A stretch of 47,955 bases of DNA from positions 1 through 47,955 of the IMG/VR virus record IMGVR_UViG_3300026320_000011, one strand, 5' to 3'. Position numbers and translations under genes: made by a program. The DNA is from a virus. Positions 1 to 47,955 of the stretch are shown here, one piece after another. The notes under the pieces are model-generated. The model saw nothing but the letters and a program-made list of their open reading frames with translations, was not told where the DNA came from and ran no database searches. Positions within the stretch are counted from its first letter, which is position 1, and each line of letters begins with the position of its first letter.

Positions 1-115
1 TGGCGTAGGCGTTGGCGTTGGCGTTGGCGTAGGCGTTGGCGTAGGCGTTGGCGTAGGCGTAGGCGTCGGCGTAGGCGTAGGCGTAGGCGTAGGCGTCGGC
101 GTCGGCGTCGGCGTA
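1..115. repeat. GGCGTN hexamer tandem repeat, left end of window
   Basis: Nineteen consecutive hexamers GGCGTA, GGCGTT or GGCGTC, then GGCGCG. Only the sixth base varies, so on the minus strand each unit is Tyr-Ala, Asn-Ala or Asp-Ala and reading frame is never lost. The sixth-base order contains the series TTTATATAACA, which appears again at 47832-47897, so a higher-order block of about 66 bp was duplicated inside the array. Bases 1-41 are identical to 47915-47955. Confidence 0.95.
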
Positions 116-613
116 GGCGCGATAGCGCCACTTGTAGATGTCAAGGAACGCCGCTTTCAGGATAGGGCGCCACTGGTCGGCCGTGAACTTCTCGCCGCCG
201 AGCGCCTTGGCCTGCATGGTCATCAGGGCTTCGTGCGCGGCTTTGTCGCGGGACTGTTTCTCGGCGGTCTTGATGGCGAGTGGACCGACGACATTGGCCT
301 GCCAGTCATGGATGACGGAGAACGGAACCTTGCCACCCAGCCGCTTCAATTCAGCGTAGAAGGCGAGGCCCCACGTCTTTGCGTCATCGAAGGATTGGCC
401 GTCGAAGAACCAGACCGTTTGCTGCGCCAACCAGCGCGGCATGACCTCAGCGGGACAGTCGGAGACACCGTTGACCTCATCGCCGATTACGCCTAGCGCG
501 CAGGCCAAGTCCTTGCCATTGCGTTCATGCCAGGAACCCTGAACCAGAGCGCCAACGTCATAGGCATGCTGGTATCGGTCGAAAGCTTCGGCGGCGGTGG
601 TCGCGGTGGTCAT
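1..613 (-). CDS. Dipeptide-repeat protein, N-terminal part (gene crosses the window ends)
   Basis: The frame opens at an ATG at 611-613 and runs off the left edge without a stop. It continues at the right end of the window (47754-47955). When the 41-base terminal overlap is collapsed the two parts make one 774-nt ORF of 257 residues. The N-terminal ~165 residues form an ordinary globular-looking domain (WLAQQTVWFFDG, DWQANVVGPLA, ADQWRPILKAAFLDIYKWRY). The rest alternates Ala with Tyr, Asn or Asp (YADADADAYAYA...), encoded by GGCGTN hexamers on the opposite strand. Proteins with a Trp-rich domain followed by Ala/Tyr/Asp-rich repeats occur in alphaproteobacteria and their phages, but I know no function. 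It sits mid-operon, ends in a TGATG overlap with the next gene, and has no signal peptide. Confidence 0.85.
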   Translation of the reverse strand, partial: MTTATTAAEAFDRYQHAYDVGALVQGSWHERNGKDLACALGVIGDEVNGVSDCPAEVMPRWLAQQTVWFFDGQSFDDAKTWGLAFYAELKRLGGKVPFSVIHDWQANVVGPLAIKTAEKQSRDKAAHEALMTMQAKALGGEKFTADQWRPILKAAFLDIYKWRYRAYADADADAYAYAYAYADAYAYANAYANAYANANANAYA

Positions 614-641
614 GGATGCCTCATCGGGTGGGTTGAAGGGG

Positions 642-836
642 TTAGGCGGTTTCTGTCTGACGTGCCGTGGGCCTACGCGAACCACCCTTGCGGCCTGCCT
701 CTGACGCCAGCAGCGGCCAGCGTGAATAGGCGCGGTTCTCAGGCTTGACGCTATGTCCGCCCATGGAGGCGACCTTGCGGCGGGCCTCTGGAGAGAGAAG
801 GGCGAAGCCTCGGTGTTGCTTGGGGGTGTCGGTCAT
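642..836 (-). CDS. KGG-motif small basic protein (stress-protein-like)
   Basis: 64 residues. The sequence has two Gly-Gly helix-turn units, ASMGGHSVKPENR and ASEAGRKGGSRR, after an N-terminal RGFALLSPEARRKV segment. This matches the KGG repeat of small general-stress or Con-10-like proteins, in which each repeat carries K/MGG after an AR-rich helix. The family's function is not established. It is basic and probably nucleic-acid or disorder related (inference). It is the first gene upstream of the dipeptide-repeat gene, with a 28-nt gap, and its start overlaps the end of the 833-1036 gene as ATGA. Confidence 0.75.
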   Translation of the reverse strand: MTDTPKQHRGFALLSPEARRKVASMGGHSVKPENRAYSRWPLLASEAGRKGGSRRPTARQTETA

Positions 837-1036
837 TGGGCGTCCTCTGACGGGATGGCTTCGATCATCGAGATCGCCACATCGAGCATATTGAGAACGT
901 CATTGCGGTTGATCGCCATGGCGCGGACGGGGTCTGGCTCGCCGCCGAACATATCGGCAGCGATCTCTGGATTGGCTTCGGCCTCAAGGTGAGCCACAGC
1001 GCAACGCAGCGTTTCCAGAAGACTGGTGACGGACAT
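833..1036 (-). CDS. Hypothetical small acidic protein
   Basis: 67 residues, mostly helical and acidic (LLETLRCAVAHLEAEANPEIAADMF; VLNMLDVAISMIEAIPSEDAQ). I do not recognise it. Its ATG at 1034-1036 overlaps the upstream stop as TGATG and its stop overlaps the KGG gene as ATGA, so it is translationally coupled on both sides in the leftward operon. Confidence 0.7.
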   Translation of the reverse strand: MSVTSLLETLRCAVAHLEAEANPEIAADMFGGEPDPVRAMAINRNDVLNMLDVAISMIEAIPSEDAQ

Positions 1037-1203
1037 CAGCGCCCCGTCTCATAGTAGCGGAGCAGCGCGGCTGGTTTCATGGCCCGCACGACGGCGAACG
1101 CGTTCTTGCTCGCATCGTCAGGCATCATCTGGTTGCAGACGTATTGATCGGTCAGCGCCTTGTGGACTGACAGACGCATGTGAATGAGCTTGGAGCGGGT
1201 CAT
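1036..1203 (-). CDS. Hypothetical small protein, first gene of leftward operon
   Basis: 55 residues from the ATG at 1201-1203 (MTRSKLIHMRLSVHKAL...). I prefer this start because GGAGA lies 7-9 nt upstream; a longer frame reaching 1368 runs through the inverted-repeat region and has no good ribosome site. The protein is basic with no recognisable domain. It is promoter-proximal in the leftward operon. Confidence 0.65.
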   Translation of the reverse strand: MTRSKLIHMRLSVHKALTDQYVCNQMMPDDASKNAFAVVRAMKPAALLRYYETGR

Positions 1204-1236
1204 CGGTTCGTCTCCGTCTTGATGAGGGTAGAAGGG

Positions 1237-1314
1237 TTTAGGTGAGGTCGCTGGCCTTTCCGGGGTTACGCCCGATCCGGCTAAGGAGTTACATCCCCAG
1301 CGGCCTCGCCTAAA
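1237..1314 (+). other. Long imperfect inverted repeat, structured RNA/DNA candidate
   Basis: The arms 1237-1254 and 1297-1314 are 18 bp long and complementary at 16 positions. The two exceptions become G-U pairs if the plus strand is transcribed, giving an uninterrupted 18-bp RNA stem; in minus-strand RNA they are A-C mismatches. The 42-nt interior contains further short dyads (GGG...CCC and GGA...TCC). No U-run follows, so it is not a standard terminator. It may be a leader RNA, a small RNA, an origin element or a protein-binding cruciform. Confidence 0.5.
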
Positions 1315-1323
1315 GCCTCCCAA

Positions 1324-1349
1324 GAGCGCCGGGGAAGCCGCCCCGGCTC
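1324..1349. other. GC-rich hairpin
   Basis: CCGGGG at 1329-1334 pairs with CCCCGG at 1341-1346 across a 6-nt loop. It is extended by GAG/CTC (1324-1326 with 1347-1349) past a two-base bulge. There is no T-run on either side. It lies upstream of the leftward operon's first gene and beside the long inverted repeat. Confidence 0.5.
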
Positions 1350-1436
1350 GGCAATGACTAGAAACCACATACGCAAAACTGGTGCAACACTTATTTGGTG
1401 CTTGCTCGCATTTTTCTTTCGTGGCAACGTCTCACC

Positions 1437-1616
1437 ATGACATCCGACCAGCTCAGAGAACGACGCCAGGCGCTAAGGCTCACGCAGCGAGGCGCGGCCG
1501 CTGCCCTCGGGGTAAAATATCGCACCTATCAGAACTGGGAAATGGGAGCGGTCGCCAAACTGCCGCCCTTGCTGGATGCTGCACTTGAGAAGCTTGAGGA
1601 AAGCCTAGTCGCATGA
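1437..1616 (+). CDS. Cro/XRE-type HTH regulator
   Basis: 59 residues from the ATG at 1437 (MTSDQLRERRQALRLTQRGAAAALGVKYRTYQNWEMG). Residues 5-40 are a compact XRE helix-turn-helix: LRERRQALRLTQRGAAAALGV gives helices 1-2 and RTYQNWEMG is the recognition helix. The size fits a single-domain Cro-like repressor. It is the first gene of the rightward unit and faces the leftward operon, so it probably controls the divergent region between them (inference). The stop overlaps the next start as ATGA. The frame can be extended to a TTG at 1395, but the extra residues look non-coding. Confidence 0.85.
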   Translation: MTSDQLRERRQALRLTQRGAAAALGVKYRTYQNWEMGAVAKLPPLLDAALEKLEESLVA

Positions 1617-1750
1617 ACCCCGTCGTCTACAACCTCATCCTCTCCGCCATCTGCTCTGGCATCGTGATTGCTGCGATATGCTGTCTGGCTCTTGCGCTGA
1701 AAGGTATTGAAGACCTCTGGGCTCGCCAGCGTGAAAGGCGGGCGTTCTAA
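1613..1750 (+). CDS. Small single-span membrane protein
   Basis: 45 residues (MNPVVYNLILSAICSGIVIAA...). Residues 5-26 form one hydrophobic helix with three cysteines, followed by a basic tail (WARQRERRAF), suggesting N-out/C-in topology. The start overlaps the HTH gene stop as ATGA and the stop overlaps the next start as TAATG. Function unknown. Confidence 0.65.
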   Translation: MNPVVYNLILSAICSGIVIAAICCLALALKGIEDLWARQRERRAF

Positions 1751-2088
1751 TGGTTCATACAGCGGATCACCCAGCCGACACCGATGCGGTAAAGGACCGC
1801 CCCGCGACAGAACTTTATCGTCTAGCCAAGACGCTGGAGCCGATGACGTTCGACGGCAAGATTCTGGCGGATGGCCAGACGGTCGAGCTGGATGAGGCTG
1901 GCGCTCACGCCATTGTCCGCGCCATTTTGGCGGCCATGCGAGAGCCAAGCGATGGGATGATCGAAGCCATGCTGGACCGTCGCGAAAACGATTGGCCCGA
2001 TGGCATCAGACTTGGGGATTACATCAGCGACACCGAAGCTGGGCTGGCGTTTACCGCCGCCATCGATCATATCCTCGGAGAGCCCTGA
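1750..2088 (+). CDS. Hypothetical acidic protein
   Basis: 112 residues, acidic, with no transmembrane segment. It contains PATELYRLAKTLEPMTFDGKILADGQ and DGMIEAMLDRRENDWPDGIRL. I do not recognise a domain. It is coupled to the membrane-protein gene by TAATG and is followed by a 276-bp stretch of uncertain coding status. Confidence 0.7.
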   Translation: MVHTADHPADTDAVKDRPATELYRLAKTLEPMTFDGKILADGQTVELDEAGAHAIVRAILAAMREPSDGMIEAMLDRRENDWPDGIRLGDYISDTEAGLAFTAAIDHILGEP

Positions 2089-2364
2089 CATGCTCCGGGG
2101 GCAATCAATCATTTCCCAAACACGCACACCTTTTGCCCCACAGCTGGTGATGCGTGGACCGGGGGGCTTGTGTTCCCGCCAGTTCCCCGGTCATCCCCCC
2201 AAAACATGCTCAGGGTTGCCCCCTAGCCTGGAGCGTGAGGCGATCTGGAGTCATCCCCTCCTTATCGCCAGAGGCGGCGGAGTCTCTCCCAAGGTGGCTC
2301 CGTCGTCTCAAGTTGTTTGTTCAGCCCGGACTAGCCCAGATGCTCGCATAGAGGCGCGGTCGGC
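2089..2364. other. Ambiguous region, possible decayed gene
   Basis: 276 bp between two clear genes. Two overlapping + frames stay open: 2090-2368 (92 residues, GGAGAG before its ATG and an ATGA join to the next gene) and 2154-2351 (65 residues, ending SLPRWLRRLKLFVQPGLAQMLA). Neither has a clear domain and their codon composition is unconvincing; a frameshifted gene is possible. On the minus strand 2316-2361 is a degenerate copy of the dispersed tail element seen at 4465 and 39897. I would not call a gene here with confidence. Confidence 0.4.
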
Positions 2365-2538
2365 ATGAAAGACGTGTCCAACATTTTACCGTTTCGGCAA
2401 CCCGAGAGAACTCAGTCTCTCAATGAGATTCTGATCGCTCGTATTGTCGGGATTCCGGCGCAGCCTGCGCCGGAGGGTGAACGTGATCCGACAGACCCCA
2501 ATATACCGCAACCGGGCAACATTGAAGAACCGAAATGA
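2365..2538 (+). CDS. Small hypothetical protein
   Basis: 57 residues: MKDVSNILPFRQPERTQSLN, then a helical EILIARIVGIPAQP and a Pro/Asp-rich tail ending NIEEPK. No domain recognised. The stop overlaps the following nuclease-like gene as ATGA, which is the main support for translation. Confidence 0.6.
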   Translation: MKDVSNILPFRQPERTQSLNEILIARIVGIPAQPAPEGERDPTDPNIPQPGNIEEPK

Positions 2539-3026
2539 TTGCCGCCGCGCCCCTCCCGCAAGGCCCGTTCGGTTGCATCCTGGCCACCGACTCCCTCGAA
2601 ATCGGGAAAGCGGCGGAACATCTGGTTTGTGCCGATCTGATGCTCGCAGGTTATCGAGCATTTCTCACGGATCAGGGGCTCCCGTATGACGTGATGGTGG
2701 ATCTTGGTGATAGGTTTGTGCGCGTCCAGGTCAAATCCACGCTCAAGCCCAAAAACGGCAACGCTAAAGGCCGCTGTCCGAACATGGTCTATGTCTACCA
2801 TGTCCGGCGGCGGGGACGTGACGGCAAAGGTGCGCGCCTTTCGACGGAGCATTGCGATGTGCTGGCGCTGGTCGCGCTGGACAGCCGAACAGTGGCGTAT
2901 TTGCCCGTTCGGGCCGTCAGCCAGACAGTTTCACTTTATCCGATCGGCTACACGTTTCCGGGCAATTTCAAGCGCAGTCGATATGCCGCGATTGATGGCT
3001 TTCCGTTTATGGCGGCGCTGGCATGA
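2535..3026 (+). CDS. PD-(D/E)XK nuclease-family protein
   Basis: 163 residues. The N-terminal part has GKAAEHLVCADLMLAGYRAFL, the helix typical of PD-(D/E)XK nucleases, followed by DVMVDLGDRFVRVQVKST at about residues 51-69. There the Asp and the Q-V-K triad match the catalytic D...(E/Q)-X-K signature. The later CDVLALVALDSRTVAYLPV strand is also typical of the family that includes intron-associated and very-short-patch-like nucleases. It may process phage or host DNA. It starts the cluster that continues into two adenine methylases with ATGA overlaps, so it could be a restriction-like partner, though nothing here proves that. Confidence 0.7.
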   Translation: MIAAAPLPQGPFGCILATDSLEIGKAAEHLVCADLMLAGYRAFLTDQGLPYDVMVDLGDRFVRVQVKSTLKPKNGNAKGRCPNMVYVYHVRRRGRDGKGARLSTEHCDVLALVALDSRTVAYLPVRAVSQTVSLYPIGYTFPGNFKRSRYAAIDGFPFMAALA

Positions 3027-3607
3027 ACCCGCTTCCCACTACGCCTAGCGGCTTTGCCTGTCTGCTTGCGGACCCGCCGTGGGCGTTCGCTGGCTGGAGT
3101 GGCGCGACATCGTTGCCGACGCTCGGCGAGGATCATTATGCGGTCACCGCCACTGCCGACCTGTGCAACCTGCCTGTCGGCGAGGTGGCGGCGCCCGACT
3201 GCGCGCTGTTCATGTGGGTGGTCGATTCGCATATGGCTGAAGCACTCGATCTGGGGCGGGCCTGGGGCTTCGAGTTCAAAACCTGCGCGTTCGTCTGGGT
3301 CAAGTCCAAGCTCGGCGGCTATCCACACGTCGGCATGGGCTACTGGACCCGTAAGCAGACCGAGCAATGCTGGCTGTTCACCAGGGGCTCGCCCAAGCGC
3401 CTGAGCAAGGGCGTGGAGCAGATCATCCACTGCCCGCGCGGCGCCCACTCAGCCAAGCCTGACAGGCAATACGAACACATTGAGGCGCTGGTTGGCGGGC
3501 CTCGGCTTGAACTTTTTGCGCGTTCTCGTCGCCCTGGATGGGAATCCTGGGGAGACCAAGTTGGAATCCGTGACGGCTCTCTTTTCCAGGAGGCCGACTG
3601 TGCATAA
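3023..3607 (+). CDS. MT-A70-type DNA N6-adenine methyltransferase
   Basis: 194 residues. The DPPW catalytic motif is at residues 17-20 (LLADPPWAF). It is followed by CALFMWVVDSHMAEALDLGRAWGFEFKTCAFVWVK and, near the C-terminus, the EHIEALVGGPRLELFARSRRPGW block that closes MT-A70 proteins. The family transfers methyl from SAM to N6 of adenine; in phages it usually protects DNA from restriction. The start overlaps the nuclease-like gene as ATGA. The C-terminus overlaps the start of the Dam-type gene by 8 bp. Confidence 0.88.
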   Translation: MNPLPTTPSGFACLLADPPWAFAGWSGATSLPTLGEDHYAVTATADLCNLPVGEVAAPDCALFMWVVDSHMAEALDLGRAWGFEFKTCAFVWVKSKLGGYPHVGMGYWTRKQTEQCWLFTRGSPKRLSKGVEQIIHCPRGAHSAKPDRQYEHIEALVGGPRLELFARSRRPGWESWGDQVGIRDGSLFQEADCA

Positions 3608-4517
3608 ACGTACATGGACGAGCATGAGCGCCAAGCCTGCTCGCCCGGTCCTGCGGTGGCACGGTGGCAAGTGGTTATTGGCGCCGTGGATCATCGAAAA
3701 CCTGCCGCCTCATCGCGTCTACGTCGAGCCCTATGGGGGCGCTGCCTCGGTGTTGCTCCGCAAGTCGCGCTCCTATGCTGAGGTTTACAACGACCTGGAC
3801 GATGACGTTGTGAGTATGTTCGAAGTTCTGCGCGGTCCACGCGCTGCCGATCTCGTCGCCAGTCTTCGATTGACACCATACGCTCGCACCGAGTTTGCAT
3901 TGGCTTACAAGAAGACGAGCGATCCCATCGAGCGCGCCAGACGGCTGGTTATCCGATCATTCATGGGTTTTGGCTCTGACGGGCATAACGGCGCGCGGCC
4001 GACAGGCTTTCGCGCGACAAGTACCCGTTTGGGTACGACGCCGGCGCACGATTGGGTGAACTATCCTGATCACCTTGAGGCGATCATCCGGCGCTTGTCA
4101 GGCGTCGTCATCGAGAACCGTCCAGCGATTGAAGTGATGCGACAGAATGACACGGCGGAGACGCTATTCTATGTCGACCCGCCCTATGTGCATTCAACTC
4201 GGTCAAAGCCACAAAACTCGGCGCGGAAGAACTACACCCATGAAATGGACGACGCTGACCACGGGGCGTTGCTGGCCTATTTGGGCACAGTGCTGGGAAA
4301 GGTAGTCATCTCCGGTTACCCGCATCCGCTATACGATGATACGCTGAGGGGATGGAGACGCATCGAGCGTGAGGCCCTGGCCGATGGCGCTAGGCCGCGA
4401 ACTGAAGTGCTTTGGCTCAACGAGGCTGCTACCGAGCCCACGCTATTCTCGCCGCGTCCTCTATCCGACAGGAGCCCTCTTGCGACTGAGATGGGCGACG
4501 CCGGGATGAATAAATGA
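3600..4517 (+). CDS. Dam-type (D12 class) DNA adenine methylase
   Basis: 305 residues from a GTG at 3600, chosen because AGGAGG lies 6 nt upstream; an ATG at 3624 is an alternative. Motif LRWHGGKWLLAPWI (SAM binding) is near residue 18, VYVEPYGGAASVLL and EVYNDLDDDVV follow, and the catalytic LFYVDPPYV is at about residues 190-197. These are diagnostic of D12-class N6-adenine methylases. The last ~16 residues (DRSPLATEMGDAGMNK) are a tail encoded by a 50-bp element also present elsewhere in this genome. The stop overlaps the gcrA-like gene as ATGA, so methylase and methylation-sensing regulator are coupled. Confidence 0.92.
   Translation: MHKRTWTSMSAKPARPVLRWHGGKWLLAPWIIENLPPHRVYVEPYGGAASVLLRKSRSYAEVYNDLDDDVVSMFEVLRGPRAADLVASLRLTPYARTEFALAYKKTSDPIERARRLVIRSFMGFGSDGHNGARPTGFRATSTRLGTTPAHDWVNYPDHLEAIIRRLSGVVIENRPAIEVMRQNDTAETLFYVDPPYVHSTRSKPQNSARKNYTHEMDDADHGALLAYLGTVLGKVVISGYPHPLYDDTLRGWRRIEREALADGARPRTEVLWLNEAATEPTLFSPRPLSDRSPLATEMGDAGMNK
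4465..4514 (+). repeat. Dispersed tail element, copy A (coding)
   Basis: A 50-bp segment encoding the C-terminal DRSPLATEMGDAGMNK of the Dam-type methylase. It matches 39897-39946 (minus strand) at 44 of 50 bases, including an identical 23-base stretch, and 9191-9241 less closely with a one-base insertion. Confidence 0.85.
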
Positions 4518-4960
4518 CCTCCTGGCTTCCTTCCGAAGATCATACCGCAAAGGCCCTGTGGGAATCCGGCAGGACCGCAAGCGAGATCGCGAAGGTCAAC
4601 GGTCGCACGCGGAATGCGGTGATTGGGAGGCTTTCCAGGCTCGGCTGTACGCGCTCCGATCCTGACCGCCGGTCTAATCTGCGCCGTCTCACTGGCGGCC
4701 GCTTTCACAAGCCCAAGGCCCACGCTAAGCCCAAGCCTCCGAAGATCAAAGCCCAGAAACCAGAGCTCGTCATCATGGAAAGCCAACCGCCTCACTACTC
4801 GCTCAATCTCCGCCTTACCGAGCTCCGTCCGCACATGTGTAAGTGGCCTACGGGCTATACGACGGAGTACACGTTTTGCGGAGCGCCGACCGATGGTGTC
4901 TATTGCCAGGCGCATCGGCGTCTCGCGGTGGTTCCGCCGAAGCAGAAGCGTGCTGCGTGA
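4514..4960 (+). CDS. gcrA: GcrA-family cell-cycle regulator
   Basis: 148 residues. The N-terminal helix-turn-helix (AKALWESGRTASEIAKVNG and TRNAVIGRLSRLG, residues 11-43) is the GcrA DNA-binding signature. A basic Lys/Pro linker follows, then the conserved C-terminal CKWPTGY...FCGAPTDGVYCQAHRR. In Caulobacter, GcrA binds sigma70 RNA polymerase and activates promoters carrying methylated GANTC. A phage copy next to two adenine methylases and near a cytosine methylase could redirect host transcription or regulate phage genes by methylation state (inference). The start overlaps the Dam stop (ATGA) and the stop overlaps the GIY-YIG gene start (GTGA). Confidence 0.9.
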   Translation: MTSWLPSEDHTAKALWESGRTASEIAKVNGRTRNAVIGRLSRLGCTRSDPDRRSNLRRLTGGRFHKPKAHAKPKPPKIKAQKPELVIMESQPPHYSLNLRLTELRPHMCKWPTGYTTEYTFCGAPTDGVYCQAHRRLAVVPPKQKRAA

Positions 4961-4992
4961 GGCCGCTCGCCGTCGATCTTTTCTCAGGCCTG
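4957..4992 (+). repeat. Fossil of C5-methylase 5' end
   Basis: Twelve codons that duplicate 5559-5594. Nine of the 12 residues are identical, two are conservative (V/M, V/I) and one differs (S/V). Only three codons are base-identical; most differences are in third positions. The duplicate therefore diverged as coding sequence, or came from a related phage, rather than arising as a recent direct repeat. Confidence 0.85.
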
Positions 4993-5562
4993 GCCTACCT
5001 CATCACCTGCCGTGTGAATGGTCGACAGTACGTCGGGATCACTGGCCGCACGCTTCGTCAACGATGGAAGGAGCATATCTCCGATGCGCTACTTCGCCCG
5101 AAGAGGAGTGCGCTTGGGGCGGCGATCCGCAAATACGGGGCCGATCAATTCGCCATCGAGCCGATCTTCAGCGCGTTTTCGTGGACCGACCTCTGTATTG
5201 CTGAACGGATGCTCATCGAGCAGCATGAGACGCTCAAGCCGCATGGCTACAACTTGTCGCCTGGCGGCGAAGGCAACTTGGGGATCAAGCGCTCAGACGA
5301 GACTAGAGCGCGCCTTCGTGCTGGCCGTCTAGGCAAGCGCCACACTGCTGAGACTAAGGCGCATATGTCTAGCGCGAAGATGGGTATCTCGCAGAACGTG
5401 GGCGCAGCCAACGGTGGCGCCAAGTTGACAGATAGCCAAGCGCGCGAGGCAAAGCGCCTCCTGAGGGCTGGCATTAAGCAGCGTGTCGTCGCTCGTCAGT
5501 TTGGCATCTCCTACACGGCGGCTTGGAAGATCGCGAATGATCTGAAGTGGGCGCACCTATGA
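4957..5562 (+). CDS. GIY-YIG homing endonuclease fused to a C5-methylase start fossil
   Basis: 201 residues from a GTG at 4957 that overlaps the gcrA stop. Residues 1-12 (VRPLAVDLFSGL) are the start of a C5-methylase, nearly the same as the intact one at 5559 (MRPLAIDLFVGL). Straight after comes the GIY-YIG nuclease fold: AYLITCRVNGRQYVGITGRTLRQRWKEHI (the GIY and YIG positions are AYL and YVG, with the catalytic R in TLRQRW) and an E at EQHETLKPHGYN. The middle has NUMOD-like SDETRARLRAGRLGKRHTAETKAHMS, and the C-terminus is an HTH (RVVARQFGISYTAAWKIANDLKWAHL). It is a free-standing mobile endonuclease inserted between gcrA and its target methylase. Confidence 0.9.
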   Translation: MRPLAVDLFSGLAYLITCRVNGRQYVGITGRTLRQRWKEHISDALLRPKRSALGAAIRKYGADQFAIEPIFSAFSWTDLCIAERMLIEQHETLKPHGYNLSPGGEGNLGIKRSDETRARLRAGRLGKRHTAETKAHMSSAKMGISQNVGAANGGAKLTDSQAREAKRLLRAGIKQRVVARQFGISYTAAWKIANDLKWAHL

Positions 5563-6443
5563 GACCGCTGGCTATAGATTTGTTCGTGGGACTCGGCGGT
5601 TGGTCTGCCGGCTTAGTCGCTGCGGGTTGGCGCTCGGTCGGCTTCGATCTCGAAAACATGTTCGAGGTTCTCAACGAGCCAATGCCTGAGCATTTCAGCC
5701 TCGTGATCCAAGACGTTCGGACGCTTCATGGTAGCCAGTTTAAGGACGCGCAATTGCTTGTCGGGTCGAGTCCATGCACCAAGTATTCGTATATGGCTAT
5801 GCCCTGGCAACGCGCGAAAGCACTTGCCGCTTGGTATGAGGAAGAACCCTCGCGCCAAGTCCAGTTGAATGAACTCTTTGACGCTCAGTTTAGGATTCAG
5901 CGCGAAGCCAGCGAGGCTGCTGGCCGACACATTCCGATGGTCGTGGAAAATGTCAGGGGCGCTCAGCGGTGGGTAGGCAGGGCGAGAGCGAATTTCGGGA
6001 GTTACTATCTGTATGGCGACGTGCCGGCGCTCATGCCGATCGTTCAGCGCACCATGAAGAATGTCGACGGCGGCAGCTGGTTCGGTCTGAATCCCGATGG
6101 CTCGCCGGGGGCGCTCAACAACGCGCGCGATGGTCGCAAGACGAACGGCGACATTCCGCACATTCGAACCGGCGCACGTTCCACGCCGCACCTGACCAAC
6201 GCCGCCGAGCATAGGGACGTTAGGGCATTCGATGACGCCTTTGCGCCCTCCGATGGCCGCAAGGGCGCTGGCTACGCCTGGTTCAAAAAGGGGACCGGCG
6301 CATGGGCGCGCGATCCTGTGAGCGCCGCTGGTTCGCATGGCTCGCCGCGCCGCAAGGCCGCTTCCGCCAAGATCGCCAAGATACCGTTCACCCTCGCCCA
6401 TTGGATCGGGAAAACCTGGTTTCCGATGACGGAGGCCGCATGA
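5559..6443 (+). CDS. DNA C5-cytosine methyltransferase
   Basis: 294 residues from the ATG at 5559 (ATGA overlap with the GIY-YIG gene). Motif I is DLFVGLGGWSAGL (residues 7-19, SAM binding). The catalytic Pro-Cys is VGSSPCTKYS with Cys73, and motif VI is MVVENVRG with Glu130. The C-terminal ~150 residues contain many Gly/Asn-rich loops (GGSWFGLNPDGSPGALNN) and a final KIPFTLAHWIGKTWFP. It would methylate cytosine C5, probably for protection against restriction. It is the apparent target of the upstream mobile endonuclease. Confidence 0.88.
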   Translation: MRPLAIDLFVGLGGWSAGLVAAGWRSVGFDLENMFEVLNEPMPEHFSLVIQDVRTLHGSQFKDAQLLVGSSPCTKYSYMAMPWQRAKALAAWYEEEPSRQVQLNELFDAQFRIQREASEAAGRHIPMVVENVRGAQRWVGRARANFGSYYLYGDVPALMPIVQRTMKNVDGGSWFGLNPDGSPGALNNARDGRKTNGDIPHIRTGARSTPHLTNAAEHRDVRAFDDAFAPSDGRKGAGYAWFKKGTGAWARDPVSAAGSHGSPRRKAASAKIAKIPFTLAHWIGKTWFPMTEAA

Positions 6444-6610
6444 CCTACTACGACTGGCACATGCGCGGAGCGGCGCACGATTGGCTGATGCACTCCTGGA
6501 GGCTGGACCTGCGCCAACGTCTCACGTTTTTGTACGCCGATCCAGACAAGCGGCTGGAGGTCAACCAGCCTGACGTAGCAGCTTGGCGCAGGCTGGGGGA
6601 GAAGACGTGA
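6440..6610 (+). CDS. Small hypothetical protein
   Basis: 56 residues from an ATG at 6440 overlapping the methylase stop (ATGA): MTYYDWHMRGAAHDWLMHSW, then RLTFLYADPDKRLEVNQPDV. Rich in Trp, His and Arg with no membrane segment. Not recognised. Its stop overlaps the next start as TGATG. Confidence 0.65.
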   Translation: MTYYDWHMRGAAHDWLMHSWRLDLRQRLTFLYADPDKRLEVNQPDVAAWRRLGEKT

Positions 6611-6888
6611 TGCGCCAGGCGCTTTCACTCTGGCACGGCTTGATCCCCTGGCCCAACACGATGGCTGAGATCACGTCGGAGACGGCCGCGAAGCACGGCG
6701 TGACCGTTGAGGCGCTGAAAGGCCCCAAAGCCGCCAGAGCCGTCTCCTGGCCCCGGCAAGAGGCCATGTGGCTAATGAGGGAGGCAGGCTTCTCTCTTAA
6801 CCAGATCGGCCGCTATCTTGGAGGCCGTGATCATGCCACGGTTTTATACGGCGCTCGGACTCACTTGGCGCGATCTGAATCTCAATGA
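6610..6888 (+). CDS. Free-standing DnaA domain IV-like DNA-binding protein
   Basis: 92 residues; ATG at 6610 with a GGGGGAG ribosome site about 8 nt upstream (a GTG at 6607 is possible). Residues 20-85 match the C-terminal DNA-binding domain of DnaA: ITSETAAKHGVTVEALKG, then WPRQEAMWLMREAGFSL and the signature IGRYLGGRDHATVLYGAR (DnaA box-contacting GGRDHTTV loop). The AAA+ and DnaB-loading domains of DnaA are absent. It could bind DnaA-box-like sites in the phage origin, or compete with host DnaA (inference). Confidence 0.85.
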   Translation: MRQALSLWHGLIPWPNTMAEITSETAAKHGVTVEALKGPKAARAVSWPRQEAMWLMREAGFSLNQIGRYLGGRDHATVLYGARTHLARSESQ

Positions 6889-7052
6889 TCCGGGCGTATA
6901 TACGTGGGGCTTATGAGGCTGGGCTGGTGAGGGCGGTTTAGGGCTCTGCGAGGGGCTTGCGGCGCGCTCCGAAACGGTGGAAAGTGAGCGGGCGGGGAGG
7001 ACTCCCATCCTCAACCCGCCCAGGCCACCGGCGACCGAGGGAGGTTGCGCCA
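6889..7052 (+). promoter_or_regulatory. Leader region with GC-rich hairpin upstream of the PAPS-reductase-like gene
   Basis: 164 bp without a gene. At 6990-7021 GGGCGGG pairs with CCCGCCC, continued by GAGG/CCTC across a two-base bulge, enclosing an 8-nt loop. No T-run follows, so it is not an intrinsic terminator. A strong GAGGGAGG ribosome site at about 7037-7044 precedes the ATG at 7053. It may protect mRNA or act as a 5' leader. Confidence 0.45.
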
Positions 7053-7913
7053 ATGACTGCCGATAAACTAACCGTACCGCGCGACAGTTTCAATCCCTAC
7101 CTCATTCAGGGACCGGCGCTGATCAGCTTCTCCGGTGGGCGGACTAGCGCCTACATGCTGCACCAGATCATCCAGGCCCACGGCGGGACGTTGCCGGATG
7201 ACGTGCGCGTAACCTTCGCCAACACCGGCAAGGAGCTACCCGAAACCCTGCGCTTCGTCCACGAGTGTGGTGTGCGCTGGGGCGCACCCATCGTCTGGCT
7301 GGAACGGGGGCCACGCGGCGTTCTGCACATTACCGGATACAACAGCGCCAGCCGCGCTGGCCAGCCCTTCGACGCCCTCCTAGACGAGAAAAGCGCCGTC
7401 CCCGACTGGCAGGCCCGCTGGTGTACGGGTGAACTCAAAGTCTTGCCGATGATGGCCTATGCCGCCTCGCTCGGCTGGGAGCCGGGTTCGTATCAGGAAG
7501 CCATCGGTCTGCGCGACGACGAAGGCCATCGGCTGCTCAAGATGTACGCCCGCAATGAGAAGGACGGGCGCCACTGCATCGCACCCTTGTCCAAGGCCAA
7601 GGTAGTCAAGGCCGACGTGATGGCCTTTTGGGCGGCCCAGGACTTCGATCTCGAGCTGGAGCCGTGGGAAGGCAACTGCGATTTCTGCTTTGCGACCGGC
7701 AAGCGCGTGCGCTTGGCCCGCGCCCGCCGTCGCCCGGACGTTCCGCGCTGGTGGGCCGCCGCTGAAACCCGGTTGGGCCATACCTTCGACCGTCGAGACA
7801 GCGTGGCCGATTTGGTCGCGGAAGCCCATCGCACGCCCGACCTGTTCGATAACCTCGCCGCCGATGACTACGACGTTGAATGCGGCCTTCTCTGCGAACC
7901 GGAGGCCGCATGA
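7053..7913 (+). CDS. Phosphoadenosine-phosphosulfate-reductase-like (PP-loop) protein
   Basis: 286 residues. The PP-loop SFSGGRTSAYM is at residues 25-35, FANTGKELPETLRFV follows, and a Cys pair in GNCDFCFATGKR lies near residue 211; RWCTGELK is the substrate-side motif. Such ATP-pyrophosphatase proteins adenylate or move sulfur; phage members are usually labelled PAPS reductase and some relatives (DndC) act in DNA phosphorothioation. No other Dnd genes are seen. It is preceded by a structured leader and followed by the replication gene with an ATGA overlap. Confidence 0.8.
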   Translation: MTADKLTVPRDSFNPYLIQGPALISFSGGRTSAYMLHQIIQAHGGTLPDDVRVTFANTGKELPETLRFVHECGVRWGAPIVWLERGPRGVLHITGYNSASRAGQPFDALLDEKSAVPDWQARWCTGELKVLPMMAYAASLGWEPGSYQEAIGLRDDEGHRLLKMYARNEKDGRHCIAPLSKAKVVKADVMAFWAAQDFDLELEPWEGNCDFCFATGKRVRLARARRRPDVPRWWAAAETRLGHTFDRRDSVADLVAEAHRTPDLFDNLAADDYDVECGLLCEPEAA

Positions 7914-8527
7914 GCGTTCCGGCCACAGCAATTCGTAAGATGGCGGACCTTGGAATTTCGGCCGCCGACATAGCTGAGATTTGCGAGCTGATCGACGCTG
8001 GAGGCGTGCCCGATACGCTCACCAAACGGCGCGAATATGACCGCAACCGGAAGGCCGAAATGCGGAAGTCCGGTGGAAAGTCCGGTAGACAAAACGCGGA
8101 CACGTCCGGTGGAATGTCTACCGGAAATCTACCGGACACATCGGTCCTCGCGCGTGTGAAGGATATAACTCCTCTTACAGAGATATCTGGAAAGGAAGAA
8201 AGAAAGTTATCGAAAGGCTCGCGCCTTTCCGACGAATGGATACCGACCGAAACCGATGAGCAATTCGCCCTGACGGAGGGCCTGACAACCGAGGAGATAA
8301 AACGTGCAACCGATGAGTTCCGCGATTACTGGCGCTCTCTCTCAGGCTCAAAGAGCTGTCGAGGCAACTGGTCGCTCACTTGGCGAAACCGAATCAGGGA
8401 GATCGCTGACCGAAAGCGACAACGCCAAGCGCGAATGGGTAATGGGTCGCCGCCCGGAGGAAACGGACAGGGCATTACGAGCTTCGTTGACATCATCGCT
8501 GAGCGTCGAAGTCGTGCCGGTCACTGA
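7910..8527 (+). CDS. Replication initiator/primosome-like protein
   Basis: 205 residues. The N-terminal ~45 residues are helical (AIRKMADLGISAADIAEICELI...TKRREYDRNRKAEMRKSGG), then a low-complexity Ser/Gly linker. The C-terminal domain SRLSDEWIPTET...ATDEFRDYWRSLSG and RGNWSLTWRNRIREIAD resembles the DnaT/phage replication-protein C-terminal domain (FRDYW...W..TWRNW), which recruits host replication machinery or binds ssDNA. No helicase or polymerase is encoded here, so host recruitment is a reasonable role. Its 3' end overlaps frames of the following gene. Confidence 0.65.
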   Translation: MSVPATAIRKMADLGISAADIAEICELIDAGGVPDTLTKRREYDRNRKAEMRKSGGKSGRQNADTSGGMSTGNLPDTSVLARVKDITPLTEISGKEERKLSKGSRLSDEWIPTETDEQFALTEGLTTEEIKRATDEFRDYWRSLSGSKSCRGNWSLTWRNRIREIADRKRQRQARMGNGSPPGGNGQGITSFVDIIAERRSRAGH

Positions 8528-8921
8528 GCTGCGCTTTCCGGTCGAGGGCGGATATCGCGAAGTCGTCGCCGGCTGCAATGTCTCAGGCCCGGCGGAGAAC
8601 ATGCAGGCCGCGCTTGCCAAGGTCGAGGGCGCAAGCATCGGCCCGACCAAGGACCAAGCGGAGGAATGGCTGGCGATCCTGCAAGTGGCGACGGCGGGCG
8701 GGCGCAAGACGGAGGCGAACCACAGGCTGGCGCTAGGCGTCTATTCCGGCGCCCTGACCCGATACCCCGCCGATGTGGCGAAAGAGGCTTGCTACCGCCT
8801 CGCTACATCGTCCAAGTGGTTTCCGACGCTGGCTGACGTGATCGAACAGTGCGACTTGCTCAGCGCGCCCAGGATGCTGATGCTCCAAGGTCTGCGCCGC
8901 CGCTGCGGACTGCCGGCATGA
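8514..8921 (+). CDS. Hypothetical protein, possible helicase-loader-like
   Basis: 135 residues from a GTG at 8514; the open frame extends upstream to 8304 but that part is antisense-like to the conserved end of the previous gene. An ATG at 8601 with GGCGGAG is a competing start. It contains LALGVYSGALTRYPADVAKEACYRLATSSKWFPTLADVIEQCD, a pattern common in phage replication-region proteins (YPADVA...KWFPT). Function not proven. Confidence 0.6.
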   Translation: MPVTELRFPVEGGYREVVAGCNVSGPAENMQAALAKVEGASIGPTKDQAEEWLAILQVATAGGRKTEANHRLALGVYSGALTRYPADVAKEACYRLATSSKWFPTLADVIEQCDLLSAPRMLMLQGLRRRCGLPA

Positions 8922-9181
8922 ACGGCCCGCAACTCCCGCTAACCGTCTCGGAGAGCCTCTGGAACGCCATGGCCAAGGACATCCGGCCGGAGTTCGCGGA
9001 TAGCTACCTATCAGGGGCCAAGCAGACCGCGAGCACACTGACGCCGCACACGGTCACCGCCTATCGGCGCTTGGCGGAGCACACATGGGCGAAGAAAATC
9101 ATCACAGACCACGGCCTGACGCTGCTCAAGCCGCTTCCGTTTGGTCATCCCGACCGCCCCGACTACAAGTACGTGGGCTAG
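8918..9181 (+). CDS. Hypothetical protein
   Basis: 87 residues, ATG at 8918 overlapping the previous stop (ATGA). It has a helical LPLTVSESLWNAMAKDIRPEFADSYLSGAKQ and a C-terminal PLPFGHPDRPDYKYVG. Not recognised. It ends just before a non-coding copy of the dispersed tail element. Confidence 0.65.
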   Translation: MNGPQLPLTVSESLWNAMAKDIRPEFADSYLSGAKQTASTLTPHTVTAYRRLAEHTWAKKIITDHGLTLLKPLPFGHPDRPDYKYVG

Positions 9182-9190
9182 GCCCTCTCC

Positions 9191-9241
9191 CCGATGGGAG
9201 CCCTCTTACGACCAAGACGGGCTGACTCCGGGATGAGCTAA
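9191..9241 (+). repeat. Dispersed tail element, copy B (non-coding, frameshifted)
   Basis: Fifty-one bases similar to the coding copies at 4465-4514 and 39897-39946. One extra base in the middle breaks the reading frame, so it starts as PDGSPLTTKTG and would finish as DSGMS in another frame. It lies directly after the stop of the 8918-9181 gene, matching the 3'-end position of the coding copies. Confidence 0.75.
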
Positions 9242-9285
9242 CCCCTTGCACACCCTCCCAAAACACGGTTACCTGAGCGGGCCAC

Positions 9286-9684
9286 ATGACAGACAATTAT
9301 CACCAGACCATCGCCAACCTTGAAAAGCGCATCGCCGCCCTTGAGGAAGACAACGCCCTCATGAAAAGCGATCTGGGCCTCGTCCACGATCAAGATCGCA
9401 TAGGGATGTTCGTCGGCGTCCTGCACATTCCGCCCCAGGCCGCTCGCCTGCTGATAACCCTCATGGACTGCAACGGACGCCTACTCAATCGAGACTACAT
9501 CTGGCAATCCCTACCCCATCCAAACGGCGGCGAGGACTACAAGAAACTGGATGTCTACGTCAGCCACATCCGCCGAGCCCTTGGCTTCAACGCCATCGCC
9601 ACCGTTCACGGCGTAGGCTACCGACTCACCCCCGAAGGCCGAGCAAGGATTCCGGTACAACATTCGTTAACCGCCGCTGCATAG
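9286..9684 (+). CDS. OmpR-type winged-helix regulator without receiver domain
   Basis: 132 residues. Residues 1-35 form a coiled coil (TIANLEKRIAALEEDNALMKSDL). Residues ~50-120 are the OmpR/PhoB DNA-binding domain: PPQAARLLITLMDCNGRLLNRDYIWQSL, then KKLDVYVSHIRRALG and the hallmark AIATVHGVGYRL. No phosphoacceptor domain exists, so dimerisation may come from the coiled coil. It lies at the junction before the virion genes and is a candidate activator of the late unit or a competitor of host regulators such as CtrA (inference). A possible TTGCAC-17-TTACCT promoter lies just upstream. Confidence 0.85.
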   Translation: MTDNYHQTIANLEKRIAALEEDNALMKSDLGLVHDQDRIGMFVGVLHIPPQAARLLITLMDCNGRLLNRDYIWQSLPHPNGGEDYKKLDVYVSHIRRALGFNAIATVHGVGYRLTPEGRARIPVQHSLTAAA

Positions 9685-9698
9685 CGTTGCCGAACTAT

Positions 9699-9740
9699 CT
9701 CGCGAAGCGAGCCATCAACTGACCGCGAAAGGCTCGCGAT
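9699..9740 (+). promoter_or_regulatory. Candidate two-state RNA hairpin over a ribosome-binding site
   Basis: Two local hairpins can form: CTCGC/GCGAG (9699-9703 with 9707-9711) and CGCGA/TCGCG (9724-9728 with 9734-9738). An alternative 7-bp stem GCGAGCC (9707-9713) with GGCTCGC (9731-9737) excludes both. The AAAGG ribosome site (9728-9732) and the ATG at 9741 sit in or beside these pairings, so alternative folds could gate translation of the first virion gene. Confidence 0.45.
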
Positions 9741-10187
9741 ATGACTTCCTTCACCAATGACGCAGGCGACGGGTCGGTTGTCTCCAACACCGTAACCGCC
9801 GCCACGATCACCGCAACGACTGGGTTTGTGGGAAACCTCACAGGCAACGTCACTGGGTCGATTTCAGGTGGCACGACCACCAGCCTGGTCCCGCAACTGA
9901 TCACGGCCGCCGGCGCCACCCAAGGCGCGGCTACGGCCATTACTGGCTCGCTCGCCATCATCACGGTCTGCACCGCCTCCGCGAGAGGCGCGAAGCTCCC
10001 CGCGGCCGCGACGGGCAAGATGGTTTATGTCATGAGCCTGGCGACGCAGGGCTGCAAAATTTACCCGTTCAGCGGCGACAAGATCAAAACTTCCGCGACC
10101 AACACCGCCGTTGTCCAAGCCGGCTTCAAAGGCGAACTCTATGTCGCAAAAGACCTCACCACATGGGCCACGCTCGTCGGCGCTTAA
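9741..10187 (+). CDS. Putative virion/fibre-like protein
   Basis: 148 residues, rich in Thr, Ser, Gly and Ala. The N-terminal SVVSNTVTAATITATTGFVGNLTGNVTGSISGG is a short beta-repeat motif of phage fibres (GNLTGNVTG). The C-terminal half (LPAAATGKMVYVMSLATQGCKIYPFSGDKI) looks like a beta domain with a single cysteine. Probably a structural or adhesion-associated protein. It is the first gene after the late-region control element, upstream of the DUF115-like gene with no gap. Confidence 0.6.
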   Translation: MTSFTNDAGDGSVVSNTVTAATITATTGFVGNLTGNVTGSISGGTTTSLVPQLITAAGATQGAATAITGSLAIITVCTASARGAKLPAAATGKMVYVMSLATQGCKIYPFSGDKIKTSATNTAVVQAGFKGELYVAKDLTTWATLVGA

Positions 10188-11078
10188 ATGAACCTCGCCC
10201 GCGTCGGATTCGATATCCACACGCCCCACGACGCCGATACGGTCAACGCCCATATCGCGCACGCCCTCTCGCTTGGCCTGCCCGAAGCCGATGCCGAGCC
10301 GATCCGCAAACTCACCATCATCGCCAATGGTCCCTCGGCCATCAACGCTCCACTTCACGGCGAGACACTTGCCCTCAACGGCGCGATCAATTTGTTCTTC
10401 AACAGCGGCCGTCTTCCGACCTATTGGGCCGCGTGTGATCCGCAAGCCATCGTCGCCGACTTCCTGCCCGCCGATCCGCCACATGGAATCATCTATCTCG
10501 TCGCCTCCAAATGCCACCCTAGCGTCTTCCAGAAGCTCCAGGGCCGCGATGTCAGGCTCTGGCACATAGACGATCATCCGATCCCAGAAAGCCTGCGCAG
10601 CGTCGCCTGTGCGTCATCAGTGACTCTTGTAGCCATGCAGCTCATGCACCAGGCGTTCGGCTATCGCGAGTTCGATACTTACGGCTGGGATGCGTGCCAT
10701 GAAGGGATGATCCATCACGCGTCGGAGCCGTGCCTGGCAGAATATCCCGCTGAGACCACGATTGACCTTGCCGTAGGCGCTGAGCAGATCGAAATTCCCG
10801 CCAGACCCGCAACGCGCCTTGAACGCTCCATGAGCTGGCTCGCGCATCGCATTCAAGCCATCGCCCTTTGGATCGCCTCTCGAAAGCCCATTCCACAGCC
10901 AACCGGAGACTTCCAAGGCGGAAGATGGTTCAAGACTTCAAGGACATGGGCGGCGGAAGCACAGGACGCCTGCGTGCAAATCCATCACGCCGACTACAAG
11001 GTCAACGTCCATGGCGATGGATTGATCAGAGCTATTTTGGAGGCGAAGGGCTTGCATGTCGCGCGGAGAGACGCTTAG
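10188..11078 (+). CDS. DUF115/MAF-like glycosyltransferase-fold protein
   Basis: 296 residues. Residues 40-75 (RKLTIIANGPSAINAPLHGETLALNGAINLFF) give the Rossmann-like nucleotide-binding start of DUF115 proteins, with TYWAACDPQAIVADFL and a later FGYREFDTYGWDACHE, the conserved region that recognises sugar or pterin substrates. Relatives include motility-accessory and surface-sugar proteins. In a phage it could modify a virion protein, or sugars on the cell surface (inference). It follows the fibre-like gene with zero spacing. Its last 47 nt overlap an antisense gene. Confidence 0.7.
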   Translation: MNLARVGFDIHTPHDADTVNAHIAHALSLGLPEADAEPIRKLTIIANGPSAINAPLHGETLALNGAINLFFNSGRLPTYWAACDPQAIVADFLPADPPHGIIYLVASKCHPSVFQKLQGRDVRLWHIDDHPIPESLRSVACASSVTLVAMQLMHQAFGYREFDTYGWDACHEGMIHHASEPCLAEYPAETTIDLAVGAEQIEIPARPATRLERSMSWLAHRIQAIALWIASRKPIPQPTGDFQGGRWFKTSRTWAAEAQDACVQIHHADYKVNVHGDGLIRAILEAKGLHVARRDA

Positions 11079-11298
11079 ACGCACGATACTCCCGCATGTA
11101 AGCCGCTCGATCACGAATAGCCTTTGACGACGCCTCCTCTATCATCGTTTTGAGTTCGGCAATCGCAGGGCGCGTCACAGCGGGAGGCAAGTCAACATCA
11201 ACCGCATCGTTCTCAGGAGGCGCGACTTTCCCCTTCCAGATATGCGACAAGCCCCAATGAGCCTCGCCGCAGACCTTGCACTTCGGAGCCGTAACCAT
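11032..11298 (-). CDS. Small zinc-finger-like protein, antisense to late genes
   Basis: 88 residues from the ATG at 11298 (MVTAPKCKVCGEAHWGLSHIWKGK). The N-terminal C-K-V-C-G-E-A-H-W plus later H is a compact zinc-knuckle pattern common in small phage proteins. The C-terminal half is basic and helical (ELKTMIEEASSKAIRDRAAYMREYRASKR). It runs against the surrounding rightward genes and starts inside the GTAACCA repeat region. An upstream TTG at 11346 would extend it by 16 residues. Confidence 0.65.
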   Translation of the reverse strand: MVTAPKCKVCGEAHWGLSHIWKGKVAPPENDAVDVDLPPAVTRPAIAELKTMIEEASSKAIRDRAAYMREYRASKRLSARHASPSPPK

Positions 11299-11326
11299 GT
11301 GTAACCATCGCACGCCTGCGTAACCA
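11291..11326 (+). repeat. Phased GTAACCA direct repeats
   Basis: GTAACCA occurs at 11291, 11301 and 11320, spaced 10 and 19 bp, so all three lie on nearly the same face of the helix. They lie between the divergent zinc-finger gene and the terminase small-subunit gene. This is the arrangement expected of an operator or a packaging-recognition site. Confidence 0.45.
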
Positions 11327-11408
11327 CGCAAAGCCACATTGCCCAATCTCTAGTGGTGCGCTAGGTTCATGAGGCGGATTACAAAATTAGATACGTGAGT
11401 AGGAAAAA

Positions 11409-11684
11409 TTGGCGCGCGGGGCAAAGCCTGGTGAACGACGCGGCGGCCGCTCAAAAGGAACGCCCAACAAGGCGACCAAAATCCGCGAGGAGCTTATTGC
11501 CGCCTCGAATCTCACGCCGCTGCAATACATGCTGATGGTTCTTGAGTCGCCAGAGGCTTCGGACGCTGACCGCAAATGGGCCGCTCAGAACGCAGCGCCT
11601 TACGTTCATCCCCGCCTCTCCAGCATTGAAGCCAACGTCAAAGGCACGCTCGACATCCGCTCCAAGCTGCTGGAAATGAAATGA
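11409..11684 (+). CDS. terS: Terminase small subunit
   Basis: 91 residues from a TTG at 11409 (AGGAA just upstream). The N-terminus is a basic arm (ARGAKPGERRGGRSKGTPNKATKIREELI), then TPLQYMLMVLESPEASDADRKWAAQNAAPYVHPRLSS, the pattern typical of many phage small terminases (GGR.KGTPNK ... TPLEYML ... AAPYVHPRL). It would bind the packaging site and load the large subunit. It opens the packaging cluster; two small genes separate it from the large subunit. Confidence 0.75.
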   Translation: MARGAKPGERRGGRSKGTPNKATKIREELIAASNLTPLQYMLMVLESPEASDADRKWAAQNAAPYVHPRLSSIEANVKGTLDIRSKLLEMK

Positions 11685-11884
11685 GCGTCCGCATCAGTCT
11701 CTATCCGCTGAGACTATCATCCTCGACAGGAGCCGCCACGCTTTGGGAAATTGATGGCCAACGGGTGATGCTGGAAACGCGGGAGTTTCGGTCACATAAC
11801 TGGATGTACATTCGGCAAAAGACCGTGCGTATTGGCTCTTCAGAGCATGCTCAATTCGTCTCGGCTATCGAGGCTGCCGTATGA
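11681..11884 (+). CDS. Hypothetical small protein
   Basis: 67 residues, probably beta-rich (VRISLYPLRLSSSTGAATLWEIDGQRVMLETREF). Not recognised. ATGA overlaps at both ends tie it to terS and to the next small gene. Confidence 0.65.
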   Translation: MSVRISLYPLRLSSSTGAATLWEIDGQRVMLETREFRSHNWMYIRQKTVRIGSSEHAQFVSAIEAAV

Positions 11885-12099
11885 GCGAAATCGTCCAGCA
11901 TGACTATGATGAACTCGCCGCTGCGATTTGTGCTGATGACTGGGACTGGAATACCATTGTCGCGACGCGCTTAGGCGATAAGTACCGCACCTATGCTAAG
12001 CGCGCCGCAACGGCACTCGGATGTTCTTCAGACGCCACGTTAGCTGAGCAAATCGCCGCTGCGCACCGCGCTATGCGGACAGGGATACGACGGCGATGA
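11881..12099 (+). CDS. Hypothetical small protein
   Basis: 72 residues, helical: IVQHDYDELAAAICADDWDWNTIVATRLGDKYRTYAKRAATALG. Not recognised. The ATGA overlaps with its neighbours place it in the packaging transcript directly before the large terminase. Confidence 0.65.
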   Translation: MSEIVQHDYDELAAAICADDWDWNTIVATRLGDKYRTYAKRAATALGCSSDATLAEQIAAAHRAMRTGIRRR

Positions 12100-13697
12100 G
12101 CGCCGCATACGATTATGTCGATCCCGTAGACGCTCAGATCGTTCGCCTCCGCGACGACTTCGATTTCTTCGCCCGCAACACCCTCAACATCAGGACCAAA
12201 ACCGGCGCGATCGAACGCCTGCATATGAACCGCCTCCAGCGGCACCTGCATGAGAAGCTGGAAGCCCAGCGGCGCAATACAGGTAAGGTCCGCGCCATCG
12301 TCGTCAAAGGTCGTCAAGGCGGATGTTCAACCTACCTCGAAGCCCGCTACTATCATCGAGGCTGGGGCGCGAAGAATGCCCTGCAAATCTTTATCCTCAC
12401 CCACGAACAGCCGGCGACCGAAAACATCTTCGGCATCGCCCAGCGCTATCACGATGGAATGCCCGATGGCCTGCGACCTCCAACCAAAACCGCCAATGCG
12501 AAGGAACTCGCGTTCTCAGACAATGGCGTCGGTTACCAGGTCGCAACAGCCGGAACCAAAGGCATTGGCCGCTCAGCTACGTTCCAGCTCTTTCATGGAT
12601 CGGAGGTGGCTTACTGGCCGAATGCAGAGGATCACATCGCTGGCGTATTTCAAACAGTGGGCGACGCTCCAGGGACTGAGATCATACTCGAATCCACCGC
12701 GAACGGTGTTGGAAACCTTTTCCACCGCCTCGCTATGGCGAGCGTTCGGGGAGCCAACGAATACGAGCTGATCTTCATCCCGTGGTTCTGGTCAGAGGAC
12801 TATGAGCGCCCATGTCCATCAACCTGGACGCCATCGAAGGAATGGCTCTCCTACGGCCAGATTCACAAGCTCCAGTGGGAACAACTCTATTGGGCGTTCA
12901 TCAAAAACCGCGAACTCGCTCAGTCCATCAACGCTGACGAGGACAAGCCCTGTTGGAAGTTCAAGCAGGAATATCCCTCGACGTTCGATGAGGCGTTCCA
13001 GTCCAGCGGCAACAGCTTCATTGAGGCTTCATTCGTTCTAAAGGCCAGACACCCGGAAACAACCATCCTGGGGCGTGGCCCCATCATTCTCGGTATTGAT
13101 CCCGCAGCACAGCGCGACAAGCTCGGCATCATCGATCGGTGTGGCCGCGTCTTAGGCGAACGCATCTGCGAGCGCTGGGAGCCGAGCCCTGACGTTGAAT
13201 ATGTTGGCGCTCGTGTCGCGGCCGTGATCAATCGTGTCCGTCCTGACGCGGTGAACATCGACACATCCGAAGGCTTCGGCGCTGCGCTCTATGCATGGCT
13301 TGTCAATCATGGTCACGAGCGTATCTGCAACGCAGTCAACTTCGGTTCAAGTCCTGTAGGTTGCGGACCTACCGGAGATGAGCTTTACGCCAATCGTCGC
13401 GCCGAGATGTGGGACGTATTTCGCTTCTGGTTTGTGACGCCTGGTGGTGTTAAAATCCCCGATGATGACGGTCTCCACGCCGATATCACCGCTCCTCAGT
13501 GGGGACCGGGCCAAACGCGCAATTCTCCAACGACACACGAGTTGATCATCGAGCCCAAGGAAAAGATCAAGGAACGTCTCGGCGCGTCTCCAGACCTAGG
13601 CGATGCGGCCGCCTTGACCTTTGCCGTGCCTTTCGCGGAAAACATGATGGCTCAAAACCAACCCATGACAAAGCGTCGCACGCGGGGAGGATACTGA
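12096..13697 (+). CDS. terL: Terminase large subunit
   Basis: 533 residues. The Walker A-type motif VKGRQGGCST is at residues 70-79 and the Walker B region FQLFHGSEVAYW at about 163-174. The coupling motif ESTANG follows. The C-terminal RNase H-like nuclease has ILGIDPA (residue ~334), VNIDTSEGFG (~387) and PDLGDAAALTF (~500), giving the three acidic sites. Length and order fit a full headful- or cos-type large terminase, the ATPase motor and DNA cutter of packaging. A Gly-rich Lys/Arg tail ends the protein. The start overlaps the previous gene as ATGA. Confidence 0.95.
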   Translation: MSAAYDYVDPVDAQIVRLRDDFDFFARNTLNIRTKTGAIERLHMNRLQRHLHEKLEAQRRNTGKVRAIVVKGRQGGCSTYLEARYYHRGWGAKNALQIFILTHEQPATENIFGIAQRYHDGMPDGLRPPTKTANAKELAFSDNGVGYQVATAGTKGIGRSATFQLFHGSEVAYWPNAEDHIAGVFQTVGDAPGTEIILESTANGVGNLFHRLAMASVRGANEYELIFIPWFWSEDYERPCPSTWTPSKEWLSYGQIHKLQWEQLYWAFIKNRELAQSINADEDKPCWKFKQEYPSTFDEAFQSSGNSFIEASFVLKARHPETTILGRGPIILGIDPAAQRDKLGIIDRCGRVLGERICERWEPSPDVEYVGARVAAVINRVRPDAVNIDTSEGFGAALYAWLVNHGHERICNAVNFGSSPVGCGPTGDELYANRRAEMWDVFRFWFVTPGGVKIPDDDGLHADITAPQWGPGQTRNSPTTHELIIEPKEKIKERLGASPDLGDAAALTFAVPFAENMMAQNQPMTKRRTRGGY

Positions 13698-14089
13698 TGG
13701 GCGACTGGATCGTGCTGTTTCTGGCAATAGGAGCGCCGCTCAGCTTCATCTGGCTCGTGGTTGCCTGCTTCAGGCTATGGTTTGAGGCTGACAAGGCGAT
13801 CGAGCGCCGTCTAGACGCAAGCCGCGCGCCTTATCCCGGCGAGCCCGTGCATCTGGTTGGCATGAAACCGCCGCCATCCTTGGACAAGGTGACGCCTCGC
13901 GCCCAACAAGTTCTCAGTCTCTACAGGCTTCATAACAGCCCCAATGCTGAGATGGAACGCGTTGTCTTCGACATGTCGGACGACGATATTCATTCGCTGC
14001 CTAGAATGTTAGTTCCCGGCATCCTCGCCCTGCGCGGTATGCTGCGCGAACGTGATCCCTACGTCTGGATTGATCCATGGGCCAGATGA
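13697..14089 (+). CDS. Membrane-anchored hypothetical protein
   Basis: 130 residues. Residues 3-28 (DWIVLFLAIGAPLSFIWLVVACFRLW) form one membrane helix, followed by a soluble, mostly helical domain (KVTPRAQQVLSLYRLHNSPNAEMERVVFDMSDDD). No signal-peptide cleavage site is obvious. Not recognised. Confidence 0.6.
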   Translation: MGDWIVLFLAIGAPLSFIWLVVACFRLWFEADKAIERRLDASRAPYPGEPVHLVGMKPPPSLDKVTPRAQQVLSLYRLHNSPNAEMERVVFDMSDDDIHSLPRMLVPGILALRGMLRERDPYVWIDPWAR

Positions 14090-14340
14090 AGCACTGGTCC
14101 GATTGCGCGGTTCACAATGAGCCAGCCTATCCTGCTGGTGAGTGCAGTTGCGGCGGCTACTACGAGGACGAACGACCCACGAACGAGCAGCGGGCGCTCA
14201 CAGAATGGGAACGTGCCTTCAATAAGTACGTCCCTGAGAAGCCCATTCCCCCCACCTATCAGGATTGGGTTAGAGCCATCCGCGAGCGTAACGAACAAGC
14301 CGCGCAGCCGAAGCGCAAAATGCGACGGAGCGGGTACTGA
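14077..14340 (+). CDS. Hypothetical small Cys/His protein
   Basis: 87 residues. The N-terminal MKHWSDCAVHNEPAYPAGECSCGGYY has DC-x2-H and C-x-CG residues seen in many small phage proteins and may bind a metal. The rest is polar, with a basic C-terminus (PKRKMRRSGY). It overlaps the previous gene by 13 bp and the next by ATGA. Confidence 0.65.
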   Translation: MGQMKHWSDCAVHNEPAYPAGECSCGGYYEDERPTNEQRALTEWERAFNKYVPEKPIPPTYQDWVRAIRERNEQAAQPKRKMRRSGY

Positions 14341-14453
14341 TGACTTGGCCGGCACGATTGAAGGCGATGGTTAACGGCGCTCTAGGCGCGCTTGTTGTGT
14401 TTGGCGTTCTGCTTCTTTCGCATCTCGTAACCCATCATGCGAGTTGCTTCTAA
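14340..14453 (+). CDS. Tiny single-span membrane protein
   Basis: 37 residues: MTWPARLKAMVNGALGALVV and then FGVLLLSHLVTHHASCF. One hydrophobic helix spans residues 13-30 with a basic N-terminus. It is coupled by ATGA to the upstream gene and TAATG to the downstream one. Function unknown. Confidence 0.5.
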   Translation: MTWPARLKAMVNGALGALVVFGVLLLSHLVTHHASCF

Positions 14454-14578
14454 TGCCGCTCAAGAAATCAAAGTCCAAAGCCGCATTCTCAGCTAATGTG
14501 AAGGCTGAAATGGCGGCGGGCAAGAGCCAGAAACAGAGTGTGGCCATCGCCTATGCGGTCAAGAGGAAGTCGAAGTGA
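14453..14578 (+). CDS. DUF6496-like small basic protein
   Basis: 41 residues: MPLKKSKSKAAFSANVKAEM and AAGKSQKQSVAIAYAVKRKSK. The pattern of a Lys-rich start, FSANV..EM.AGK..KQ.VAIAY and a basic end is a widespread tiny phage protein of unknown role, often encoded near portal and terminase genes. The coupling (TAATG, then GTGA) supports translation. Confidence 0.7.
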   Translation: MPLKKSKSKAAFSANVKAEMAAGKSQKQSVAIAYAVKRKSK

Positions 14579-14811
14579 AGGCCAATCTTCAGGACGTGAT
14601 CTTCAACCTCTATCACAGCGAGATCAATGCCTCGATCTCATGGTTCTGGGATGGTGGTTGGGATGTGAAGCTTGGCGACGAATTGAATGGCTGGCGCGCG
14701 GAAGCATCTTTCTTGCCTCAGGATTTCCCCGCCATTGCTGACTGGCTCGATGAGCAAGCCAAACAGCACTTTCCCCGCTCTCTCTATGCGCTCGAAGGCG
14801 AATTTACCTGA
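14575..14811 (+). CDS. Hypothetical small protein
   Basis: 78 residues from a GTG overlapping the previous stop. ISWFWDGGWDVKLGDELNGWRAEASF suggests a beta-hairpin domain with many Trp; FPAIADWLDEQAKQHFP is helical. Similar small proteins precede portal genes in other phages, function unknown. The stop overlaps the portal start as TGATG. Confidence 0.65.
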   Translation: MKANLQDVIFNLYHSEINASISWFWDGGWDVKLGDELNGWRAEASFLPQDFPAIADWLDEQAKQHFPRSLYALEGEFT

Positions 14812-16997
14812 TGGCCGACGCTCAAATCCTTGGCCATCAGGTCCGCCAGATCATTCCAACCCCCGAGCCCATGGCTCACATAGACACCCGCGACCAACCC
14901 TCAATGCGGAGCCAAGCGAACGGATATGGCAACGACAACGAAGACGCCGACGACAATCTCGTATTGCTCTACCGACTTGCGAGTGCCGGCGGGGATGTTT
15001 CAGCGCTCCTTGAAGCTGGTCAGGTCGAAAGGCTCGGGACCGACGCTGTCCGCCAATGGCGTCTGGATGCCGGTTCCTGCGGAGAGTGGCGCAAGAACGC
15101 CGAACGCTACCTCAACCTAGCCGCCCAGAACAGCGGCGATGACGAGCGCGATCCCGTCTGGGAAGGTGCGGCGGATATCAACTATCCGATCCTCTCGACG
15201 GCCGTTAACCAGTTCGTTGCCCGTGCTGGTCCCGAGCTGATCAAGGGCGACAAGGTCGTGGGCGTGAAGGTGTTCTCACCGCCCGCCATGAAGCCCGCCG
15301 AAGCGGCCAAGGACATGCCGCAACCGCAAAGCCCAGAGCAGGCCGCACAAGCCCAACAGGCGATGGCGCAGATGCAGGCTCAGGCGCAGCAAGCCTCAGC
15401 CGCCCTGGACGCCAAGAACGCCCGCGCCGAGCGTGTGAAGCACTATCTCAACTTCCTGATCTTCTACCGCATGGATTCATGGGAGGAGGAGAGCGATCTG
15501 CTACTCCTGCAAGCCTCCGCGATCGGCTCAGGGGCGAAGAAGGTCTATATCGGCGAGCGCGGCCTCAAGAGCGACTTCCTCTCCTCGACATGCCTTACGG
15601 TCCACAACGACACGCAGTCGATCTACACCTGTCCGCGTATCACGCAGGATTTCCCAGTCTATCCATACGAGATCGAGGACCGCAAGCGCGCCGGCCTCTA
15701 TCGGGATATCGTCCTGCCCAGCGTTTCGGATGATCCTGAGAAGCCTAGGACGTTCATCGAGCAACACCGGCTGGACGATCTTGACGGCGATGGCCTCGCA
15801 GAGCCCTACATCGTCACCGTGGATGTAGAGACGCAGCAGACCATGCGCGTCGAACCCGCGTTCAACACCGACGACATCATGATCGATGATGCCACCGGCA
15901 AGGTTCTCCGCATCAACCGCTGGCTTCCATTTGCGTGGTTCACGTTCCTTCCTGATCCCAGGGGACGGTTCTATGGCCTTGGCCTCGGCGCGCTCCTCGA
16001 CAGCATCACCGACAGCGTTGACACCGCCATCAACCAACTGATTGACGCCGGCACCGCCGAGATCGCGGGCGGCGGCTTCATCGGCTCTGGCGTGCGGATG
16101 CAAGGCTCGGGCCAAGGGGGCTCGATCTTCTTCCGGCCTGGCGAATATCCGATGCTTTCCACGCAGGGCACGGACCTGCGAACAGCCATCTGGGAGCGCA
16201 CGTTGCCGCACCCATCGGCCGTAACCATGCAGATGCTGGAACTACTCCTATCGGCGGCCAAGGATATCGCCAGCATCAAGGATGTGATCACTGGAGATAG
16301 CCCTGCGACCGCTCCGGTTGGAACGACGCTCGCGCTCCAGAATCAGGCGTTGCAGGTCTTCTCCTCGATCTACAAGCGCATCTATCGGGGCTTCCGGGAC
16401 GAGTTCCGCCTGATGTACGAATGCCTCAAGCGCTGGGGAACTGATGCTGAGAGGAAAGAATACAACGAGATAACCGGCGGGGACTTCGACCAGGACTTCT
16501 CAGGCGATGGAACCGACATCCAGCCTGTCGCCGATCCGACCGTTGTGTCGAAGATGCAGAAGATTGCCAAGTTCCAGACGATCTTCCAAGTGGCGGATTC
16601 AGCCCTTGGCCAAGCCGCCGGGATGACGCAACCGGCGCCCGCTCAGGCTATCGTGTCGGACTTCCTGGAGGCAATTGATGTTGACCGTTCCGAGCGCTAC
16701 ACGGGTACCGTCCAGCCCAACCCGATGATGGTCGCTCAGGCTCAAGACAAACAAGCCGACGCACAACTCAAGAGCGCGAAGGTCCAACAGGTCGGCGCGC
16801 AGATCGCAAAGACCGGCGCTGAGATGCAGAAGATCGAGGCTGACACAACCTCGACGCACGCCGACACGATGCACAAGATCGGCCAGACTGCGCTCGATAC
16901 CCACTCCATGCACCAGATCGCTGACCTGATAGACCAGGAAGGCGATCTGCAACCGCCAGAACCCGAAGGGTCGACTAATGGAAGTCCTAACGCGTAG
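14811..16997 (+). CDS. Portal protein
   Basis: 728 residues, the size of P22-type podovirus portals. An acidic N-terminal arm leads into LDAGSCGEWRKNAERYLNLAA and DPVWEGAADINYPILSTAVNQF. A Gln/Ala-rich coiled coil lies at about 163-200 (PQSPEQAAQAQQAMAQMQAQAQQASAA). The core includes WLPFAWFTFLPDPRGRFYGLGLGALLDSITDSVDTAINQLIDAG, a conserved portal segment. The C-terminal ~100 residues are a long helical barrel (AQDKQADAQLKSAKVQQVGAQIAKTGAEMQ). It forms the dodecameric DNA-entry ring at the capsid vertex. Confidence 0.92.
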   Translation: MADAQILGHQVRQIIPTPEPMAHIDTRDQPSMRSQANGYGNDNEDADDNLVLLYRLASAGGDVSALLEAGQVERLGTDAVRQWRLDAGSCGEWRKNAERYLNLAAQNSGDDERDPVWEGAADINYPILSTAVNQFVARAGPELIKGDKVVGVKVFSPPAMKPAEAAKDMPQPQSPEQAAQAQQAMAQMQAQAQQASAALDAKNARAERVKHYLNFLIFYRMDSWEEESDLLLLQASAIGSGAKKVYIGERGLKSDFLSSTCLTVHNDTQSIYTCPRITQDFPVYPYEIEDRKRAGLYRDIVLPSVSDDPEKPRTFIEQHRLDDLDGDGLAEPYIVTVDVETQQTMRVEPAFNTDDIMIDDATGKVLRINRWLPFAWFTFLPDPRGRFYGLGLGALLDSITDSVDTAINQLIDAGTAEIAGGGFIGSGVRMQGSGQGGSIFFRPGEYPMLSTQGTDLRTAIWERTLPHPSAVTMQMLELLLSAAKDIASIKDVITGDSPATAPVGTTLALQNQALQVFSSIYKRIYRGFRDEFRLMYECLKRWGTDAERKEYNEITGGDFDQDFSGDGTDIQPVADPTVVSKMQKIAKFQTIFQVADSALGQAAGMTQPAPAQAIVSDFLEAIDVDRSERYTGTVQPNPMMVAQAQDKQADAQLKSAKVQQVGAQIAKTGAEMQKIEADTTSTHADTMHKIGQTALDTHSMHQIADLIDQEGDLQPPEPEGSTNGSPNA

Positions 16998-17340
16998 GCG
17001 TCTCGCCAAAGGCAATGCCTCGATGGCGGACTTGATGCGCTCCCGCGATACGTCGCCGCGTCCAAGGCCTGATTTTGACAGCAAGGCTCCCCATCCCGAG
17101 GACTTCGCCGCATGGTGTTTGCATCCAGTGACGCGATTTGTGGCTGCTGGCTTCATTCGGGCTGCTGAGATGCAGCGCGACGACTGGACGGGGCGGACAT
17201 GGGGTCGTCGTCTCGATGATCCCGCCGCCTTTATGCGCCTACAAAGTGAATTGGCGCGCAATCAAGCCGCCGCTGACGCCTACATGGCCTTTCTGGAAAC
17301 CGGACTGGAGCGATACATTGAACTCACCCAAAAAGCCTAG
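16978..17340 (+). CDS. Hypothetical protein in head cluster
   Basis: 120 residues from the ATG at 16978; ATG at 17023 is another option. Basic N-terminus, then a domain with HPEDFAAWCLHPVTRFVAAGFIRAAEMQRDDW and LARNQAAADAYMAFLETGLERYIEL. Probably a small head-morphogenesis protein by position. It overlaps the portal end by 20 bp and the next gene's TTG start by 23 bp. Confidence 0.6.
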   Translation: MEVLTRRRLAKGNASMADLMRSRDTSPRPRPDFDSKAPHPEDFAAWCLHPVTRFVAAGFIRAAEMQRDDWTGRTWGRRLDDPAAFMRLQSELARNQAAADAYMAFLETGLERYIELTQKA

Positions 17341-17878
17341 CATCCCCAACCTCGGCAAGATCGGCGACGCCCGCCTTGATCTCGTTCCCCAGCTAGCGGA
17401 CTGCAACCCTGGTCTTCGGCCTGTGGAATACAACGTCATCGTCGCGCCAGCCTCAGCAACCGAGGAAACCGGCAAGATCGGCTCCATCTTTATTCCCGAT
17501 ACCGCAAAGGAAGACATGGAGCTAGCCCAACAGGTCGCCCGCATCATCGACCAAAGCCCGCTGGCCTATGACTTCGCGGTGTGGCCCGATCCGTCACTCA
17601 AGCCCCAGATCGGCCAGATCGTCTGGATCGCCCGCTATGCCGGCAAGGAGTTCACCGGCCGCGACGGCAAGACTTATCGCATCCTGAAAGACAAGGACAT
17701 CGGCGCGGTCATCCCCGAGGATATCTCGCAGGAAGAGGCGAAGGCGATGATCGGCGCGGCGGTGGACAAGTGGCTGGACACGCATCCGGTCCCCGTCGTC
17801 AAGGTTCCGGGTTGGACGGAAATTGCCGACGCCGCTGCGAAAGACCCAAGCATCCTAGATGGAGTCCACAATGCCTAG
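17318..17878 (+). CDS. GroES-like (Cpn10) co-chaperonin
   Basis: 186 residues from a TTG at 17318, chosen because GGAG lies 7 nt upstream and the frame before it is non-coding. Residues 34-133 follow the Cpn10 fold: PVEYNVIVAPASATEETGKIGSIFIPD contains the beta-strand and mobile loop (GSIFIPD corresponds to the GroEL-contacting IVL of GroES), then QVARIIDQS and LKPQIGQIVWIARYAGKEF, ending LKDKDIGAVI like GroES's final strand. An extra C-terminal helical region (residues 134-186) is not in GroES. By analogy with T4 gp31 it may let the host GroEL fold the capsid protein encoded 2 kb downstream. Confidence 0.85.
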   Translation: MNSPKKPSIPNLGKIGDARLDLVPQLADCNPGLRPVEYNVIVAPASATEETGKIGSIFIPDTAKEDMELAQQVARIIDQSPLAYDFAVWPDPSLKPQIGQIVWIARYAGKEFTGRDGKTYRILKDKDIGAVIPEDISQEEAKAMIGAAVDKWLDTHPVPVVKVPGWTEIADAAAKDPSILDGVHNA

Positions 17879-18737
17879 AGCCCGCAAAGCGGAAGAGGCT
17901 GATACTATTGAGCGCGAACCGCCACTTGACGAAAACCAGGAACAAGAGCAATCCTACCGGACTGGTCAGGTTTCCGAAGGTGAACTCGACCTTGCCCGTT
18001 CCGTCGCAAAGCGCATGGGATGGACGCCCAAGGAAGATTGGAAGCGCGATCCCGCCAAATGGGTGGATGCGCCCGACTTCCTCGAACAAACCCCCCGCGA
18101 ACTCGAATCGCTCAAAGAGCGAAACCGCCGAACAGCCCAGGCCGCGTCAGACGCCATCGAAGAGACGCAGCGCAGAGCCAGGGCAGAGGCCGAGGATCGC
18201 GTCCGTCTCGCCGAGACCCCGGACGAGCGCGTAGCCGCCGCAAGGGACTACGCCGCAGCTTCGGGGCCGCATCCCGAAACGCTCGCGTGGATGGGACGCA
18301 ACGCGTGGTTCAATGATGATCCAGACGCGCGGAACATGGCGGCGACGGAAATCAACCGCTCAGCACAGGCGGGCCTTTCCATACCGGAACAGCTCGCCGC
18401 CGCCGAAGCGAAAGTCAAACGCAGGTTCCCCGAATACTTCGGCCAAGCCGAACAACGCGAGGAGCCAAGGGAAGTCCGGCTTTCCGACTCCCGCCGCGTC
18501 GCACCCGCCGTACAGCCTGGCAACAGAAACGGCTCGACGCAGCAGCAGGTGAAGGAAAAGGGCTTCGGTGACGTGCCCACGGGCGACCAGGCGCAGTTTC
18601 GCAAGTACTTCGCCAGGAAGTTCGAGGACGCGGCCAAGACCGAGGCGGCGAGGCAAGGCAAGGTGATCACCCCCGCCGAAGCCCAAGCCGCCGCACAGAC
18701 ACGCTACGCCAATTCGTACTGGCGCAATCAGGAATGA
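17871..18737 (+). CDS. Scaffolding protein
   Basis: 288 residues from the ATG at 17871 (GGAG 6-7 nt upstream). Highly charged and almost entirely helical: ARSVAKRMGWTPKEDWKR near the N-terminus (a motif common in podovirus scaffolds), TQRRARAEAEDRVRLAETPDERVAAARDYAA as a long coiled coil, and a basic C-terminal arm (FRKYFARKFEDAAKTEAARQGK...YANSYWRNQE) of the kind that binds the coat protein. It would guide procapsid assembly. It sits between the co-chaperonin and the capsid genes. Confidence 0.8.
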   Translation: MPRARKAEEADTIEREPPLDENQEQEQSYRTGQVSEGELDLARSVAKRMGWTPKEDWKRDPAKWVDAPDFLEQTPRELESLKERNRRTAQAASDAIEETQRRARAEAEDRVRLAETPDERVAAARDYAAASGPHPETLAWMGRNAWFNDDPDARNMAATEINRSAQAGLSIPEQLAAAEAKVKRRFPEYFGQAEQREEPREVRLSDSRRVAPAVQPGNRNGSTQQQVKEKGFGDVPTGDQAQFRKYFARKFEDAAKTEAARQGKVITPAEAQAAAQTRYANSYWRNQE

Positions 18738-18743
18738 GGACAC

Positions 18744-19301
18744 ATGGTCGAGCAGATTCAGGAGGCGCCACGTAGAGGCAGGCCCCCACGCGCGCAGGAA
18801 GTCGCGACGCATCGCCGCCGCCGCCGCGCAGGCACCCTCAACCGCATGGCGCAGTTCAAGCTCGACTGCATCGAACCCGAAGACCTCGATCTGGCCAACT
18901 ACGTCTATCGCTGGATAGATGACGCCCCCGGCAATCTGCGCCGCGCCACCCAGCTTGACGACTATGATTTCGTCACCGCCTCAGAGCTTGGCGAAGGTTT
19001 CGACCCGGCGATGACCGACAGCGAGTCCACCGACCGCGTCAGGATGATCGTCAACCAGCCCCGAGAGGGCGTCGCGACCTACGCCTATCTCTGCAAGAAG
19101 CGCCGCGACTTCTGGAACGAAGACAACGAAGAGATGGTGCGGATGCGCGAGGCGATGATGGCCGGCCGCGTCTATAATGCCGAGGGCATCGAACAGTCAG
19201 AAGGCTCAGCGGTCGATCGCTCCAACTTCTTCTCTACCCCCGACGCTCAACTTGGTCACGCAGGTGAACGCCGCCGTGGCCCCATCCCGAGGACCGCATA
19301 A
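18744..19301 (+). CDS. Hypothetical head protein
   Basis: 185 residues. The N-terminal 35 residues are very basic (PRRGRPPRAQEVATHRRRRRAG). A central domain has LDLANYVYRWIDDAPGNLRRATQLDDYDFV and YLCKKRRDFWNEDNEEMVRMREAMMAG. The C-terminus is disordered. Conserved position just before the decoration/capsid genes, with no established function. Confidence 0.65.
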   Translation: MVEQIQEAPRRGRPPRAQEVATHRRRRRAGTLNRMAQFKLDCIEPEDLDLANYVYRWIDDAPGNLRRATQLDDYDFVTASELGEGFDPAMTDSESTDRVRMIVNQPREGVATYAYLCKKRRDFWNEDNEEMVRMREAMMAGRVYNAEGIEQSEGSAVDRSNFFSTPDAQLGHAGERRRGPIPRTA

Positions 19302-19949
19302 ATGGCGAATCCATCAACCGCATACGGCCTGCAACTCCTGCAAGTCGACGGCTCCAAGGACTTTCGGGCGTCTCTGAACGTCTACAAGGTCGCAACAGCC
19401 ACCACAAATGCGATCTTCGTTGGCGATCCGGTCATCAAGATCACGGCTTCCGCCGACGTGAACGGCGTCAACGGTGTCAACCTCGCCACTGGCGCGACGG
19501 GAAGCAAGATCACCGGCGTTGTCTGTGGTTTCCTTGGCGTCGGAACCGCGCAGCTCGGTTCGCAATGGGCGCCCAGCTTCTTCGGCCTCTCGGGCACGCC
19601 AGGCCCAGCCTACAAGCCCGCCAACGCCGCCGGGGTCTACTATGTCCTGGTCTGCGATGACCCGGATGCGCTCTATTCCATCCAGTCCGACGACGGCGGC
19701 GGCGATCCAGTCGCGACCATCGTAGGCCGCAATGCCAATCTCGCCTCGGGAACCGGCAGCGCCTACACCGGCCTCTCTGGCTGGCAATTGGACGTATCCA
19801 CCATCGCCACTACGGCGTCCAACCAGATGCAGGTCGTCGGGATTCTCCCCGAGATCGACAACATCGCCGGCTCCACGCAGGCGCATTCCAAGTGGATCGT
19901 CAAGATCAACCAATCGACTGTTCGCAGTTTCGCTGTGGCCGGCATCTAG
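19302..19949 (+). CDS. Putative capsid decoration (cement) protein
   Basis: 215 residues, beta-rich, Gly/Ala/Thr-rich: ANPSTAYGLQLLQVDGS, VYYVLVCDDPDALYSIQSDDGG, SNQMQVVGILPEIDNIAGSTQAHSKWIVKINQ. Proteins of this size and sequence type sit directly upstream of the major capsid gene in several podoviruses (BPP-1-like), where the neighbour is the cement protein. Assignment rests mostly on position and overall character. Confidence 0.6.
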   Translation: MANPSTAYGLQLLQVDGSKDFRASLNVYKVATATTNAIFVGDPVIKITASADVNGVNGVNLATGATGSKITGVVCGFLGVGTAQLGSQWAPSFFGLSGTPGPAYKPANAAGVYYVLVCDDPDALYSIQSDDGGGDPVATIVGRNANLASGTGSAYTGLSGWQLDVSTIATTASNQMQVVGILPEIDNIAGSTQAHSKWIVKINQSTVRSFAVAGI

Positions 19950-19974
19950 CCCGAGCCCTTAAGGAGCACGCCCC

Positions 19975-20898
19975 ATGGCCGCTGTTATCACCCGCTCATC
20001 GCATCCCGACGCCCTGTGGCCCGGTGTGCTGGAATGGTTCGGTCTCAACTACGATCAGTTCCCCGATGTCTGGCCACAGTTCTTCGACCGCGTCGAGGGC
20101 GAGCTTGCCACCGAGCGTCTGATCGAGGCCACCGGCTTTGGCCTGGCTCGCACGAAGACCGAATCCGCGCCGATCACTTACGACGTTGACGGCGAGGGCT
20201 ACGCGACGCTGGCCACGCCTACGGTCATTGGCCTTGGCTATCAAGTCACCCGCGAGGAGCTTGAGGACAACCTCTACACCGAAGTCTCGATGCCCCGAGC
20301 GGAATCTCTGGCCTTCTCGATGCACACGACTATCGAACTCGTGCATGCCAACATCTTCCTGAACGGCTTTTCCGGCTCCTACAACTATGGCGATGGCCAA
20401 CCGCTGTTCAGCGCCAGCCACCCGACCAAGTCCGGTACGCAGTCGAACCTGCCGACCACGAATGCGAACTTCTCGGAAGCCTCTCTGGAAGACATGATCA
20501 AGCGCATCTACCTGGCGCAGAACTCGCGCGGCCTCCAGATCAACCTGCGCCCCGAGATGATCCAGGTCAGCGCCGCCGACATGTTCAATGCGACCCGCGT
20601 GCTGGAAAGCCAACTGCGCACTTCGACCGCGAACAACGACATCAACGCCGTCAAGCAGATGGGCCTGATGCCCATGGGGGCTGTGGTCAACCCCTATCTG
20701 GGTGTCGAGACTACTCAGGCGTGGTTCGTCCGCACCAGCGTGCAGAAGAACAAGGGGACGCTGAGCATCTGGCGCCGCGATCCTGAACTTGAGAAGTTCA
20801 ACGACTTCGATACTCAGAACGCCAAAAGCGCGAGTACGGCACGATTTGTACCTACGGTTGCAGACTGGCGCTCATGGTTCGGGACCGCAGGTCTTTGA
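19975..20898 (+). CDS. Major capsid protein (Mu gpT-like)
   Basis: 307 residues. The sequence LFSASHPTKSGT near residue 143, with NRSGLQIN-like ARNSRGLQINLRPEM and later GMPMGAVVNPYLG-like segments, resembles the HK97-fold major head proteins of Mu gpT type. The N-terminus AVITRSSHPDALWPGVLEWFGLNYDQFPDVWPQFF is also typical. It is the highest-copy capsid subunit. Its last codons encode EKFNDFDT, which occurs again, recoded, 160 bp downstream beside an HNH gene (20945). The real end is TADWRSWFGTAGL-like (VADWRSWFGTAGL). Confidence 0.88.
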   Translation: MAAVITRSSHPDALWPGVLEWFGLNYDQFPDVWPQFFDRVEGELATERLIEATGFGLARTKTESAPITYDVDGEGYATLATPTVIGLGYQVTREELEDNLYTEVSMPRAESLAFSMHTTIELVHANIFLNGFSGSYNYGDGQPLFSASHPTKSGTQSNLPTTNANFSEASLEDMIKRIYLAQNSRGLQINLRPEMIQVSAADMFNATRVLESQLRTSTANNDINAVKQMGLMPMGAVVNPYLGVETTQAWFVRTSVQKNKGTLSIWRRDPELEKFNDFDTQNAKSASTARFVPTVADWRSWFGTAGL

Positions 20899-20944
20899 TT
20901 TCATTGTTGTTTTTCTGAGCTAGCCTTAGTGGGCAGCAAAGCCA
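20880..20944 (+). terminator. Weak terminator-like site after the capsid gene
   Basis: A short GACC-GCA-GGTC stem overlaps the end of the capsid gene and is followed by the T-rich run TTTGATTTCATTGTTGTTTTT. The stem is only 4-5 bp, so it could attenuate rather than stop transcription between capsid and endonuclease genes. Confidence 0.3.
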
Positions 20945-21022
20945 GAGAAATTCAACGATTTCGATACCGAATGGGCGGACACATGTTGCGAGGAGTGGCG
21001 TAACTGCGGGGTTCTGATATGA
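20945..21022 (+). pseudogene. Fossil of capsid gene 3' end
   Basis: An open 25-codon stretch with stop at 21020-21022 begins EKFNDFDT, the same eight residues as the capsid protein at 20791-20814. Four codons differ, all at the third base. Later, GAGTGGCG resembles the capsid gene's GACTGGCG (Asp-Trp-Arg), but the part between is shorter and unmatched, so this looks like a deleted, decayed second copy of the capsid gene's end. No start codon drives it. Confidence 0.7.
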
Positions 21023-21813
21023 TCGTCTACATGAGCGATTACAAACCACCCCGCAAAACGTGCTCCATCGAAGGATGCAGCAGGCGCCATTTCGGCCACG
21101 GCCTGTGCGGTATGCACTATCAGCGCCTTCAAGTGCATGGCGACGTTAATCACGAACGCCCGCGTTGGCATGGTGGTCGGCGGAAGGGCCATCCCCTACA
21201 TAATAAGTGGTGTATGGTTCGGGCGCGCATTGGCGGGTATGATCCGGCGTGGAACGATTTTGATCGTTTTCTTACTGATGTTGGTGAGCGTCCGGATAAC
21301 TGTGCGCTGGTCGCAGCCGATCCTCGCGAGCCAATAGGACCATCCAATTTCGCATGGCGACTGATCGGGAAGGGCCATCCAAAACCGAACCGCAAGAGCA
21401 TGAAGTGCAGTGTGGCGGACTGCGGCCGGCCATCACGCGCAATTGGTTTGTGCGCTCTCCACTATGATCGATGGATCAAGAGGGGCTCGTTAGAAGCGAG
21501 AACGCCGACCGGAACCGATCCGGCGAAAATGGCTGCTAAAATTTATCGCACGCGGCTGCGCCAATATGGACTGACGGCAGAGACTTATGACGCGCTGAAT
21601 GAGACGCAGGGCGGGAAGTGCGACATGTGCGGCGGCACAAATCCCAATGGGAAGCGCCTTTCAATTGATCATGACCATGATACTGGCGTCGTTCGCGCGC
21701 TTCTTTGCGCATGTTGCAATACGGGCATTGGCATGTTCGGTGAAAGCGAGGACCGTCTTCGCAAGGCTATTGCTTACCTGCGGCGCCACAGTAAGGCGAG
21801 CGTGGCGGCATGA
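21019..21813 (+). CDS. HNH homing endonuclease (endonuclease VII-like)
   Basis: 264 residues; ATG at 21019 (a second ATG at 21031). Two zinc-finger-like repeats, CSIEGCSRRHFGHGLCGMHYQRL (N-terminal) and CSVADCGRPSRAIGLCALHYDRW (residues ~131-153), precede the nuclease: CDMCGGTNPNGKRLSIDHDHDTGVVRALLCACCNTGIGMF, the His-Me finger of recombination endonuclease VII (DHDH, C-C-N). This is a free-standing mobile gene within the head operon. It lies right after the capsid fossil and its stop overlaps the next gene (ATGA). Confidence 0.88.
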   Translation: MIVYMSDYKPPRKTCSIEGCSRRHFGHGLCGMHYQRLQVHGDVNHERPRWHGGRRKGHPLHNKWCMVRARIGGYDPAWNDFDRFLTDVGERPDNCALVAADPREPIGPSNFAWRLIGKGHPKPNRKSMKCSVADCGRPSRAIGLCALHYDRWIKRGSLEARTPTGTDPAKMAAKIYRTRLRQYGLTAETYDALNETQGGKCDMCGGTNPNGKRLSIDHDHDTGVVRALLCACCNTGIGMFGESEDRLRKAIAYLRRHSKASVAA

Positions 21814-22316
21814 AGGGAACGTCAAGACAGTTTGCGGGATCAGATACTTACATCTCTGGAAATGCATGGTTTGTCTGCGATCGGTGCGGATTTACGTATA
21901 GGCGCAGCCAGATGCTCACTGAATGGACAGGACTGAAAGTTGATGCCGCTTGCAGGGATTTTCGCCCCCCGCAGATGCAGCCCCCCAACGTCTACCCCGA
22001 GGGTATCCCATTCCCCGATGCGCGCCCCCCGCAGGACCACCCCGACCGCCTCATGGATGACAGCTTCCTCCAGAGCACCACAGGCGGCATCGAGGCGACG
22101 ACGGGCCTGTACCCTACGAACAACGCCCAAGCCTCTCCACCCGGCGCTATATCGCCACAGCAGGTGATCGTGGACCCGATCCCATCCGACACGCCGCTGC
22201 GAGACATCGTGGCGGACGACGTAACGCTGAGAACGGGACCGATTCCCGCTCCGACCTCGGACCCGGACGACTTCTCCATTCCCCCAGGAGCGGCCAATCC
22301 GCCGTTTGACACCTGA
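21810..22316 (+). CDS. Hypothetical virion-cluster protein with zinc-ribbon start
   Basis: 168 residues. The N-terminus has FVCDRCGFTYRRSQMLTEWTGLKVDAACRDFRPPQMQ, i.e. C-x2-C plus a later Cys, a common start for podovirus proteins of this position. The remainder is Pro-rich and disordered (PPGAISPQQVIVDPIPSDTPLRD). Possibly a linker or tail-associated protein. No confident function. Confidence 0.6.
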   Translation: MKGTSRQFAGSDTYISGNAWFVCDRCGFTYRRSQMLTEWTGLKVDAACRDFRPPQMQPPNVYPEGIPFPDARPPQDHPDRLMDDSFLQSTTGGIEATTGLYPTNNAQASPPGAISPQQVIVDPIPSDTPLRDIVADDVTLRTGPIPAPTSDPDDFSIPPGAANPPFDT

Positions 22317-22807
22317 TGGCCGCAGGACCCTTCACGCCAGTCATCAGGGGCTATACCCAGGCCACCGATCTTCACTCCACAGACGCTTTTGTGATCGACC
22401 GCATCGGCGTGGGGACCATGTACATCGAGGCCGGCGACATGTTCGCCACCTGCATCCCATATGTGATCGACGGAGCGGGTTCAGCGATTGTCGCAGGCGT
22501 TGCTGGCGACCATTGGATACCGTTTGCGTGCCTGTTGACCGGAGTGACTCTACTCGCCGATCAAGTCGGGAGCATAGAAATCGACCTCTGGGTGGACACC
22601 TACGCGAACTATGCACCGACTGTCGCCGATACGATCGTTGGAGGCAACTATCCCACGATAACCGCGACCACGAAATATCAGGACTTGACCCTGACAGGCT
22701 GGACCGTGGCAATTCCCGCAGGCTCGACGTTGCGCTATAATGTCCGAAGCGCCTCGACCGTGACGCGGGTTACGGTCTCCCTGGCTGCATCGAAGGTGAC
22801 GCTCTGA
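22316..22807 (+). CDS. Hypothetical beta-rich virion protein
   Basis: 163 residues, beta-rich with no membrane segment: TPVIRGYTQATDLHSTDAFVIDRIG, LTLTGWTVAIPAGSTLRYNVRSASTVTRVTVSLAASKV. The TRVTVSLAASKV ending is typical of fibre or appendage domains that sit at the end of small virion proteins. Probably an appendage or minor structural protein. Confidence 0.55.
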   Translation: MAAGPFTPVIRGYTQATDLHSTDAFVIDRIGVGTMYIEAGDMFATCIPYVIDGAGSAIVAGVAGDHWIPFACLLTGVTLLADQVGSIEIDLWVDTYANYAPTVADTIVGGNYPTITATTKYQDLTLTGWTVAIPAGSTLRYNVRSASTVTRVTVSLAASKVTL

Positions 22808-23604
22808 TGGTCGCGCGGACGTTCTGCCCTGGCGGCGTGCATTTCGACGGGCTCTCCAGCCTCGTCAACGCCTCGATGACCTCGGCCGACTCCAGTCTTG
22901 TCACTGTTTCGATGTGGTTCAAAGCCGGACAGACGCAAGTCAACACTCAGGCGACGTTCCTAGAGTGCAATCCCGATAGCTACTCAATGAAGGCGCTCTG
23001 GCTCTCGGCCGGCGTCCTGCAAATGAGCTTCGCCAATCCCACCGGCTCACCAGGCGGCCTGGATATCTTTCAACTCACTGGCATGAGCGAACCTGACTAT
23101 TTCGATGGTGCGTGGCACAATTGGCTCGTAAGCGCGAACATGTCCTCCTCTTCGCCCTCTGGCAAGATCGGTGCGATGATCGTGGACGGCGTCGATAAGA
23201 CCGGCACGAAAAATTCCTTCGGCTCGGTTCCCGGCGTCCTTACCATGACCGGCCTTCCCTTCTACATCGCCACCGACACCTTCGGGGACGAGTACACCGG
23301 CGACATGATGGAAGTCTGGGTCATGCCGGGCCTCAACATTCTCACCGGCTCGACCATCGCCCCGGCCGACATCGCGAAATTCTACGATGGCGCATGTCCT
23401 GTGGATCTCGGGACCAATGGAGAAATCCCCACAGGTTCGCCCCCGCCTATATACCTGCGCCGTGGCCCCAGCGACCCCGCCAGCGCCTTCCTGACCAACC
23501 AGGGGACCGGAGGGAACTTCTCCATCAATGCAGGCTCACTGACCACCGCTGAAGGGCCATGCGCTTGTTCGGGTGGGCAAACCGGCCAAGGTTATGTGTT
23601 CTAA
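22807..23604 (+). CDS. LamG/concanavalin-like lectin-domain virion protein
   Basis: 265 residues. FDGLSSLVNASMTSADSSLVTVSMWFKAG and FDGAWHNWLVSANMSSSS...VDGVDKTG follow the LamG-type lectin order (strand, W-x-F, W-H-x-W, substrate loop). FYIATDTFGDEYTGDMMEVWVMPGLN continues it. Such domains bind sugars, so it may be an adhesion or decoration protein. The stop overlaps the gp4-like gene start (TAATG). Confidence 0.65.
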   Translation: MVARTFCPGGVHFDGLSSLVNASMTSADSSLVTVSMWFKAGQTQVNTQATFLECNPDSYSMKALWLSAGVLQMSFANPTGSPGGLDIFQLTGMSEPDYFDGAWHNWLVSANMSSSSPSGKIGAMIVDGVDKTGTKNSFGSVPGVLTMTGLPFYIATDTFGDEYTGDMMEVWVMPGLNILTGSTIAPADIAKFYDGACPVDLGTNGEIPTGSPPPIYLRRGPSDPASAFLTNQGTGGNFSINAGSLTTAEGPCACSGGQTGQGYVF

Positions 23605-24311
23605 TGTCGATTTCTTGGTCTCCAAATGCAGGGGAATGCATCCAGCGCGCGTACCGCCTGCTTGGAAATCTGGAGCCGCCATGGATTCCCAGCGACGATC
23701 AAATGACTCAAGGTATCTTTGCCTTCAATGGGCTTCTGAAAGGTCTCCAGGCTTGGGGAATAAATTTATACAGGCAAGAGCAGCGAACAATCACAGTTCC
23801 GGCCCTTGCTCAGAGTGTATTGATTACTCCGCGCGTCATGGGTGTTGAGCAAGTGTCATGGGTTGTGACACCAAGCCCTAACGAATACAAGCGGCCAATG
23901 GGGGCGTTCTCCTATGTAGACTTTTTCAACTTGCCAAATCCTGAATCGCAGACGACATCAGGGCCATCAGTCTACATGTTCGATAAGCAGAACACGACCT
24001 CGACACTCTGGCTATGGCCCATTCCCACATTCGGCGGAACAATCATCGCCACGGTCGGGCGCACGGTCGATGACATCAACGCTCCGACCGACACGGTGGA
24101 CTTCCCGGATGAGTGGACAGAGGCCATCGTCTACAATCTGGCGGATCGTCTCATGGATGACCAGGCTGTGGCGAACGCAGACCCACAGACCGCCCAGCGC
24201 ATCGCCGTTCACGCTGGCGTGCTGCTTCAGCGGCTGATGGACTTTGATCGGCCGAACAGTCTGTTTCTCAGACCATACGGCAAGCCGGGAGAATCCCGCA
24301 TCTGGCGCTAG
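23604..24311 (+). CDS. P22 gp4-like head-to-tail completion protein
   Basis: 235 residues from the ATG at 23604. SWSPNAGECIQRAYRLLGNLEPPWIPSDDQMTQGIFAFNGLLKGLQAWGINLYRQEQ is the N-terminal helix and loop typical of P22 gp4 tail accessory factors; DDWTEAIVYNLADRLMDDQAV-like WTEAIVYNLADRLMDD and a C-terminal helix follow. gp4 plugs the portal and seals the packaged head. It comes before the gp10-like gene, as in P22. Confidence 0.8.
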   Translation: MSISWSPNAGECIQRAYRLLGNLEPPWIPSDDQMTQGIFAFNGLLKGLQAWGINLYRQEQRTITVPALAQSVLITPRVMGVEQVSWVVTPSPNEYKRPMGAFSYVDFFNLPNPESQTTSGPSVYMFDKQNTTSTLWLWPIPTFGGTIIATVGRTVDDINAPTDTVDFPDEWTEAIVYNLADRLMDDQAVANADPQTAQRIAVHAGVLLQRLMDFDRPNSLFLRPYGKPGESRIWR

Positions 24312-24389
24312 TTGCGCCAAGGTTAGAACACGCCTAGTCTCATCCTACGTCCCGAAGGGTCGTCCATCATCGACATTGGACCCCTTCGC

Positions 24390-24617
24390 ATGGCCGAACG
24401 CCCGAAATACAGCGACTACGTCGGCAAAGAGCCCAAGCGCTCGCCGATGGACTGCATCACCACCCTCCAGCAAGGCATCTATTTCCGCAACGGCGCGATG
24501 AACCGCGACGGGCATGGACCGACCGACAATCCCGATAAGCCGTCTGAAGGCTTCGGCTCCAACGGCAAGACGCTGAAGGAAGTTCACGTCTACCACCACG
24601 CTTCCCCGAAGGACTGA
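24390..24617 (+). CDS. Hypothetical small protein
   Basis: 75 residues, Gly/Pro/Lys-rich: MAERPKYSDYVGKEPKRSPMDCITTLQQ and FGSNGKTLKEVHVYHHASPKD. Not recognised. No strong ribosome site was seen. It lies between the gp4-like and gp10-like genes. Confidence 0.55.
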   Translation: MAERPKYSDYVGKEPKRSPMDCITTLQQGIYFRNGAMNRDGHGPTDNPDKPSEGFGSNGKTLKEVHVYHHASPKD

Positions 24618-24618
24618 C

Positions 24619-24801
24619 ATGGCCAGCAATGCTAGCATCTTCAACACGCCCGGTTGTTCTCCGGGTTCCAACAAAGCCGTCAACATGCACAAGGGCATCG
24701 CCATGGGCATGGCCGCGCCGGCTTCCAAGCGCACCGTCAAGGTGGAACTGAAAGGCTCTAGCACTGGCGCTTCGAAGGTTCCAGGACTCACCAACCGTTA
24801 G
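24619..24801 (+). CDS. Hypothetical small protein
   Basis: 60 residues, Ser/Ala/Lys-rich, no domain: MASNASIFNTPGCSPGSNKA and VNMHKGIAMGMAAPASKRTV. It begins one base after the preceding stop. Not recognised. Confidence 0.5.
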   Translation: MASNASIFNTPGCSPGSNKAVNMHKGIAMGMAAPASKRTVKVELKGSSTGASKVPGLTNR

Positions 24802-24810
24802 GAGCCGTCA

Positions 24811-26217
24811 ATGCCGACTATGGCTTTTACGGTCGGCACATACGGCCGCCCGAGAGTCGGCCTGCCTTCTACTCGCGCCGTTAATGTTTATGCCGAAGTT
24901 ACCAAAGAGGGGCCAACCAACTCCGCCCGCATCCCCCGTCCCGGCCTCACCGCTTGGCACACCGTGGGTTCAGGCCCGATCCTGCGTCAGTTTCAGGATC
25001 CTGGCCTGTTCGGAGGCGATCTGTTCAGCGTTTCCGGTGGAACGCTCTATCGCAACACATCGAGCCTGGGAACCATCCCCTACGGCCTCCAACCCCGGAT
25101 GGCTGCCAACCTCACGCAGCTCGCTATCGTCTCTGGTGGGGCTCTGTACGTCTACAACGGGGCAACCCTGACGCTGGTGCGGTTCTTCGATGACGGCGTC
25201 TCCACGCTGCCGCCATTCTCAGGCGTGACGGTCCTCTTCAACATCTTCATCTATGCGGTGGCTGGGTCAAACCAGTTCTTCTTTTCCAACACTGGCGACG
25301 CGACGCTGATCAACGCCGCGAACTTCTCCAGCGCCGAGACCTCGCCTGACCCGATCATCGAGGTTGTCACCCTCGCTGAGGAGCTTCTATTCGTCGGCGC
25401 CCGCACGACGGAGTTCTGGGACTTCACGGGCTCGCTGACAGCGCCATTCGCGCTCTCTCAGGGAAGAACCTACATCCGGGGCACGGCGGCTCAAAACAGC
25501 GTCGTGACTAAACTCGATAACGCGATGTTCTGGGTCGGGGACGATCTGAGCGTTTATCGCTCCTCGACCGTACCAGTGAAAATATCGACGCCGTTCATTG
25601 ACGATACGCTCAGGCAAGCCGGAACCGGAATCGACCAGATGACCGCCTTCACCTGCGGGGTTGAGGGCCATCGGTTCTATGTGATCAACCTGCCGGGCCT
25701 CAACGAGAGCTATGCGTATGATTGCGCCACTCAGGAATGGGCGCAATGGGGCTCACAGGTTCCTTTCCAATCCGAGCCATCGCTGTTCAAAGGCGGCACG
25801 TGCGCTGGCGAGGGAAACGCCATCTACATCGGCTCGGCGACGGACGGTAAAATCTGGACGCTCGATCCGACCAATCACACTGACGACGGAACCGACTTCG
25901 GAGTGATCGTCTCGGCGGCGATTTGGACGACGGACGGCAAGAAGCGGCTCAACAATATGGGACTCGCCTGCGTGCGAGGTGTCGGTAACTCGTCAGCCCC
26001 CAATCCTATCGTTCGGATGCGAATGAGCAAAGATGGAGGTCGCACTTGGACCTCATGGCTGTCCGGTCAACTCGGCGCAGTCGGAGAGTATCTGATCAAG
26101 GCTGTCTGGCGAGCCCTCGGGATGATCAGTCAACCCGGAATCCTGGCTGAATTTTGGGTAGCCGAAGCGGTCAACTTCACCAGTGAGGCCGCGACTTGGA
26201 ACGTGGCCAGATACTAA
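24811..26217 (+). CDS. P22 gp10-like tail hub / DNA-stabilisation protein
   Basis: 468 residues, nearly all beta structure. FTVGTYGRPRVGLPSTRAVNVYAEV opens the N-terminal domain as in P22 gp10. Repeated blades follow (LFSVSGGTLYRNTSSLG; LAIVSGGALYVYNGATL; ELLFVGARTTEFWDFTG; MFWVGDDLSVYRSS; RFYVINLPGLNESYAYD), consistent with a propeller. gp10 forms the hexameric tail hub that joins the plugged head to the needle/tailspikes and keeps DNA in place. It directly follows the gp4-like region, as in P22. Confidence 0.8.
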   Translation: MPTMAFTVGTYGRPRVGLPSTRAVNVYAEVTKEGPTNSARIPRPGLTAWHTVGSGPILRQFQDPGLFGGDLFSVSGGTLYRNTSSLGTIPYGLQPRMAANLTQLAIVSGGALYVYNGATLTLVRFFDDGVSTLPPFSGVTVLFNIFIYAVAGSNQFFFSNTGDATLINAANFSSAETSPDPIIEVVTLAEELLFVGARTTEFWDFTGSLTAPFALSQGRTYIRGTAAQNSVVTKLDNAMFWVGDDLSVYRSSTVPVKISTPFIDDTLRQAGTGIDQMTAFTCGVEGHRFYVINLPGLNESYAYDCATQEWAQWGSQVPFQSEPSLFKGGTCAGEGNAIYIGSATDGKIWTLDPTNHTDDGTDFGVIVSAAIWTTDGKKRLNNMGLACVRGVGNSSAPNPIVRMRMSKDGGRTWTSWLSGQLGAVGEYLIKAVWRALGMISQPGILAEFWVAEAVNFTSEAATWNVARY

Positions 26218-28143
26218 ATGGCCGATCTTCCTTCCAACCTGCCTCCGATACGCCTTCCGGTCTTAGAAAATAATAACTTCACGCTGCCCTGGTTTCGGAC
26301 CTTTCAGGGCTTCTCCCGTAGCGCAGCCAATGGCATCACCCAGCTTGTCGGTCCCGTAACCGCAATAGGCCCAGGCATTGCCACAACGGCAATCACGCCA
26401 ACAGGTGTCACGCCAGGCAGTTACACCAACGCCAACATCACTGTGCTTGCGGATGGCCGACTTGCCTTCGCATCCAGCGGAACTGGAGGAGGCGGCTCAT
26501 CGAGCGCGCTTGAGCTGGTGGCGCTGTCTTTTCTGGATGGCTCTCTCAACGGCGCACCTGGAGCGGCGGGCCTTCGCGGTCCCCCTGGTGAGGATGGGCT
26601 TGACGGACAGGATGGACCTCCAGGACCGCCAGGACCAGCCGGCACTGGCTCAACGGGAGCGACTGGCGCGCAAGGCCCCATCGGTCCTCCAGGCTATTCA
26701 GGCGAGGATGGAGACGACGGCGCGCAAGGTCCGCCTGGGGCTGCGGGTACTGCCGGTGCGACAGGCGCTACGGGCGCGACAGGTCCAGCGGGACCGCCGG
26801 GATTCGCGATCGATGGCCTCGACGGCGAAGAAGGAATGCCGATTCCGGGGCTTCCTGGGGCGACTGGAGCCACGGGTGCAACGGGAGCCGCTGGGGCCAA
26901 TGGCGCATTTGGCGCGGATGGTGCGGATGGCGAGGAAGGCCCGATGGGGCCAGCATATGGTCCCGGCCAAGGAACAGGATTGTCGGTGCTTGGCGTATCG
27001 GGGAACGTAGCCACCAACCGAGCGGATATTACTGCGAGCGTCGCGGGATCAATTTTCACTAACAACGGCACGGCCTTAGTATGGTCCAGCCCTGCCGTTT
27101 CCGGAGCCTTGGTGTACGAAGACGGCACGGTTCCGGGAGGCAACACAGTCGCCTCTACGGCGGCGGAAACGGCGTTTACGTCCTCCTATACGATTCCGGC
27201 GAACACGCTTGCCGTGGGATCGGTGATCCGCGTCAAGCTATATGGCCTGTATTCTACAGCCCTCACGCCGCCGACCTTAGTGGCGAAGTTAAAGGCTGGT
27301 GGAACGACCCTGCTGACTACAGGCTCTTTGACCACTATAGGAAGTCTCACCAATACGGGCTGGTGGGCCGAGGGCGCTCTGATCGTCACTGCTATCGGCG
27401 CTTCAGGAACTATCGAGGCTCAGGGTTACGCGGAGTTCGCCACGGCAGCGACGACGGGCCTTTCTGTCAATCTGACCAATACCGCCGCGATCGGTTCTAT
27501 CGACACCACAGCCACACAAGCGCTGACCGTGACCGTTCAATGGGGCACATCGTCGGCCTCAAACACCATCACCCTTCGAGAGATGACGGTGGATATCCAG
27601 GCTCCGGGGAGCATTGGAGCTGGGGCCATTAGCGCAGAAGCTTTGATCTCCGAAGTTGTGACAGCCGGGTCACAAGCGAGCGTCACCTATTCTTCTATTC
27701 CCGCGACTTGGCGAGATATTCGCGTTGTGGTGCGAGGTAGAGGCGACACAGCCGCCGTCAACTCCAATCTGCTCCTTCAATTTAACGGAGATACCGGGGC
27801 CAACTACGATGAGCAGCATGTCTTAGGGCAAGCCGCTGCTGCGGGCGGCGGTATCACCCTGGCGGGCACATCTATCTTCATAGGACAGCTTCCGGCCGCC
27901 ACCGCTACGGCAAACGTGGCTGGAGGTGGCGAGGCGACAATTCTCGACTATCGGGGGACAACCTTCCAGAAGGCCGGCTACTATCAGGAGAACAGTAAAA
28001 ACGGCACCACGACAACCACCGTGCCTGCATGGACCGGGATTTTTAACTGGCGCTCGACGGCCGCTATTACCTCTGTAAAGGTGTTCCTCGCCGCCGGTAA
28101 CTTCGTGAACAACTCAGTAGTTAGTCTATATGGACGCTACTAA
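26218..28143 (+). CDS. Collagen-like tail fibre
   Basis: 641 residues. An N-terminal domain of ~110 residues (NNNFTLPWFRTFQGFSRSAANGITQL) precedes a collagen-like region at about residues 114-245 of Gly-X-Y repeats (PGPPGPAGTGSTGATGAQG; GPPGAAGTAGATGATGATG), broken by non-repeat inserts such as FAIDGLDGEEGMPIPG. The remaining ~390 residues are beta-rich, ending FLAAGNFVNNSVVSLYGRY, a likely receptor-binding C-terminal domain. Phage collagen-like stretches build trimeric fibre shafts. It abuts the gp10-like gene with no spacing. Confidence 0.85.
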   Translation: MADLPSNLPPIRLPVLENNNFTLPWFRTFQGFSRSAANGITQLVGPVTAIGPGIATTAITPTGVTPGSYTNANITVLADGRLAFASSGTGGGGSSSALELVALSFLDGSLNGAPGAAGLRGPPGEDGLDGQDGPPGPPGPAGTGSTGATGAQGPIGPPGYSGEDGDDGAQGPPGAAGTAGATGATGATGPAGPPGFAIDGLDGEEGMPIPGLPGATGATGATGAAGANGAFGADGADGEEGPMGPAYGPGQGTGLSVLGVSGNVATNRADITASVAGSIFTNNGTALVWSSPAVSGALVYEDGTVPGGNTVASTAAETAFTSSYTIPANTLAVGSVIRVKLYGLYSTALTPPTLVAKLKAGGTTLLTTGSLTTIGSLTNTGWWAEGALIVTAIGASGTIEAQGYAEFATAATTGLSVNLTNTAAIGSIDTTATQALTVTVQWGTSSASNTITLREMTVDIQAPGSIGAGAISAEALISEVVTAGSQASVTYSSIPATWRDIRVVVRGRGDTAAVNSNLLLQFNGDTGANYDEQHVLGQAAAAGGGITLAGTSIFIGQLPAATATANVAGGGEATILDYRGTTFQKAGYYQENSKNGTTTTTVPAWTGIFNWRSTAAITSVKVFLAAGNFVNNSVVSLYGRY

Positions 28144-28163
28144 TCACAAAAGGATTGACTTAA

Positions 28164-28538
28164 ATGGCCGCGAATAAGCTGGTTAGGTTTGGACCTGTTG
28201 CTTTGTCTGCAACCCTGACGACAAATATTCTAAATCCCGGCACCACAACCGGCGGCACGGGAATGCCGAGCACGTCTACCAACCTGTACTTCGTCATCAA
28301 ACACTTCCGTATTGTTAACAAGACGGCAGGCGCGGTGACTTATACCCTCTACATCGGCGCGACAGGCGCGAATGCAGCCGGGACGGAATTCGGTGGCATC
28401 GCGAACAGCATCGCCGCGAACTCCTATGTGGACTGGTATGGCCAACTCACACTTGACGTGGCTGACTTCCTGGTCGGTGGCGCGAGCGCGGGAACATCTC
28501 TAACTTTCGAGGCCGAAGGTGAATTGGGTATAAGATAA
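28164..28538 (+). CDS. Small beta-sandwich virion protein
   Basis: 124 residues, beta-rich: LVRFGPVALSATLTTNILNPGTTTGG, YFVIKHFRIVNKTAGAVTYTLYIGATG, WYGQLTLDVADFLVGGASAG. A likely appendage or fibre-associated protein. It resembles the following gene in organisation (an IKHFRIVN / ILKATVCN strand then a V-Y-x-V/I-G/P block), so the two may be old paralogues. Confidence 0.6.
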   Translation: MAANKLVRFGPVALSATLTTNILNPGTTTGGTGMPSTSTNLYFVIKHFRIVNKTAGAVTYTLYIGATGANAAGTEFGGIANSIAANSYVDWYGQLTLDVADFLVGGASAGTSLTFEAEGELGIR

Positions 28539-28541
28539 AAA

Positions 28542-28880
28542 ATGGCTCTCTTCACTGCTGACATTGTTCTTACCGCTTCAGCCGCGAGTATTATCACGTC
28601 TGGGCCTTCGGATAGCTTCCTGATCCTGAAAGCCACTGTCTGCAATACCGACACAACTGCTCGTTCGGTGTCAGTCTATCGCGTGCCTCCAGCCGGAACT
28701 GCTGATGCAACCATGCTGATCACCGATGCATCAGGGGCCAGCGCATTCATCATCGGTCCTGGTGAGACAAAGACGCTTCCCATCTCGGGTCAGGGAATTG
28801 TCGGCGGTTCAAGCCTTCAGGCGCTCGCTTCGATTACATCGGTTGTGGTGCTCAGTGCGACTTGGACAACCGTCACATGA
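28542..28880 (+). CDS. Small beta-sandwich virion protein (paralogue-like)
   Basis: 112 residues: LFTADIVLTASAASIITSGPSDSFLILKATVCNTDTTARSVSVYRV and IIGPGETKTLPISGQGIVGGSSLQALASITSVVVLSATWTTV. The GETKTLPISGQGIVGGSSLQA block is a common phage structural motif (tail/appendage). The stop overlaps the next gene's ATG (ATGA). Confidence 0.6.
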   Translation: MALFTADIVLTASAASIITSGPSDSFLILKATVCNTDTTARSVSVYRVPPAGTADATMLITDASGASAFIIGPGETKTLPISGQGIVGGSSLQALASITSVVVLSATWTTVT

Positions 28881-29686
28881 TCCGCTCGCTAAATCCCGAC
28901 CCGTTCAATAGGATTTCAAATCACCCATCCGTTCGTCCCTGGATGGGCTACGGTTGCGGGCCATTGGATGTCTCGAATATCGTAACCGATCCGGCGAACT
29001 TTTGCCTGCTCACCCCCAATCACGATGGCGGTTACATCCTGAAACGATTGGATGCGGGACTCTATGAGGCTCACAGCGCCGCCCTCCCAAGCGCACGCGG
29101 AAAGCCCATGCTGACCCTGATGCGCGAGGGGTTCGAATGGTTATTCACCGCGACCGAGTGCGTCGAGGTTGTCAGTGTTTTTCCTGATGGCAACGACGCC
29201 GCCTCACGTTGGGGAGACATCGCTGGCTTCCGCCGTGTCTGGCGTCGAGACGCCTACATGCCGATGATGGGTGAAACCGTGGGCGCGTCGTTCGGCTCGC
29301 TCGGCTATGTCGATTGGGCCTTGCGTCACAAGCCCAATATCGCGCGCGGGCAGGCGTTCCATGACCAGCTTCACGCTCGAAACCTGACGAACCATCCCGA
29401 AGACCCGGCACATGACGCCATGGTCGGCGCCACGATTGCAGGTTGTCTCGCGGGCAATATTGTCAAGGCCGTGAGCCTATTTAACCGCTGGGCTGTGCAA
29501 GCGGGCTACATGCCCTCGACCATCCTTAGCCTTACGCCGCCGACCATCCACACGGGCGACGCGATCCTGACGCTGCATGAAGGCCAGGTACAAATCCTCA
29601 GTGTTTGCAGAAACTCAAGCGACAATGTAGTCTCACCGAGAGATGGCGAAGCTGTCCCGATGGACCATCATCTGGAGACAGTCTGA
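28877..29686 (+). CDS. GNAT-like protein in the P22 gp14 position
   Basis: 269 residues. Residues 35-120 (NFCLLTPNHDGGYILKRLDAGLYEAHSAALPSARGKPMLTLMREGFEWLFTATECVEVVSVFPDGNDAASRWGDIAGFRRVWRRDAYMP) have the GNAT-like beta-alpha order with a large-motif G-x-x-x-P-A-x-R-G turn and A..GF+.V ending, as in phage proteins labelled acetyltransferase. The C-terminal half (RGQAFHDQLHAR...DAMVGATIAGCLAGNIVKAVSLFNRWA) carries two structural helices. Position between gp10/fibre genes and ejection proteins matches P22 gene 14. Catalytic activity is not established. Confidence 0.55.
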   Translation: MIRSLNPDPFNRISNHPSVRPWMGYGCGPLDVSNIVTDPANFCLLTPNHDGGYILKRLDAGLYEAHSAALPSARGKPMLTLMREGFEWLFTATECVEVVSVFPDGNDAASRWGDIAGFRRVWRRDAYMPMMGETVGASFGSLGYVDWALRHKPNIARGQAFHDQLHARNLTNHPEDPAHDAMVGATIAGCLAGNIVKAVSLFNRWAVQAGYMPSTILSLTPPTIHTGDAILTLHEGQVQILSVCRNSSDNVVSPRDGEAVPMDHHLETV

Positions 29687-29687
29687 C

Positions 29688-30398
29688 ATGCCCGTTGGAG
29701 CCCTCGTAGCCACTGGCGTCGCTTCGGTGGGCCAGGCCGCTCTTACGGGAGCCGCTGCCAACAAAGCCTCCAGTGCGGCTCAGTCCGCTTCGGCACAGAA
29801 CATCGCCAACAACCAAGCGGTCTATGGTGAAGCGCAAGGCAATCTCCAGCCCTATGCCACGCGAGGCAATCGGGCTGGCGCAGGTCTCATGGGCCTCCTC
29901 GGCTATGGCGACGCCGCCGGTTCTCAACGCGCCTGGGACGCCTACCGCAACTCGACCAACTACAACTTCCTGTTCGACCAAGGCACGCAAGCAGTCAAGA
30001 CGGCCAATGCTCCGTCCTTCAATTCCGGCGCTACAGCGAAGGCATTGATCAACTATGGCCAGGGCATGGCTGGGAATGCTCTGCAAGGCTATGAAGGACT
30101 GCTTTCGGGTCAGGCAAGTCTTGGCGCACAGAGCGCGGGCGCGCTTGGCCAAATCGGCGCTGGCATCGCAGGCGCCAACGCTTCATCTCGTAACAATGCG
30201 GCGGGCGCTATTGGCGGAGCTGCGCTGACAGGGGCCAATGCCTGGGGCAACGCCTTTAGCAACATGGCTGGCCTATTCCAGCAAGGCGTTTCGCAATCAA
30301 GCTTTGGGGGCGGATCGTCTGGAGGCTACACCAACGCGCTTGGTGGCACATCCTCCGCCTATACAGGAACTCCCTATTCAGGGGATGTACCTTTCTGA
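29688..30398 (+). CDS. P22 gp7-like DNA ejection protein
   Basis: 236 residues from the ATG at 29688. Ala/Gly/Ser/Asn-rich and helical: GALVATGVASVGQAALTGAAANKASSAAQSASAQN, then RGNRAGAGLMGLLGYGDAAGSQRAWDAYRNSTNYNFLFDQGTQ (a conserved QRAWDAYRNSTNYNFLFDQGTQAV motif of phage internal proteins) and a Gly-rich tail. Equivalent to the small ejection protein (gp7) of P22-like phages, which is released into the cell envelope during infection. It is followed by the gp20-like gene with overlapping stop/start. Confidence 0.75.
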   Translation: MPVGALVATGVASVGQAALTGAAANKASSAAQSASAQNIANNQAVYGEAQGNLQPYATRGNRAGAGLMGLLGYGDAAGSQRAWDAYRNSTNYNFLFDQGTQAVKTANAPSFNSGATAKALINYGQGMAGNALQGYEGLLSGQASLGAQSAGALGQIGAGIAGANASSRNNAAGAIGGAALTGANAWGNAFSNMAGLFQQGVSQSSFGGGSSGGYTNALGGTSSAYTGTPYSGDVPF

Positions 30399-32062
30399 TG
30401 GGCGATACCATCAACATCCCTTGGCAGATCGCCAATACCCAAAGAGACCCGCTGCAAACTGCGCAGGACAGCGCCCTGAAGGGCCTGGACATCGGCCAAC
30501 GGCGCGCAGGCATCAACGCCTTGCGCGGAATCAACTTCGATGATCCATCCACTGTCAACCGTGCCCTGAACGCCAGTGCGCAGGCAGGTCTCCTCGATCA
30601 AGCCAACGCCGTCACCACGGTCGGCCTGGCGCGCCGCCAAGCCCAGACCACAAGAAGCGCGCTCGACCTCGCCGACGAAGGCATCCAGGCCGAAGCTGAC
30701 AAGACGCCAGCGCATCTGAAGCTAATGCAGGACGGGGCCAATGCGGTCCATACGCTGCTCGGGATCACCGATCCAGCCGAACGCAAGGCCCAGGCCGACA
30801 AATACGCCCAGGAGTTCCAGCAACGCCACGTTCCGCCACAAAACATCGCCGAGATCATCGGAGACCTGTCAGATGATGGCCTCAAGGCCCACGGAGCCTT
30901 CCTGACAGCCGCCGCGCAAGGCCAGGAACTCCCAGACCATCCGACAGGTTATGGAGCCTCACGGACGATTCTGGATGATCCTATCTATGCGCAGGCTCGT
31001 GATCAACTTACAGGACCGTTTGCTCATCCCATCGTCCAAGCCGCCTTGGCCCGAGGGGGCCTTGACGTTGGTCCCGGTCTTGAGCGTGCGGCGTCCATTA
31101 CGTCTCCCATGCGGGCCGCCACCGTCGCGGCTCAAGTGCCGCCGCCTATCGCCGGAACCACCAGCGATATTGTCGGAGGCCGCACGGCAGGCGTCGTGCC
31201 CATTGCAGGCGCTCCAGCGGCTATGCAGAGCGCAGCAGGCGCAACGGCGGCGGGTGAGGCTGCCGGACATGCGCCATCATCGGTCGGCACATTCAATCTT
31301 CCAGGTGGCGGTTCTATCCAAGGAACATGGCAGCCAGGACCAGATGGCAACTATTCATTCCATCCCGTAACGAGCGCTCAAGGCGCACCGGCCGGTGTGG
31401 GACAGGCTCCGTCACCGCAGCAAGCAGCCGTCTATCAGGCTTCTGGCAACCAACTCGCCAATGACAAGATTCTTGCCTCAACGGCCGCGACGCAGATGGT
31501 TCCTCTCCGCAAGGTCTACGATCTGTTGCGGACAACCAACATTGGCCCCGGTACGGAAGAGACCAACCAACTCCGTTCCTTCATAGTCTCTCAACTTCCC
31601 GCGCTCGCCAGCATCATCCCCGGCGGCATCGACGCCCGCCGCGTGCAATCCGCTAACTATGACGAACTGCGCAAATACATGGTGCAGATTGCGGGTGCGC
31701 AAGCGGCTCAATATGGACAGGGAACCAACGAAAAACTGGCCATCGCCGCATCAGGAAATCCGAATATCCACATGACCGGCCTCGCCGCGCGGGATGTGGT
31801 CAGAATGAACATCGCTCTCCTACGCGCCCAGCAAGCCAAGGTGCTCGGCTACAATGGACCGCCCGAGGGCTATGCGGACTATGCGACGCACTACGCGAAG
31901 AACGTCGATCCTCGCGCCTTCATGCTTGATCTTCTGACTAAGCAGGAACGGTCCAAGGTCATGTCCACCATCACGACATCAGCCGATCGCAAGGCATTCC
32001 TGGCCGGGAAGGAAGCTGCTGAATCATCGGGCATCTTCCGAGAGTCGGACATTCCCCAATGA
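30398..32062 (+). CDS. P22 gp20-like DNA ejection protein
   Basis: 554 residues, helical in the N-terminal half (ALKGLDIGQRRAGINALRGINFDDPSTVNRALNASAQAG...RSALDLADEGIQAEADKTPAHLKLMQDGANAV), then a Pro/Gly/Ser-rich linker (VGTFNLPGGGSIQGTWQPGPDGNYSFHPV) and a helical C-terminal domain. Size and place match the middle ejection protein of P22-like phages. No enzymatic motif seen. The 3' end overlaps the gp16-like gene by 4 bp. Confidence 0.7.
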   Translation: MGDTINIPWQIANTQRDPLQTAQDSALKGLDIGQRRAGINALRGINFDDPSTVNRALNASAQAGLLDQANAVTTVGLARRQAQTTRSALDLADEGIQAEADKTPAHLKLMQDGANAVHTLLGITDPAERKAQADKYAQEFQQRHVPPQNIAEIIGDLSDDGLKAHGAFLTAAAQGQELPDHPTGYGASRTILDDPIYAQARDQLTGPFAHPIVQAALARGGLDVGPGLERAASITSPMRAATVAAQVPPPIAGTTSDIVGGRTAGVVPIAGAPAAMQSAAGATAAGEAAGHAPSSVGTFNLPGGGSIQGTWQPGPDGNYSFHPVTSAQGAPAGVGQAPSPQQAAVYQASGNQLANDKILASTAATQMVPLRKVYDLLRTTNIGPGTEETNQLRSFIVSQLPALASIIPGGIDARRVQSANYDELRKYMVQIAGAQAAQYGQGTNEKLAIAASGNPNIHMTGLAARDVVRMNIALLRAQQAKVLGYNGPPEGYADYATHYAKNVDPRAFMLDLLTKQERSKVMSTITTSADRKAFLAGKEAAESSGIFRESDIPQ

Positions 32063-34623
32063 GCGGGATGACCGATGACGAGCTGTTCGGCCGTAAGCCG
32101 ATCGCCGAGGACGTAGCGCCCAAAGTCGCGCGTCCCACTATTGCACCCTTACCTCAGGAAGCCGATCCCAACTTGATTGCTCGGGCCATGGTGGCGGAAG
32201 GTGATCCGACCCCCGAAAGCTGGCGCAACGTTGGTGGTGCGGTTCTCAATCGCATGGCCAAGTCAGGAAAGACAGCCTCGCAAATTCTCTCCGAACCAGG
32301 GCAGTTCGAGACCTTCTCCAACGGCAGGATTCAAGGCGTCAATACGCAGTCGCCACAATATCAACAGGCGCTTTCCATCGCTCAGGGCATGAAAGCGGGC
32401 GATACGCCATACGATAGCTTTTTCCAGCCTAACATCGTGAAGCAAAGGGGCACGAAACCGCCATTCGATCCCTCGCAAGGAACGATGGTCGGCACACAGC
32501 TTTTCGGGAATGCGTATGGCGGAACCGATGCCAACTCAGACTGGACGCCCGCAGACCAAGCCAAATGGGACCAGTTGCAAGTCCCCGGCGCTACGACACC
32601 CGAGGGTCGGAAGACCGGGGCTGGCGGTCTTCTCGTTAAAGGCCAGAAAGCCACGGCTGCGCAGGATGCTTTTGTGGAAACCACACAGAAGAAAGGACGA
32701 AAGTTCGATCCCAACGCCATCGGCGGGACCGCTGATCTTCCCTACTTCCTCCAGAAAGGTGGCGTTATCCCCGCCACGCCCGGCGCGCATTACGTCGATC
32801 TGGACGGGATCGAACATGTTGTGCCCGGAGGGGCACTAGGTTTCGCAAAGAGTGCTGGCGAAGGTGCATTGCAGGGCATTGGCCCTGATGTGTTGCACAG
32901 CGCACTGAAACTCACCGGCGGGGCTCTGGCCACGGGTGGGGCTGGTCCATTCGCTGCCGCTCCAGCCACGCCGACTAGTGATCAGCAGATGCGCCAAGCG
33001 GCCATGGAAGGCGCTGGCCAGCAAGCGCACGACTACGCCACGGCCCACATGGGAGACGTTGCCGCGCAGGGCGGTCGCTTCCTTGGACAAGCCGTTCCCG
33101 CCACTGTTGCCGCTGGCGCTATTCCTGAAATCGAGTTGCCTGGTGCGGTCGGTGCGGGAGCGATGGGTGTGGCTTCTCGCGTCGCCGGCAGAACCGTCAC
33201 TAATGCCCTCAGGGGCGTTGCTGGTGTCACGCCCACGGTTGGGCCTACCAATGCGCCTGTCGTCAGACAATTGGCTGAGGGAGGCATCGCCGGGGCTGTT
33301 CTGCCGGGATTTGCCCGAAAGGCGGGAGAGACCGGCGCGGCGCTCGGAGGGACTCTTCACGGCATTGTCGAGCCTCTGACCGAAACAGGGCGGGGGAAAA
33401 TCGCTGACAGGATGATCCGAGCCCGAGCGGCCGGAAGCAACATCAGCAATCCGGACCTTACAGAATATATCCCTGGCTCCAGGCCCACGACCGCCGAGGC
33501 TTTGGGGAATACGGGCCTCGCCATAGCCCAGCGCTCGATGACCAATACGCCCGCCTTTACCGAGCTTGGCAGGGCGAATGCAGAGGCACGAGAGGCAATC
33601 GTTTCCGGCCTCAAGGGCGACACAGCGAGACGAGACGCCTTGGTTGCGGCACGGGATGCTGAAGCCGATCCTCTGCTTGAGCGAGCCTTCGCAAATCCGC
33701 AGCCCGTGGATTCATCGCCTGTCGTCGCGAAGATCGATGAAATCCTAGCCAGCAAGGCAGGACAGCGTGACGCGGTACGAGGGCCGTTAGAGGAAGTACG
33801 GGCCAAGCTGGATGGCCAGACCGATCCTGAACAACTCTACGGCATTCGCCAGCACATCGGAGACATCCTAGGCCCGCTTGCGAGAGGAACGGCTAAGGAT
33901 GCCCGCGCCGCTTCAGCCCAACTGCAATCGGTCATGCACACGCTCGACCCAGTGATCGAGCAGGGCGCGCCGGGCTTCAAGGACTATCTGGAACGCTTCT
34001 CCACGCTCTCTAACCCCATCAACGAGCACGATTATCTCCAGGGCTTGAACCTCACCACACCCACGGGCCAGGTCACTGCCAATCAAGTCGGCTCTGCAAT
34101 CCGCACCATCAACAAGCAGCGCAACATGGGCGGCGTGAACAGCGCCAAGGCCATCAGCGATGAGACGTTAATGACGCTCCAGAATCTCCGCGACGACTTG
34201 GCGCGTCAGAGCCAAAATCAACTAGGACGGGGACAAGGTTCAGATTCGACACAGAAGCTTCTTGAGAACGCGATGACGGGTACGACAGCTATGCACCCGC
34301 TGCTAGGGGCTGGCGTAGCGGCGGCTGGCCTGACGCATAATCCGGTGTTCGGGGCCATCGCGGGACTTGGGCTCGTTCATAGGGCAGCAGCGGAAGTTGG
34401 CCGTGGCGGCATCATGCGAGCCTACGAAAGCCGCCTGCTCAATCCCGATCTAGGGCTTGCGGCTCTCCAGTCGCAACAGCGGGGGCTTCCTAACGCTCTC
34501 CAAGGCATCGGGAATCTCGCGCGCCCAACCGGCGTCCCACTCTCTGCGCTCGGCGTCGATTGGCTCATGAACCGTCAGCCGGGTATCCAGTCCACGTCGC
34601 TTGTAGGGACCAATTCCCAATAG
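32059..34623 (+). CDS. P22 gp16-like ejection protein with SleB-type hydrolase domain
   Basis: 854 residues. Residues ~38-160 match the cell-wall hydrolase SleB fold: NLIARAMVAEGDPTPESWRNVGGAVLNRMAKSGKTASQILSEPGQFETFSNGRIQ...PYDSFFQPNIVK, in which the AEG Glu is the catalytic residue of this lytic-transglycosylase-like family. The rest is a long helical, Ala/Gly-rich body (LGFAKSAGEGALQGIG; VGAGAMGVASRVAGRTV with possible membrane-active segments). It probably opens peptidoglycan during DNA delivery. The combination of a large ejection protein with SleB is uncommon relative to P22 itself. Confidence 0.75.
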   Translation: MSGMTDDELFGRKPIAEDVAPKVARPTIAPLPQEADPNLIARAMVAEGDPTPESWRNVGGAVLNRMAKSGKTASQILSEPGQFETFSNGRIQGVNTQSPQYQQALSIAQGMKAGDTPYDSFFQPNIVKQRGTKPPFDPSQGTMVGTQLFGNAYGGTDANSDWTPADQAKWDQLQVPGATTPEGRKTGAGGLLVKGQKATAAQDAFVETTQKKGRKFDPNAIGGTADLPYFLQKGGVIPATPGAHYVDLDGIEHVVPGGALGFAKSAGEGALQGIGPDVLHSALKLTGGALATGGAGPFAAAPATPTSDQQMRQAAMEGAGQQAHDYATAHMGDVAAQGGRFLGQAVPATVAAGAIPEIELPGAVGAGAMGVASRVAGRTVTNALRGVAGVTPTVGPTNAPVVRQLAEGGIAGAVLPGFARKAGETGAALGGTLHGIVEPLTETGRGKIADRMIRARAAGSNISNPDLTEYIPGSRPTTAEALGNTGLAIAQRSMTNTPAFTELGRANAEAREAIVSGLKGDTARRDALVAARDAEADPLLERAFANPQPVDSSPVVAKIDEILASKAGQRDAVRGPLEEVRAKLDGQTDPEQLYGIRQHIGDILGPLARGTAKDARAASAQLQSVMHTLDPVIEQGAPGFKDYLERFSTLSNPINEHDYLQGLNLTTPTGQVTANQVGSAIRTINKQRNMGGVNSAKAISDETLMTLQNLRDDLARQSQNQLGRGQGSDSTQKLLENAMTGTTAMHPLLGAGVAAAGLTHNPVFGAIAGLGLVHRAAAEVGRGGIMRAYESRLLNPDLGLAALQSQQRGLPNALQGIGNLARPTGVPLSALGVDWLMNRQPGIQSTSLVGTNSQ

Positions 34624-34714
34624 GCCCATGAAGAAATGAACCACCATCAACAGCGCGACAATCGAGAGCAAATGTTGCATCCTTCAAACCTAGTCCTCCG
34701 ATAGGAAAAAGCAA

Positions 34715-34726
34715 TTGGCCAGTGGC
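34715..34726 (+). repeat. Fossil of tail-fibre gene start
   Basis: Twelve bases (TTG GCC AGT GGC) matching the first four codons of the fibre gene at 35327 (Met-Ala-Ser-Gly) with only third-base differences. They end exactly at the antisense stop of the HNH gene at 34727. AGGAAAAA, a ribosome-site-like sequence, lies before them. Confidence 0.55.
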
Positions 34727-35314
34727 CTACAAAAGCAGACCGAGAGACTGAGCATGATCAATGGGATCATGGGCGCTCTTAGCGCAGTTGCATGGCTTGC
34801 AAAGCATCTGGGCATTCATCGGATCATGTGCGCCGCCACGACTAAGGGGCACGATGTGATCCAATTCTGGACGCTCCATCTTGCGCCGACACAACGCGCA
34901 ACGGCCTTTTTGACGAGCCATGAGATCACGCACATCAGCGGCGGTTATGCCTCGCCCGGGAGCGGCATGTTGGCGCGCTCGACGTGCTCGCTTATAGGCC
35001 GCTCGCCGATCCCGATTTTTCTCCTCCCATCGCTTTCCAGATTCCTTACGACGCTCTGGATTGTCGCGATTCCAAGCCAGCGATGCGGCTCGCAATTTTT
35101 CTCTGCGCCTGTCCGCAGATCGCTTATCACCAACTCGTTTGCGTTCTGGATTAGCGGCTCGCCATGCAACGCGTGAAGCTCTCACACGCTCTGGATTTTC
35201 GGCTTTCCAGCGCGCCATCGATGCCGCACATTGATCTTTGTGCTCGGCATAGTATCGAGCATTATATTCTTTCTTCCGGCGCTTCTTTTCATCTTGGTCA
35301 ATGTCTGATGACAA
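34727..35314 (-). CDS. HNH endonuclease inserted antisense at the fibre gene start
   Basis: 195 residues. The N-terminal ~120 residues are a basic helical repeat region with ENPERxR units (KAENPERVRASRVAWRAANPERKRVGDKR; RDNPERRKESGKRW), a pattern of phage homing HNH proteins. The nuclease is RCALCRRKMERPELDHIVPLSRGGAHDPMNAQMLCKPCNCAKSAHDP (C-x2-C, DH, N, H). It is encoded opposite to the late genes, between the gp16-like gene and a tail-fibre gene whose start it apparently disrupted; the first four codons of that gene lie just beyond its stop. Confidence 0.85.
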   Translation of the reverse strand: MSSDIDQDEKKRRKKEYNARYYAEHKDQCAASMARWKAENPERVRASRVAWRAANPERKRVGDKRSADRRREKLRAASLAWNRDNPERRKESGKRWEEKNRDRRAAYKRARRARQHAAPGRGITAADVRDLMARQKGRCALCRRKMERPELDHIVPLSRGGAHDPMNAQMLCKPCNCAKSAHDPIDHAQSLGLLL

Positions 35315-35326
35315 AAGGGTTCGACC

Positions 35327-36202
35327 TTGGCTAGTGGAAGGCTCATTTCACCAATAACAGAACCGATATTGGACACAAGCGGCGTGCCGATCTCAGGCGC
35401 GACACTGACCGTCTATCGAGCCGGAACGCTGACGCTTGCATCCCTGTTCGCTGATGCCGCGCTTGGAACCGGCATCGCCAACCCGCAGACTTCGGATAGT
35501 GCAGGGCGGTTCTATTCGCAAAGTACGGTGGTCTGGGCTTCGGATGCATATGCCTATGATCTGTTAGTGGACTTCGGTTCGTACACCGAGACCTACGAAG
35601 ATATCTATGTCCTCGGCGCAGCTACGAACATCACGGGCCTAGCGCCTCTAAATAGTCCCGCTTTTACTGGCGTTCCGACTGCTCCCACACCGGCAACGAA
35701 CGACAACAGCCAAAAGCTCGCGACGACCGGCTATGTTCAGGCTCAGGGCTATGCGGTTCTTGCTTCGCCAGCCTTCACGGGCACGCCTACGGCTCCCACG
35801 GCAGCAGCTAACACCAACACCACACAGCTTGCCACAACCGCTTTCGTGCGGACACAGATCAGCACGGCCAGCGCAGCGAATACATCCATCTCAGCCAACT
35901 TGACGCTGACCAGCGCAGCCAATGGCACATTCGCGCATGGGCTGGGAGCCAATCCGACGAATGTTGAGGTCTTCCTGATCTGCACATCATCCCTTGCGCC
36001 GTATACGACTGGTGATTTGATCAAAATGGATGGCAATCAAGGCGCGTCGGCGTTCTACGGCGTGGCGGCATGGATCGTCGCGGACTCAACCTCAGTGAAG
36101 TATCAGGTCGGGGCTAACGGTGTAGTGCTACCTAATTCATCCGGCGTTGGCATGTTCGTTACTTCGGCAAACTTCGCAATCAAAATCCGCGCGTGGCTCT
36201 AA
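35327..36202 (+). CDS. Tail fibre/receptor-binding protein
   Basis: 291 residues from a TTG at 35327 (AAAGGG upstream). The N-terminal domain includes SPITEPILDTSGVPISGATLTVYRAGTLTLASLFADAALGTGIANPQTSDSAGRFYSQ. This is followed by two tandem phage-fibre repeats (LNSPAFTGVPTAPTPATNDNSQKLATTGYVQAQ; LASPAFTGTPTAPTAAANTNTTQLATTAFVRTQ), the classical T4/lambdoid side-fibre repeat ending in a coiled-coil-forming motif. The C-terminal ~110 residues are a distinct beta domain (FAHGLGANPTNVEVFLICTSSLAPYTTG). The start is a reconstituted copy beside an HNH gene. Confidence 0.8.
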   Translation: MASGRLISPITEPILDTSGVPISGATLTVYRAGTLTLASLFADAALGTGIANPQTSDSAGRFYSQSTVVWASDAYAYDLLVDFGSYTETYEDIYVLGAATNITGLAPLNSPAFTGVPTAPTPATNDNSQKLATTGYVQAQGYAVLASPAFTGTPTAPTAAANTNTTQLATTAFVRTQISTASAANTSISANLTLTSAANGTFAHGLGANPTNVEVFLICTSSLAPYTTGDLIKMDGNQGASAFYGVAAWIVADSTSVKYQVGANGVVLPNSSGVGMFVTSANFAIKIRAWL

Positions 36203-36211
36203 GGAACCATC

Positions 36212-36466
36212 ATGGCCTACAATGCAACTCAGATCACAACGAATGCCAAAGCGGTCACCAAAAGTGACAGTACAGAAGTGGCCTTCATGGGATTTTACTG
36301 TGGCACTACGGGCGACATCGCTGTCAAGACTCAAGCTGACGGCTCGGGCGGAACCGCCGTAGTCTTCACCGCCGTCCCCGCCGGTTCGATCATCCCGCTT
36401 GCGGTTTGTCGGATCATGTCCACCGGGACCACGGCGAGCAATATCGTCGGATTTGGTCCAACGTGA
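36212..36466 (+). CDS. Small fibre-associated protein
   Basis: 84 residues, beta-rich: MAYNATQITTNAKAVTKSDS, VAFMGFYCGTTGDIAVKTQADGSGGTAVVFTAVPAGSIIPLAVCRIMSTGTT. Small proteins of this type follow fibre genes in many phages. Not otherwise recognised. Its stop overlaps the next gene's GTG start (GTGA). Confidence 0.55.
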   Translation: MAYNATQITTNAKAVTKSDSTEVAFMGFYCGTTGDIAVKTQADGSGGTAVVFTAVPAGSIIPLAVCRIMSTGTTASNIVGFGPT

Positions 36467-37068
36467 GTCTGGCGCTCACTCTTTCCTTGGCGAATGCCAA
36501 CACGGGAAGCGGAGGAGGATCATCCTTTTCCGTCAGCTTCACGCCTGACCCGCCGCCTACAGGCGAGCTGACGCTAGTCTATGCGGGCATTACCTCGCAC
36601 TTCCATCGTGGTAAGCCGCCTCGCACGTTCTCTCTTGCATCTGGAACGCTGCCAACTGGCCTCACCCTGGATAGCTCGGATGGCTCGATTAGCGGAACGC
36701 CTACGCAATCAGGAACCTTCCCAAGTCTCATCATCCGCTGCACCGACGCCAATGGCCACACAGCCGACACGGCGCCGTTCTCCATCATCGTCGCGGTCGC
36801 GGTGACAATCAGCGGAACGCCTGTCACCACAGCCACGCACAATGTCGCCTATACGGGCTTCACGGTCACTGCCGCGAATGGCATCACGCCTTACGTCTAC
36901 AGCATCCAAACAGGAGCGCTTCCGACCGGGATCACGCTCAATGCTTCCACGGGTCTGGTGTCCGGCACGCCGACGCTTATCGAGACACAGACGGGAATTG
37001 TCATCCGGGTGACTGACGCGCTGGCTGTGACGGCCGATCTTGCAAGCTTCCAGATCGCTGTCTCATGA
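36463..37068 (+). CDS. Ig-like (He_PIG) domain virion protein
   Basis: 201 residues from a GTG at 36463. Two He_PIG repeats: FSLASGTLPTGLTLDSSDGSISGTPTQSGTFPSLIIRCTDANGH and YSIQTGALPTGITLNASTGLVSGTPTLIETQTGIVIRVTDALAV. These LPTGLTL...G.ISGTP domains are used in adhesins and phage appendages to bind surfaces. It adjoins the tail-fibre gene, so it is probably part of the same appendage. Confidence 0.85.
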   Translation: MSLALTLSLANANTGSGGGSSFSVSFTPDPPPTGELTLVYAGITSHFHRGKPPRTFSLASGTLPTGLTLDSSDGSISGTPTQSGTFPSLIIRCTDANGHTADTAPFSIIVAVAVTISGTPVTTATHNVAYTGFTVTAANGITPYVYSIQTGALPTGITLNASTGLVSGTPTLIETQTGIVIRVTDALAVTADLASFQIAVS

Positions 37069-37448
37069 CCCTAGCCGAGATTATCGCCGAGGGTGCGGCT
37101 GGTTTCTCCATTGTCGCCGCTCTGGGCAACACGCTCTACACGCGCGGGAAGCTGGACGCTCATGGGGAGTCCGCAACCAAGCGCCTGGACAGCTTTGAGA
37201 CCACGATCAATCGTCTCGACGGGCTGAGCGACACCCTGCGCGATAAAACGGGCGTGACCGCTGAGGGCCTACGCCGCCACGAAGACGAATGCCTGCGCAG
37301 GCAGGATGCCATTGAAAAGCGGTTCGACCGCCTGGACCGTGTTGGCGAGAACATCGCCGCCCAGGTGGCCAGGATGACGCCGCCGGATACGTTCGTGGAA
37401 ATCATCCCGCCGCGTGGGCGCAGGATAAATACGGAAGGGGGAACATGA
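37065..37448 (+). CDS. Membrane-anchored coiled-coil protein of the lysis region
   Basis: 127 residues. A hydrophobic N-terminal segment (LAEIIAEGAAGFSIVAALGNTLYTRG) is followed by a long coiled coil (KRLDSFETTINRLDGLSDTLRDKTGVTAEGLRRHEDECLRRQDAIEKRFDRLDRVGENIAAQVARM). It precedes the holin-like gene. It may take part in lysis timing or envelope connection; homologues are uncharacterised. Confidence 0.6.
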   Translation: MTLAEIIAEGAAGFSIVAALGNTLYTRGKLDAHGESATKRLDSFETTINRLDGLSDTLRDKTGVTAEGLRRHEDECLRRQDAIEKRFDRLDRVGENIAAQVARMTPPDTFVEIIPPRGRRINTEGGT

Positions 37449-37672
37449 GCGACACAACCACGCCGGTCCTGGTCAAACAACCAGGCGCGGAGCCGACTCG
37501 CAAAACCACGGCGGCCATCATCGGCGGCGGCACGTCCACCGCTATCAGCGTCATCCTCGGCTGGGTGCTTCGGACCTACACGAATGTCGAGGTTCCGGCT
37601 GAGGTTCAGGTGGCCATCGCCTCGCTGATCACGGTCGGGTTTGCCTACTTCGTCAAAGAGCGGGCGACATGA
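37445..37672 (+). CDS. Holin
   Basis: 75 residues with two hydrophobic segments, TAAIIGGGTSTAISVILGWVL and PAEVQVAIASLITVGFAYFV, a short loop and a charged end (KERAT). The size and place directly before the endolysin fit a two-span holin, which permeabilises the inner membrane. The stop overlaps the endolysin start (ATGA). Confidence 0.75.
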   Translation: MSDTTTPVLVKQPGAEPTRKTTAAIIGGGTSTAISVILGWVLRTYTNVEVPAEVQVAIASLITVGFAYFVKERAT

Positions 37673-38130
37673 CATTCGTTCTAGGCTCCCGCTCGCTGAC
37701 CAATCTGCAAGGTGTTCATCCGACGCTGATTGAGATCGTCAAGGACGCCATCTTGATCAGCCCGGTTGACTTCGGCGTTCCCGCCAAGGCCGTCCGCACG
37801 CTCGCCGAGCAACGGAACCTGTTGGCCCAGGGCGTGACCAAGACGCTGCACTCGAAGCACCTGGTTCACGATGACGGCTATGGCTGGGCTGTGGATTTGA
37901 TCCCCTTCATCGGCGGCAAGTTCGTATGGGAACCGCTGGAGCCGTTCCATCAGATCGCGCAGGCGATGCGAACCGCCGCTGGAGCGACAGAAACCACCTG
38001 GGGCGCAATCTGGGATCGGACGTTGCAAGAATTGCCGGCGGACCTTCATGCGGCCGTCGCAGCCTACAATCAGCGCCATCCGGGGCCTGATTTCAACGAC
38101 TATCCCCATCACCAGCTCGGGCGCAACTGA
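37669..38130 (+). CDS. Endolysin, M15-family peptidase
   Basis: 153 residues. Residues ~17-115 match the VanY/T5-type L-alanyl-D-glutamate peptidase: LAEQRNLLAQGVTKTLHSKHLVHDDGYGWAVDLIPF holds the S-K-H and D zinc-ligand positions (SKHLVHDDGYGWAVD), and AIWDRTLQELP and FNDYPHHQL carry the last His region. It cleaves peptidoglycan cross-bridges or stem peptides during lysis. It follows the holin gene with an ATGA overlap. Confidence 0.85.
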   Translation: MTFVLGSRSLTNLQGVHPTLIEIVKDAILISPVDFGVPAKAVRTLAEQRNLLAQGVTKTLHSKHLVHDDGYGWAVDLIPFIGGKFVWEPLEPFHQIAQAMRTAAGATETTWGAIWDRTLQELPADLHAAVAAYNQRHPGPDFNDYPHHQLGRN

Positions 38131-38246
38131 TGAACTTCCGCCCCGATAAGCCCCGAAAGCGCGACTGGATTCCGGTTATCATCTGGGCCGCGCTTATCAC
38201 CGTCATTCTGATCGCGGCCTATTTCGCGACCGTCGTAAGCCACTGA
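38130..38246 (+). CDS. Single-span lysis-region membrane protein
   Basis: 38 residues (MNFRPDKPRKRDWIPVIIW plus AALITVILIAAYFATVVSH). A basic N-terminus is followed by one transmembrane helix (residues 13-34). Start overlaps the endolysin stop as TGATG. It may be an accessory holin or antiholin. Confidence 0.6.
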   Translation: MNFRPDKPRKRDWIPVIIWAALITVILIAAYFATVVSH

Positions 38247-38257
38247 AAGGCAACCAA

Positions 38258-38512
38258 ATGTCCGACGTTTCCCTATTCCTACATGGCAAATTATCCCCTG
38301 CGGAGTTTGTCACCAAGGCTTCGGCCGACATCGCTAAGGCTACCGTCTGGTTCTCGGCTCTGCCCTTCGCCAAGACGCTTGAGGGCTGGCTGATCGACCG
38401 GCTCTATGACCGGATCAATGCGGTGCTGGGTCCGCTGGTGGCGGCGACCATCTGCCATGAGATCAAGGTCATTCTGGGGATCGCCGACCCTGTTGAGCCG
38501 CCCACGGCATGA
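38258..38512 (+). CDS. Hypothetical lysis-region protein
   Basis: 84 residues: SLFLHGKLSPAEFVTKASADIAKATVWFSALPFAKTLEGWLIDRLYDRINAVLG, mixed helical, then PVEPPTA. A weak amphipathic character but no clear membrane span. Not recognised. The stop overlaps the next gene (ATGA). Confidence 0.55.
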   Translation: MSDVSLFLHGKLSPAEFVTKASADIAKATVWFSALPFAKTLEGWLIDRLYDRINAVLGPLVAATICHEIKVILGIADPVEPPTA

Positions 38513-38721
38513 GCGGCCTCTTCGCCTTCGTCAAGGGCATCTTCATCGCGCTTGGCTGGATGCATGATGAGCGTCTGAAGCAGGAAGGCATCGAACTTCA
38601 AAAGGGCGAGGAAGCCAAGACCGCCGCTCGGGTCGAAACCGCCATCGCCAAGGCCGAAGCGGAAGGCCCGAAGACCGATGCCGAACTGCAAGACCGCCTG
38701 GATAGTAAGGAGCCGATCTGA
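38509..38721 (+). CDS. Inner-membrane spanin-like protein
   Basis: 70 residues. Residues 3-18 (GLFAFVKGIFIALGWM) are hydrophobic and the rest is a charged helix (EERLKQEGIELQKGEEAKTAARVETAIAKAEAEGP). Together with the lipoprotein immediately downstream, this has the anchor-plus-helix form of an i-spanin, though it is short and overlap with the lipoprotein is only by TGATG. Confidence 0.5.
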   Translation: MSGLFAFVKGIFIALGWMHDERLKQEGIELQKGEEAKTAARVETAIAKAEAEGPKTDAELQDRLDSKEPI

Positions 38722-38957
38722 TGCGCGTCGCTCTTCTCTCCATTGCCGCCATGGCGCTCCTGGGATGTGCCCACACGGCCGTTGTCGCCCCAGCCTGCCT
38801 ACCGATGCGGACCTATGACGCACAGACCCAGGCGGCGCTCTCAGCGGCTAACAAGTACCTAGACACTGCACCGCCGGCCGTGCGCGATCCGCTGCGGGAG
38901 GCGGTGAAGGAATACATCACCATGCGAGCGGCCAATCGGGAAGCCTGCCGTGGCTGA
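38721..38957 (+). CDS. Lipoprotein, o-spanin-like
   Basis: 78 residues. MRVALLSIAAMALLGCAHTA is a lipoprotein signal peptide with lipobox LLGC (Cys16). The mature part is short and helical. The position directly after the presumed i-spanin fits an outer-membrane spanin subunit, which disrupts the outer membrane at lysis. Confidence 0.65.
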   Translation: MRVALLSIAAMALLGCAHTAVVAPACLPMRTYDAQTQAALSAANKYLDTAPPAVRDPLREAVKEYITMRAANREACRG

Positions 38958-39147
38958 CGTGCGAAGAATGAACCTCGGCCAACCCAACTCCGCCGTCCGC
39001 CAGAACCTGATCGCCAGCCTCGCGATTGCCCTGTCCCTGCCGGAAACCATGGTCGCCCTCAGCATCGAGCGGATGAGCGAGGACGGCTGGCGGTTCATCT
39101 TCGATCCAGACGGCAATGGAGAGTTCAGGGAAGGGGAAGCGGGGTGA
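38950..39147 (+). CDS. Hypothetical small protein, last rightward gene
   Basis: 65 residues from a GTG: NSAVRQNLIASLAIALSLPETMVALSIERMSEDGWRFIFDPDGNG. Not recognised. It is the end of the rightward unit; the convergent leftward gene ends 7 bp away with no visible terminator hairpin between them. Confidence 0.55.
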   Translation: MADVRRMNLGQPNSAVRQNLIASLAIALSLPETMVALSIERMSEDGWRFIFDPDGNGEFREGEAG

Positions 39148-39153
39148 TGCGCC

Positions 39154-39372
39154 CTAGTCCAGTTCGGCGAAAGCTTGGACACGCGGCCGTGGCTTGGCAA
39201 GCCCACGGATCGCCATGACGAGCTTCTTCAGACCGCCGTCATGCAGCGACGGGAGGAATTGACGCAATAGTCCCGTCCGTTCTTCCTCCCATGTAGTGAG
39301 GAGTTCTAGGAGGGATTCGGAGTCTAGGCCGAGAGAGTCGAGTGTTTCAGCGTTTGTAAGACCTTGGGTCAT
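39154..39372 (-). CDS. Hypothetical small protein, last gene of leftward operon
   Basis: 72 residues: TNAETLDSLGLDSESLLELLTTWEEERTGLLRQFLPSLHDGG, helical and acidic. Not recognised. It overlaps the previous gene (ATGA) and lies back-to-back with the rightward unit's end. Confidence 0.6.
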   Translation of the reverse strand: MTQGLTNAETLDSLGLDSESLLELLTTWEEERTGLLRQFLPSLHDGGLKKLVMAIRGLAKPRPRVQAFAELD

Positions 39373-39584
39373 CCCGATCCTGGCCCGTCTTGGCGCATAG
39401 AAGCGCCATCGGAGAGGGCGTCCAGCTCGTCAAAGGCGTTGCCGACACCGACTGCGTAGGGCACGCCAAATACGGTCTCCTCACGCAGCGGGTTGCGCGG
39501 GAAATCGCGGATGTTGCCTTGGAAGACCAGCGTGAACCACTCCTCTCGGGGCGCAGCGTCTATCTGCGCATCACTGTCGGTCAT
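39369..39584 (-). CDS. Hypothetical small protein
   Basis: 71 residues with FTLVFQGNIRDFPRNPLREETVFGVPYAVGVGNAFDELDALSDGA. Not recognised, no membrane segment. ATGA overlap with its downstream neighbour; the upstream gene overlaps it by 14 bp. Confidence 0.6.
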   Translation of the reverse strand: MTDSDAQIDAAPREEWFTLVFQGNIRDFPRNPLREETVFGVPYAVGVGNAFDELDALSDGASMRQDGPGSG

Positions 39585-39885
39585 CTGTTCCTCCGTCTGA
39601 ACTAAACTCCCCCTTCAGGACAGCACGAGCACGGCGGAAGTCTGAGACCGTTCCGTTAATGTCGCCTGTGAACTCGTAGGCGGCCTTTTCTCGAAGCGAC
39701 ATTTCGTCAGACCACTTCGGTCCTTTGTAGGAGAGGACGCGCTCAATCTTCTGTTCCAACTCTCTCAGGGCGGCGTTCTCTGCGAGGAGGACTCTGAGAT
39801 CAGGCGTGGCGACCATGGCGAAGTCGAAGCCTTCAACTTCCTTCTCGCCGCATATAGCCTCCAGCCGTTCCCTCGCCCCTGTCAT
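39571..39885 (-). CDS. Hypothetical coiled-coil protein
   Basis: 104 residues. LLAENAALRELEQKIERVLSY is a coiled coil; EMSLREKAAYEFTGDINGTVSDFRRARAVLKGE follows. Small phage proteins of the form 'LL.EN..LR..L..I' are common in leftward accessory clusters; function unknown. ATGA overlap with the upstream gene that carries the tail element. Confidence 0.6.
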   Translation of the reverse strand: MTGARERLEAICGEKEVEGFDFAMVATPDLRVLLAENAALRELEQKIERVLSYKGPKWSDEMSLREKAAYEFTGDINGTVSDFRRARAVLKGEFSSDGGTDDRQ

Positions 39886-40292
39886 TGTCCGGGTCCTTTG
39901 TTCAGCCCGGAGTCGCCCAGAGCAGTCGCAAGAGGGCTCCTGTCGGGGAGCACGACAACCGGAGGACGTGGCACATGAAACCAGTGATCTGGCTCAATAG
40001 GCTCTCCGCCATACTCAATGTCGCGGTCCCAATAGGAGCCAGTGTCATCCTCGACCCAGCAAGCCCAAAACTGATCGCCATTTCGCGAGACGAGAATGGG
40101 CCGCCCATCCTTGGCCCAGGCCGGGGCATCCTTGATCGGCTTCCACTGATAACGGCGTTCTATCTTGCGAAGCCGTGTGATCTCGTCGCCAACTGGGGCC
40201 AGCGCTGCCTGCAGCGCCTTGTCGAATGGGCCGTTGGGACCGAAAGCTTTATTTAAGCCTGCCTTGATACCATTTTTGACGGGATCGTTCAT
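39882..40292 (-). CDS. Hypothetical phage accessory protein with DUF551-like region and tail element
   Basis: 136 residues from the ATG at 40292 (ATGA with the upstream stop; the open frame continues to 40376). WKPIKDAPAWAKDGRPILVSRNGDQFWACWVEDD...DIEYGGEPIEPDHWFHVPRPPVV resembles DUF551-type phage proteins (W.P.K.AP.DG..IL......HW.P.P). The last ~20 residues, LPDRSPLATALGDSGLNKGP, come from the dispersed 50-bp element, almost the same as the end of the Dam-type methylase at 4465. Confidence 0.7.
   Translation of the reverse strand: MNDPVKNGIKAGLNKAFGPNGPFDKALQAALAPVGDEITRLRKIERRYQWKPIKDAPAWAKDGRPILVSRNGDQFWACWVEDDTGSYWDRDIEYGGEPIEPDHWFHVPRPPVVVLPDRSPLATALGDSGLNKGPGQ
39897..39946 (-). repeat. 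Dispersed tail element, copy C (coding)
   Basis: Encodes DRSPLATALGDSGLNK. Matches the Dam-gene copy (4465-4514) at 44 of 50 bases over the same length; the six differences are scattered. A related degenerate copy in non-coding DNA is at 2316-2361. Confidence 0.85.
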
Positions 40293-40708
40293 CCCCCGCT
40301 CCTGTCGGATGGAGGGGGAGGAAGGGGACGCCAGGCGGTGAACGGCTCTATCCAAGTCCGATAAGTTGTGTCCCACTGATTGATGAACACGCGCTTTGAA
40401 AATGCTGCCAAGAAATCAGTCCCATCACGCGGCGCGCTCTCTGGCTCCCGCCATCCGTCCTCTACGGGAGGAAGGGGGGCGGAGGAGAGGGCTTCGCTGG
40501 CAATGTTCTCCATCTCCTCGATAAGCTTGTTTCGGCAGGGGCCGCCGGGACGTAGGAAAAGAATCTTGCGAAGTGCCTCTGCAAGTGAGGCCGCGGAAGA
40601 ATTAGGAAGGACAGCGAGAATAGCGTCAGCGATCTTGTTGGCGTGATAACCGTTGAGAAAACCACTCTCGATGGTCCTTGCGACCGCTTCCTTTAGGTCG
40701 TCGCTCAC
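40289..40708 (-). CDS. Hypothetical accessory protein
   Basis: 139 residues. N-terminal DDLKEAVARTIESGFLNGYHANKIADAILAVLPNSSAASLAEALRKIL, a two-helix pattern ('ARTI......ADAILAVL') that also begins the protein at 41899-42240 (EKIARIIDP...ADLILSAL). The C-terminal part, WREPESAPRDGTDFLAAF...TWIEPFTAWRPLPPPPS, resembles DUF551-type ends. Probably a mosaic accessory gene of unknown role. Confidence 0.65.
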   Translation of the reverse strand: MSDDLKEAVARTIESGFLNGYHANKIADAILAVLPNSSAASLAEALRKILFLRPGGPCRNKLIEEMENIASEALSSAPLPPVEDGWREPESAPRDGTDFLAAFSKRVFINQWDTTYRTWIEPFTAWRPLPPPPSDRSGG

Positions 40709-41124
40709 GGAGCGATCTCCCCGTTTAAGATATGGCCATGCCAGCCGCAGCTCTCGCAGTTGATAGACGGGCTAAGTGTGTCGCCGGTGAATGTCCAATG
40801 CTCAGACTTCCCAGCCACAGCAAGGGCATGAATAGGCACGCGACACTCGCGGTCAGGGTGTTTAAGTGAGCCGTCTTCAAGACGCGCTTGACAAGGAAAC
40901 GCCAGCCATTTGAACGAGCCATCAGGGCGCGGACCTACAGGACGAATAGCGGCACTCGAAAGGCGAAAGACCAAACACGGTTCTATGCCACCATGAGTGT
41001 CAAACACGCATCGACCGACACCGCTGACATGCTGCCAGCGATAGTCGCCGCATTCGCAAACCTCTAAATCGCGGGCTGTTCTCGCAGGGCGATCCCTTAC
41101 TACGTTTTCTTCCGGCACGCTCAT
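40705..41124 (-). CDS. DUF6527-like zinc-containing accessory protein
   Basis: 139 residues. CECGDYRWQHVSGVGRC is an N-terminal zinc-like Cys pair. A WTFTGDTLSPSINCESCGWHGHILNGEI C-terminal motif ('GDTLSPSI...CGWHG...G.I') is the signature of DUF6527-type phage proteins. Function unknown; ATGA overlaps on both sides. Confidence 0.75.
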   Translation of the reverse strand: MSVPEENVVRDRPARTARDLEVCECGDYRWQHVSGVGRCVFDTHGGIEPCLVFRLSSAAIRPVGPRPDGSFKWLAFPCQARLEDGSLKHPDRECRVPIHALAVAGKSEHWTFTGDTLSPSINCESCGWHGHILNGEIAP

Positions 41125-41717
41125 GTGGGCTCCTTGGGTGGGGTTGGGTTCATCCCGGAACGCTCAGAGGCCGCGTCTTGGTCGGCAAGGTCGCCTCCCA
41201 TTGAGAGGGCTTCGAGCAGGGCGATCAAGATGGCAAGGGGTGCGGTGGCCCCTGCGCCCTCACAATACACGCCATCGGAAGGCACCACGCCCACGCACGC
41301 CCACCATGCTGCATCTTCCGGATGATCGGGCCGCTGATACTGACGGCATATATCTGGATAGCATCCAGGGCGCGCCCGCTCCACCAGCGCCAGGGCGGCG
41401 TCTATGGCGCTGGTGTATTCGTCAGGCTCCGCGAAATCGGTGCTGGTAAAGCAGGAACACTTGAATGGGCCATCCGACAGAAGCCATGTATCTGGGGGGA
41501 GGCCGTGACCGGCAAGACCAGCACCGATACGGGCGAAATCTTCGGTGTCGAAATGCGCGGCCCATCCATCAATCTCGACGGCTATTTGCCAGTCAATACC
41601 CCGATCCGGCCCCTTCGCCGCCTTCAGCCTTTCCAGCAAGTCCCTGTGGCGGCCACTTGAAGGCCGCTGCGTAGTCGGTGACGTAGCGCTGTCTGCCATA
41701 TGTTCTTGATCACTCAT
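41121..41717 (-). CDS. Hypothetical accessory protein
   Basis: 198 residues from the ATG at 41717 (ATGA). LLERLKAAKGPDRGIDWQIAVEIDGW and YTSAIDAALALVERARPG match a common phage pattern (LLERLEAA.GPDRELD...YT.SIDAAL.LV). APLAILIALLEAL is helical. The C-terminal SERSGMNPTPPKEPT resembles the end of the tail element. Unknown role. Confidence 0.65.
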   Translation of the reverse strand: MSDQEHMADSATSPTTQRPSSGRHRDLLERLKAAKGPDRGIDWQIAVEIDGWAAHFDTEDFARIGAGLAGHGLPPDTWLLSDGPFKCSCFTSTDFAEPDEYTSAIDAALALVERARPGCYPDICRQYQRPDHPEDAAWWACVGVVPSDGVYCEGAGATAPLAILIALLEALSMGGDLADQDAASERSGMNPTPPKEPT

Positions 41718-41902
41718 TTCCACACCACCGCCTGAATGGAAGGGTTGCGATACCTAAAACGCTCATCCGTAACTTTAGCATAAGAGATAGCGTCTTCCTT
41801 ATCAGTGGATGCCATGTGACAACTATTAGACCAGAAGAAGAACAGCGTGCAGTACTGTGCTTGATACCTGCCGTCTTCTAGTAGAACGACGCGATACCTC
41901 AT
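41714..41902 (-). CDS. Hypothetical small protein
   Basis: 62 residues: RYRVVLLEDGRYQAQYCTLFFFWSNSCHMASTDKEDAISYAKVTDERF. Beta-like strands then a helix; Cys pair. Not recognised. ATGA overlaps with neighbours. Confidence 0.6.
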   Translation of the reverse strand: MRYRVVLLEDGRYQAQYCTLFFFWSNSCHMASTDKEDAISYAKVTDERFRYRNPSIQAVVWK

Positions 41903-42240
41903 GTCTCTCCCCCCTGACTACGGTAGGCGTTGATGAGGGTGCGGAGACGTTCCATAAAGGGCGTCGCGTCTACTTCGCAGCCGTCGAAAGCGGCGTCTCG
42001 AACAAGCTCGCCATAGTCCGTCAGAACCTCGAACAGCTTACGGTCCAACATCCCCAGCAGCGTGGGCTGGATGGGAAGGGCGGACAGGATCAAGTCGGCT
42101 TTGGCGAGGGCGATGACGCGATCTCCGCGCGCCAAGGGATCAGCCTTGGCCTCTCCAAAGGCCCCGGGGTCAATGATTCGAGCTATCTTCTCCCGCAAGC
42201 TTCCTTCCGGGGAGGGTGAGGGGCTGGTTTCAGACGACAT
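41899..42240 (-). CDS. Hypothetical accessory protein
   Basis: 113 residues. EGSLREKIARIIDPGAFGEAKADPLARGDRVIALAKADLILSALPIQ is the two-helix pattern also at the start of the 40289-40708 protein. The C-terminal VLTDYGELVRDAAFDGCEVDATPFMERLRTLINAY is helical. Not recognised; part of the accessory mosaic. The upstream HNH gene overlaps it by 11 bp. Confidence 0.65.
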   Translation of the reverse strand: MSSETSPSPSPEGSLREKIARIIDPGAFGEAKADPLARGDRVIALAKADLILSALPIQPTLLGMLDRKLFEVLTDYGELVRDAAFDGCEVDATPFMERLRTLINAYRSQGGET

Positions 42241-42793
42241 GAGCCCACGTCTTTCTCTTGCGGATTAGGCGAATGTTGCTGCGGTCCACACCGTACTGCT
42301 TAGCGAGTCTGTCGCAGCCGAGTGGGGAGAGCCGTATCGCTCGAACGTCAACTTCGGTTATTTTCGCGGTCGGGACGGCTTCGCCCTTCAAGGGAATCCA
42401 AGGGTCGGTGACAAGGCCAATGCGCTGTTTGAAATCGCGGACGGCCTTCGGGCTGGAGCCATTTTCTTTAGCAAGCTGACGCACGGGGCGCCCGGCGCGA
42501 AGGCCACGCTCAATGGTTTCACGCCACCATGCTGGAATGGTGCGACCATGCCTTTCGGCGTGATGCATTCGGCAAAGCCATTCTACTTGTAGGGGCTTGG
42601 CGTAGTCTTCATGATGCGCTTCGGCCTTTGTGTTGCCGCAGACGATACAGGACTGCTTTACGAGGTCGCCGCGTCGCAATGCGGCCTGCACAAGCCCACG
42701 GGCCTTAATCTTGATCTTCTCTTCGGGGCGCTGGTTAATCCGCCGTTGCATTGCGGCCCGATAGATGCGGCGTTCAAGCACGTCGCCCATCAT
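42230..42793 (-). CDS. HNH homing endonuclease
   Basis: 187 residues from the ATG at 42793 (ATGA with the upstream stop). The HNH is CIVCGNTKAEAHHEDYAKPLQVEWLCRMHHAERHGR (C-x2-C, HH-x-D-Y, N-like, H). Two C-terminal HTH/NUMOD-like modules follow: GRPVRQLAKENGSSPKAVRDFKQRIG and GCDRLAKQYGVDRSNIRLIRKRKTWAHV. This is a typical free-standing homing HNH. I did not find a recoded duplicate of either neighbour's end here, unlike three other endonuclease loci. Confidence 0.85.
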   Translation of the reverse strand: MMGDVLERRIYRAAMQRRINQRPEEKIKIKARGLVQAALRRGDLVKQSCIVCGNTKAEAHHEDYAKPLQVEWLCRMHHAERHGRTIPAWWRETIERGLRAGRPVRQLAKENGSSPKAVRDFKQRIGLVTDPWIPLKGEAVPTAKITEVDVRAIRLSPLGCDRLAKQYGVDRSNIRLIRKRKTWAHVV

Positions 42794-43503
42794 CCCCTCT
42801 CCTGCAAGGCGAGGCGTTCGCACATCTCAGCCATTTCGGCGTTACGTCGAGCCTTGGCGTCGCCGTCGAGATTGCCCTTCGCGGCGTGGCTGGCCTCGTA
42901 TTCTCGGAAGCGTTCAGCGGCGGCTTTCAAACCTGCGCGCAGCCTATCCCGCTCCCCTTGCAGTTCCTCGAAGGGTTGGGAGGGGAGGGGCGCGTCAGGT
43001 GACGTTGACCACTGATGATGCCAGCAAAAGGCAGCATAGGCGGCAACATCCAGGGGATCGCCTTTCGCGACGTGGGCGAGAAGATGGGCTTGGCACTCGG
43101 CCTCCCAATCGCTACGAGCCCAACCATCGCTACAGCCGTACTTACGTTCAGCACTTTTCAGCTTTTCGGCCAGAGCAAAGGCGAATGTGCGAACGAGTTT
43201 AGCTGTCCGTTCATGTAGTCCATAGTGGGCTTGCAGAATCCAACGGCTGAGTGCGCGGTCGTAGCCAAGCTCATCCCACGGCAATGGCTCTCCCCCCTCC
43301 CCGCTCTCAGCGGCTTGGAGAACGAGGGCGGATCGGACCATCTTGGCTGCTAGACCGTAGGCGTGTGACTGCCCGCGTTGGTTGTTGCGCCAGTAGGAAG
43401 TCTCAGCGCCGCATGGCAGGGCCGCCAAGTCCTCCAAACCGGAAGCGATCTTATCCAGTTCAACCAGCATTGGCCCTGTCTTGGTGGGGGTGGGTTCTGT
43501 CAT
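42790..43503 (-). CDS. Hypothetical early accessory protein
   Basis: 237 residues. RTFAFALAEKLKSAERKYGCSDGWARSDWEAECQAHLLAHVAKGDPLDVAAYAAFCWHHQW is a conserved phage block (LAEKL..AE.KYG...W....W...C...LLEHV.KGDP.DVA.Y.AFCWHH.W) found near early regions. Ends with a charged coiled coil. Domain function unknown; dATP-related domains have been proposed for similar phage proteins but this one lacks a catalytic signature I can point to. Confidence 0.7.
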   Translation of the reverse strand: MTEPTPTKTGPMLVELDKIASGLEDLAALPCGAETSYWRNNQRGQSHAYGLAAKMVRSALVLQAAESGEGGEPLPWDELGYDRALSRWILQAHYGLHERTAKLVRTFAFALAEKLKSAERKYGCSDGWARSDWEAECQAHLLAHVAKGDPLDVAAYAAFCWHHQWSTSPDAPLPSQPFEELQGERDRLRAGLKAAAERFREYEASHAAKGNLDGDAKARRNAEMAEMCERLALQERG

Positions 43504-43784
43504 GTGTTCATCCCAGGGGCGTCATCGACCGACTGCGATGCGCTGATAGGAGCGCCCCGCAAAAGCGCCTTTACGTCGGGCGCCGTGACGAACCATGTGT
43601 CGCCTAGCTCGGCTTCTCCGTTGGGGCCGTGGATGGCAGGATCGTAGATCGTCTCAGTGATCAGGCCGTATTTCTGGGCGATGTCCTGAATGTCGCCGCC
43701 ATCCATGCCGCTGGCTTCCCAGGACCGCTCCAGCGCATAGTTCAGAAAGCGCGCGAGACGTTGGGCTAGAGATTCTTCGCTCAT
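43500..43784 (-). CDS. Hypothetical small protein
   Basis: 94 residues: QRLARFLNYALERSWEASGMDGGDIQDIAQKYGLITETIYDPAIHGPNGEAELGDTWFV. The 'A.KYGLI.E..YDP..HG' segment is recurrent in phage accessory proteins. C-terminal SVDDAPGMNT resembles the last residues of the tail element. Unknown role. Confidence 0.65.
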   Translation of the reverse strand: MSEESLAQRLARFLNYALERSWEASGMDGGDIQDIAQKYGLITETIYDPAIHGPNGEAELGDTWFVTAPDVKALLRGAPISASQSVDDAPGMNT

Positions 43785-44182
43785 CGCAGCGGGTCTTTCC
43801 TGCTGACCTTGCCGTCAAACCCGCGCTTCAAGTGCTTGGAGAAGCCGCGCGAGACGATCTGCTGACGCTTGCGACGTTCGCCCTTCAAGCGCGCCCGAAG
43901 CCTCAACATCTTGGCGATCACCTTCTTGTCGAGCGCGGTCTTGGCCTTGTCGCAGGGTGATCTGTGGAGCGGGCGGATGTTGTCATCATCGTCCCGCCCG
44001 CCGATCGCAAGGGCGATCCTGTGATCATAGACGACGCCAGGTCCAAGCATGGGAACAGGCTTGTTGCACCAGCGGCAGATGCCGCTATGCAGTTCCCAAA
44101 TGCGCGCCTTGCGCACGGCCGTCATTGCGCCCCGAGGCGTCGCATCCACAGGCTCACGCGAGGCGGAAACCACGATGCTCAT
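43781..44182 (-). CDS. HNH endonuclease (NinB-linked type)
   Basis: 133 residues. CRWCNKPVPMLGPGVVYDHRIALAIGGRDDDDNIRPLHRSPCDKAKTALDKKVI gives C-x2-C, YDH, N and H positions of an HNH. Its C-terminal half is very basic (RLRARLKGERRKRQQIVSRGFSKHLKR). It lies directly downstream of NinB, a common pairing in phage recombination regions, and may act in recombination or packaging rather than homing. Confidence 0.8.
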   Translation of the reverse strand: MSIVVSASREPVDATPRGAMTAVRKARIWELHSGICRWCNKPVPMLGPGVVYDHRIALAIGGRDDDDNIRPLHRSPCDKAKTALDKKVIAKMLRLRARLKGERRKRQQIVSRGFSKHLKRGFDGKVSRKDPLR

Positions 44183-44565
44183 GCCGCCACCGGCTCTTGA
44201 AACCGCACGCCATGCCGCGCCCCGAACTCAGCAATCAACTCCATCAGATCGCCCATTTCGGAGACGCCGAGATCAGAGGACCGCATGCCGATGGGAACCA
44301 TCCCGCCGTCTTCGTCGGGCATCCACCGCATGCGCTTGAGCGCGTGCATGAAGTAATCTTTCCAATCATCCGCGCTATAGCGTTGACCATGCCAATCAAC
44401 GGTGCGCGCGACCTCGGTAAGCATCGCCCACATGCGATCGTTCTGTGGAATGGTCCGCTTGGATTCCTTTAACTCGAACCGCGTGCCCGCCGGGGCCTTC
44501 ATGACCCAGGTGCAGGCACGTTGGCGCTCGACGGACCCGTTGAGAATGATGGTCGCTCGGCTCAT
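44179..44565 (-). CDS. ninB: NinB/Orf-like recombination protein
   Basis: 128 residues. FELKESKRTIPQNDRMWAMLTEVARTVDWHGQRYSADDWKDYFMHALKRMRWMPDEDGGMVPIGMRSSDLGVSEMGDLMELIAEFGARHGV is the NinB family pattern (SKRTIPQN..MWA.L...A..V.W.G.RYS..DWK..F). NinB/Orf substitutes for RecFOR and assists single-strand annealing. It is part of the ERF-YqaJ-NinB set. Confidence 0.85.
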   Translation of the reverse strand: MSRATIILNGSVERQRACTWVMKAPAGTRFELKESKRTIPQNDRMWAMLTEVARTVDWHGQRYSADDWKDYFMHALKRMRWMPDEDGGMVPIGMRSSDLGVSEMGDLMELIAEFGARHGVRFQEPVAA

Positions 44566-45197
44566 GCTGCGCGCTCATAGCGTTGCGTCAAGGCTGCGAT
44601 CTTCGCCTCGACCTCGGCGAGGAACAGACGCACTTCCCGCTCCAGCTCGGCGATCATGGCGTTGTCGCGGGGCATGCGCTGGACAAACAGCGCCATGGAT
44701 TCAGGGAGCCTGGGATCGAAGCTGGCGAAGTCGCACCAGGCCCGGCCGGTGCAGGCTAGCTGCCACATCATCTGTGTGACGTACTTGCCCGGAACCGACT
44801 GGCCCAGCAAGGTATCGATGTGTGTACTCGTTTGGGGACATTTAATCTCAACTAGCCCGTCGTGCCCCACAAGGCCATCAGGACTGGCGCCGGACATGCC
44901 GATGATAGGATGGTCCGCGAAGCCGATCTCAGCCACCACGGCGTCTGTGTAGAACGCATAAGCGGCGCGGGCGTTGGGCTCCTGTTCATTTCCCCATTGC
45001 ATCGCGGCGTTACTGAAACTGACAGCGGGCACGCCCGTCAGGCGCTCGGCGACCAGCTCGGCCATGTAGTTGGTGCGCGAGGCGCTTGGACCGCTTTTAG
45101 TCTTAGCCATCACGTCAGCCACGCGGGAGGCAGTGACCTTGCCGATTCTGGCCCTCAGCCATTCCTCGGTTCCCTGTTGAAGTTCAAGATTGGACAC
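44562..45197 (-). CDS. YqaJ/lambda Exo-type exonuclease
   Basis: 211 residues from a GTG at 45197 (GGAGG about 9 nt upstream; a GTG at 45206 is close). EEWLRARIGKVTASRVADVMAK, then GNEQEPNARAAYAFYTD and MSGASPDGLVGHDGLVEIKCPQ (D...E-x-K catalytic core of PD-(D/E)XK viral exonucleases), and KYVTQMMWQLACTGRAWCDFASF complete the YqaJ pattern. It would resect double-strand ends for the ERF annealing protein. The upstream HNH gene runs 14 bp into it. Confidence 0.88.
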   Translation of the reverse strand: MSNLELQQGTEEWLRARIGKVTASRVADVMAKTKSGPSASRTNYMAELVAERLTGVPAVSFSNAAMQWGNEQEPNARAAYAFYTDAVVAEIGFADHPIIGMSGASPDGLVGHDGLVEIKCPQTSTHIDTLLGQSVPGKYVTQMMWQLACTGRAWCDFASFDPRLPESMALFVQRMPRDNAMIAELEREVRLFLAEVEAKIAALTQRYERAA

Positions 45198-45750
45198 GGG
45201 TAACACCCTCCAAGGTATTGCGCTTGAGCCGCTGATGGGCGACTCCTTTGGTCAATCCAATCAGTGCGGCATAGTCCACAAGCGCCATCGTTCCGGCTGG
45301 CGTATCAACCACGGTCAGATCGACACGATTATGCGATTGCTCACGGGGCGTGGCCCAGCGGACGTTGCCTGGTTCATAGCCCTTGCGGCCATCAATGCGA
45401 TCAAGCGTAGTTCCGTTGGGACGTGCGCCGATGTGGGCGAAGAACGCTGGGAACGATCGACGCCATTCGTCGCAAACATGAATTCCTCGCTCGCCATAGC
45501 GAGGGTAATCCTTGTGGTTCGGGTTGCCGCAGCGGCCAATCATGGCGATCCATGAGCTGTATTCGCGCGTCTCACGCATCCCGTGTGTTCTGTTATCCGG
45601 TTTCACACAGCCGCATGATTGCGTGTAGCCATTCCGAACACGGCTTCTCACGATCACTTTCTCTGTCCCGCAGGCGCAGCGATACAGAGCAAGCCGATGA
45701 CCGTCTGGAGAACGCCTTTCCAGAACGCGGATCATTGTGAGCTTCTGCAT
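45184..45750 (-). CDS. HNH/AP2-type homing endonuclease between ERF and YqaJ genes
   Basis: 188 residues. An N-terminal zinc-like RYRCACGTEKVIVRSRVRNGYTQSCGCV-type segment (CACG...SCGC) and CGNPNHKDYPRYGERGIHVCDEWRRSFPAFFAHIGARPNGTTLDRIDGRKGYEPGNVRWATPREQSHNR form the HNH family common in phages (Y-G-R/G-I-x-V-C-x-x-W, D-R-I, N-x-R-W-A). It splits the recombination cluster, overlapping both neighbours by a few bases. Its last codons lie over the YqaJ ribosome-binding site. Confidence 0.85.
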   Translation of the reverse strand: MQKLTMIRVLERRSPDGHRLALYRCACGTEKVIVRSRVRNGYTQSCGCVKPDNRTHGMRETREYSSWIAMIGRCGNPNHKDYPRYGERGIHVCDEWRRSFPAFFAHIGARPNGTTLDRIDGRKGYEPGNVRWATPREQSHNRVDLTVVDTPAGTMALVDYAALIGLTKGVAHQRLKRNTLEGVTRVQS

Positions 45751-46484
45751 CAGCGGCCGCGCTTCTTTTCGAGGGCCGCCAAAGCCGCCCTGTATTTGCT
45801 TGCCGGAATCTCCGAAATGCTCGGCGACCGCATGTAGTTCAGGAAGGCGTCGCGGTTCGCGCCCACGTCCTCCATGAGCGCCTGAATCTCGGCGGCCTCG
45901 TCCGTCGTCACACGCTCGCCGGCGCGGGGATCGTTGCCGTCTGTGTCTTCTCCCACGGCGATGTTGAAAATGAGCTTCAGCAGATAGCGTTGGCCGTAGC
46001 TCATGGCCGCACCGGCGGCGTGTGTTTTGGTCATCACGTCGCCGCCCTTCGCGCCCTTGCCATCGGCTGGCATATCGACGTGGTAAGGCTCGGTGTGGCC
46101 ATCGCGGTGGCGGACCTTGCAGGCGACGCGGATATGGTCGGCCGGTGCGCCGTCAGCGGTGTTGAAGCTGAGCGAGAAGCCATGGCGGGAATAGACCGGC
46201 CGAACCTCGCGGTCGAGCGCCGGATAGCTGGCGTATTTGCTGCGGGTCTGCGGGTTGTCGGCGTTGGCCGCGACGGGTCGCAACTCGGCCTGGGCGAGGT
46301 TCATGGCGTCGCTGAACGACTGTTCCGCCGAGCGGGCCTGCAATCGCTCGTGCATCGCCATCAACCGTTCCAGCTTCTCGATGTCGATGCTAGGATCACG
46401 GGCGGCGCGATCGATGATCGCCATGACCGATGAAGCGTCGGCTGGCACGATTTCGGCGGTCTGTTGGGGTGCGATAGCGTTCAT
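45750..46484 (-). CDS. ERF-family single-strand annealing protein
   Basis: 244 residues from the ATG at 46484 (GGAGAGGAAG upstream). A longer frame opens at 46586. Core: SAEQSFSDAMNLAQAELRPVAANADNPQTRSKYASYPALDREVRPVYSRHGFSLSFN, then CKVRHRDGHTEPYHVDMPADGKGAKGGDVMTKTHAAGAAMSYGQRYLLKLIFNIAVGEDTDGN, the ERF signature (G.A.SY..RYL...F.I...ED.DGN). It binds ssDNA and pairs complementary strands in phage recombination and replication. It works with the YqaJ-type exonuclease and NinB in the same operon. Confidence 0.9.
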   Translation of the reverse strand: MNAIAPQQTAEIVPADASSVMAIIDRAARDPSIDIEKLERLMAMHERLQARSAEQSFSDAMNLAQAELRPVAANADNPQTRSKYASYPALDREVRPVYSRHGFSLSFNTADGAPADHIRVACKVRHRDGHTEPYHVDMPADGKGAKGGDVMTKTHAAGAAMSYGQRYLLKLIFNIAVGEDTDGNDPRAGERVTTDEAAEIQALMEDVGANRDAFLNYMRSPSISEIPASKYRAALAALEKKRGR

Positions 46485-46563
46485 GACTTCCTCTCCAGCA
46501 AAGCCTTCAATGACCCGCCTTCCCGATTGAGGGTTCAACGTCTCCCAGAGAATGTTCTTGAGG

Positions 46564-47088
46564 TTAACCGCTGATAAGGCGTTCATAGTCTCGTCTCCTG
46601 AATTGCGACTTGTTGTAAGAGCCTTTGTCGATGTTGATCTGGTAGCGGCTGGAGCGCGCTAAGACCTCTTTGCCGATGTCCTCCACCAGCAGCGCCGCTT
46701 CCCAGAACGGCCCGAAGTCTTTCTTGGCGCGATAGGTCCGGTCGTAACCGCGTTTCCACGCGACGTATTCCGGCTGACGGCAATACTCGACGTGGCGCGG
46801 CATGATCTTGCGGCGTTCTACGGCGGCTTTCACCGGATCGTATGTGCGCTGAAAATAGGCGGCCTTCTCAGCCCTCAACCGTTCGCGGTTGACCTCCCGG
46901 TATTGGCGGTCATAGTCGGCCTTGAGCGTGCGTTTGACGGGCTCGGCGAGCAGTTCCTTGCGACGGCCAACACCGGCGCACACGCGGCCACAGTAGAGCG
47001 TCGCGTCCTTGGCCTTAGCGCGGTTGATGGCGCCGTTCTCGATGAATACGCCGAAGCCGCAGACGGGACAGAACACGAGCGACTTCAC
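46564..47088 (-). CDS. Hypothetical Zn-ribbon protein
   Basis: 174 residues from a GTG at 47088. N-terminal FCPVCGFGVFIENG...LYCGRVCAGVGRRKE carries two Cys pairs (C-x2-C and C-x3-C) of a zinc ribbon. The rest is very basic, Arg/Lys/Tyr-rich and helical (YDRQYREVNRERLRAEKAAYFQRTYDPVKAAVERRK). No HNH catalytic residues are visible. A DNA-binding role is plausible but unproven. Confidence 0.65.
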   Translation of the reverse strand: MKSLVFCPVCGFGVFIENGAINRAKAKDATLYCGRVCAGVGRRKELLAEPVKRTLKADYDRQYREVNRERLRAEKAAYFQRTYDPVKAAVERRKIMPRHVEYCRQPEYVAWKRGYDRTYRAKKDFGPFWEAALLVEDIGKEVLARSSRYQINIDKGSYNKSQFRRRDYERLISG

Positions 47089-47258
47089 GGCAACCGCTCC
47101 ATGGTCAGGGCCGCCAGCAAGTCCTCAACCGCCGCTTCGTCAGGGCAATTCGAGAACGCGCAATGGATGACCCGCAGGTCCGGCTCTGCGTGGCGTTGGT
47201 CTTGGTCGTTTAGGCGGATGACTTGACGGAAGACGTTGGCCCAGGAATTGGGGTTCAT
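47085..47258 (-). CDS. Hypothetical small protein
   Basis: 57 residues from an ATG at 47258 overlapping the upstream stop (ATGA): MNPNSWANVFRQVIRLNDQD, then HCAFSNCPDEAAVEDLLAALTMERL. Its stop overlaps the next gene's GTG (GTGA). Not recognised. Confidence 0.6.
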   Translation of the reverse strand: MNPNSWANVFRQVIRLNDQDQRHAEPDLRVIHCAFSNCPDEAAVEDLLAALTMERLP

Positions 47259-47554
47259 GTGACATCCCCCGTGGCGTTATCGAGAAGGTCGTCCCAGCAG
47301 TCCATTTCCAGCTTGTCGCGGACCAGATCGGCCCAATCCTGAAAGCCATCGTGGAAGGGGCCGGGTTTGCCGTCGATGGTCAGGACGGCGATATTGTCAA
47401 TCTCGGCAGGATCGGCTTCGTGGTAGTACTCGGGAGGCCCTGATGTTCGCGCGGACCTTCCCCAATGCACGTCGTATTCGACCTCAACCTCGATTTCAGC
47501 GGTGGGAATATCGCCGCCCCATGATAGGCTCGTTGCGTAGCGGCGGCGGCTCAT
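47255..47554 (-). CDS. Hypothetical acidic protein
   Basis: 99 residues from the ATG at 47554 (ATGA with the upstream stop; a 4-residue longer start at 47566 is possible). SRRRYATSLSWGGDIPTAEIEVEVEYDVHWGRS... and AEIDNIAVLTIDGKPGPFHDGFQDWADLV, mixed beta/helix and acidic. Not recognised. Confidence 0.6.
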   Translation of the reverse strand: MSRRRYATSLSWGGDIPTAEIEVEVEYDVHWGRSARTSGPPEYYHEADPAEIDNIAVLTIDGKPGPFHDGFQDWADLVRDKLEMDCWDDLLDNATGDVT

Positions 47555-47754
47555 CTCATGCTCCAAATCGCGCGCTCAAACGCTTCGACGCTGCCGAAAT
47601 TGGCTTCGATCTTCGCCAGCTGAGGATCAGTCAGCGTGCGCGTGTAGACCTCCGCTCTCCCTCGCAGCACTGGCTTGGTGGTCTCTACGGACCTAGCGAG
47701 GGCTGCATAAGTGGCTCCGCGTGGGGTTAGGGCTATGGTGGGGTGATCGGCCAT
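47551..47754 (-). CDS. Hypothetical small protein
   Basis: 67 residues: LTPRGATYAALARSVETTKPVLRGRAEVYTRTLTDPQLAKIEANFGSVEAFERAIWSMR. Helical; not recognised. ATG overlaps the repeat gene's stop (TGATG). Confidence 0.6.
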   Translation of the reverse strand: MADHPTIALTPRGATYAALARSVETTKPVLRGRAEVYTRTLTDPQLAKIEANFGSVEAFERAIWSMR

Positions 47755-47955
47755 CAGGCGGGTTCTGGCGTGGGGACGCGCTTGAGACAGTCCACCATGC
47801 CATCAGCCAGGGCCTTCATGCGGGTGCGATAGGCGTTGGCGTTGGCGTTGGCGTAGGCGTTGGCGTAGGCGTTGGCGTAGGCGTAGGCGTCGGCGTAGGC
47901 GTTGGCGTAGGCGTTGGCGTAGGCGTTGGCGTTGGCGTTGGCGTAGGCGTTGGCG
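47754..47955 (-). CDS. Dipeptide-repeat protein, C-terminal part
   Basis: Continuation of the minus-strand gene that starts at 613. After the Ala-Tyr/Asn/Asp repeats it closes with YRTRMKALADGMVDCLKRVP and TPEPA, stop TGA at 47754-47756. With the 41-bp end overlap collapsed it joins in frame. A basic helix and a short proline-rich end follow the repeat; the stop overlaps the next gene start as TGATG. Confidence 0.85.
   Translation of the reverse strand, partial: ANAYANANANAYANAYANAYADAYAYANAYANAYANANANAYRTRMKALADGMVDCLKRVPTPEPA
47832..47955. repeat. GGCGTN hexamer tandem repeat, right end; 41-base overlap with the left end
   Basis: Twenty complete GGCGTN hexamers plus a partial one. The last 41 bases are identical to bases 1-41. 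The block TTTATATAACA (sixth-base order) at 47832-47897 recurs at 8-73, showing an internal duplication of about 66 bp in the circular repeat array. Confidence 0.95.

Follow-up and report, generated by a model that had tools for sequence, protein, structure and literature searches.

The stretch analysed, called the window below, comprises the 47,955 bases of a virus record. Genes of the MT-A70, D12-type methylase and GcrA types are located upstream of an open reading frame of the GIY-YIG family. The GcrA-like gene (4514..4960, + strand; Pfam GcrA, E=9e-21) overlaps with its stop codon the GTG start of this frame (GTGA), which runs from GTG at 4957 to TGA at 5562 (+) and whose own stop overlaps the ATG of a C5-cytosine methyltransferase gene (ATGA; 5559..6443, +). 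The first 12 codons of the endonuclease frame (4957..4992, +; VRPLAVDLFSGL) are, judged by profile score and by comparison with relatives, the first 12 codons of the resident C5-methylase, now serving as the endonuclease N-terminus; we refer to them as the fossil. The methylase itself opens with a restored start (5559..5594, +; MRPLAIDLFVGL), which is taken to be foreign or recoded from comparison with relatives and from codon use across the set of loci. The inserted DNA between the two (4993..5558, +) consists entirely of endonuclease coding sequence. The overlap of the GcrA stop with the fossil GTG implies that the displaced methylase start had been translationally coupled to GcrA.

Judged by domain criteria, the frame encodes a GIY-YIG homing-type endonuclease, whose cleavage activity and mobility are inferred only. 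It matches PHROG 314 (E=2e-28) and TIGR01453, the model of group I intron endonucleases (69 bits against a cut-off of 56, from residue 14 onward). A GIY-YIG domain covers residues 13-96 (PF01541, E=1e-9) and a NUMOD3 motif residues 126-143 (PF07460, 22.2 bits, over the 20.4 cut-off), followed by a helix-turn-helix-like region at about residues 156-192 with C-terminal matches under the Pfam cut-off. Alignment of three GIY-YIG relatives reveals conserved Y14, Y25, G27, R36, H40, E83 and N99, with R36, E83 and N99 invariant among the three, so that the catalytic-residue criterion for the family is met. As the GIY-YIG profiles begin at residue 13-14, the first 12 residues lie outside the GIY-YIG domain. 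Other GIY-YIG proteins lack these residues, whose occurrence in unrelated family members would have refuted the initial annotation of this locus: the nearest relative, at locus L185, starts MFQAYLITC. The enzyme at locus L049 starts MTPLAFSAYLVTC, itself a shorter methylase-like start.

Between positions 4400 and 6500 of the window, Rfam returned nothing for introns at E<=1, and in 11 related loci no intron reached the gathering threshold. Given these searches and an insert that is wholly coding, the reading as a group I or II intron was dropped; the criterion for a group I intron endonuclease, residence in a self-splicing intron, is not met by the window gene.

The methyltransferase is recognised by Pfam DNA_methylase (PF00145, E=1.6e-6; 28 bits against a cut-off of 22), and its translation contains LFVGLGG (motif I), SSPC and VVENV, which satisfies the C5-methyltransferase criterion of FxGxG in motif I plus catalytic PC and ENV motifs and leaves activity to inference. 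It has hundreds of viral relatives. Its motif IV reads SSPCTK, compared with SPPCQ in most of them, an unusual sequence beside the catalytic cysteine. Elsewhere in the window, a free-standing HNH gene of the sense-HNH type described below (45184-45750, -) has an ERF-like gene (45750-46586) on one side and on the other a gene for a YqaJ-like exonuclease (44562-45206), both neighbours being identified by reading their translations. No fossil start or end was recognised at this HNH gene.

A codon-by-codon comparison of the two starts displays their relation at a greater level of detail. The fossil reads GTG AGG CCG CTC GCC GTC GAT CTT TTC TCA GGC CTG, and the restored start ATG AGA CCG CTG GCT ATA GAT TTG TTC GTG GGA CTC. 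They have nine residues in common (ten if both start codons are read as Met), and only CCG, GAT and TTC are identical at the base level. Six shared residues are synonymously recoded, two residues differ, and so do the start codons. These coordinates and counts agree with the initial annotation, which had described the endonuclease as opening with methylase-like codons. Homology between the fossil and the methylase ends at codon 12. Against a profile of the methylase 10-mer PLAIDLFCGL, built from 171 distinct relatives and used to scan 261 loci, the window fossil scores 30.3, compared with 9.4 for the best opposite-strand match outside methylases across all 261 loci. The likeness of the fossil to a methylase start is not due to chance.

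The initial annotation regarded the endonuclease N-terminus as a copy of the methylase start. The duplication is real, and its direction is better reversed. For each of 11 loci retaining both copies, we compared the two starts with those of the nearest uninterrupted methylases, as judged over codons 30-140. The native starts of these relatives were matched better by the fossil in 9 of 11 loci, with a tie at L246 and the reverse at L185. In the window, nucleotide identity to endonuclease-free relatives is 0.70 for the fossil and 0.57 for the intact start. This comparison had been proposed along with the annotation, and relatives unlike either copy would have spoken against it; the relatives resemble the fossil. 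Intact starts also diverge from relatives more than uninterrupted genes do, over codons 0-10 (p=2e-4), 10-20 (p=4e-5) and 20-30 (p=5e-3). Since the fossil is closer to native starts and the intact start is diverged, comparison with relatives identifies the fossil as the original start and the intact start as a newcomer from elsewhere.

How far the foreign part extends can be seen at loci with close relatives. Identity jumps near codon 20 in L088, L264 and L265, pointing at a mosaic boundary; between L264 and L105, for instance, 20, 18 and then 25 of 30 bases are identical in successive blocks of ten codons. In L221 and L185 the rise in identity occurs near codon 60. The intact genes of these five loci appear chimeric, and for the set of loci this evidence marks roughly the first 20 codons of the intact starts as foreign. 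No mosaic boundary is visible in the window, where sufficiently close relatives to reveal one are lacking. A start reading PLMIDLFAGLGGW, or a close form of it, is common to L117, L264 and L265, three loci with an antisense HNH insert. The same allele also occurs in the uninterrupted methylases L002, L065 and L173, without fossil or nuclease, so an allele of the donor type exists. These three were treated as donor-type alleles and not counted as fossil cases.

The profile scan of 261 loci, together with later searches, uncovered 12 more loci with a methylase start fossil (13 including the window), all viral or prophage. Their layout is the same, which supports two statements of the initial annotation, namely that the coding region of the endonuclease begins within a methylase start and that the methylase has been restored by a second start in different codons. 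In 10 of the 12 a nuclease gene lies between the fossil and the intact methylase; the remaining two carry a non-nuclease insert. In total, 11 of 13 inserts are nucleases, belonging to at least four unrelated groups. L049 carries a second GIY-YIG gene behind a shorter fossil, L164 a PD-(D/E)XK gene (PDDEXK_5, 6e-13), and L185 and L221 sense HNH genes (PHROG HNH, 2e-43 and 1e-51; L217-L219 contain the same element as L221). An antisense HNH gene is found in L088, L175, L117, L264, L265 and L266 (PHROG 1271 HNH, 9e-10 for L264). The two non-nuclease inserts are a radical-SAM-like gene in L246 (3058-3995; PHROG 9298, 2e-15), with a fossil of about 22 codons, and a 105-aa reading frame without family match in L098 (3489-3851). 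Almost every codon has changed between the fossil and the intact start of L246, and nearly the same 22 residues are encoded. Insert sizes range from 0.35 to 0.94 kb, mostly coding sequence.

The antisense HNH family is confined to this position as far as it was found. A scan of the viral collection returned five loci, all five at a methylase start beside a fossil; with L175, from a bacterial MAG assembly, all six known members are so placed. Structure prediction with AlphaFold gave models of low confidence (pLDDT 68 and 58), Foldseek gave no significant match for the HNH family, and known phages and plasmids contain no close relative of either the window methylase or the antisense HNH. In L266 (2992-3465) the antisense HNH is decayed; the fossil is kept, and the HNH 5' end and the methylase are lost. 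This locus is apparently an end stage of the element.

Fossil and insert together occur at the start of at least nine to about a dozen among ~235 distinct methylase relatives. The frequency is only approximate because L264 and L265 were first found via their nuclease. All related loci are metagenomic or come from draft assemblies, and two further viral scans yielded extra control methylases and no new fossil case. Two matches of the profile were set aside as chance: ALDLFCGT in L008, 2.4 kb away and in an unrelated frame, and a match at 8095 in L172, downstream of the methylase. A generic screen of other nuclease inserts for peptide duplications proved too noisy, with a random control as high as the matches; within that limit, it gave no convincing duplication at the GIY-YIG inserts that known phages carry in terL (PH15, BC611, K469, 1.244.A and VP-1), which lie inside the gene or split it. 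In L268 (Vibrio phage K469, 1-3154), L270 and L271 a GIY-YIG domain is located inside a frame annotated as terminase large subunit, and a second terminase-like frame comes after it; these represent either a split terminase or an unannotated intron.

The junctions cluster: 11 of the 12 full-length fossils break off in codons 6-9 of the 10-mer, which belong to methylase motif I. If ends were spread evenly over the gene, the probability of such clustering would be near 5e-20. This uniform model is crude, and longer fossils would be easier, not harder, to find. Locus L185 additionally carries a GIY-YIG gene at the 3' end of the methylase (4648-5295), and the last part of this gene is a displaced methylase C-terminus, SKARKAASAAIAKIPAPLARYIAQIYYP. 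The methylase itself has a different C-terminus, giving a mirror image of the 5' layout at the same locus as the 5' HNH insertion.

Codon choice offers a further view of the replacement starts. Over the first 20 codons, the commonest synonymous codon at each position is used with a frequency of 0.32 in intact starts and 0.52 in the controls, 217 non-redundant uninterrupted methylases (p=3e-5, 11 loci). Loci with the same nuclease family do not count as independent cases, so we also give collapsed tests, in which the deficit persists over six insert families (p=1e-3) and four nuclease families (p=0.02). Fossils are no different from controls (0.52 vs 0.54, p=0.64), nor do the gene bodies behind the intact starts differ (p=0.11). 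The shift over codons 10-20 (0.31 vs 0.53, p=3e-4) equals in strength that over codons 0-10 and fades at codons 20-32, a span on the order of a homing-endonuclease site. The isoleucine codon ATC, noticed after the fact, occurs in 0 of 10 intact starts, compared with 84 of 140 in controls and 6 of 8 in fossils. Between fossil and intact copies, 25 of 94 codons are identical, where codon usage predicts 38.4.

The window alone does not display this excess. Three of its nine shared degenerate codons are identical against 3.2 expected, and its use of modal codons puts it at the 14th percentile; L164 and L221 have no codon shift. The divergence that led the initial annotation to speak of a codon-diverged copy is thus genuine, but in the window it amounts to no more than ordinary usage predicts, and the evidence for excess recoding rests on the set of loci. 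Escape from cleavage through codon choice is likely for the class of loci as far as sequence can tell, and unproven for the window case.

These observations can be best explained by invasion of the 5' end of the C5-methylase gene by a free-standing GIY-YIG homing endonuclease gene at the codons of motif I (DLFxGL). An endonuclease would have cut the uninterrupted methylase at motif I, and a donor carrying the endonuclease gene directly upstream of a diverged methylase allele would have served for repair. On the right, homology within the methylase would have resolved the break, so that the first ~20 codons of the donor (about 60 in some loci) replaced those of the resident. On the left, the resident start would have found no match in the donor's upstream DNA and been joined directly to the insert, leaving it stranded as a fossil reaching up to the cut. 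In the window, this stranded start would lend the endonuclease its GTG start and the coupling to GcrA, and the methylase would regain a start coupled to the endonuclease stop. As the replacement start encodes the same protein in changed DNA, the gene would work and the site should escape cutting.

We hold this whole account, invasion at motif I with one-sided repair and a diverged replacement start, to be probable, with cleavage and resistance as inferred elements. The fossil, the insertion and its position, the foreign and atypically coded replacement in the set of loci, and the recurrence with unrelated nucleases are legible in the DNA itself. The one-sided repair step is a reconstruction, a working hybrid methylase is likewise inferred, and the window methylase is named as the target of its enzyme from the insertion position alone. 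Several observations count against the account: the inserts of L246 and L098 are not nucleases, meaning that recombination here does not always bring an endonuclease; L185 is an exception to the rule that fossils resemble native starts; the window lacks both an excess of codon differences and a relative near enough to reveal a mosaic; and the codon shift is missing from L164 and L221. A broader proposal, that several unrelated endonuclease families have converged on motif I as a homing site and independently evolved or captured a synonymously recoded 5' end of their own target, so that one recombination inserts, repairs and immunises, seems to us only slightly better supported than not.

The two non-nuclease inserts also leave room for recombination without any cutting, in which illegitimate exchange at a conserved sequence replaced the resident from motif I onward with a module of any gene plus a diverged methylase, nucleases being mere passengers. 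The ERF-like and YqaJ-like proteins of the window phage could support such recombination between diverged DNA; they could equally help homing. We regard this passive route as unlikely, as it accounts neither for the predominance of nucleases from at least four unrelated groups (11 of 13 inserts) nor for an antisense HNH family found nowhere else, and the junctions cluster within four codons. A narrower explanation, compatible with the homing account, concerns the codon shift only: in place of escape from cleavage, the shift would reflect the survival of those insertions whose flanking repeats differ so much that recombination cannot remove the insert. The shortage of identical codons between fossil and intact copies (25/94 vs 38.4) would fit, and direct repeats beside recombinase genes would be unstable, but the shift is equally strong in codons 10-20, mostly beyond the duplicated part, and this explanation remains possible but doubtful.

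The absence of a visible mosaic boundary in the window's intact gene would agree with an origin from tandem methylases, the endonuclease having replaced all of the first gene except its start and left the second copy unchanged. However, none of the loci keeps a trace of the body of a first methylase, inserts roughly match a single small gene in length, and intact genes look chimeric in L088, L264, L265, L221 and L185, which renders this origin very improbable. Finally, GIY-YIG restriction enzymes exist, and a nuclease adjoining a C5-methylase could in principle constitute a type II restriction-modification pair, with the methylase as partner. Such a pair would be expected to stay together, but most methylase relatives have neither fossil nor nuclease insert; NUMOD3 and the match to the model of group I intron endonucleases suit a homing enzyme, and the fossil would be left unexplained. 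We give this interpretation hardly any weight.

If the homing account is correct, it shows a way into the middle of conserved coding sequence for a free-standing homing endonuclease, which needs neither intron nor intein and leaves the gene unbroken, and it shows how immunity could be built in through synonymous change. It would account for the patchwork 5' ends of phage methylases and would supply sets of naturally occurring sites, some cut and some not, on which homing-endonuclease specificity could be measured. It also extends to phages, with independent replicates, a mechanism that we found described only in fungal mitochondria. In the open-access literature, no gene with a replaced end and a stranded fossil was found for phages; as subscription papers were mostly outside the search, the statement that the layout was previously described only in fungal mitochondria is provisional.

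Among phage systems, I-TevI/SegB-like GIY-YIG homing endonucleases (TIGR01453) share with the window enzyme a catalytic domain combined with NUMOD3; the window enzyme differs in being free-standing and in taking its start codon and first 12 residues from the invaded gene. In T4-like phages, the free-standing seg and mob homing endonucleases are intergenic or split a gene, as in Aeh1 nrdA and T4 gene 60, and illegitimate one-sided repair with microhomology has been described in T4 homing (PMC2988022). Immunity of the carrier is attributed to an altered target in free-standing homing (PMC12724721). To this extent the loci resemble one another, with intron-less GIY-YIG or HNH genes adjoining their target genes; the passages of PMC2988022 consulted mention no replaced gene end that left a fossil stranded.

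Closer parallels come from fungi. Inserts in Tremella predicted as introns contain N-terminal duplications (PMC7315562), and there too a foreign N-terminal homologue arrives with the mobile element, resulting in two N-terminal copies; those predicted introns measure about 2 kb, in contrast to phage inserts of 0.35-0.94 kb in which no intron was found. The mobile ORFs of fungal mitochondria, known from atp6 of Allomyces macrogynus and from atp6, atp9, cox2 and nad3 of Glomus sp., supply their gene with a foreign C-terminus, and the native C-terminus, now displaced, stays closest to relatives (PMC3630166). In both settings an endonuclease is inserted in a conserved gene along with a foreign gene end, and the two ends have low nucleotide but high protein identity. 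The criterion that the stranded native end be closer to relatives than the functional end is met by the window and by 9 of 11 loci. Replacement of the C-terminus as in the mitochondrial hybrids is not met in the window, with a 3' version only in L185; the phage and prophage loci mostly have the N-terminus replaced, and they differ further in the convergence of unrelated nucleases, some of them antisense, on one motif and in a measured codon shift.

Follow-up and report, generated by a model that had tools for sequence, protein, structure and literature searches.

Given that several endonuclease genes in this phage adjoin what appear to be second copies of a neighbouring gene end, the question arises whether such genes travel as cassettes that bring along a replacement for the end of the gene they enter. 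The window analysed here, IMG/VR record IMGVR_UViG_3300026320_000011 with its full length of 47,955 bases, contains three candidate loci (A, B and C), and an earlier note had proposed for all of them that a partial copy of the gene terminus keeps the protein sequence while its codons are changed. Specifically, gene ends were scored against the sequences flanking each endonuclease, with the other genes of the window (49) and 300 shuffled peptides as controls. Duplicates of this kind were recovered at loci A and B, while the copies at locus C have only LASG in common. A single pattern for the three loci did not emerge either, as at B the duplicated fragment separates the capsid gene from the endonuclease and that at C amounts to a few codons; the window holds one clear (A), one odd (B) and one marginal (C) example. 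The group I intron and intein arrangements do not fit, since each target gene is an intact ORF without interruption, its own start adjoining the endonuclease.

The features of locus A are as follows.

4514..4960, + strand: GcrA-like gene 5' of locus A, from ORF and sequence
4957..4992, + strand: scrap A, VRPLAVDLFSGL (12 codons), the putative former start of the methyltransferase and now the endonuclease N-terminus (score 48)
4957..5562, + strand: ORF of the homing-type endonuclease (GIY-YIG/NUMOD3), with scrap A in frame at its start (Pfam PF01541, 1.1e-9; PF07460)
5559..5594, + strand: putative replacement methyltransferase start, with an ATGA overlap with the endonuclease stop, from sequence
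5559..6443, + strand: C-5 cytosine methyltransferase gene, target A (PF00145, 1.6e-6)

The duplicate proposed at 4957-5594 is well above its controls: VRPLAVDLFSGL, which opens the endonuclease, and MRPLAIDLFVGL, which opens the methyltransferase at 5559, align with a score of 48, compared with 28 for the best of the 49 other genes and with none of 300 shuffles reaching 48, while at the nucleotide level scrap and working start agree at 23/36 positions. The enzyme itself has the marks of a GIY-YIG homing endonuclease, with PF01541 and PF07460 above or near their cut-offs and a match to phrog_314 (2.4e-28). Its ordinary relatives start straight at the GIY-YIG domain, and an N-terminal extension is found only in the fused forms. 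We read this extension as the old methyltransferase start because most phage methyltransferase homologues among the matches listed begin with [RK]PLAIDLF.GL or near it; the scrap also fits the start consensus of about 45 phage relatives. The GTG start (4957) of this captured beginning is overlapped by the TGA stop of the GcrA-like gene. A close empty-site relative of the methyltransferase was not found, the best relative being about 53% identical and none turning up in the relatives' records, so that the history of locus A is reconstructed from the other cases described below.

At locus B, the target is the major capsid gene.

19975..20898, + strand: major capsid gene, target B, whose last codon windows diverge from relatives more than its body
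20945..21017, + strand: scrap B, a decayed repeat of the capsid gene's 3' end (EKFNDFDTE...), lying on the side of the endonuclease that faces the capsid gene (score 47)
21019..21813, + strand: endonuclease VII-like HNH gene (PF02945, 2.8e-23), missing in relatives

Here too the duplicate holds up, the pair EKFNDFDTE/EKFNDFDTQ scoring 47, a value reached by 0/49 genes and 1/300 shuffles; past these nine residues the scrap is decayed, with internal deletions. It begins about 50 nt past the capsid stop and precedes the endonuclease VII-like gene, whose own end forms an ATGA-type overlap with the next gene at 21810. The arrangement is also carried by IMG/VR record L002, since that record is 100% identical to the window over 10624-21860. 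In relatives with 80-85% identical capsids, the capsid stop is followed by the next gene, with neither endonuclease nor second copy. A scan with the capsid gave one contig with an empty site B; this contig, L361 (CAITXU010000126.1), is filed in a Verrucomicrobia MAG, and it is probably a virus contig since its capsid is 83% identical to that of this phage. The working capsid end has a nucleotide identity of 0.57-0.73 to relatives, compared with 0.72-0.80 among the relatives themselves, while most of the body is not more diverged; this hints that the working end may be the newcomer. Unlike in the yeast WHO elements discussed below, the fragment lies not beyond the endonuclease but between it and the capsid stop, and the presence of scrap and working end on one side of the enzyme is not what the cassette model would lead one to expect. 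Such an order could arise if a further exchange followed the arrival of the endonuclease or if a second endonuclease gene was lost. We regard locus B as a related product of another kind, namely a partial duplicate at a recombination boundary beside an endonuclease. A search with its endonuclease VII returned the same phage and one distant relative only, and no donor.

Locus C involves a tail gene and an endonuclease in the opposite orientation.

34699..34726, + strand: scrap C, a short ribosome-binding leader and putative tail gene start (GATAGGA..TTGGCCAGTGG), protein match not significant
34727..35314, - strand: HNH endonuclease between scrap C and the tail gene (PF14279, 6.7e-10; PF01844, 1.1e-9)
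35327..36202, + strand: tail gene, target C, with a working TTG start and empty sites in three relatives

While TTGGCCAGTGG directly precedes the HNH ORF and TTGGCTAGTGG opens the tail gene, we rejected the locus as a protein-level duplicate: the residues in common are LASG only, 183/300 shuffles do as well, and the statement that most of the protein sequence is preserved does not apply here. At the DNA level, TTGGCTAGTGG with at most one mismatch occurs at just two sites in the window, 34715 and 35327, although two matches were also obtained in 7/100 whole-window shuffles. In three relatives, the upstream gene stops just before MASGRL of the tail gene, which corresponds to the empty site. We take the copy at 34715 for a short native start remnant because it has GATAGGA and the start region in common with one of these empty-site relatives; with low confidence, scrap C may be a native start of very small extent, and the locus as a whole is probably an abbreviated end-replacing cassette. 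A search with its HNH protein gave no match and no donor. Just upstream, a 76 aa antisense ORF with a hydrophobic N-terminal stretch (34450-34680, - strand) overlaps the end of gene 32059-34623.

Are such arrangements found beyond this phage? The survey of phage endonuclease genes that the earlier note had suggested was started from an alignment of seven GIY-YIG enzymes, which led to 80 IMG/VR loci; once the window and further loci were added, 75 distinct genes resulted. In 53-58 GIY-YIG genes, the sequence 5' of the endonuclease was checked for similarity to the beginning of the next gene downstream, with mismatched pairs as the null, and the comparison was repeated over 162 endonuclease ORFs of all the assembled loci. 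For GIY-YIG genes at 5' ends, the excess is clear: scores of at least 40 were reached in 3/53 genes, with 0.00 expected (609 mismatched pairs, best score 34), and the chance of at least three cases at a score of at least 45 is about 1e-6. These outliers, which are flush with the start codon, are locus A of the window, L216 (VTAYYNEHE/MTAYYNEHD) and L217 (MAYSDTYGQ/MSYSDTYGQ), the latter two with the layout of locus A. The same layout was found by reading in L271 (MATSGTVSTTI/MSTSGTVSTTV), where the downstream gene runs off the contig, and a five-codon version (MTPLA/MKPLA) precedes a methyltransferase of locus A's family in L058. The end-replacing form is a minority, about 5% of the sampled GIY-YIG genes. 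HNH genes yielded one clear case, L233, at a 3' end, while the comparison of upstream-gene ends with the 3' flanks of GIY-YIG genes gave no excess of high scores.

In the arrangement that recurs, the endonuclease has an intact target gene on one side and a piece of that gene's end on the other, as in locus A, L216, L217, L271 and the Streptococcus phage Javan406, and in L233 at the 3' end. In locus A, L217, L216, L271, L058 and Javan406, the scrap is the in-frame start of the endonuclease ORF, and the endonuclease stop overlaps the new start in all six of these 5' cases, by 4 nt in four and by 14 and 25 nt in the others. The notion of the old end as a fossil therefore needs qualification: it is native where comparators exist, yet it is often not a passive relic but the beginning of the endonuclease itself.

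Other matches fell outside this arrangement. Those in L211, L204, L254 and L261 lie off the gene start or in a doubtful frame and were judged to be artefacts. No scrap was found in Luminis or in VD13 and EH802P1, whose GIY-YIG genes lie inside split terminase genes and are probably in introns, and no significant duplicate in the Vibrio Ackermannviridae terminase with its in-frame GIY-YIG. In two Vibrio phages (L189, MG592621; L191, OZ196357), the N-terminal half of the terminase large subunit continues in frame into a GIY-YIG domain, and there is a second overlapping ORF, terminase-like in MG592621; this resembles a fragmented gene more than an end replacement.

We then focused on the cases with empty-site relatives, where old and new ends can be told apart directly: in L217, L233 and Javan406, the fragment is native and the working end foreign. 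The target in L217 is a tail-adaptor gene with many close empty-site relatives. Its scrap is identical at 27/27 nt to the empty-site start of many of them, and the DNA 5' of the insertion is collinear with L278 (95.7% over 989 nt), stopping exactly at the last base of the scrap. The working start, by comparison with the 29 closest relatives, is identical at 19/27 positions at most, while the relatives among themselves agree at 22 or more. The foreign tract is about 60 nt long and differs mostly at synonymous positions; beyond it the gene is nearly identical to its closest relatives. With the scrap and the DNA leading up to it being native, the old end stayed in place, and its role in the working gene was taken over by a short stretch of foreign DNA that spans the insertion point. 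A donor of this tract was searched for and not found. The endonucleases of L217 and L271 are 66% identical and their target tail-adaptor genes 45%, which agrees with transfer between lineages.

L233 is the mirror case, at the 3' end of an endolysin gene. The C-terminus of its HNH ORF is the native endolysin C-terminus FKSLVDCPHFERN, the ORF end reading FKSLVDCPHFERNVG; at the empty site in MW202545, the endolysin ends FKSLVDCPHFERNFT and is followed by the homologous next gene, while the endolysin of L233 now ends VTLVDTPHFSRGPDGKPEFRRVGS. In Javan406 (L193, MK448930, 2938-3974), the first part of the endonuclease ORF is native terS sequence, the leader plus 19 codons (87 nt, 92% identical to Javan633). 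A different type of terS lies 3' of the endonuclease, and its last codons and the downstream genes are again Javan633-like; Pfam assigns Terminase_2 to the native terS of Javan633 and not to the new terS of Javan406. The proposal that the cassette moves with its own version of the target end is thereby borne out for a class of elements, with GIY-YIG at a 5' end (L217), HNH at a 3' end (L233) and terS at its 5' end (Javan406), although loci A, B and C do not follow it uniformly.

Taken together, we consider it likely that locus A is an end-replacing homing cassette, and that such cassettes recur among a minority of phage endonuclease genes. Judging from the sequences, the endonuclease would cut the target gene near one end, and repair from an endonuclease-bearing phage would copy in the endonuclease together with the donor's version of the gene end. 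On the gene side, a crossover would lead into the native body of the gene; on the far side, the DNA would be joined at the break or close to it, so that the native end up to the insertion point would stay behind. In the 5' form, the endonuclease ORF would take this native end, including its ribosome-binding site, as its own beginning, while the target gene would restart at a new start codon overlapping the endonuclease stop, so that both the target protein and translational coupling would be kept. The new end would probably be immune to cutting because its codons differ from those of the cut allele. It seems to us an even bet that phages harbour a general class of such cassettes, natural counterparts of home-and-rescue gene drives, in which the start or end of the target is taken over by the endonuclease as its own and the replacement end both evades cleavage and has the enzyme's stop codon superimposed on it.

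Alternatively, endonuclease genes might simply mark ordinary mosaic boundaries, the duplicates being by-products of illegitimate or one-sided recombination without a role in homing or immunity. Phage nuclease genes at exchange boundaries are documented (PMC10448857), and this account suits locus B, with its scrap on the gene side, Javan406, in which most of terS was swapped for an unrelated N-terminal part, and the codon divergence, as ordinary saturation. It sits poorly, however, with scraps that begin exactly at the target's start codon and continue in frame into the endonuclease, with a stop/start overlap in 6/6 5' cases, and with a replaced tract in L217 so short and spanning the insertion point, and we regard it as unlikely. 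The gene end might also have been duplicated in tandem in one and the same phage, the endonuclease inserting later between the copies; this would likewise yield two copies flanking the endonuclease, but the copies differ as much as independent codons do. In L217, moreover, the scrap shows no difference from close relatives, to which the subsequent 300 nt of the gene are up to about 94% identical; with scrap and gene body both matching relatives, the working start must have come from elsewhere and not from a recent local duplication, which makes this account very improbable. Chance similarity between flank peptides and gene ends does describe locus C at the protein level; it is refuted at A and B, which lie above their nulls, and the scraps of L217, L233 and Javan406 match empty-site alleles at the DNA level, so that as an overall explanation its probability is close to negligible.

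The codon changes do not demonstrate that the new ends were recoded, as had been proposed. Across six pairs, identical residues keep their codon at 17/41 positions, with 16.5 expected for independent codons; what was called recoding is thus the saturation seen in any diverged allele. Likewise, the codon change in L217 is ordinary for alleles of that amino acid identity, and neither the six pairs nor the L217 alleles support selection for recoding beyond ordinary divergence. Selection to escape cutting may possibly lie behind the codon change, and the stop/start overlap could be a second cause of change at these codons. In L217, the changed Ser-4 codon (AGT) and the following GA supply the endonuclease stop codon. 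Codon 2 is Ala in the scrap and Ser in the working start of both L217 and L271.

The idea as such is not new, since the same logic already appears in yeast WHO elements (PMC7282813) and in fungal mitochondrial mobile ORFs (PMC3630166). WHO elements, which target FBA1 in yeasts of the genera Torulaspora and Lachancea, comprise an endonuclease and a replacement gene end, and beyond the endonuclease a fragment of the native end persists (Coughlan et al. 2020, eLife, PMC7282813); the target gene is chimeric, and allele-specific cutting has been published (PMC7282813). The phage cases have in common with them the endonuclease with its replacement end, the fragment on the far side and the chimeric target. 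WHO elements differ, however, in occupying a nuclear yeast gene, in replacing the 3' end only and in using an intein/zinc-finger (HO/VDE-like) endonuclease, and their fragments of about 400 bp are not described as part of the endonuclease ORF (PMC7282813), whereas 5-19 native codons are fused in phages, where GIY-YIG or HNH enzymes also replace 5' ends. The elements found here do not belong to the WHO family proper, with its intein-like endonuclease, zinc finger and FBA1 target, as all enzymes of the window and survey are GIY-YIG or HNH. The fungal mobile ORFs, known from atp6, atp9, cox2 and nad3 of Glomus and atp6 of Allomyces (Beaudet et al. 2013, PMC3630166), resemble the phage cases in being free-standing LAGLIDADG or GIY-YIG ORFs with a foreign C-terminus and the native C-terminus left downstream, the atp6 copies being 63.5% identical in nucleotides and 91% in amino acids; unlike them, they are mitochondrial and affect 3' ends only, and the consulted sections report no fusion of native end and endonuclease (PMC3630166). 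Free-standing phage homing endonucleases such as T4 Seg/Mob likewise lie beside essential genes, with exchange between related phages and flank co-conversion, while the sections consulted mention no native gene end that was kept and joined to the endonuclease (PMC10448857). A report of end replacement in phages was not found in the open-access literature, subscription journals being largely outside that search; as far as searched, the occurrence in phages, the 5' form and the in-frame capture of the target's start are new.

If our reading is correct, a homing class described for a few fungal genes extends to phages, where it is quickly testable in the laboratory. The phage cassettes would be natural examples of a selfish nuclease that enters an essential gene without breaking it. 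They would also explain phage gene ends whose history is unlike that of their bodies, and the sequence signature would lead to an endonuclease's target gene and insertion site without experiments.

In the remainder of the window, the same duplicate test gave nothing above the null in the flanks of the endonucleases at 42230, 43781 and 45184, in keeping with the exclusion of these three by the earlier note, nor any flank duplicate for the ORF at 46564. Among the tail genes, a protein encoded at 26218-28143 (+ strand) has a collagen-like Gly-X-Y stretch.
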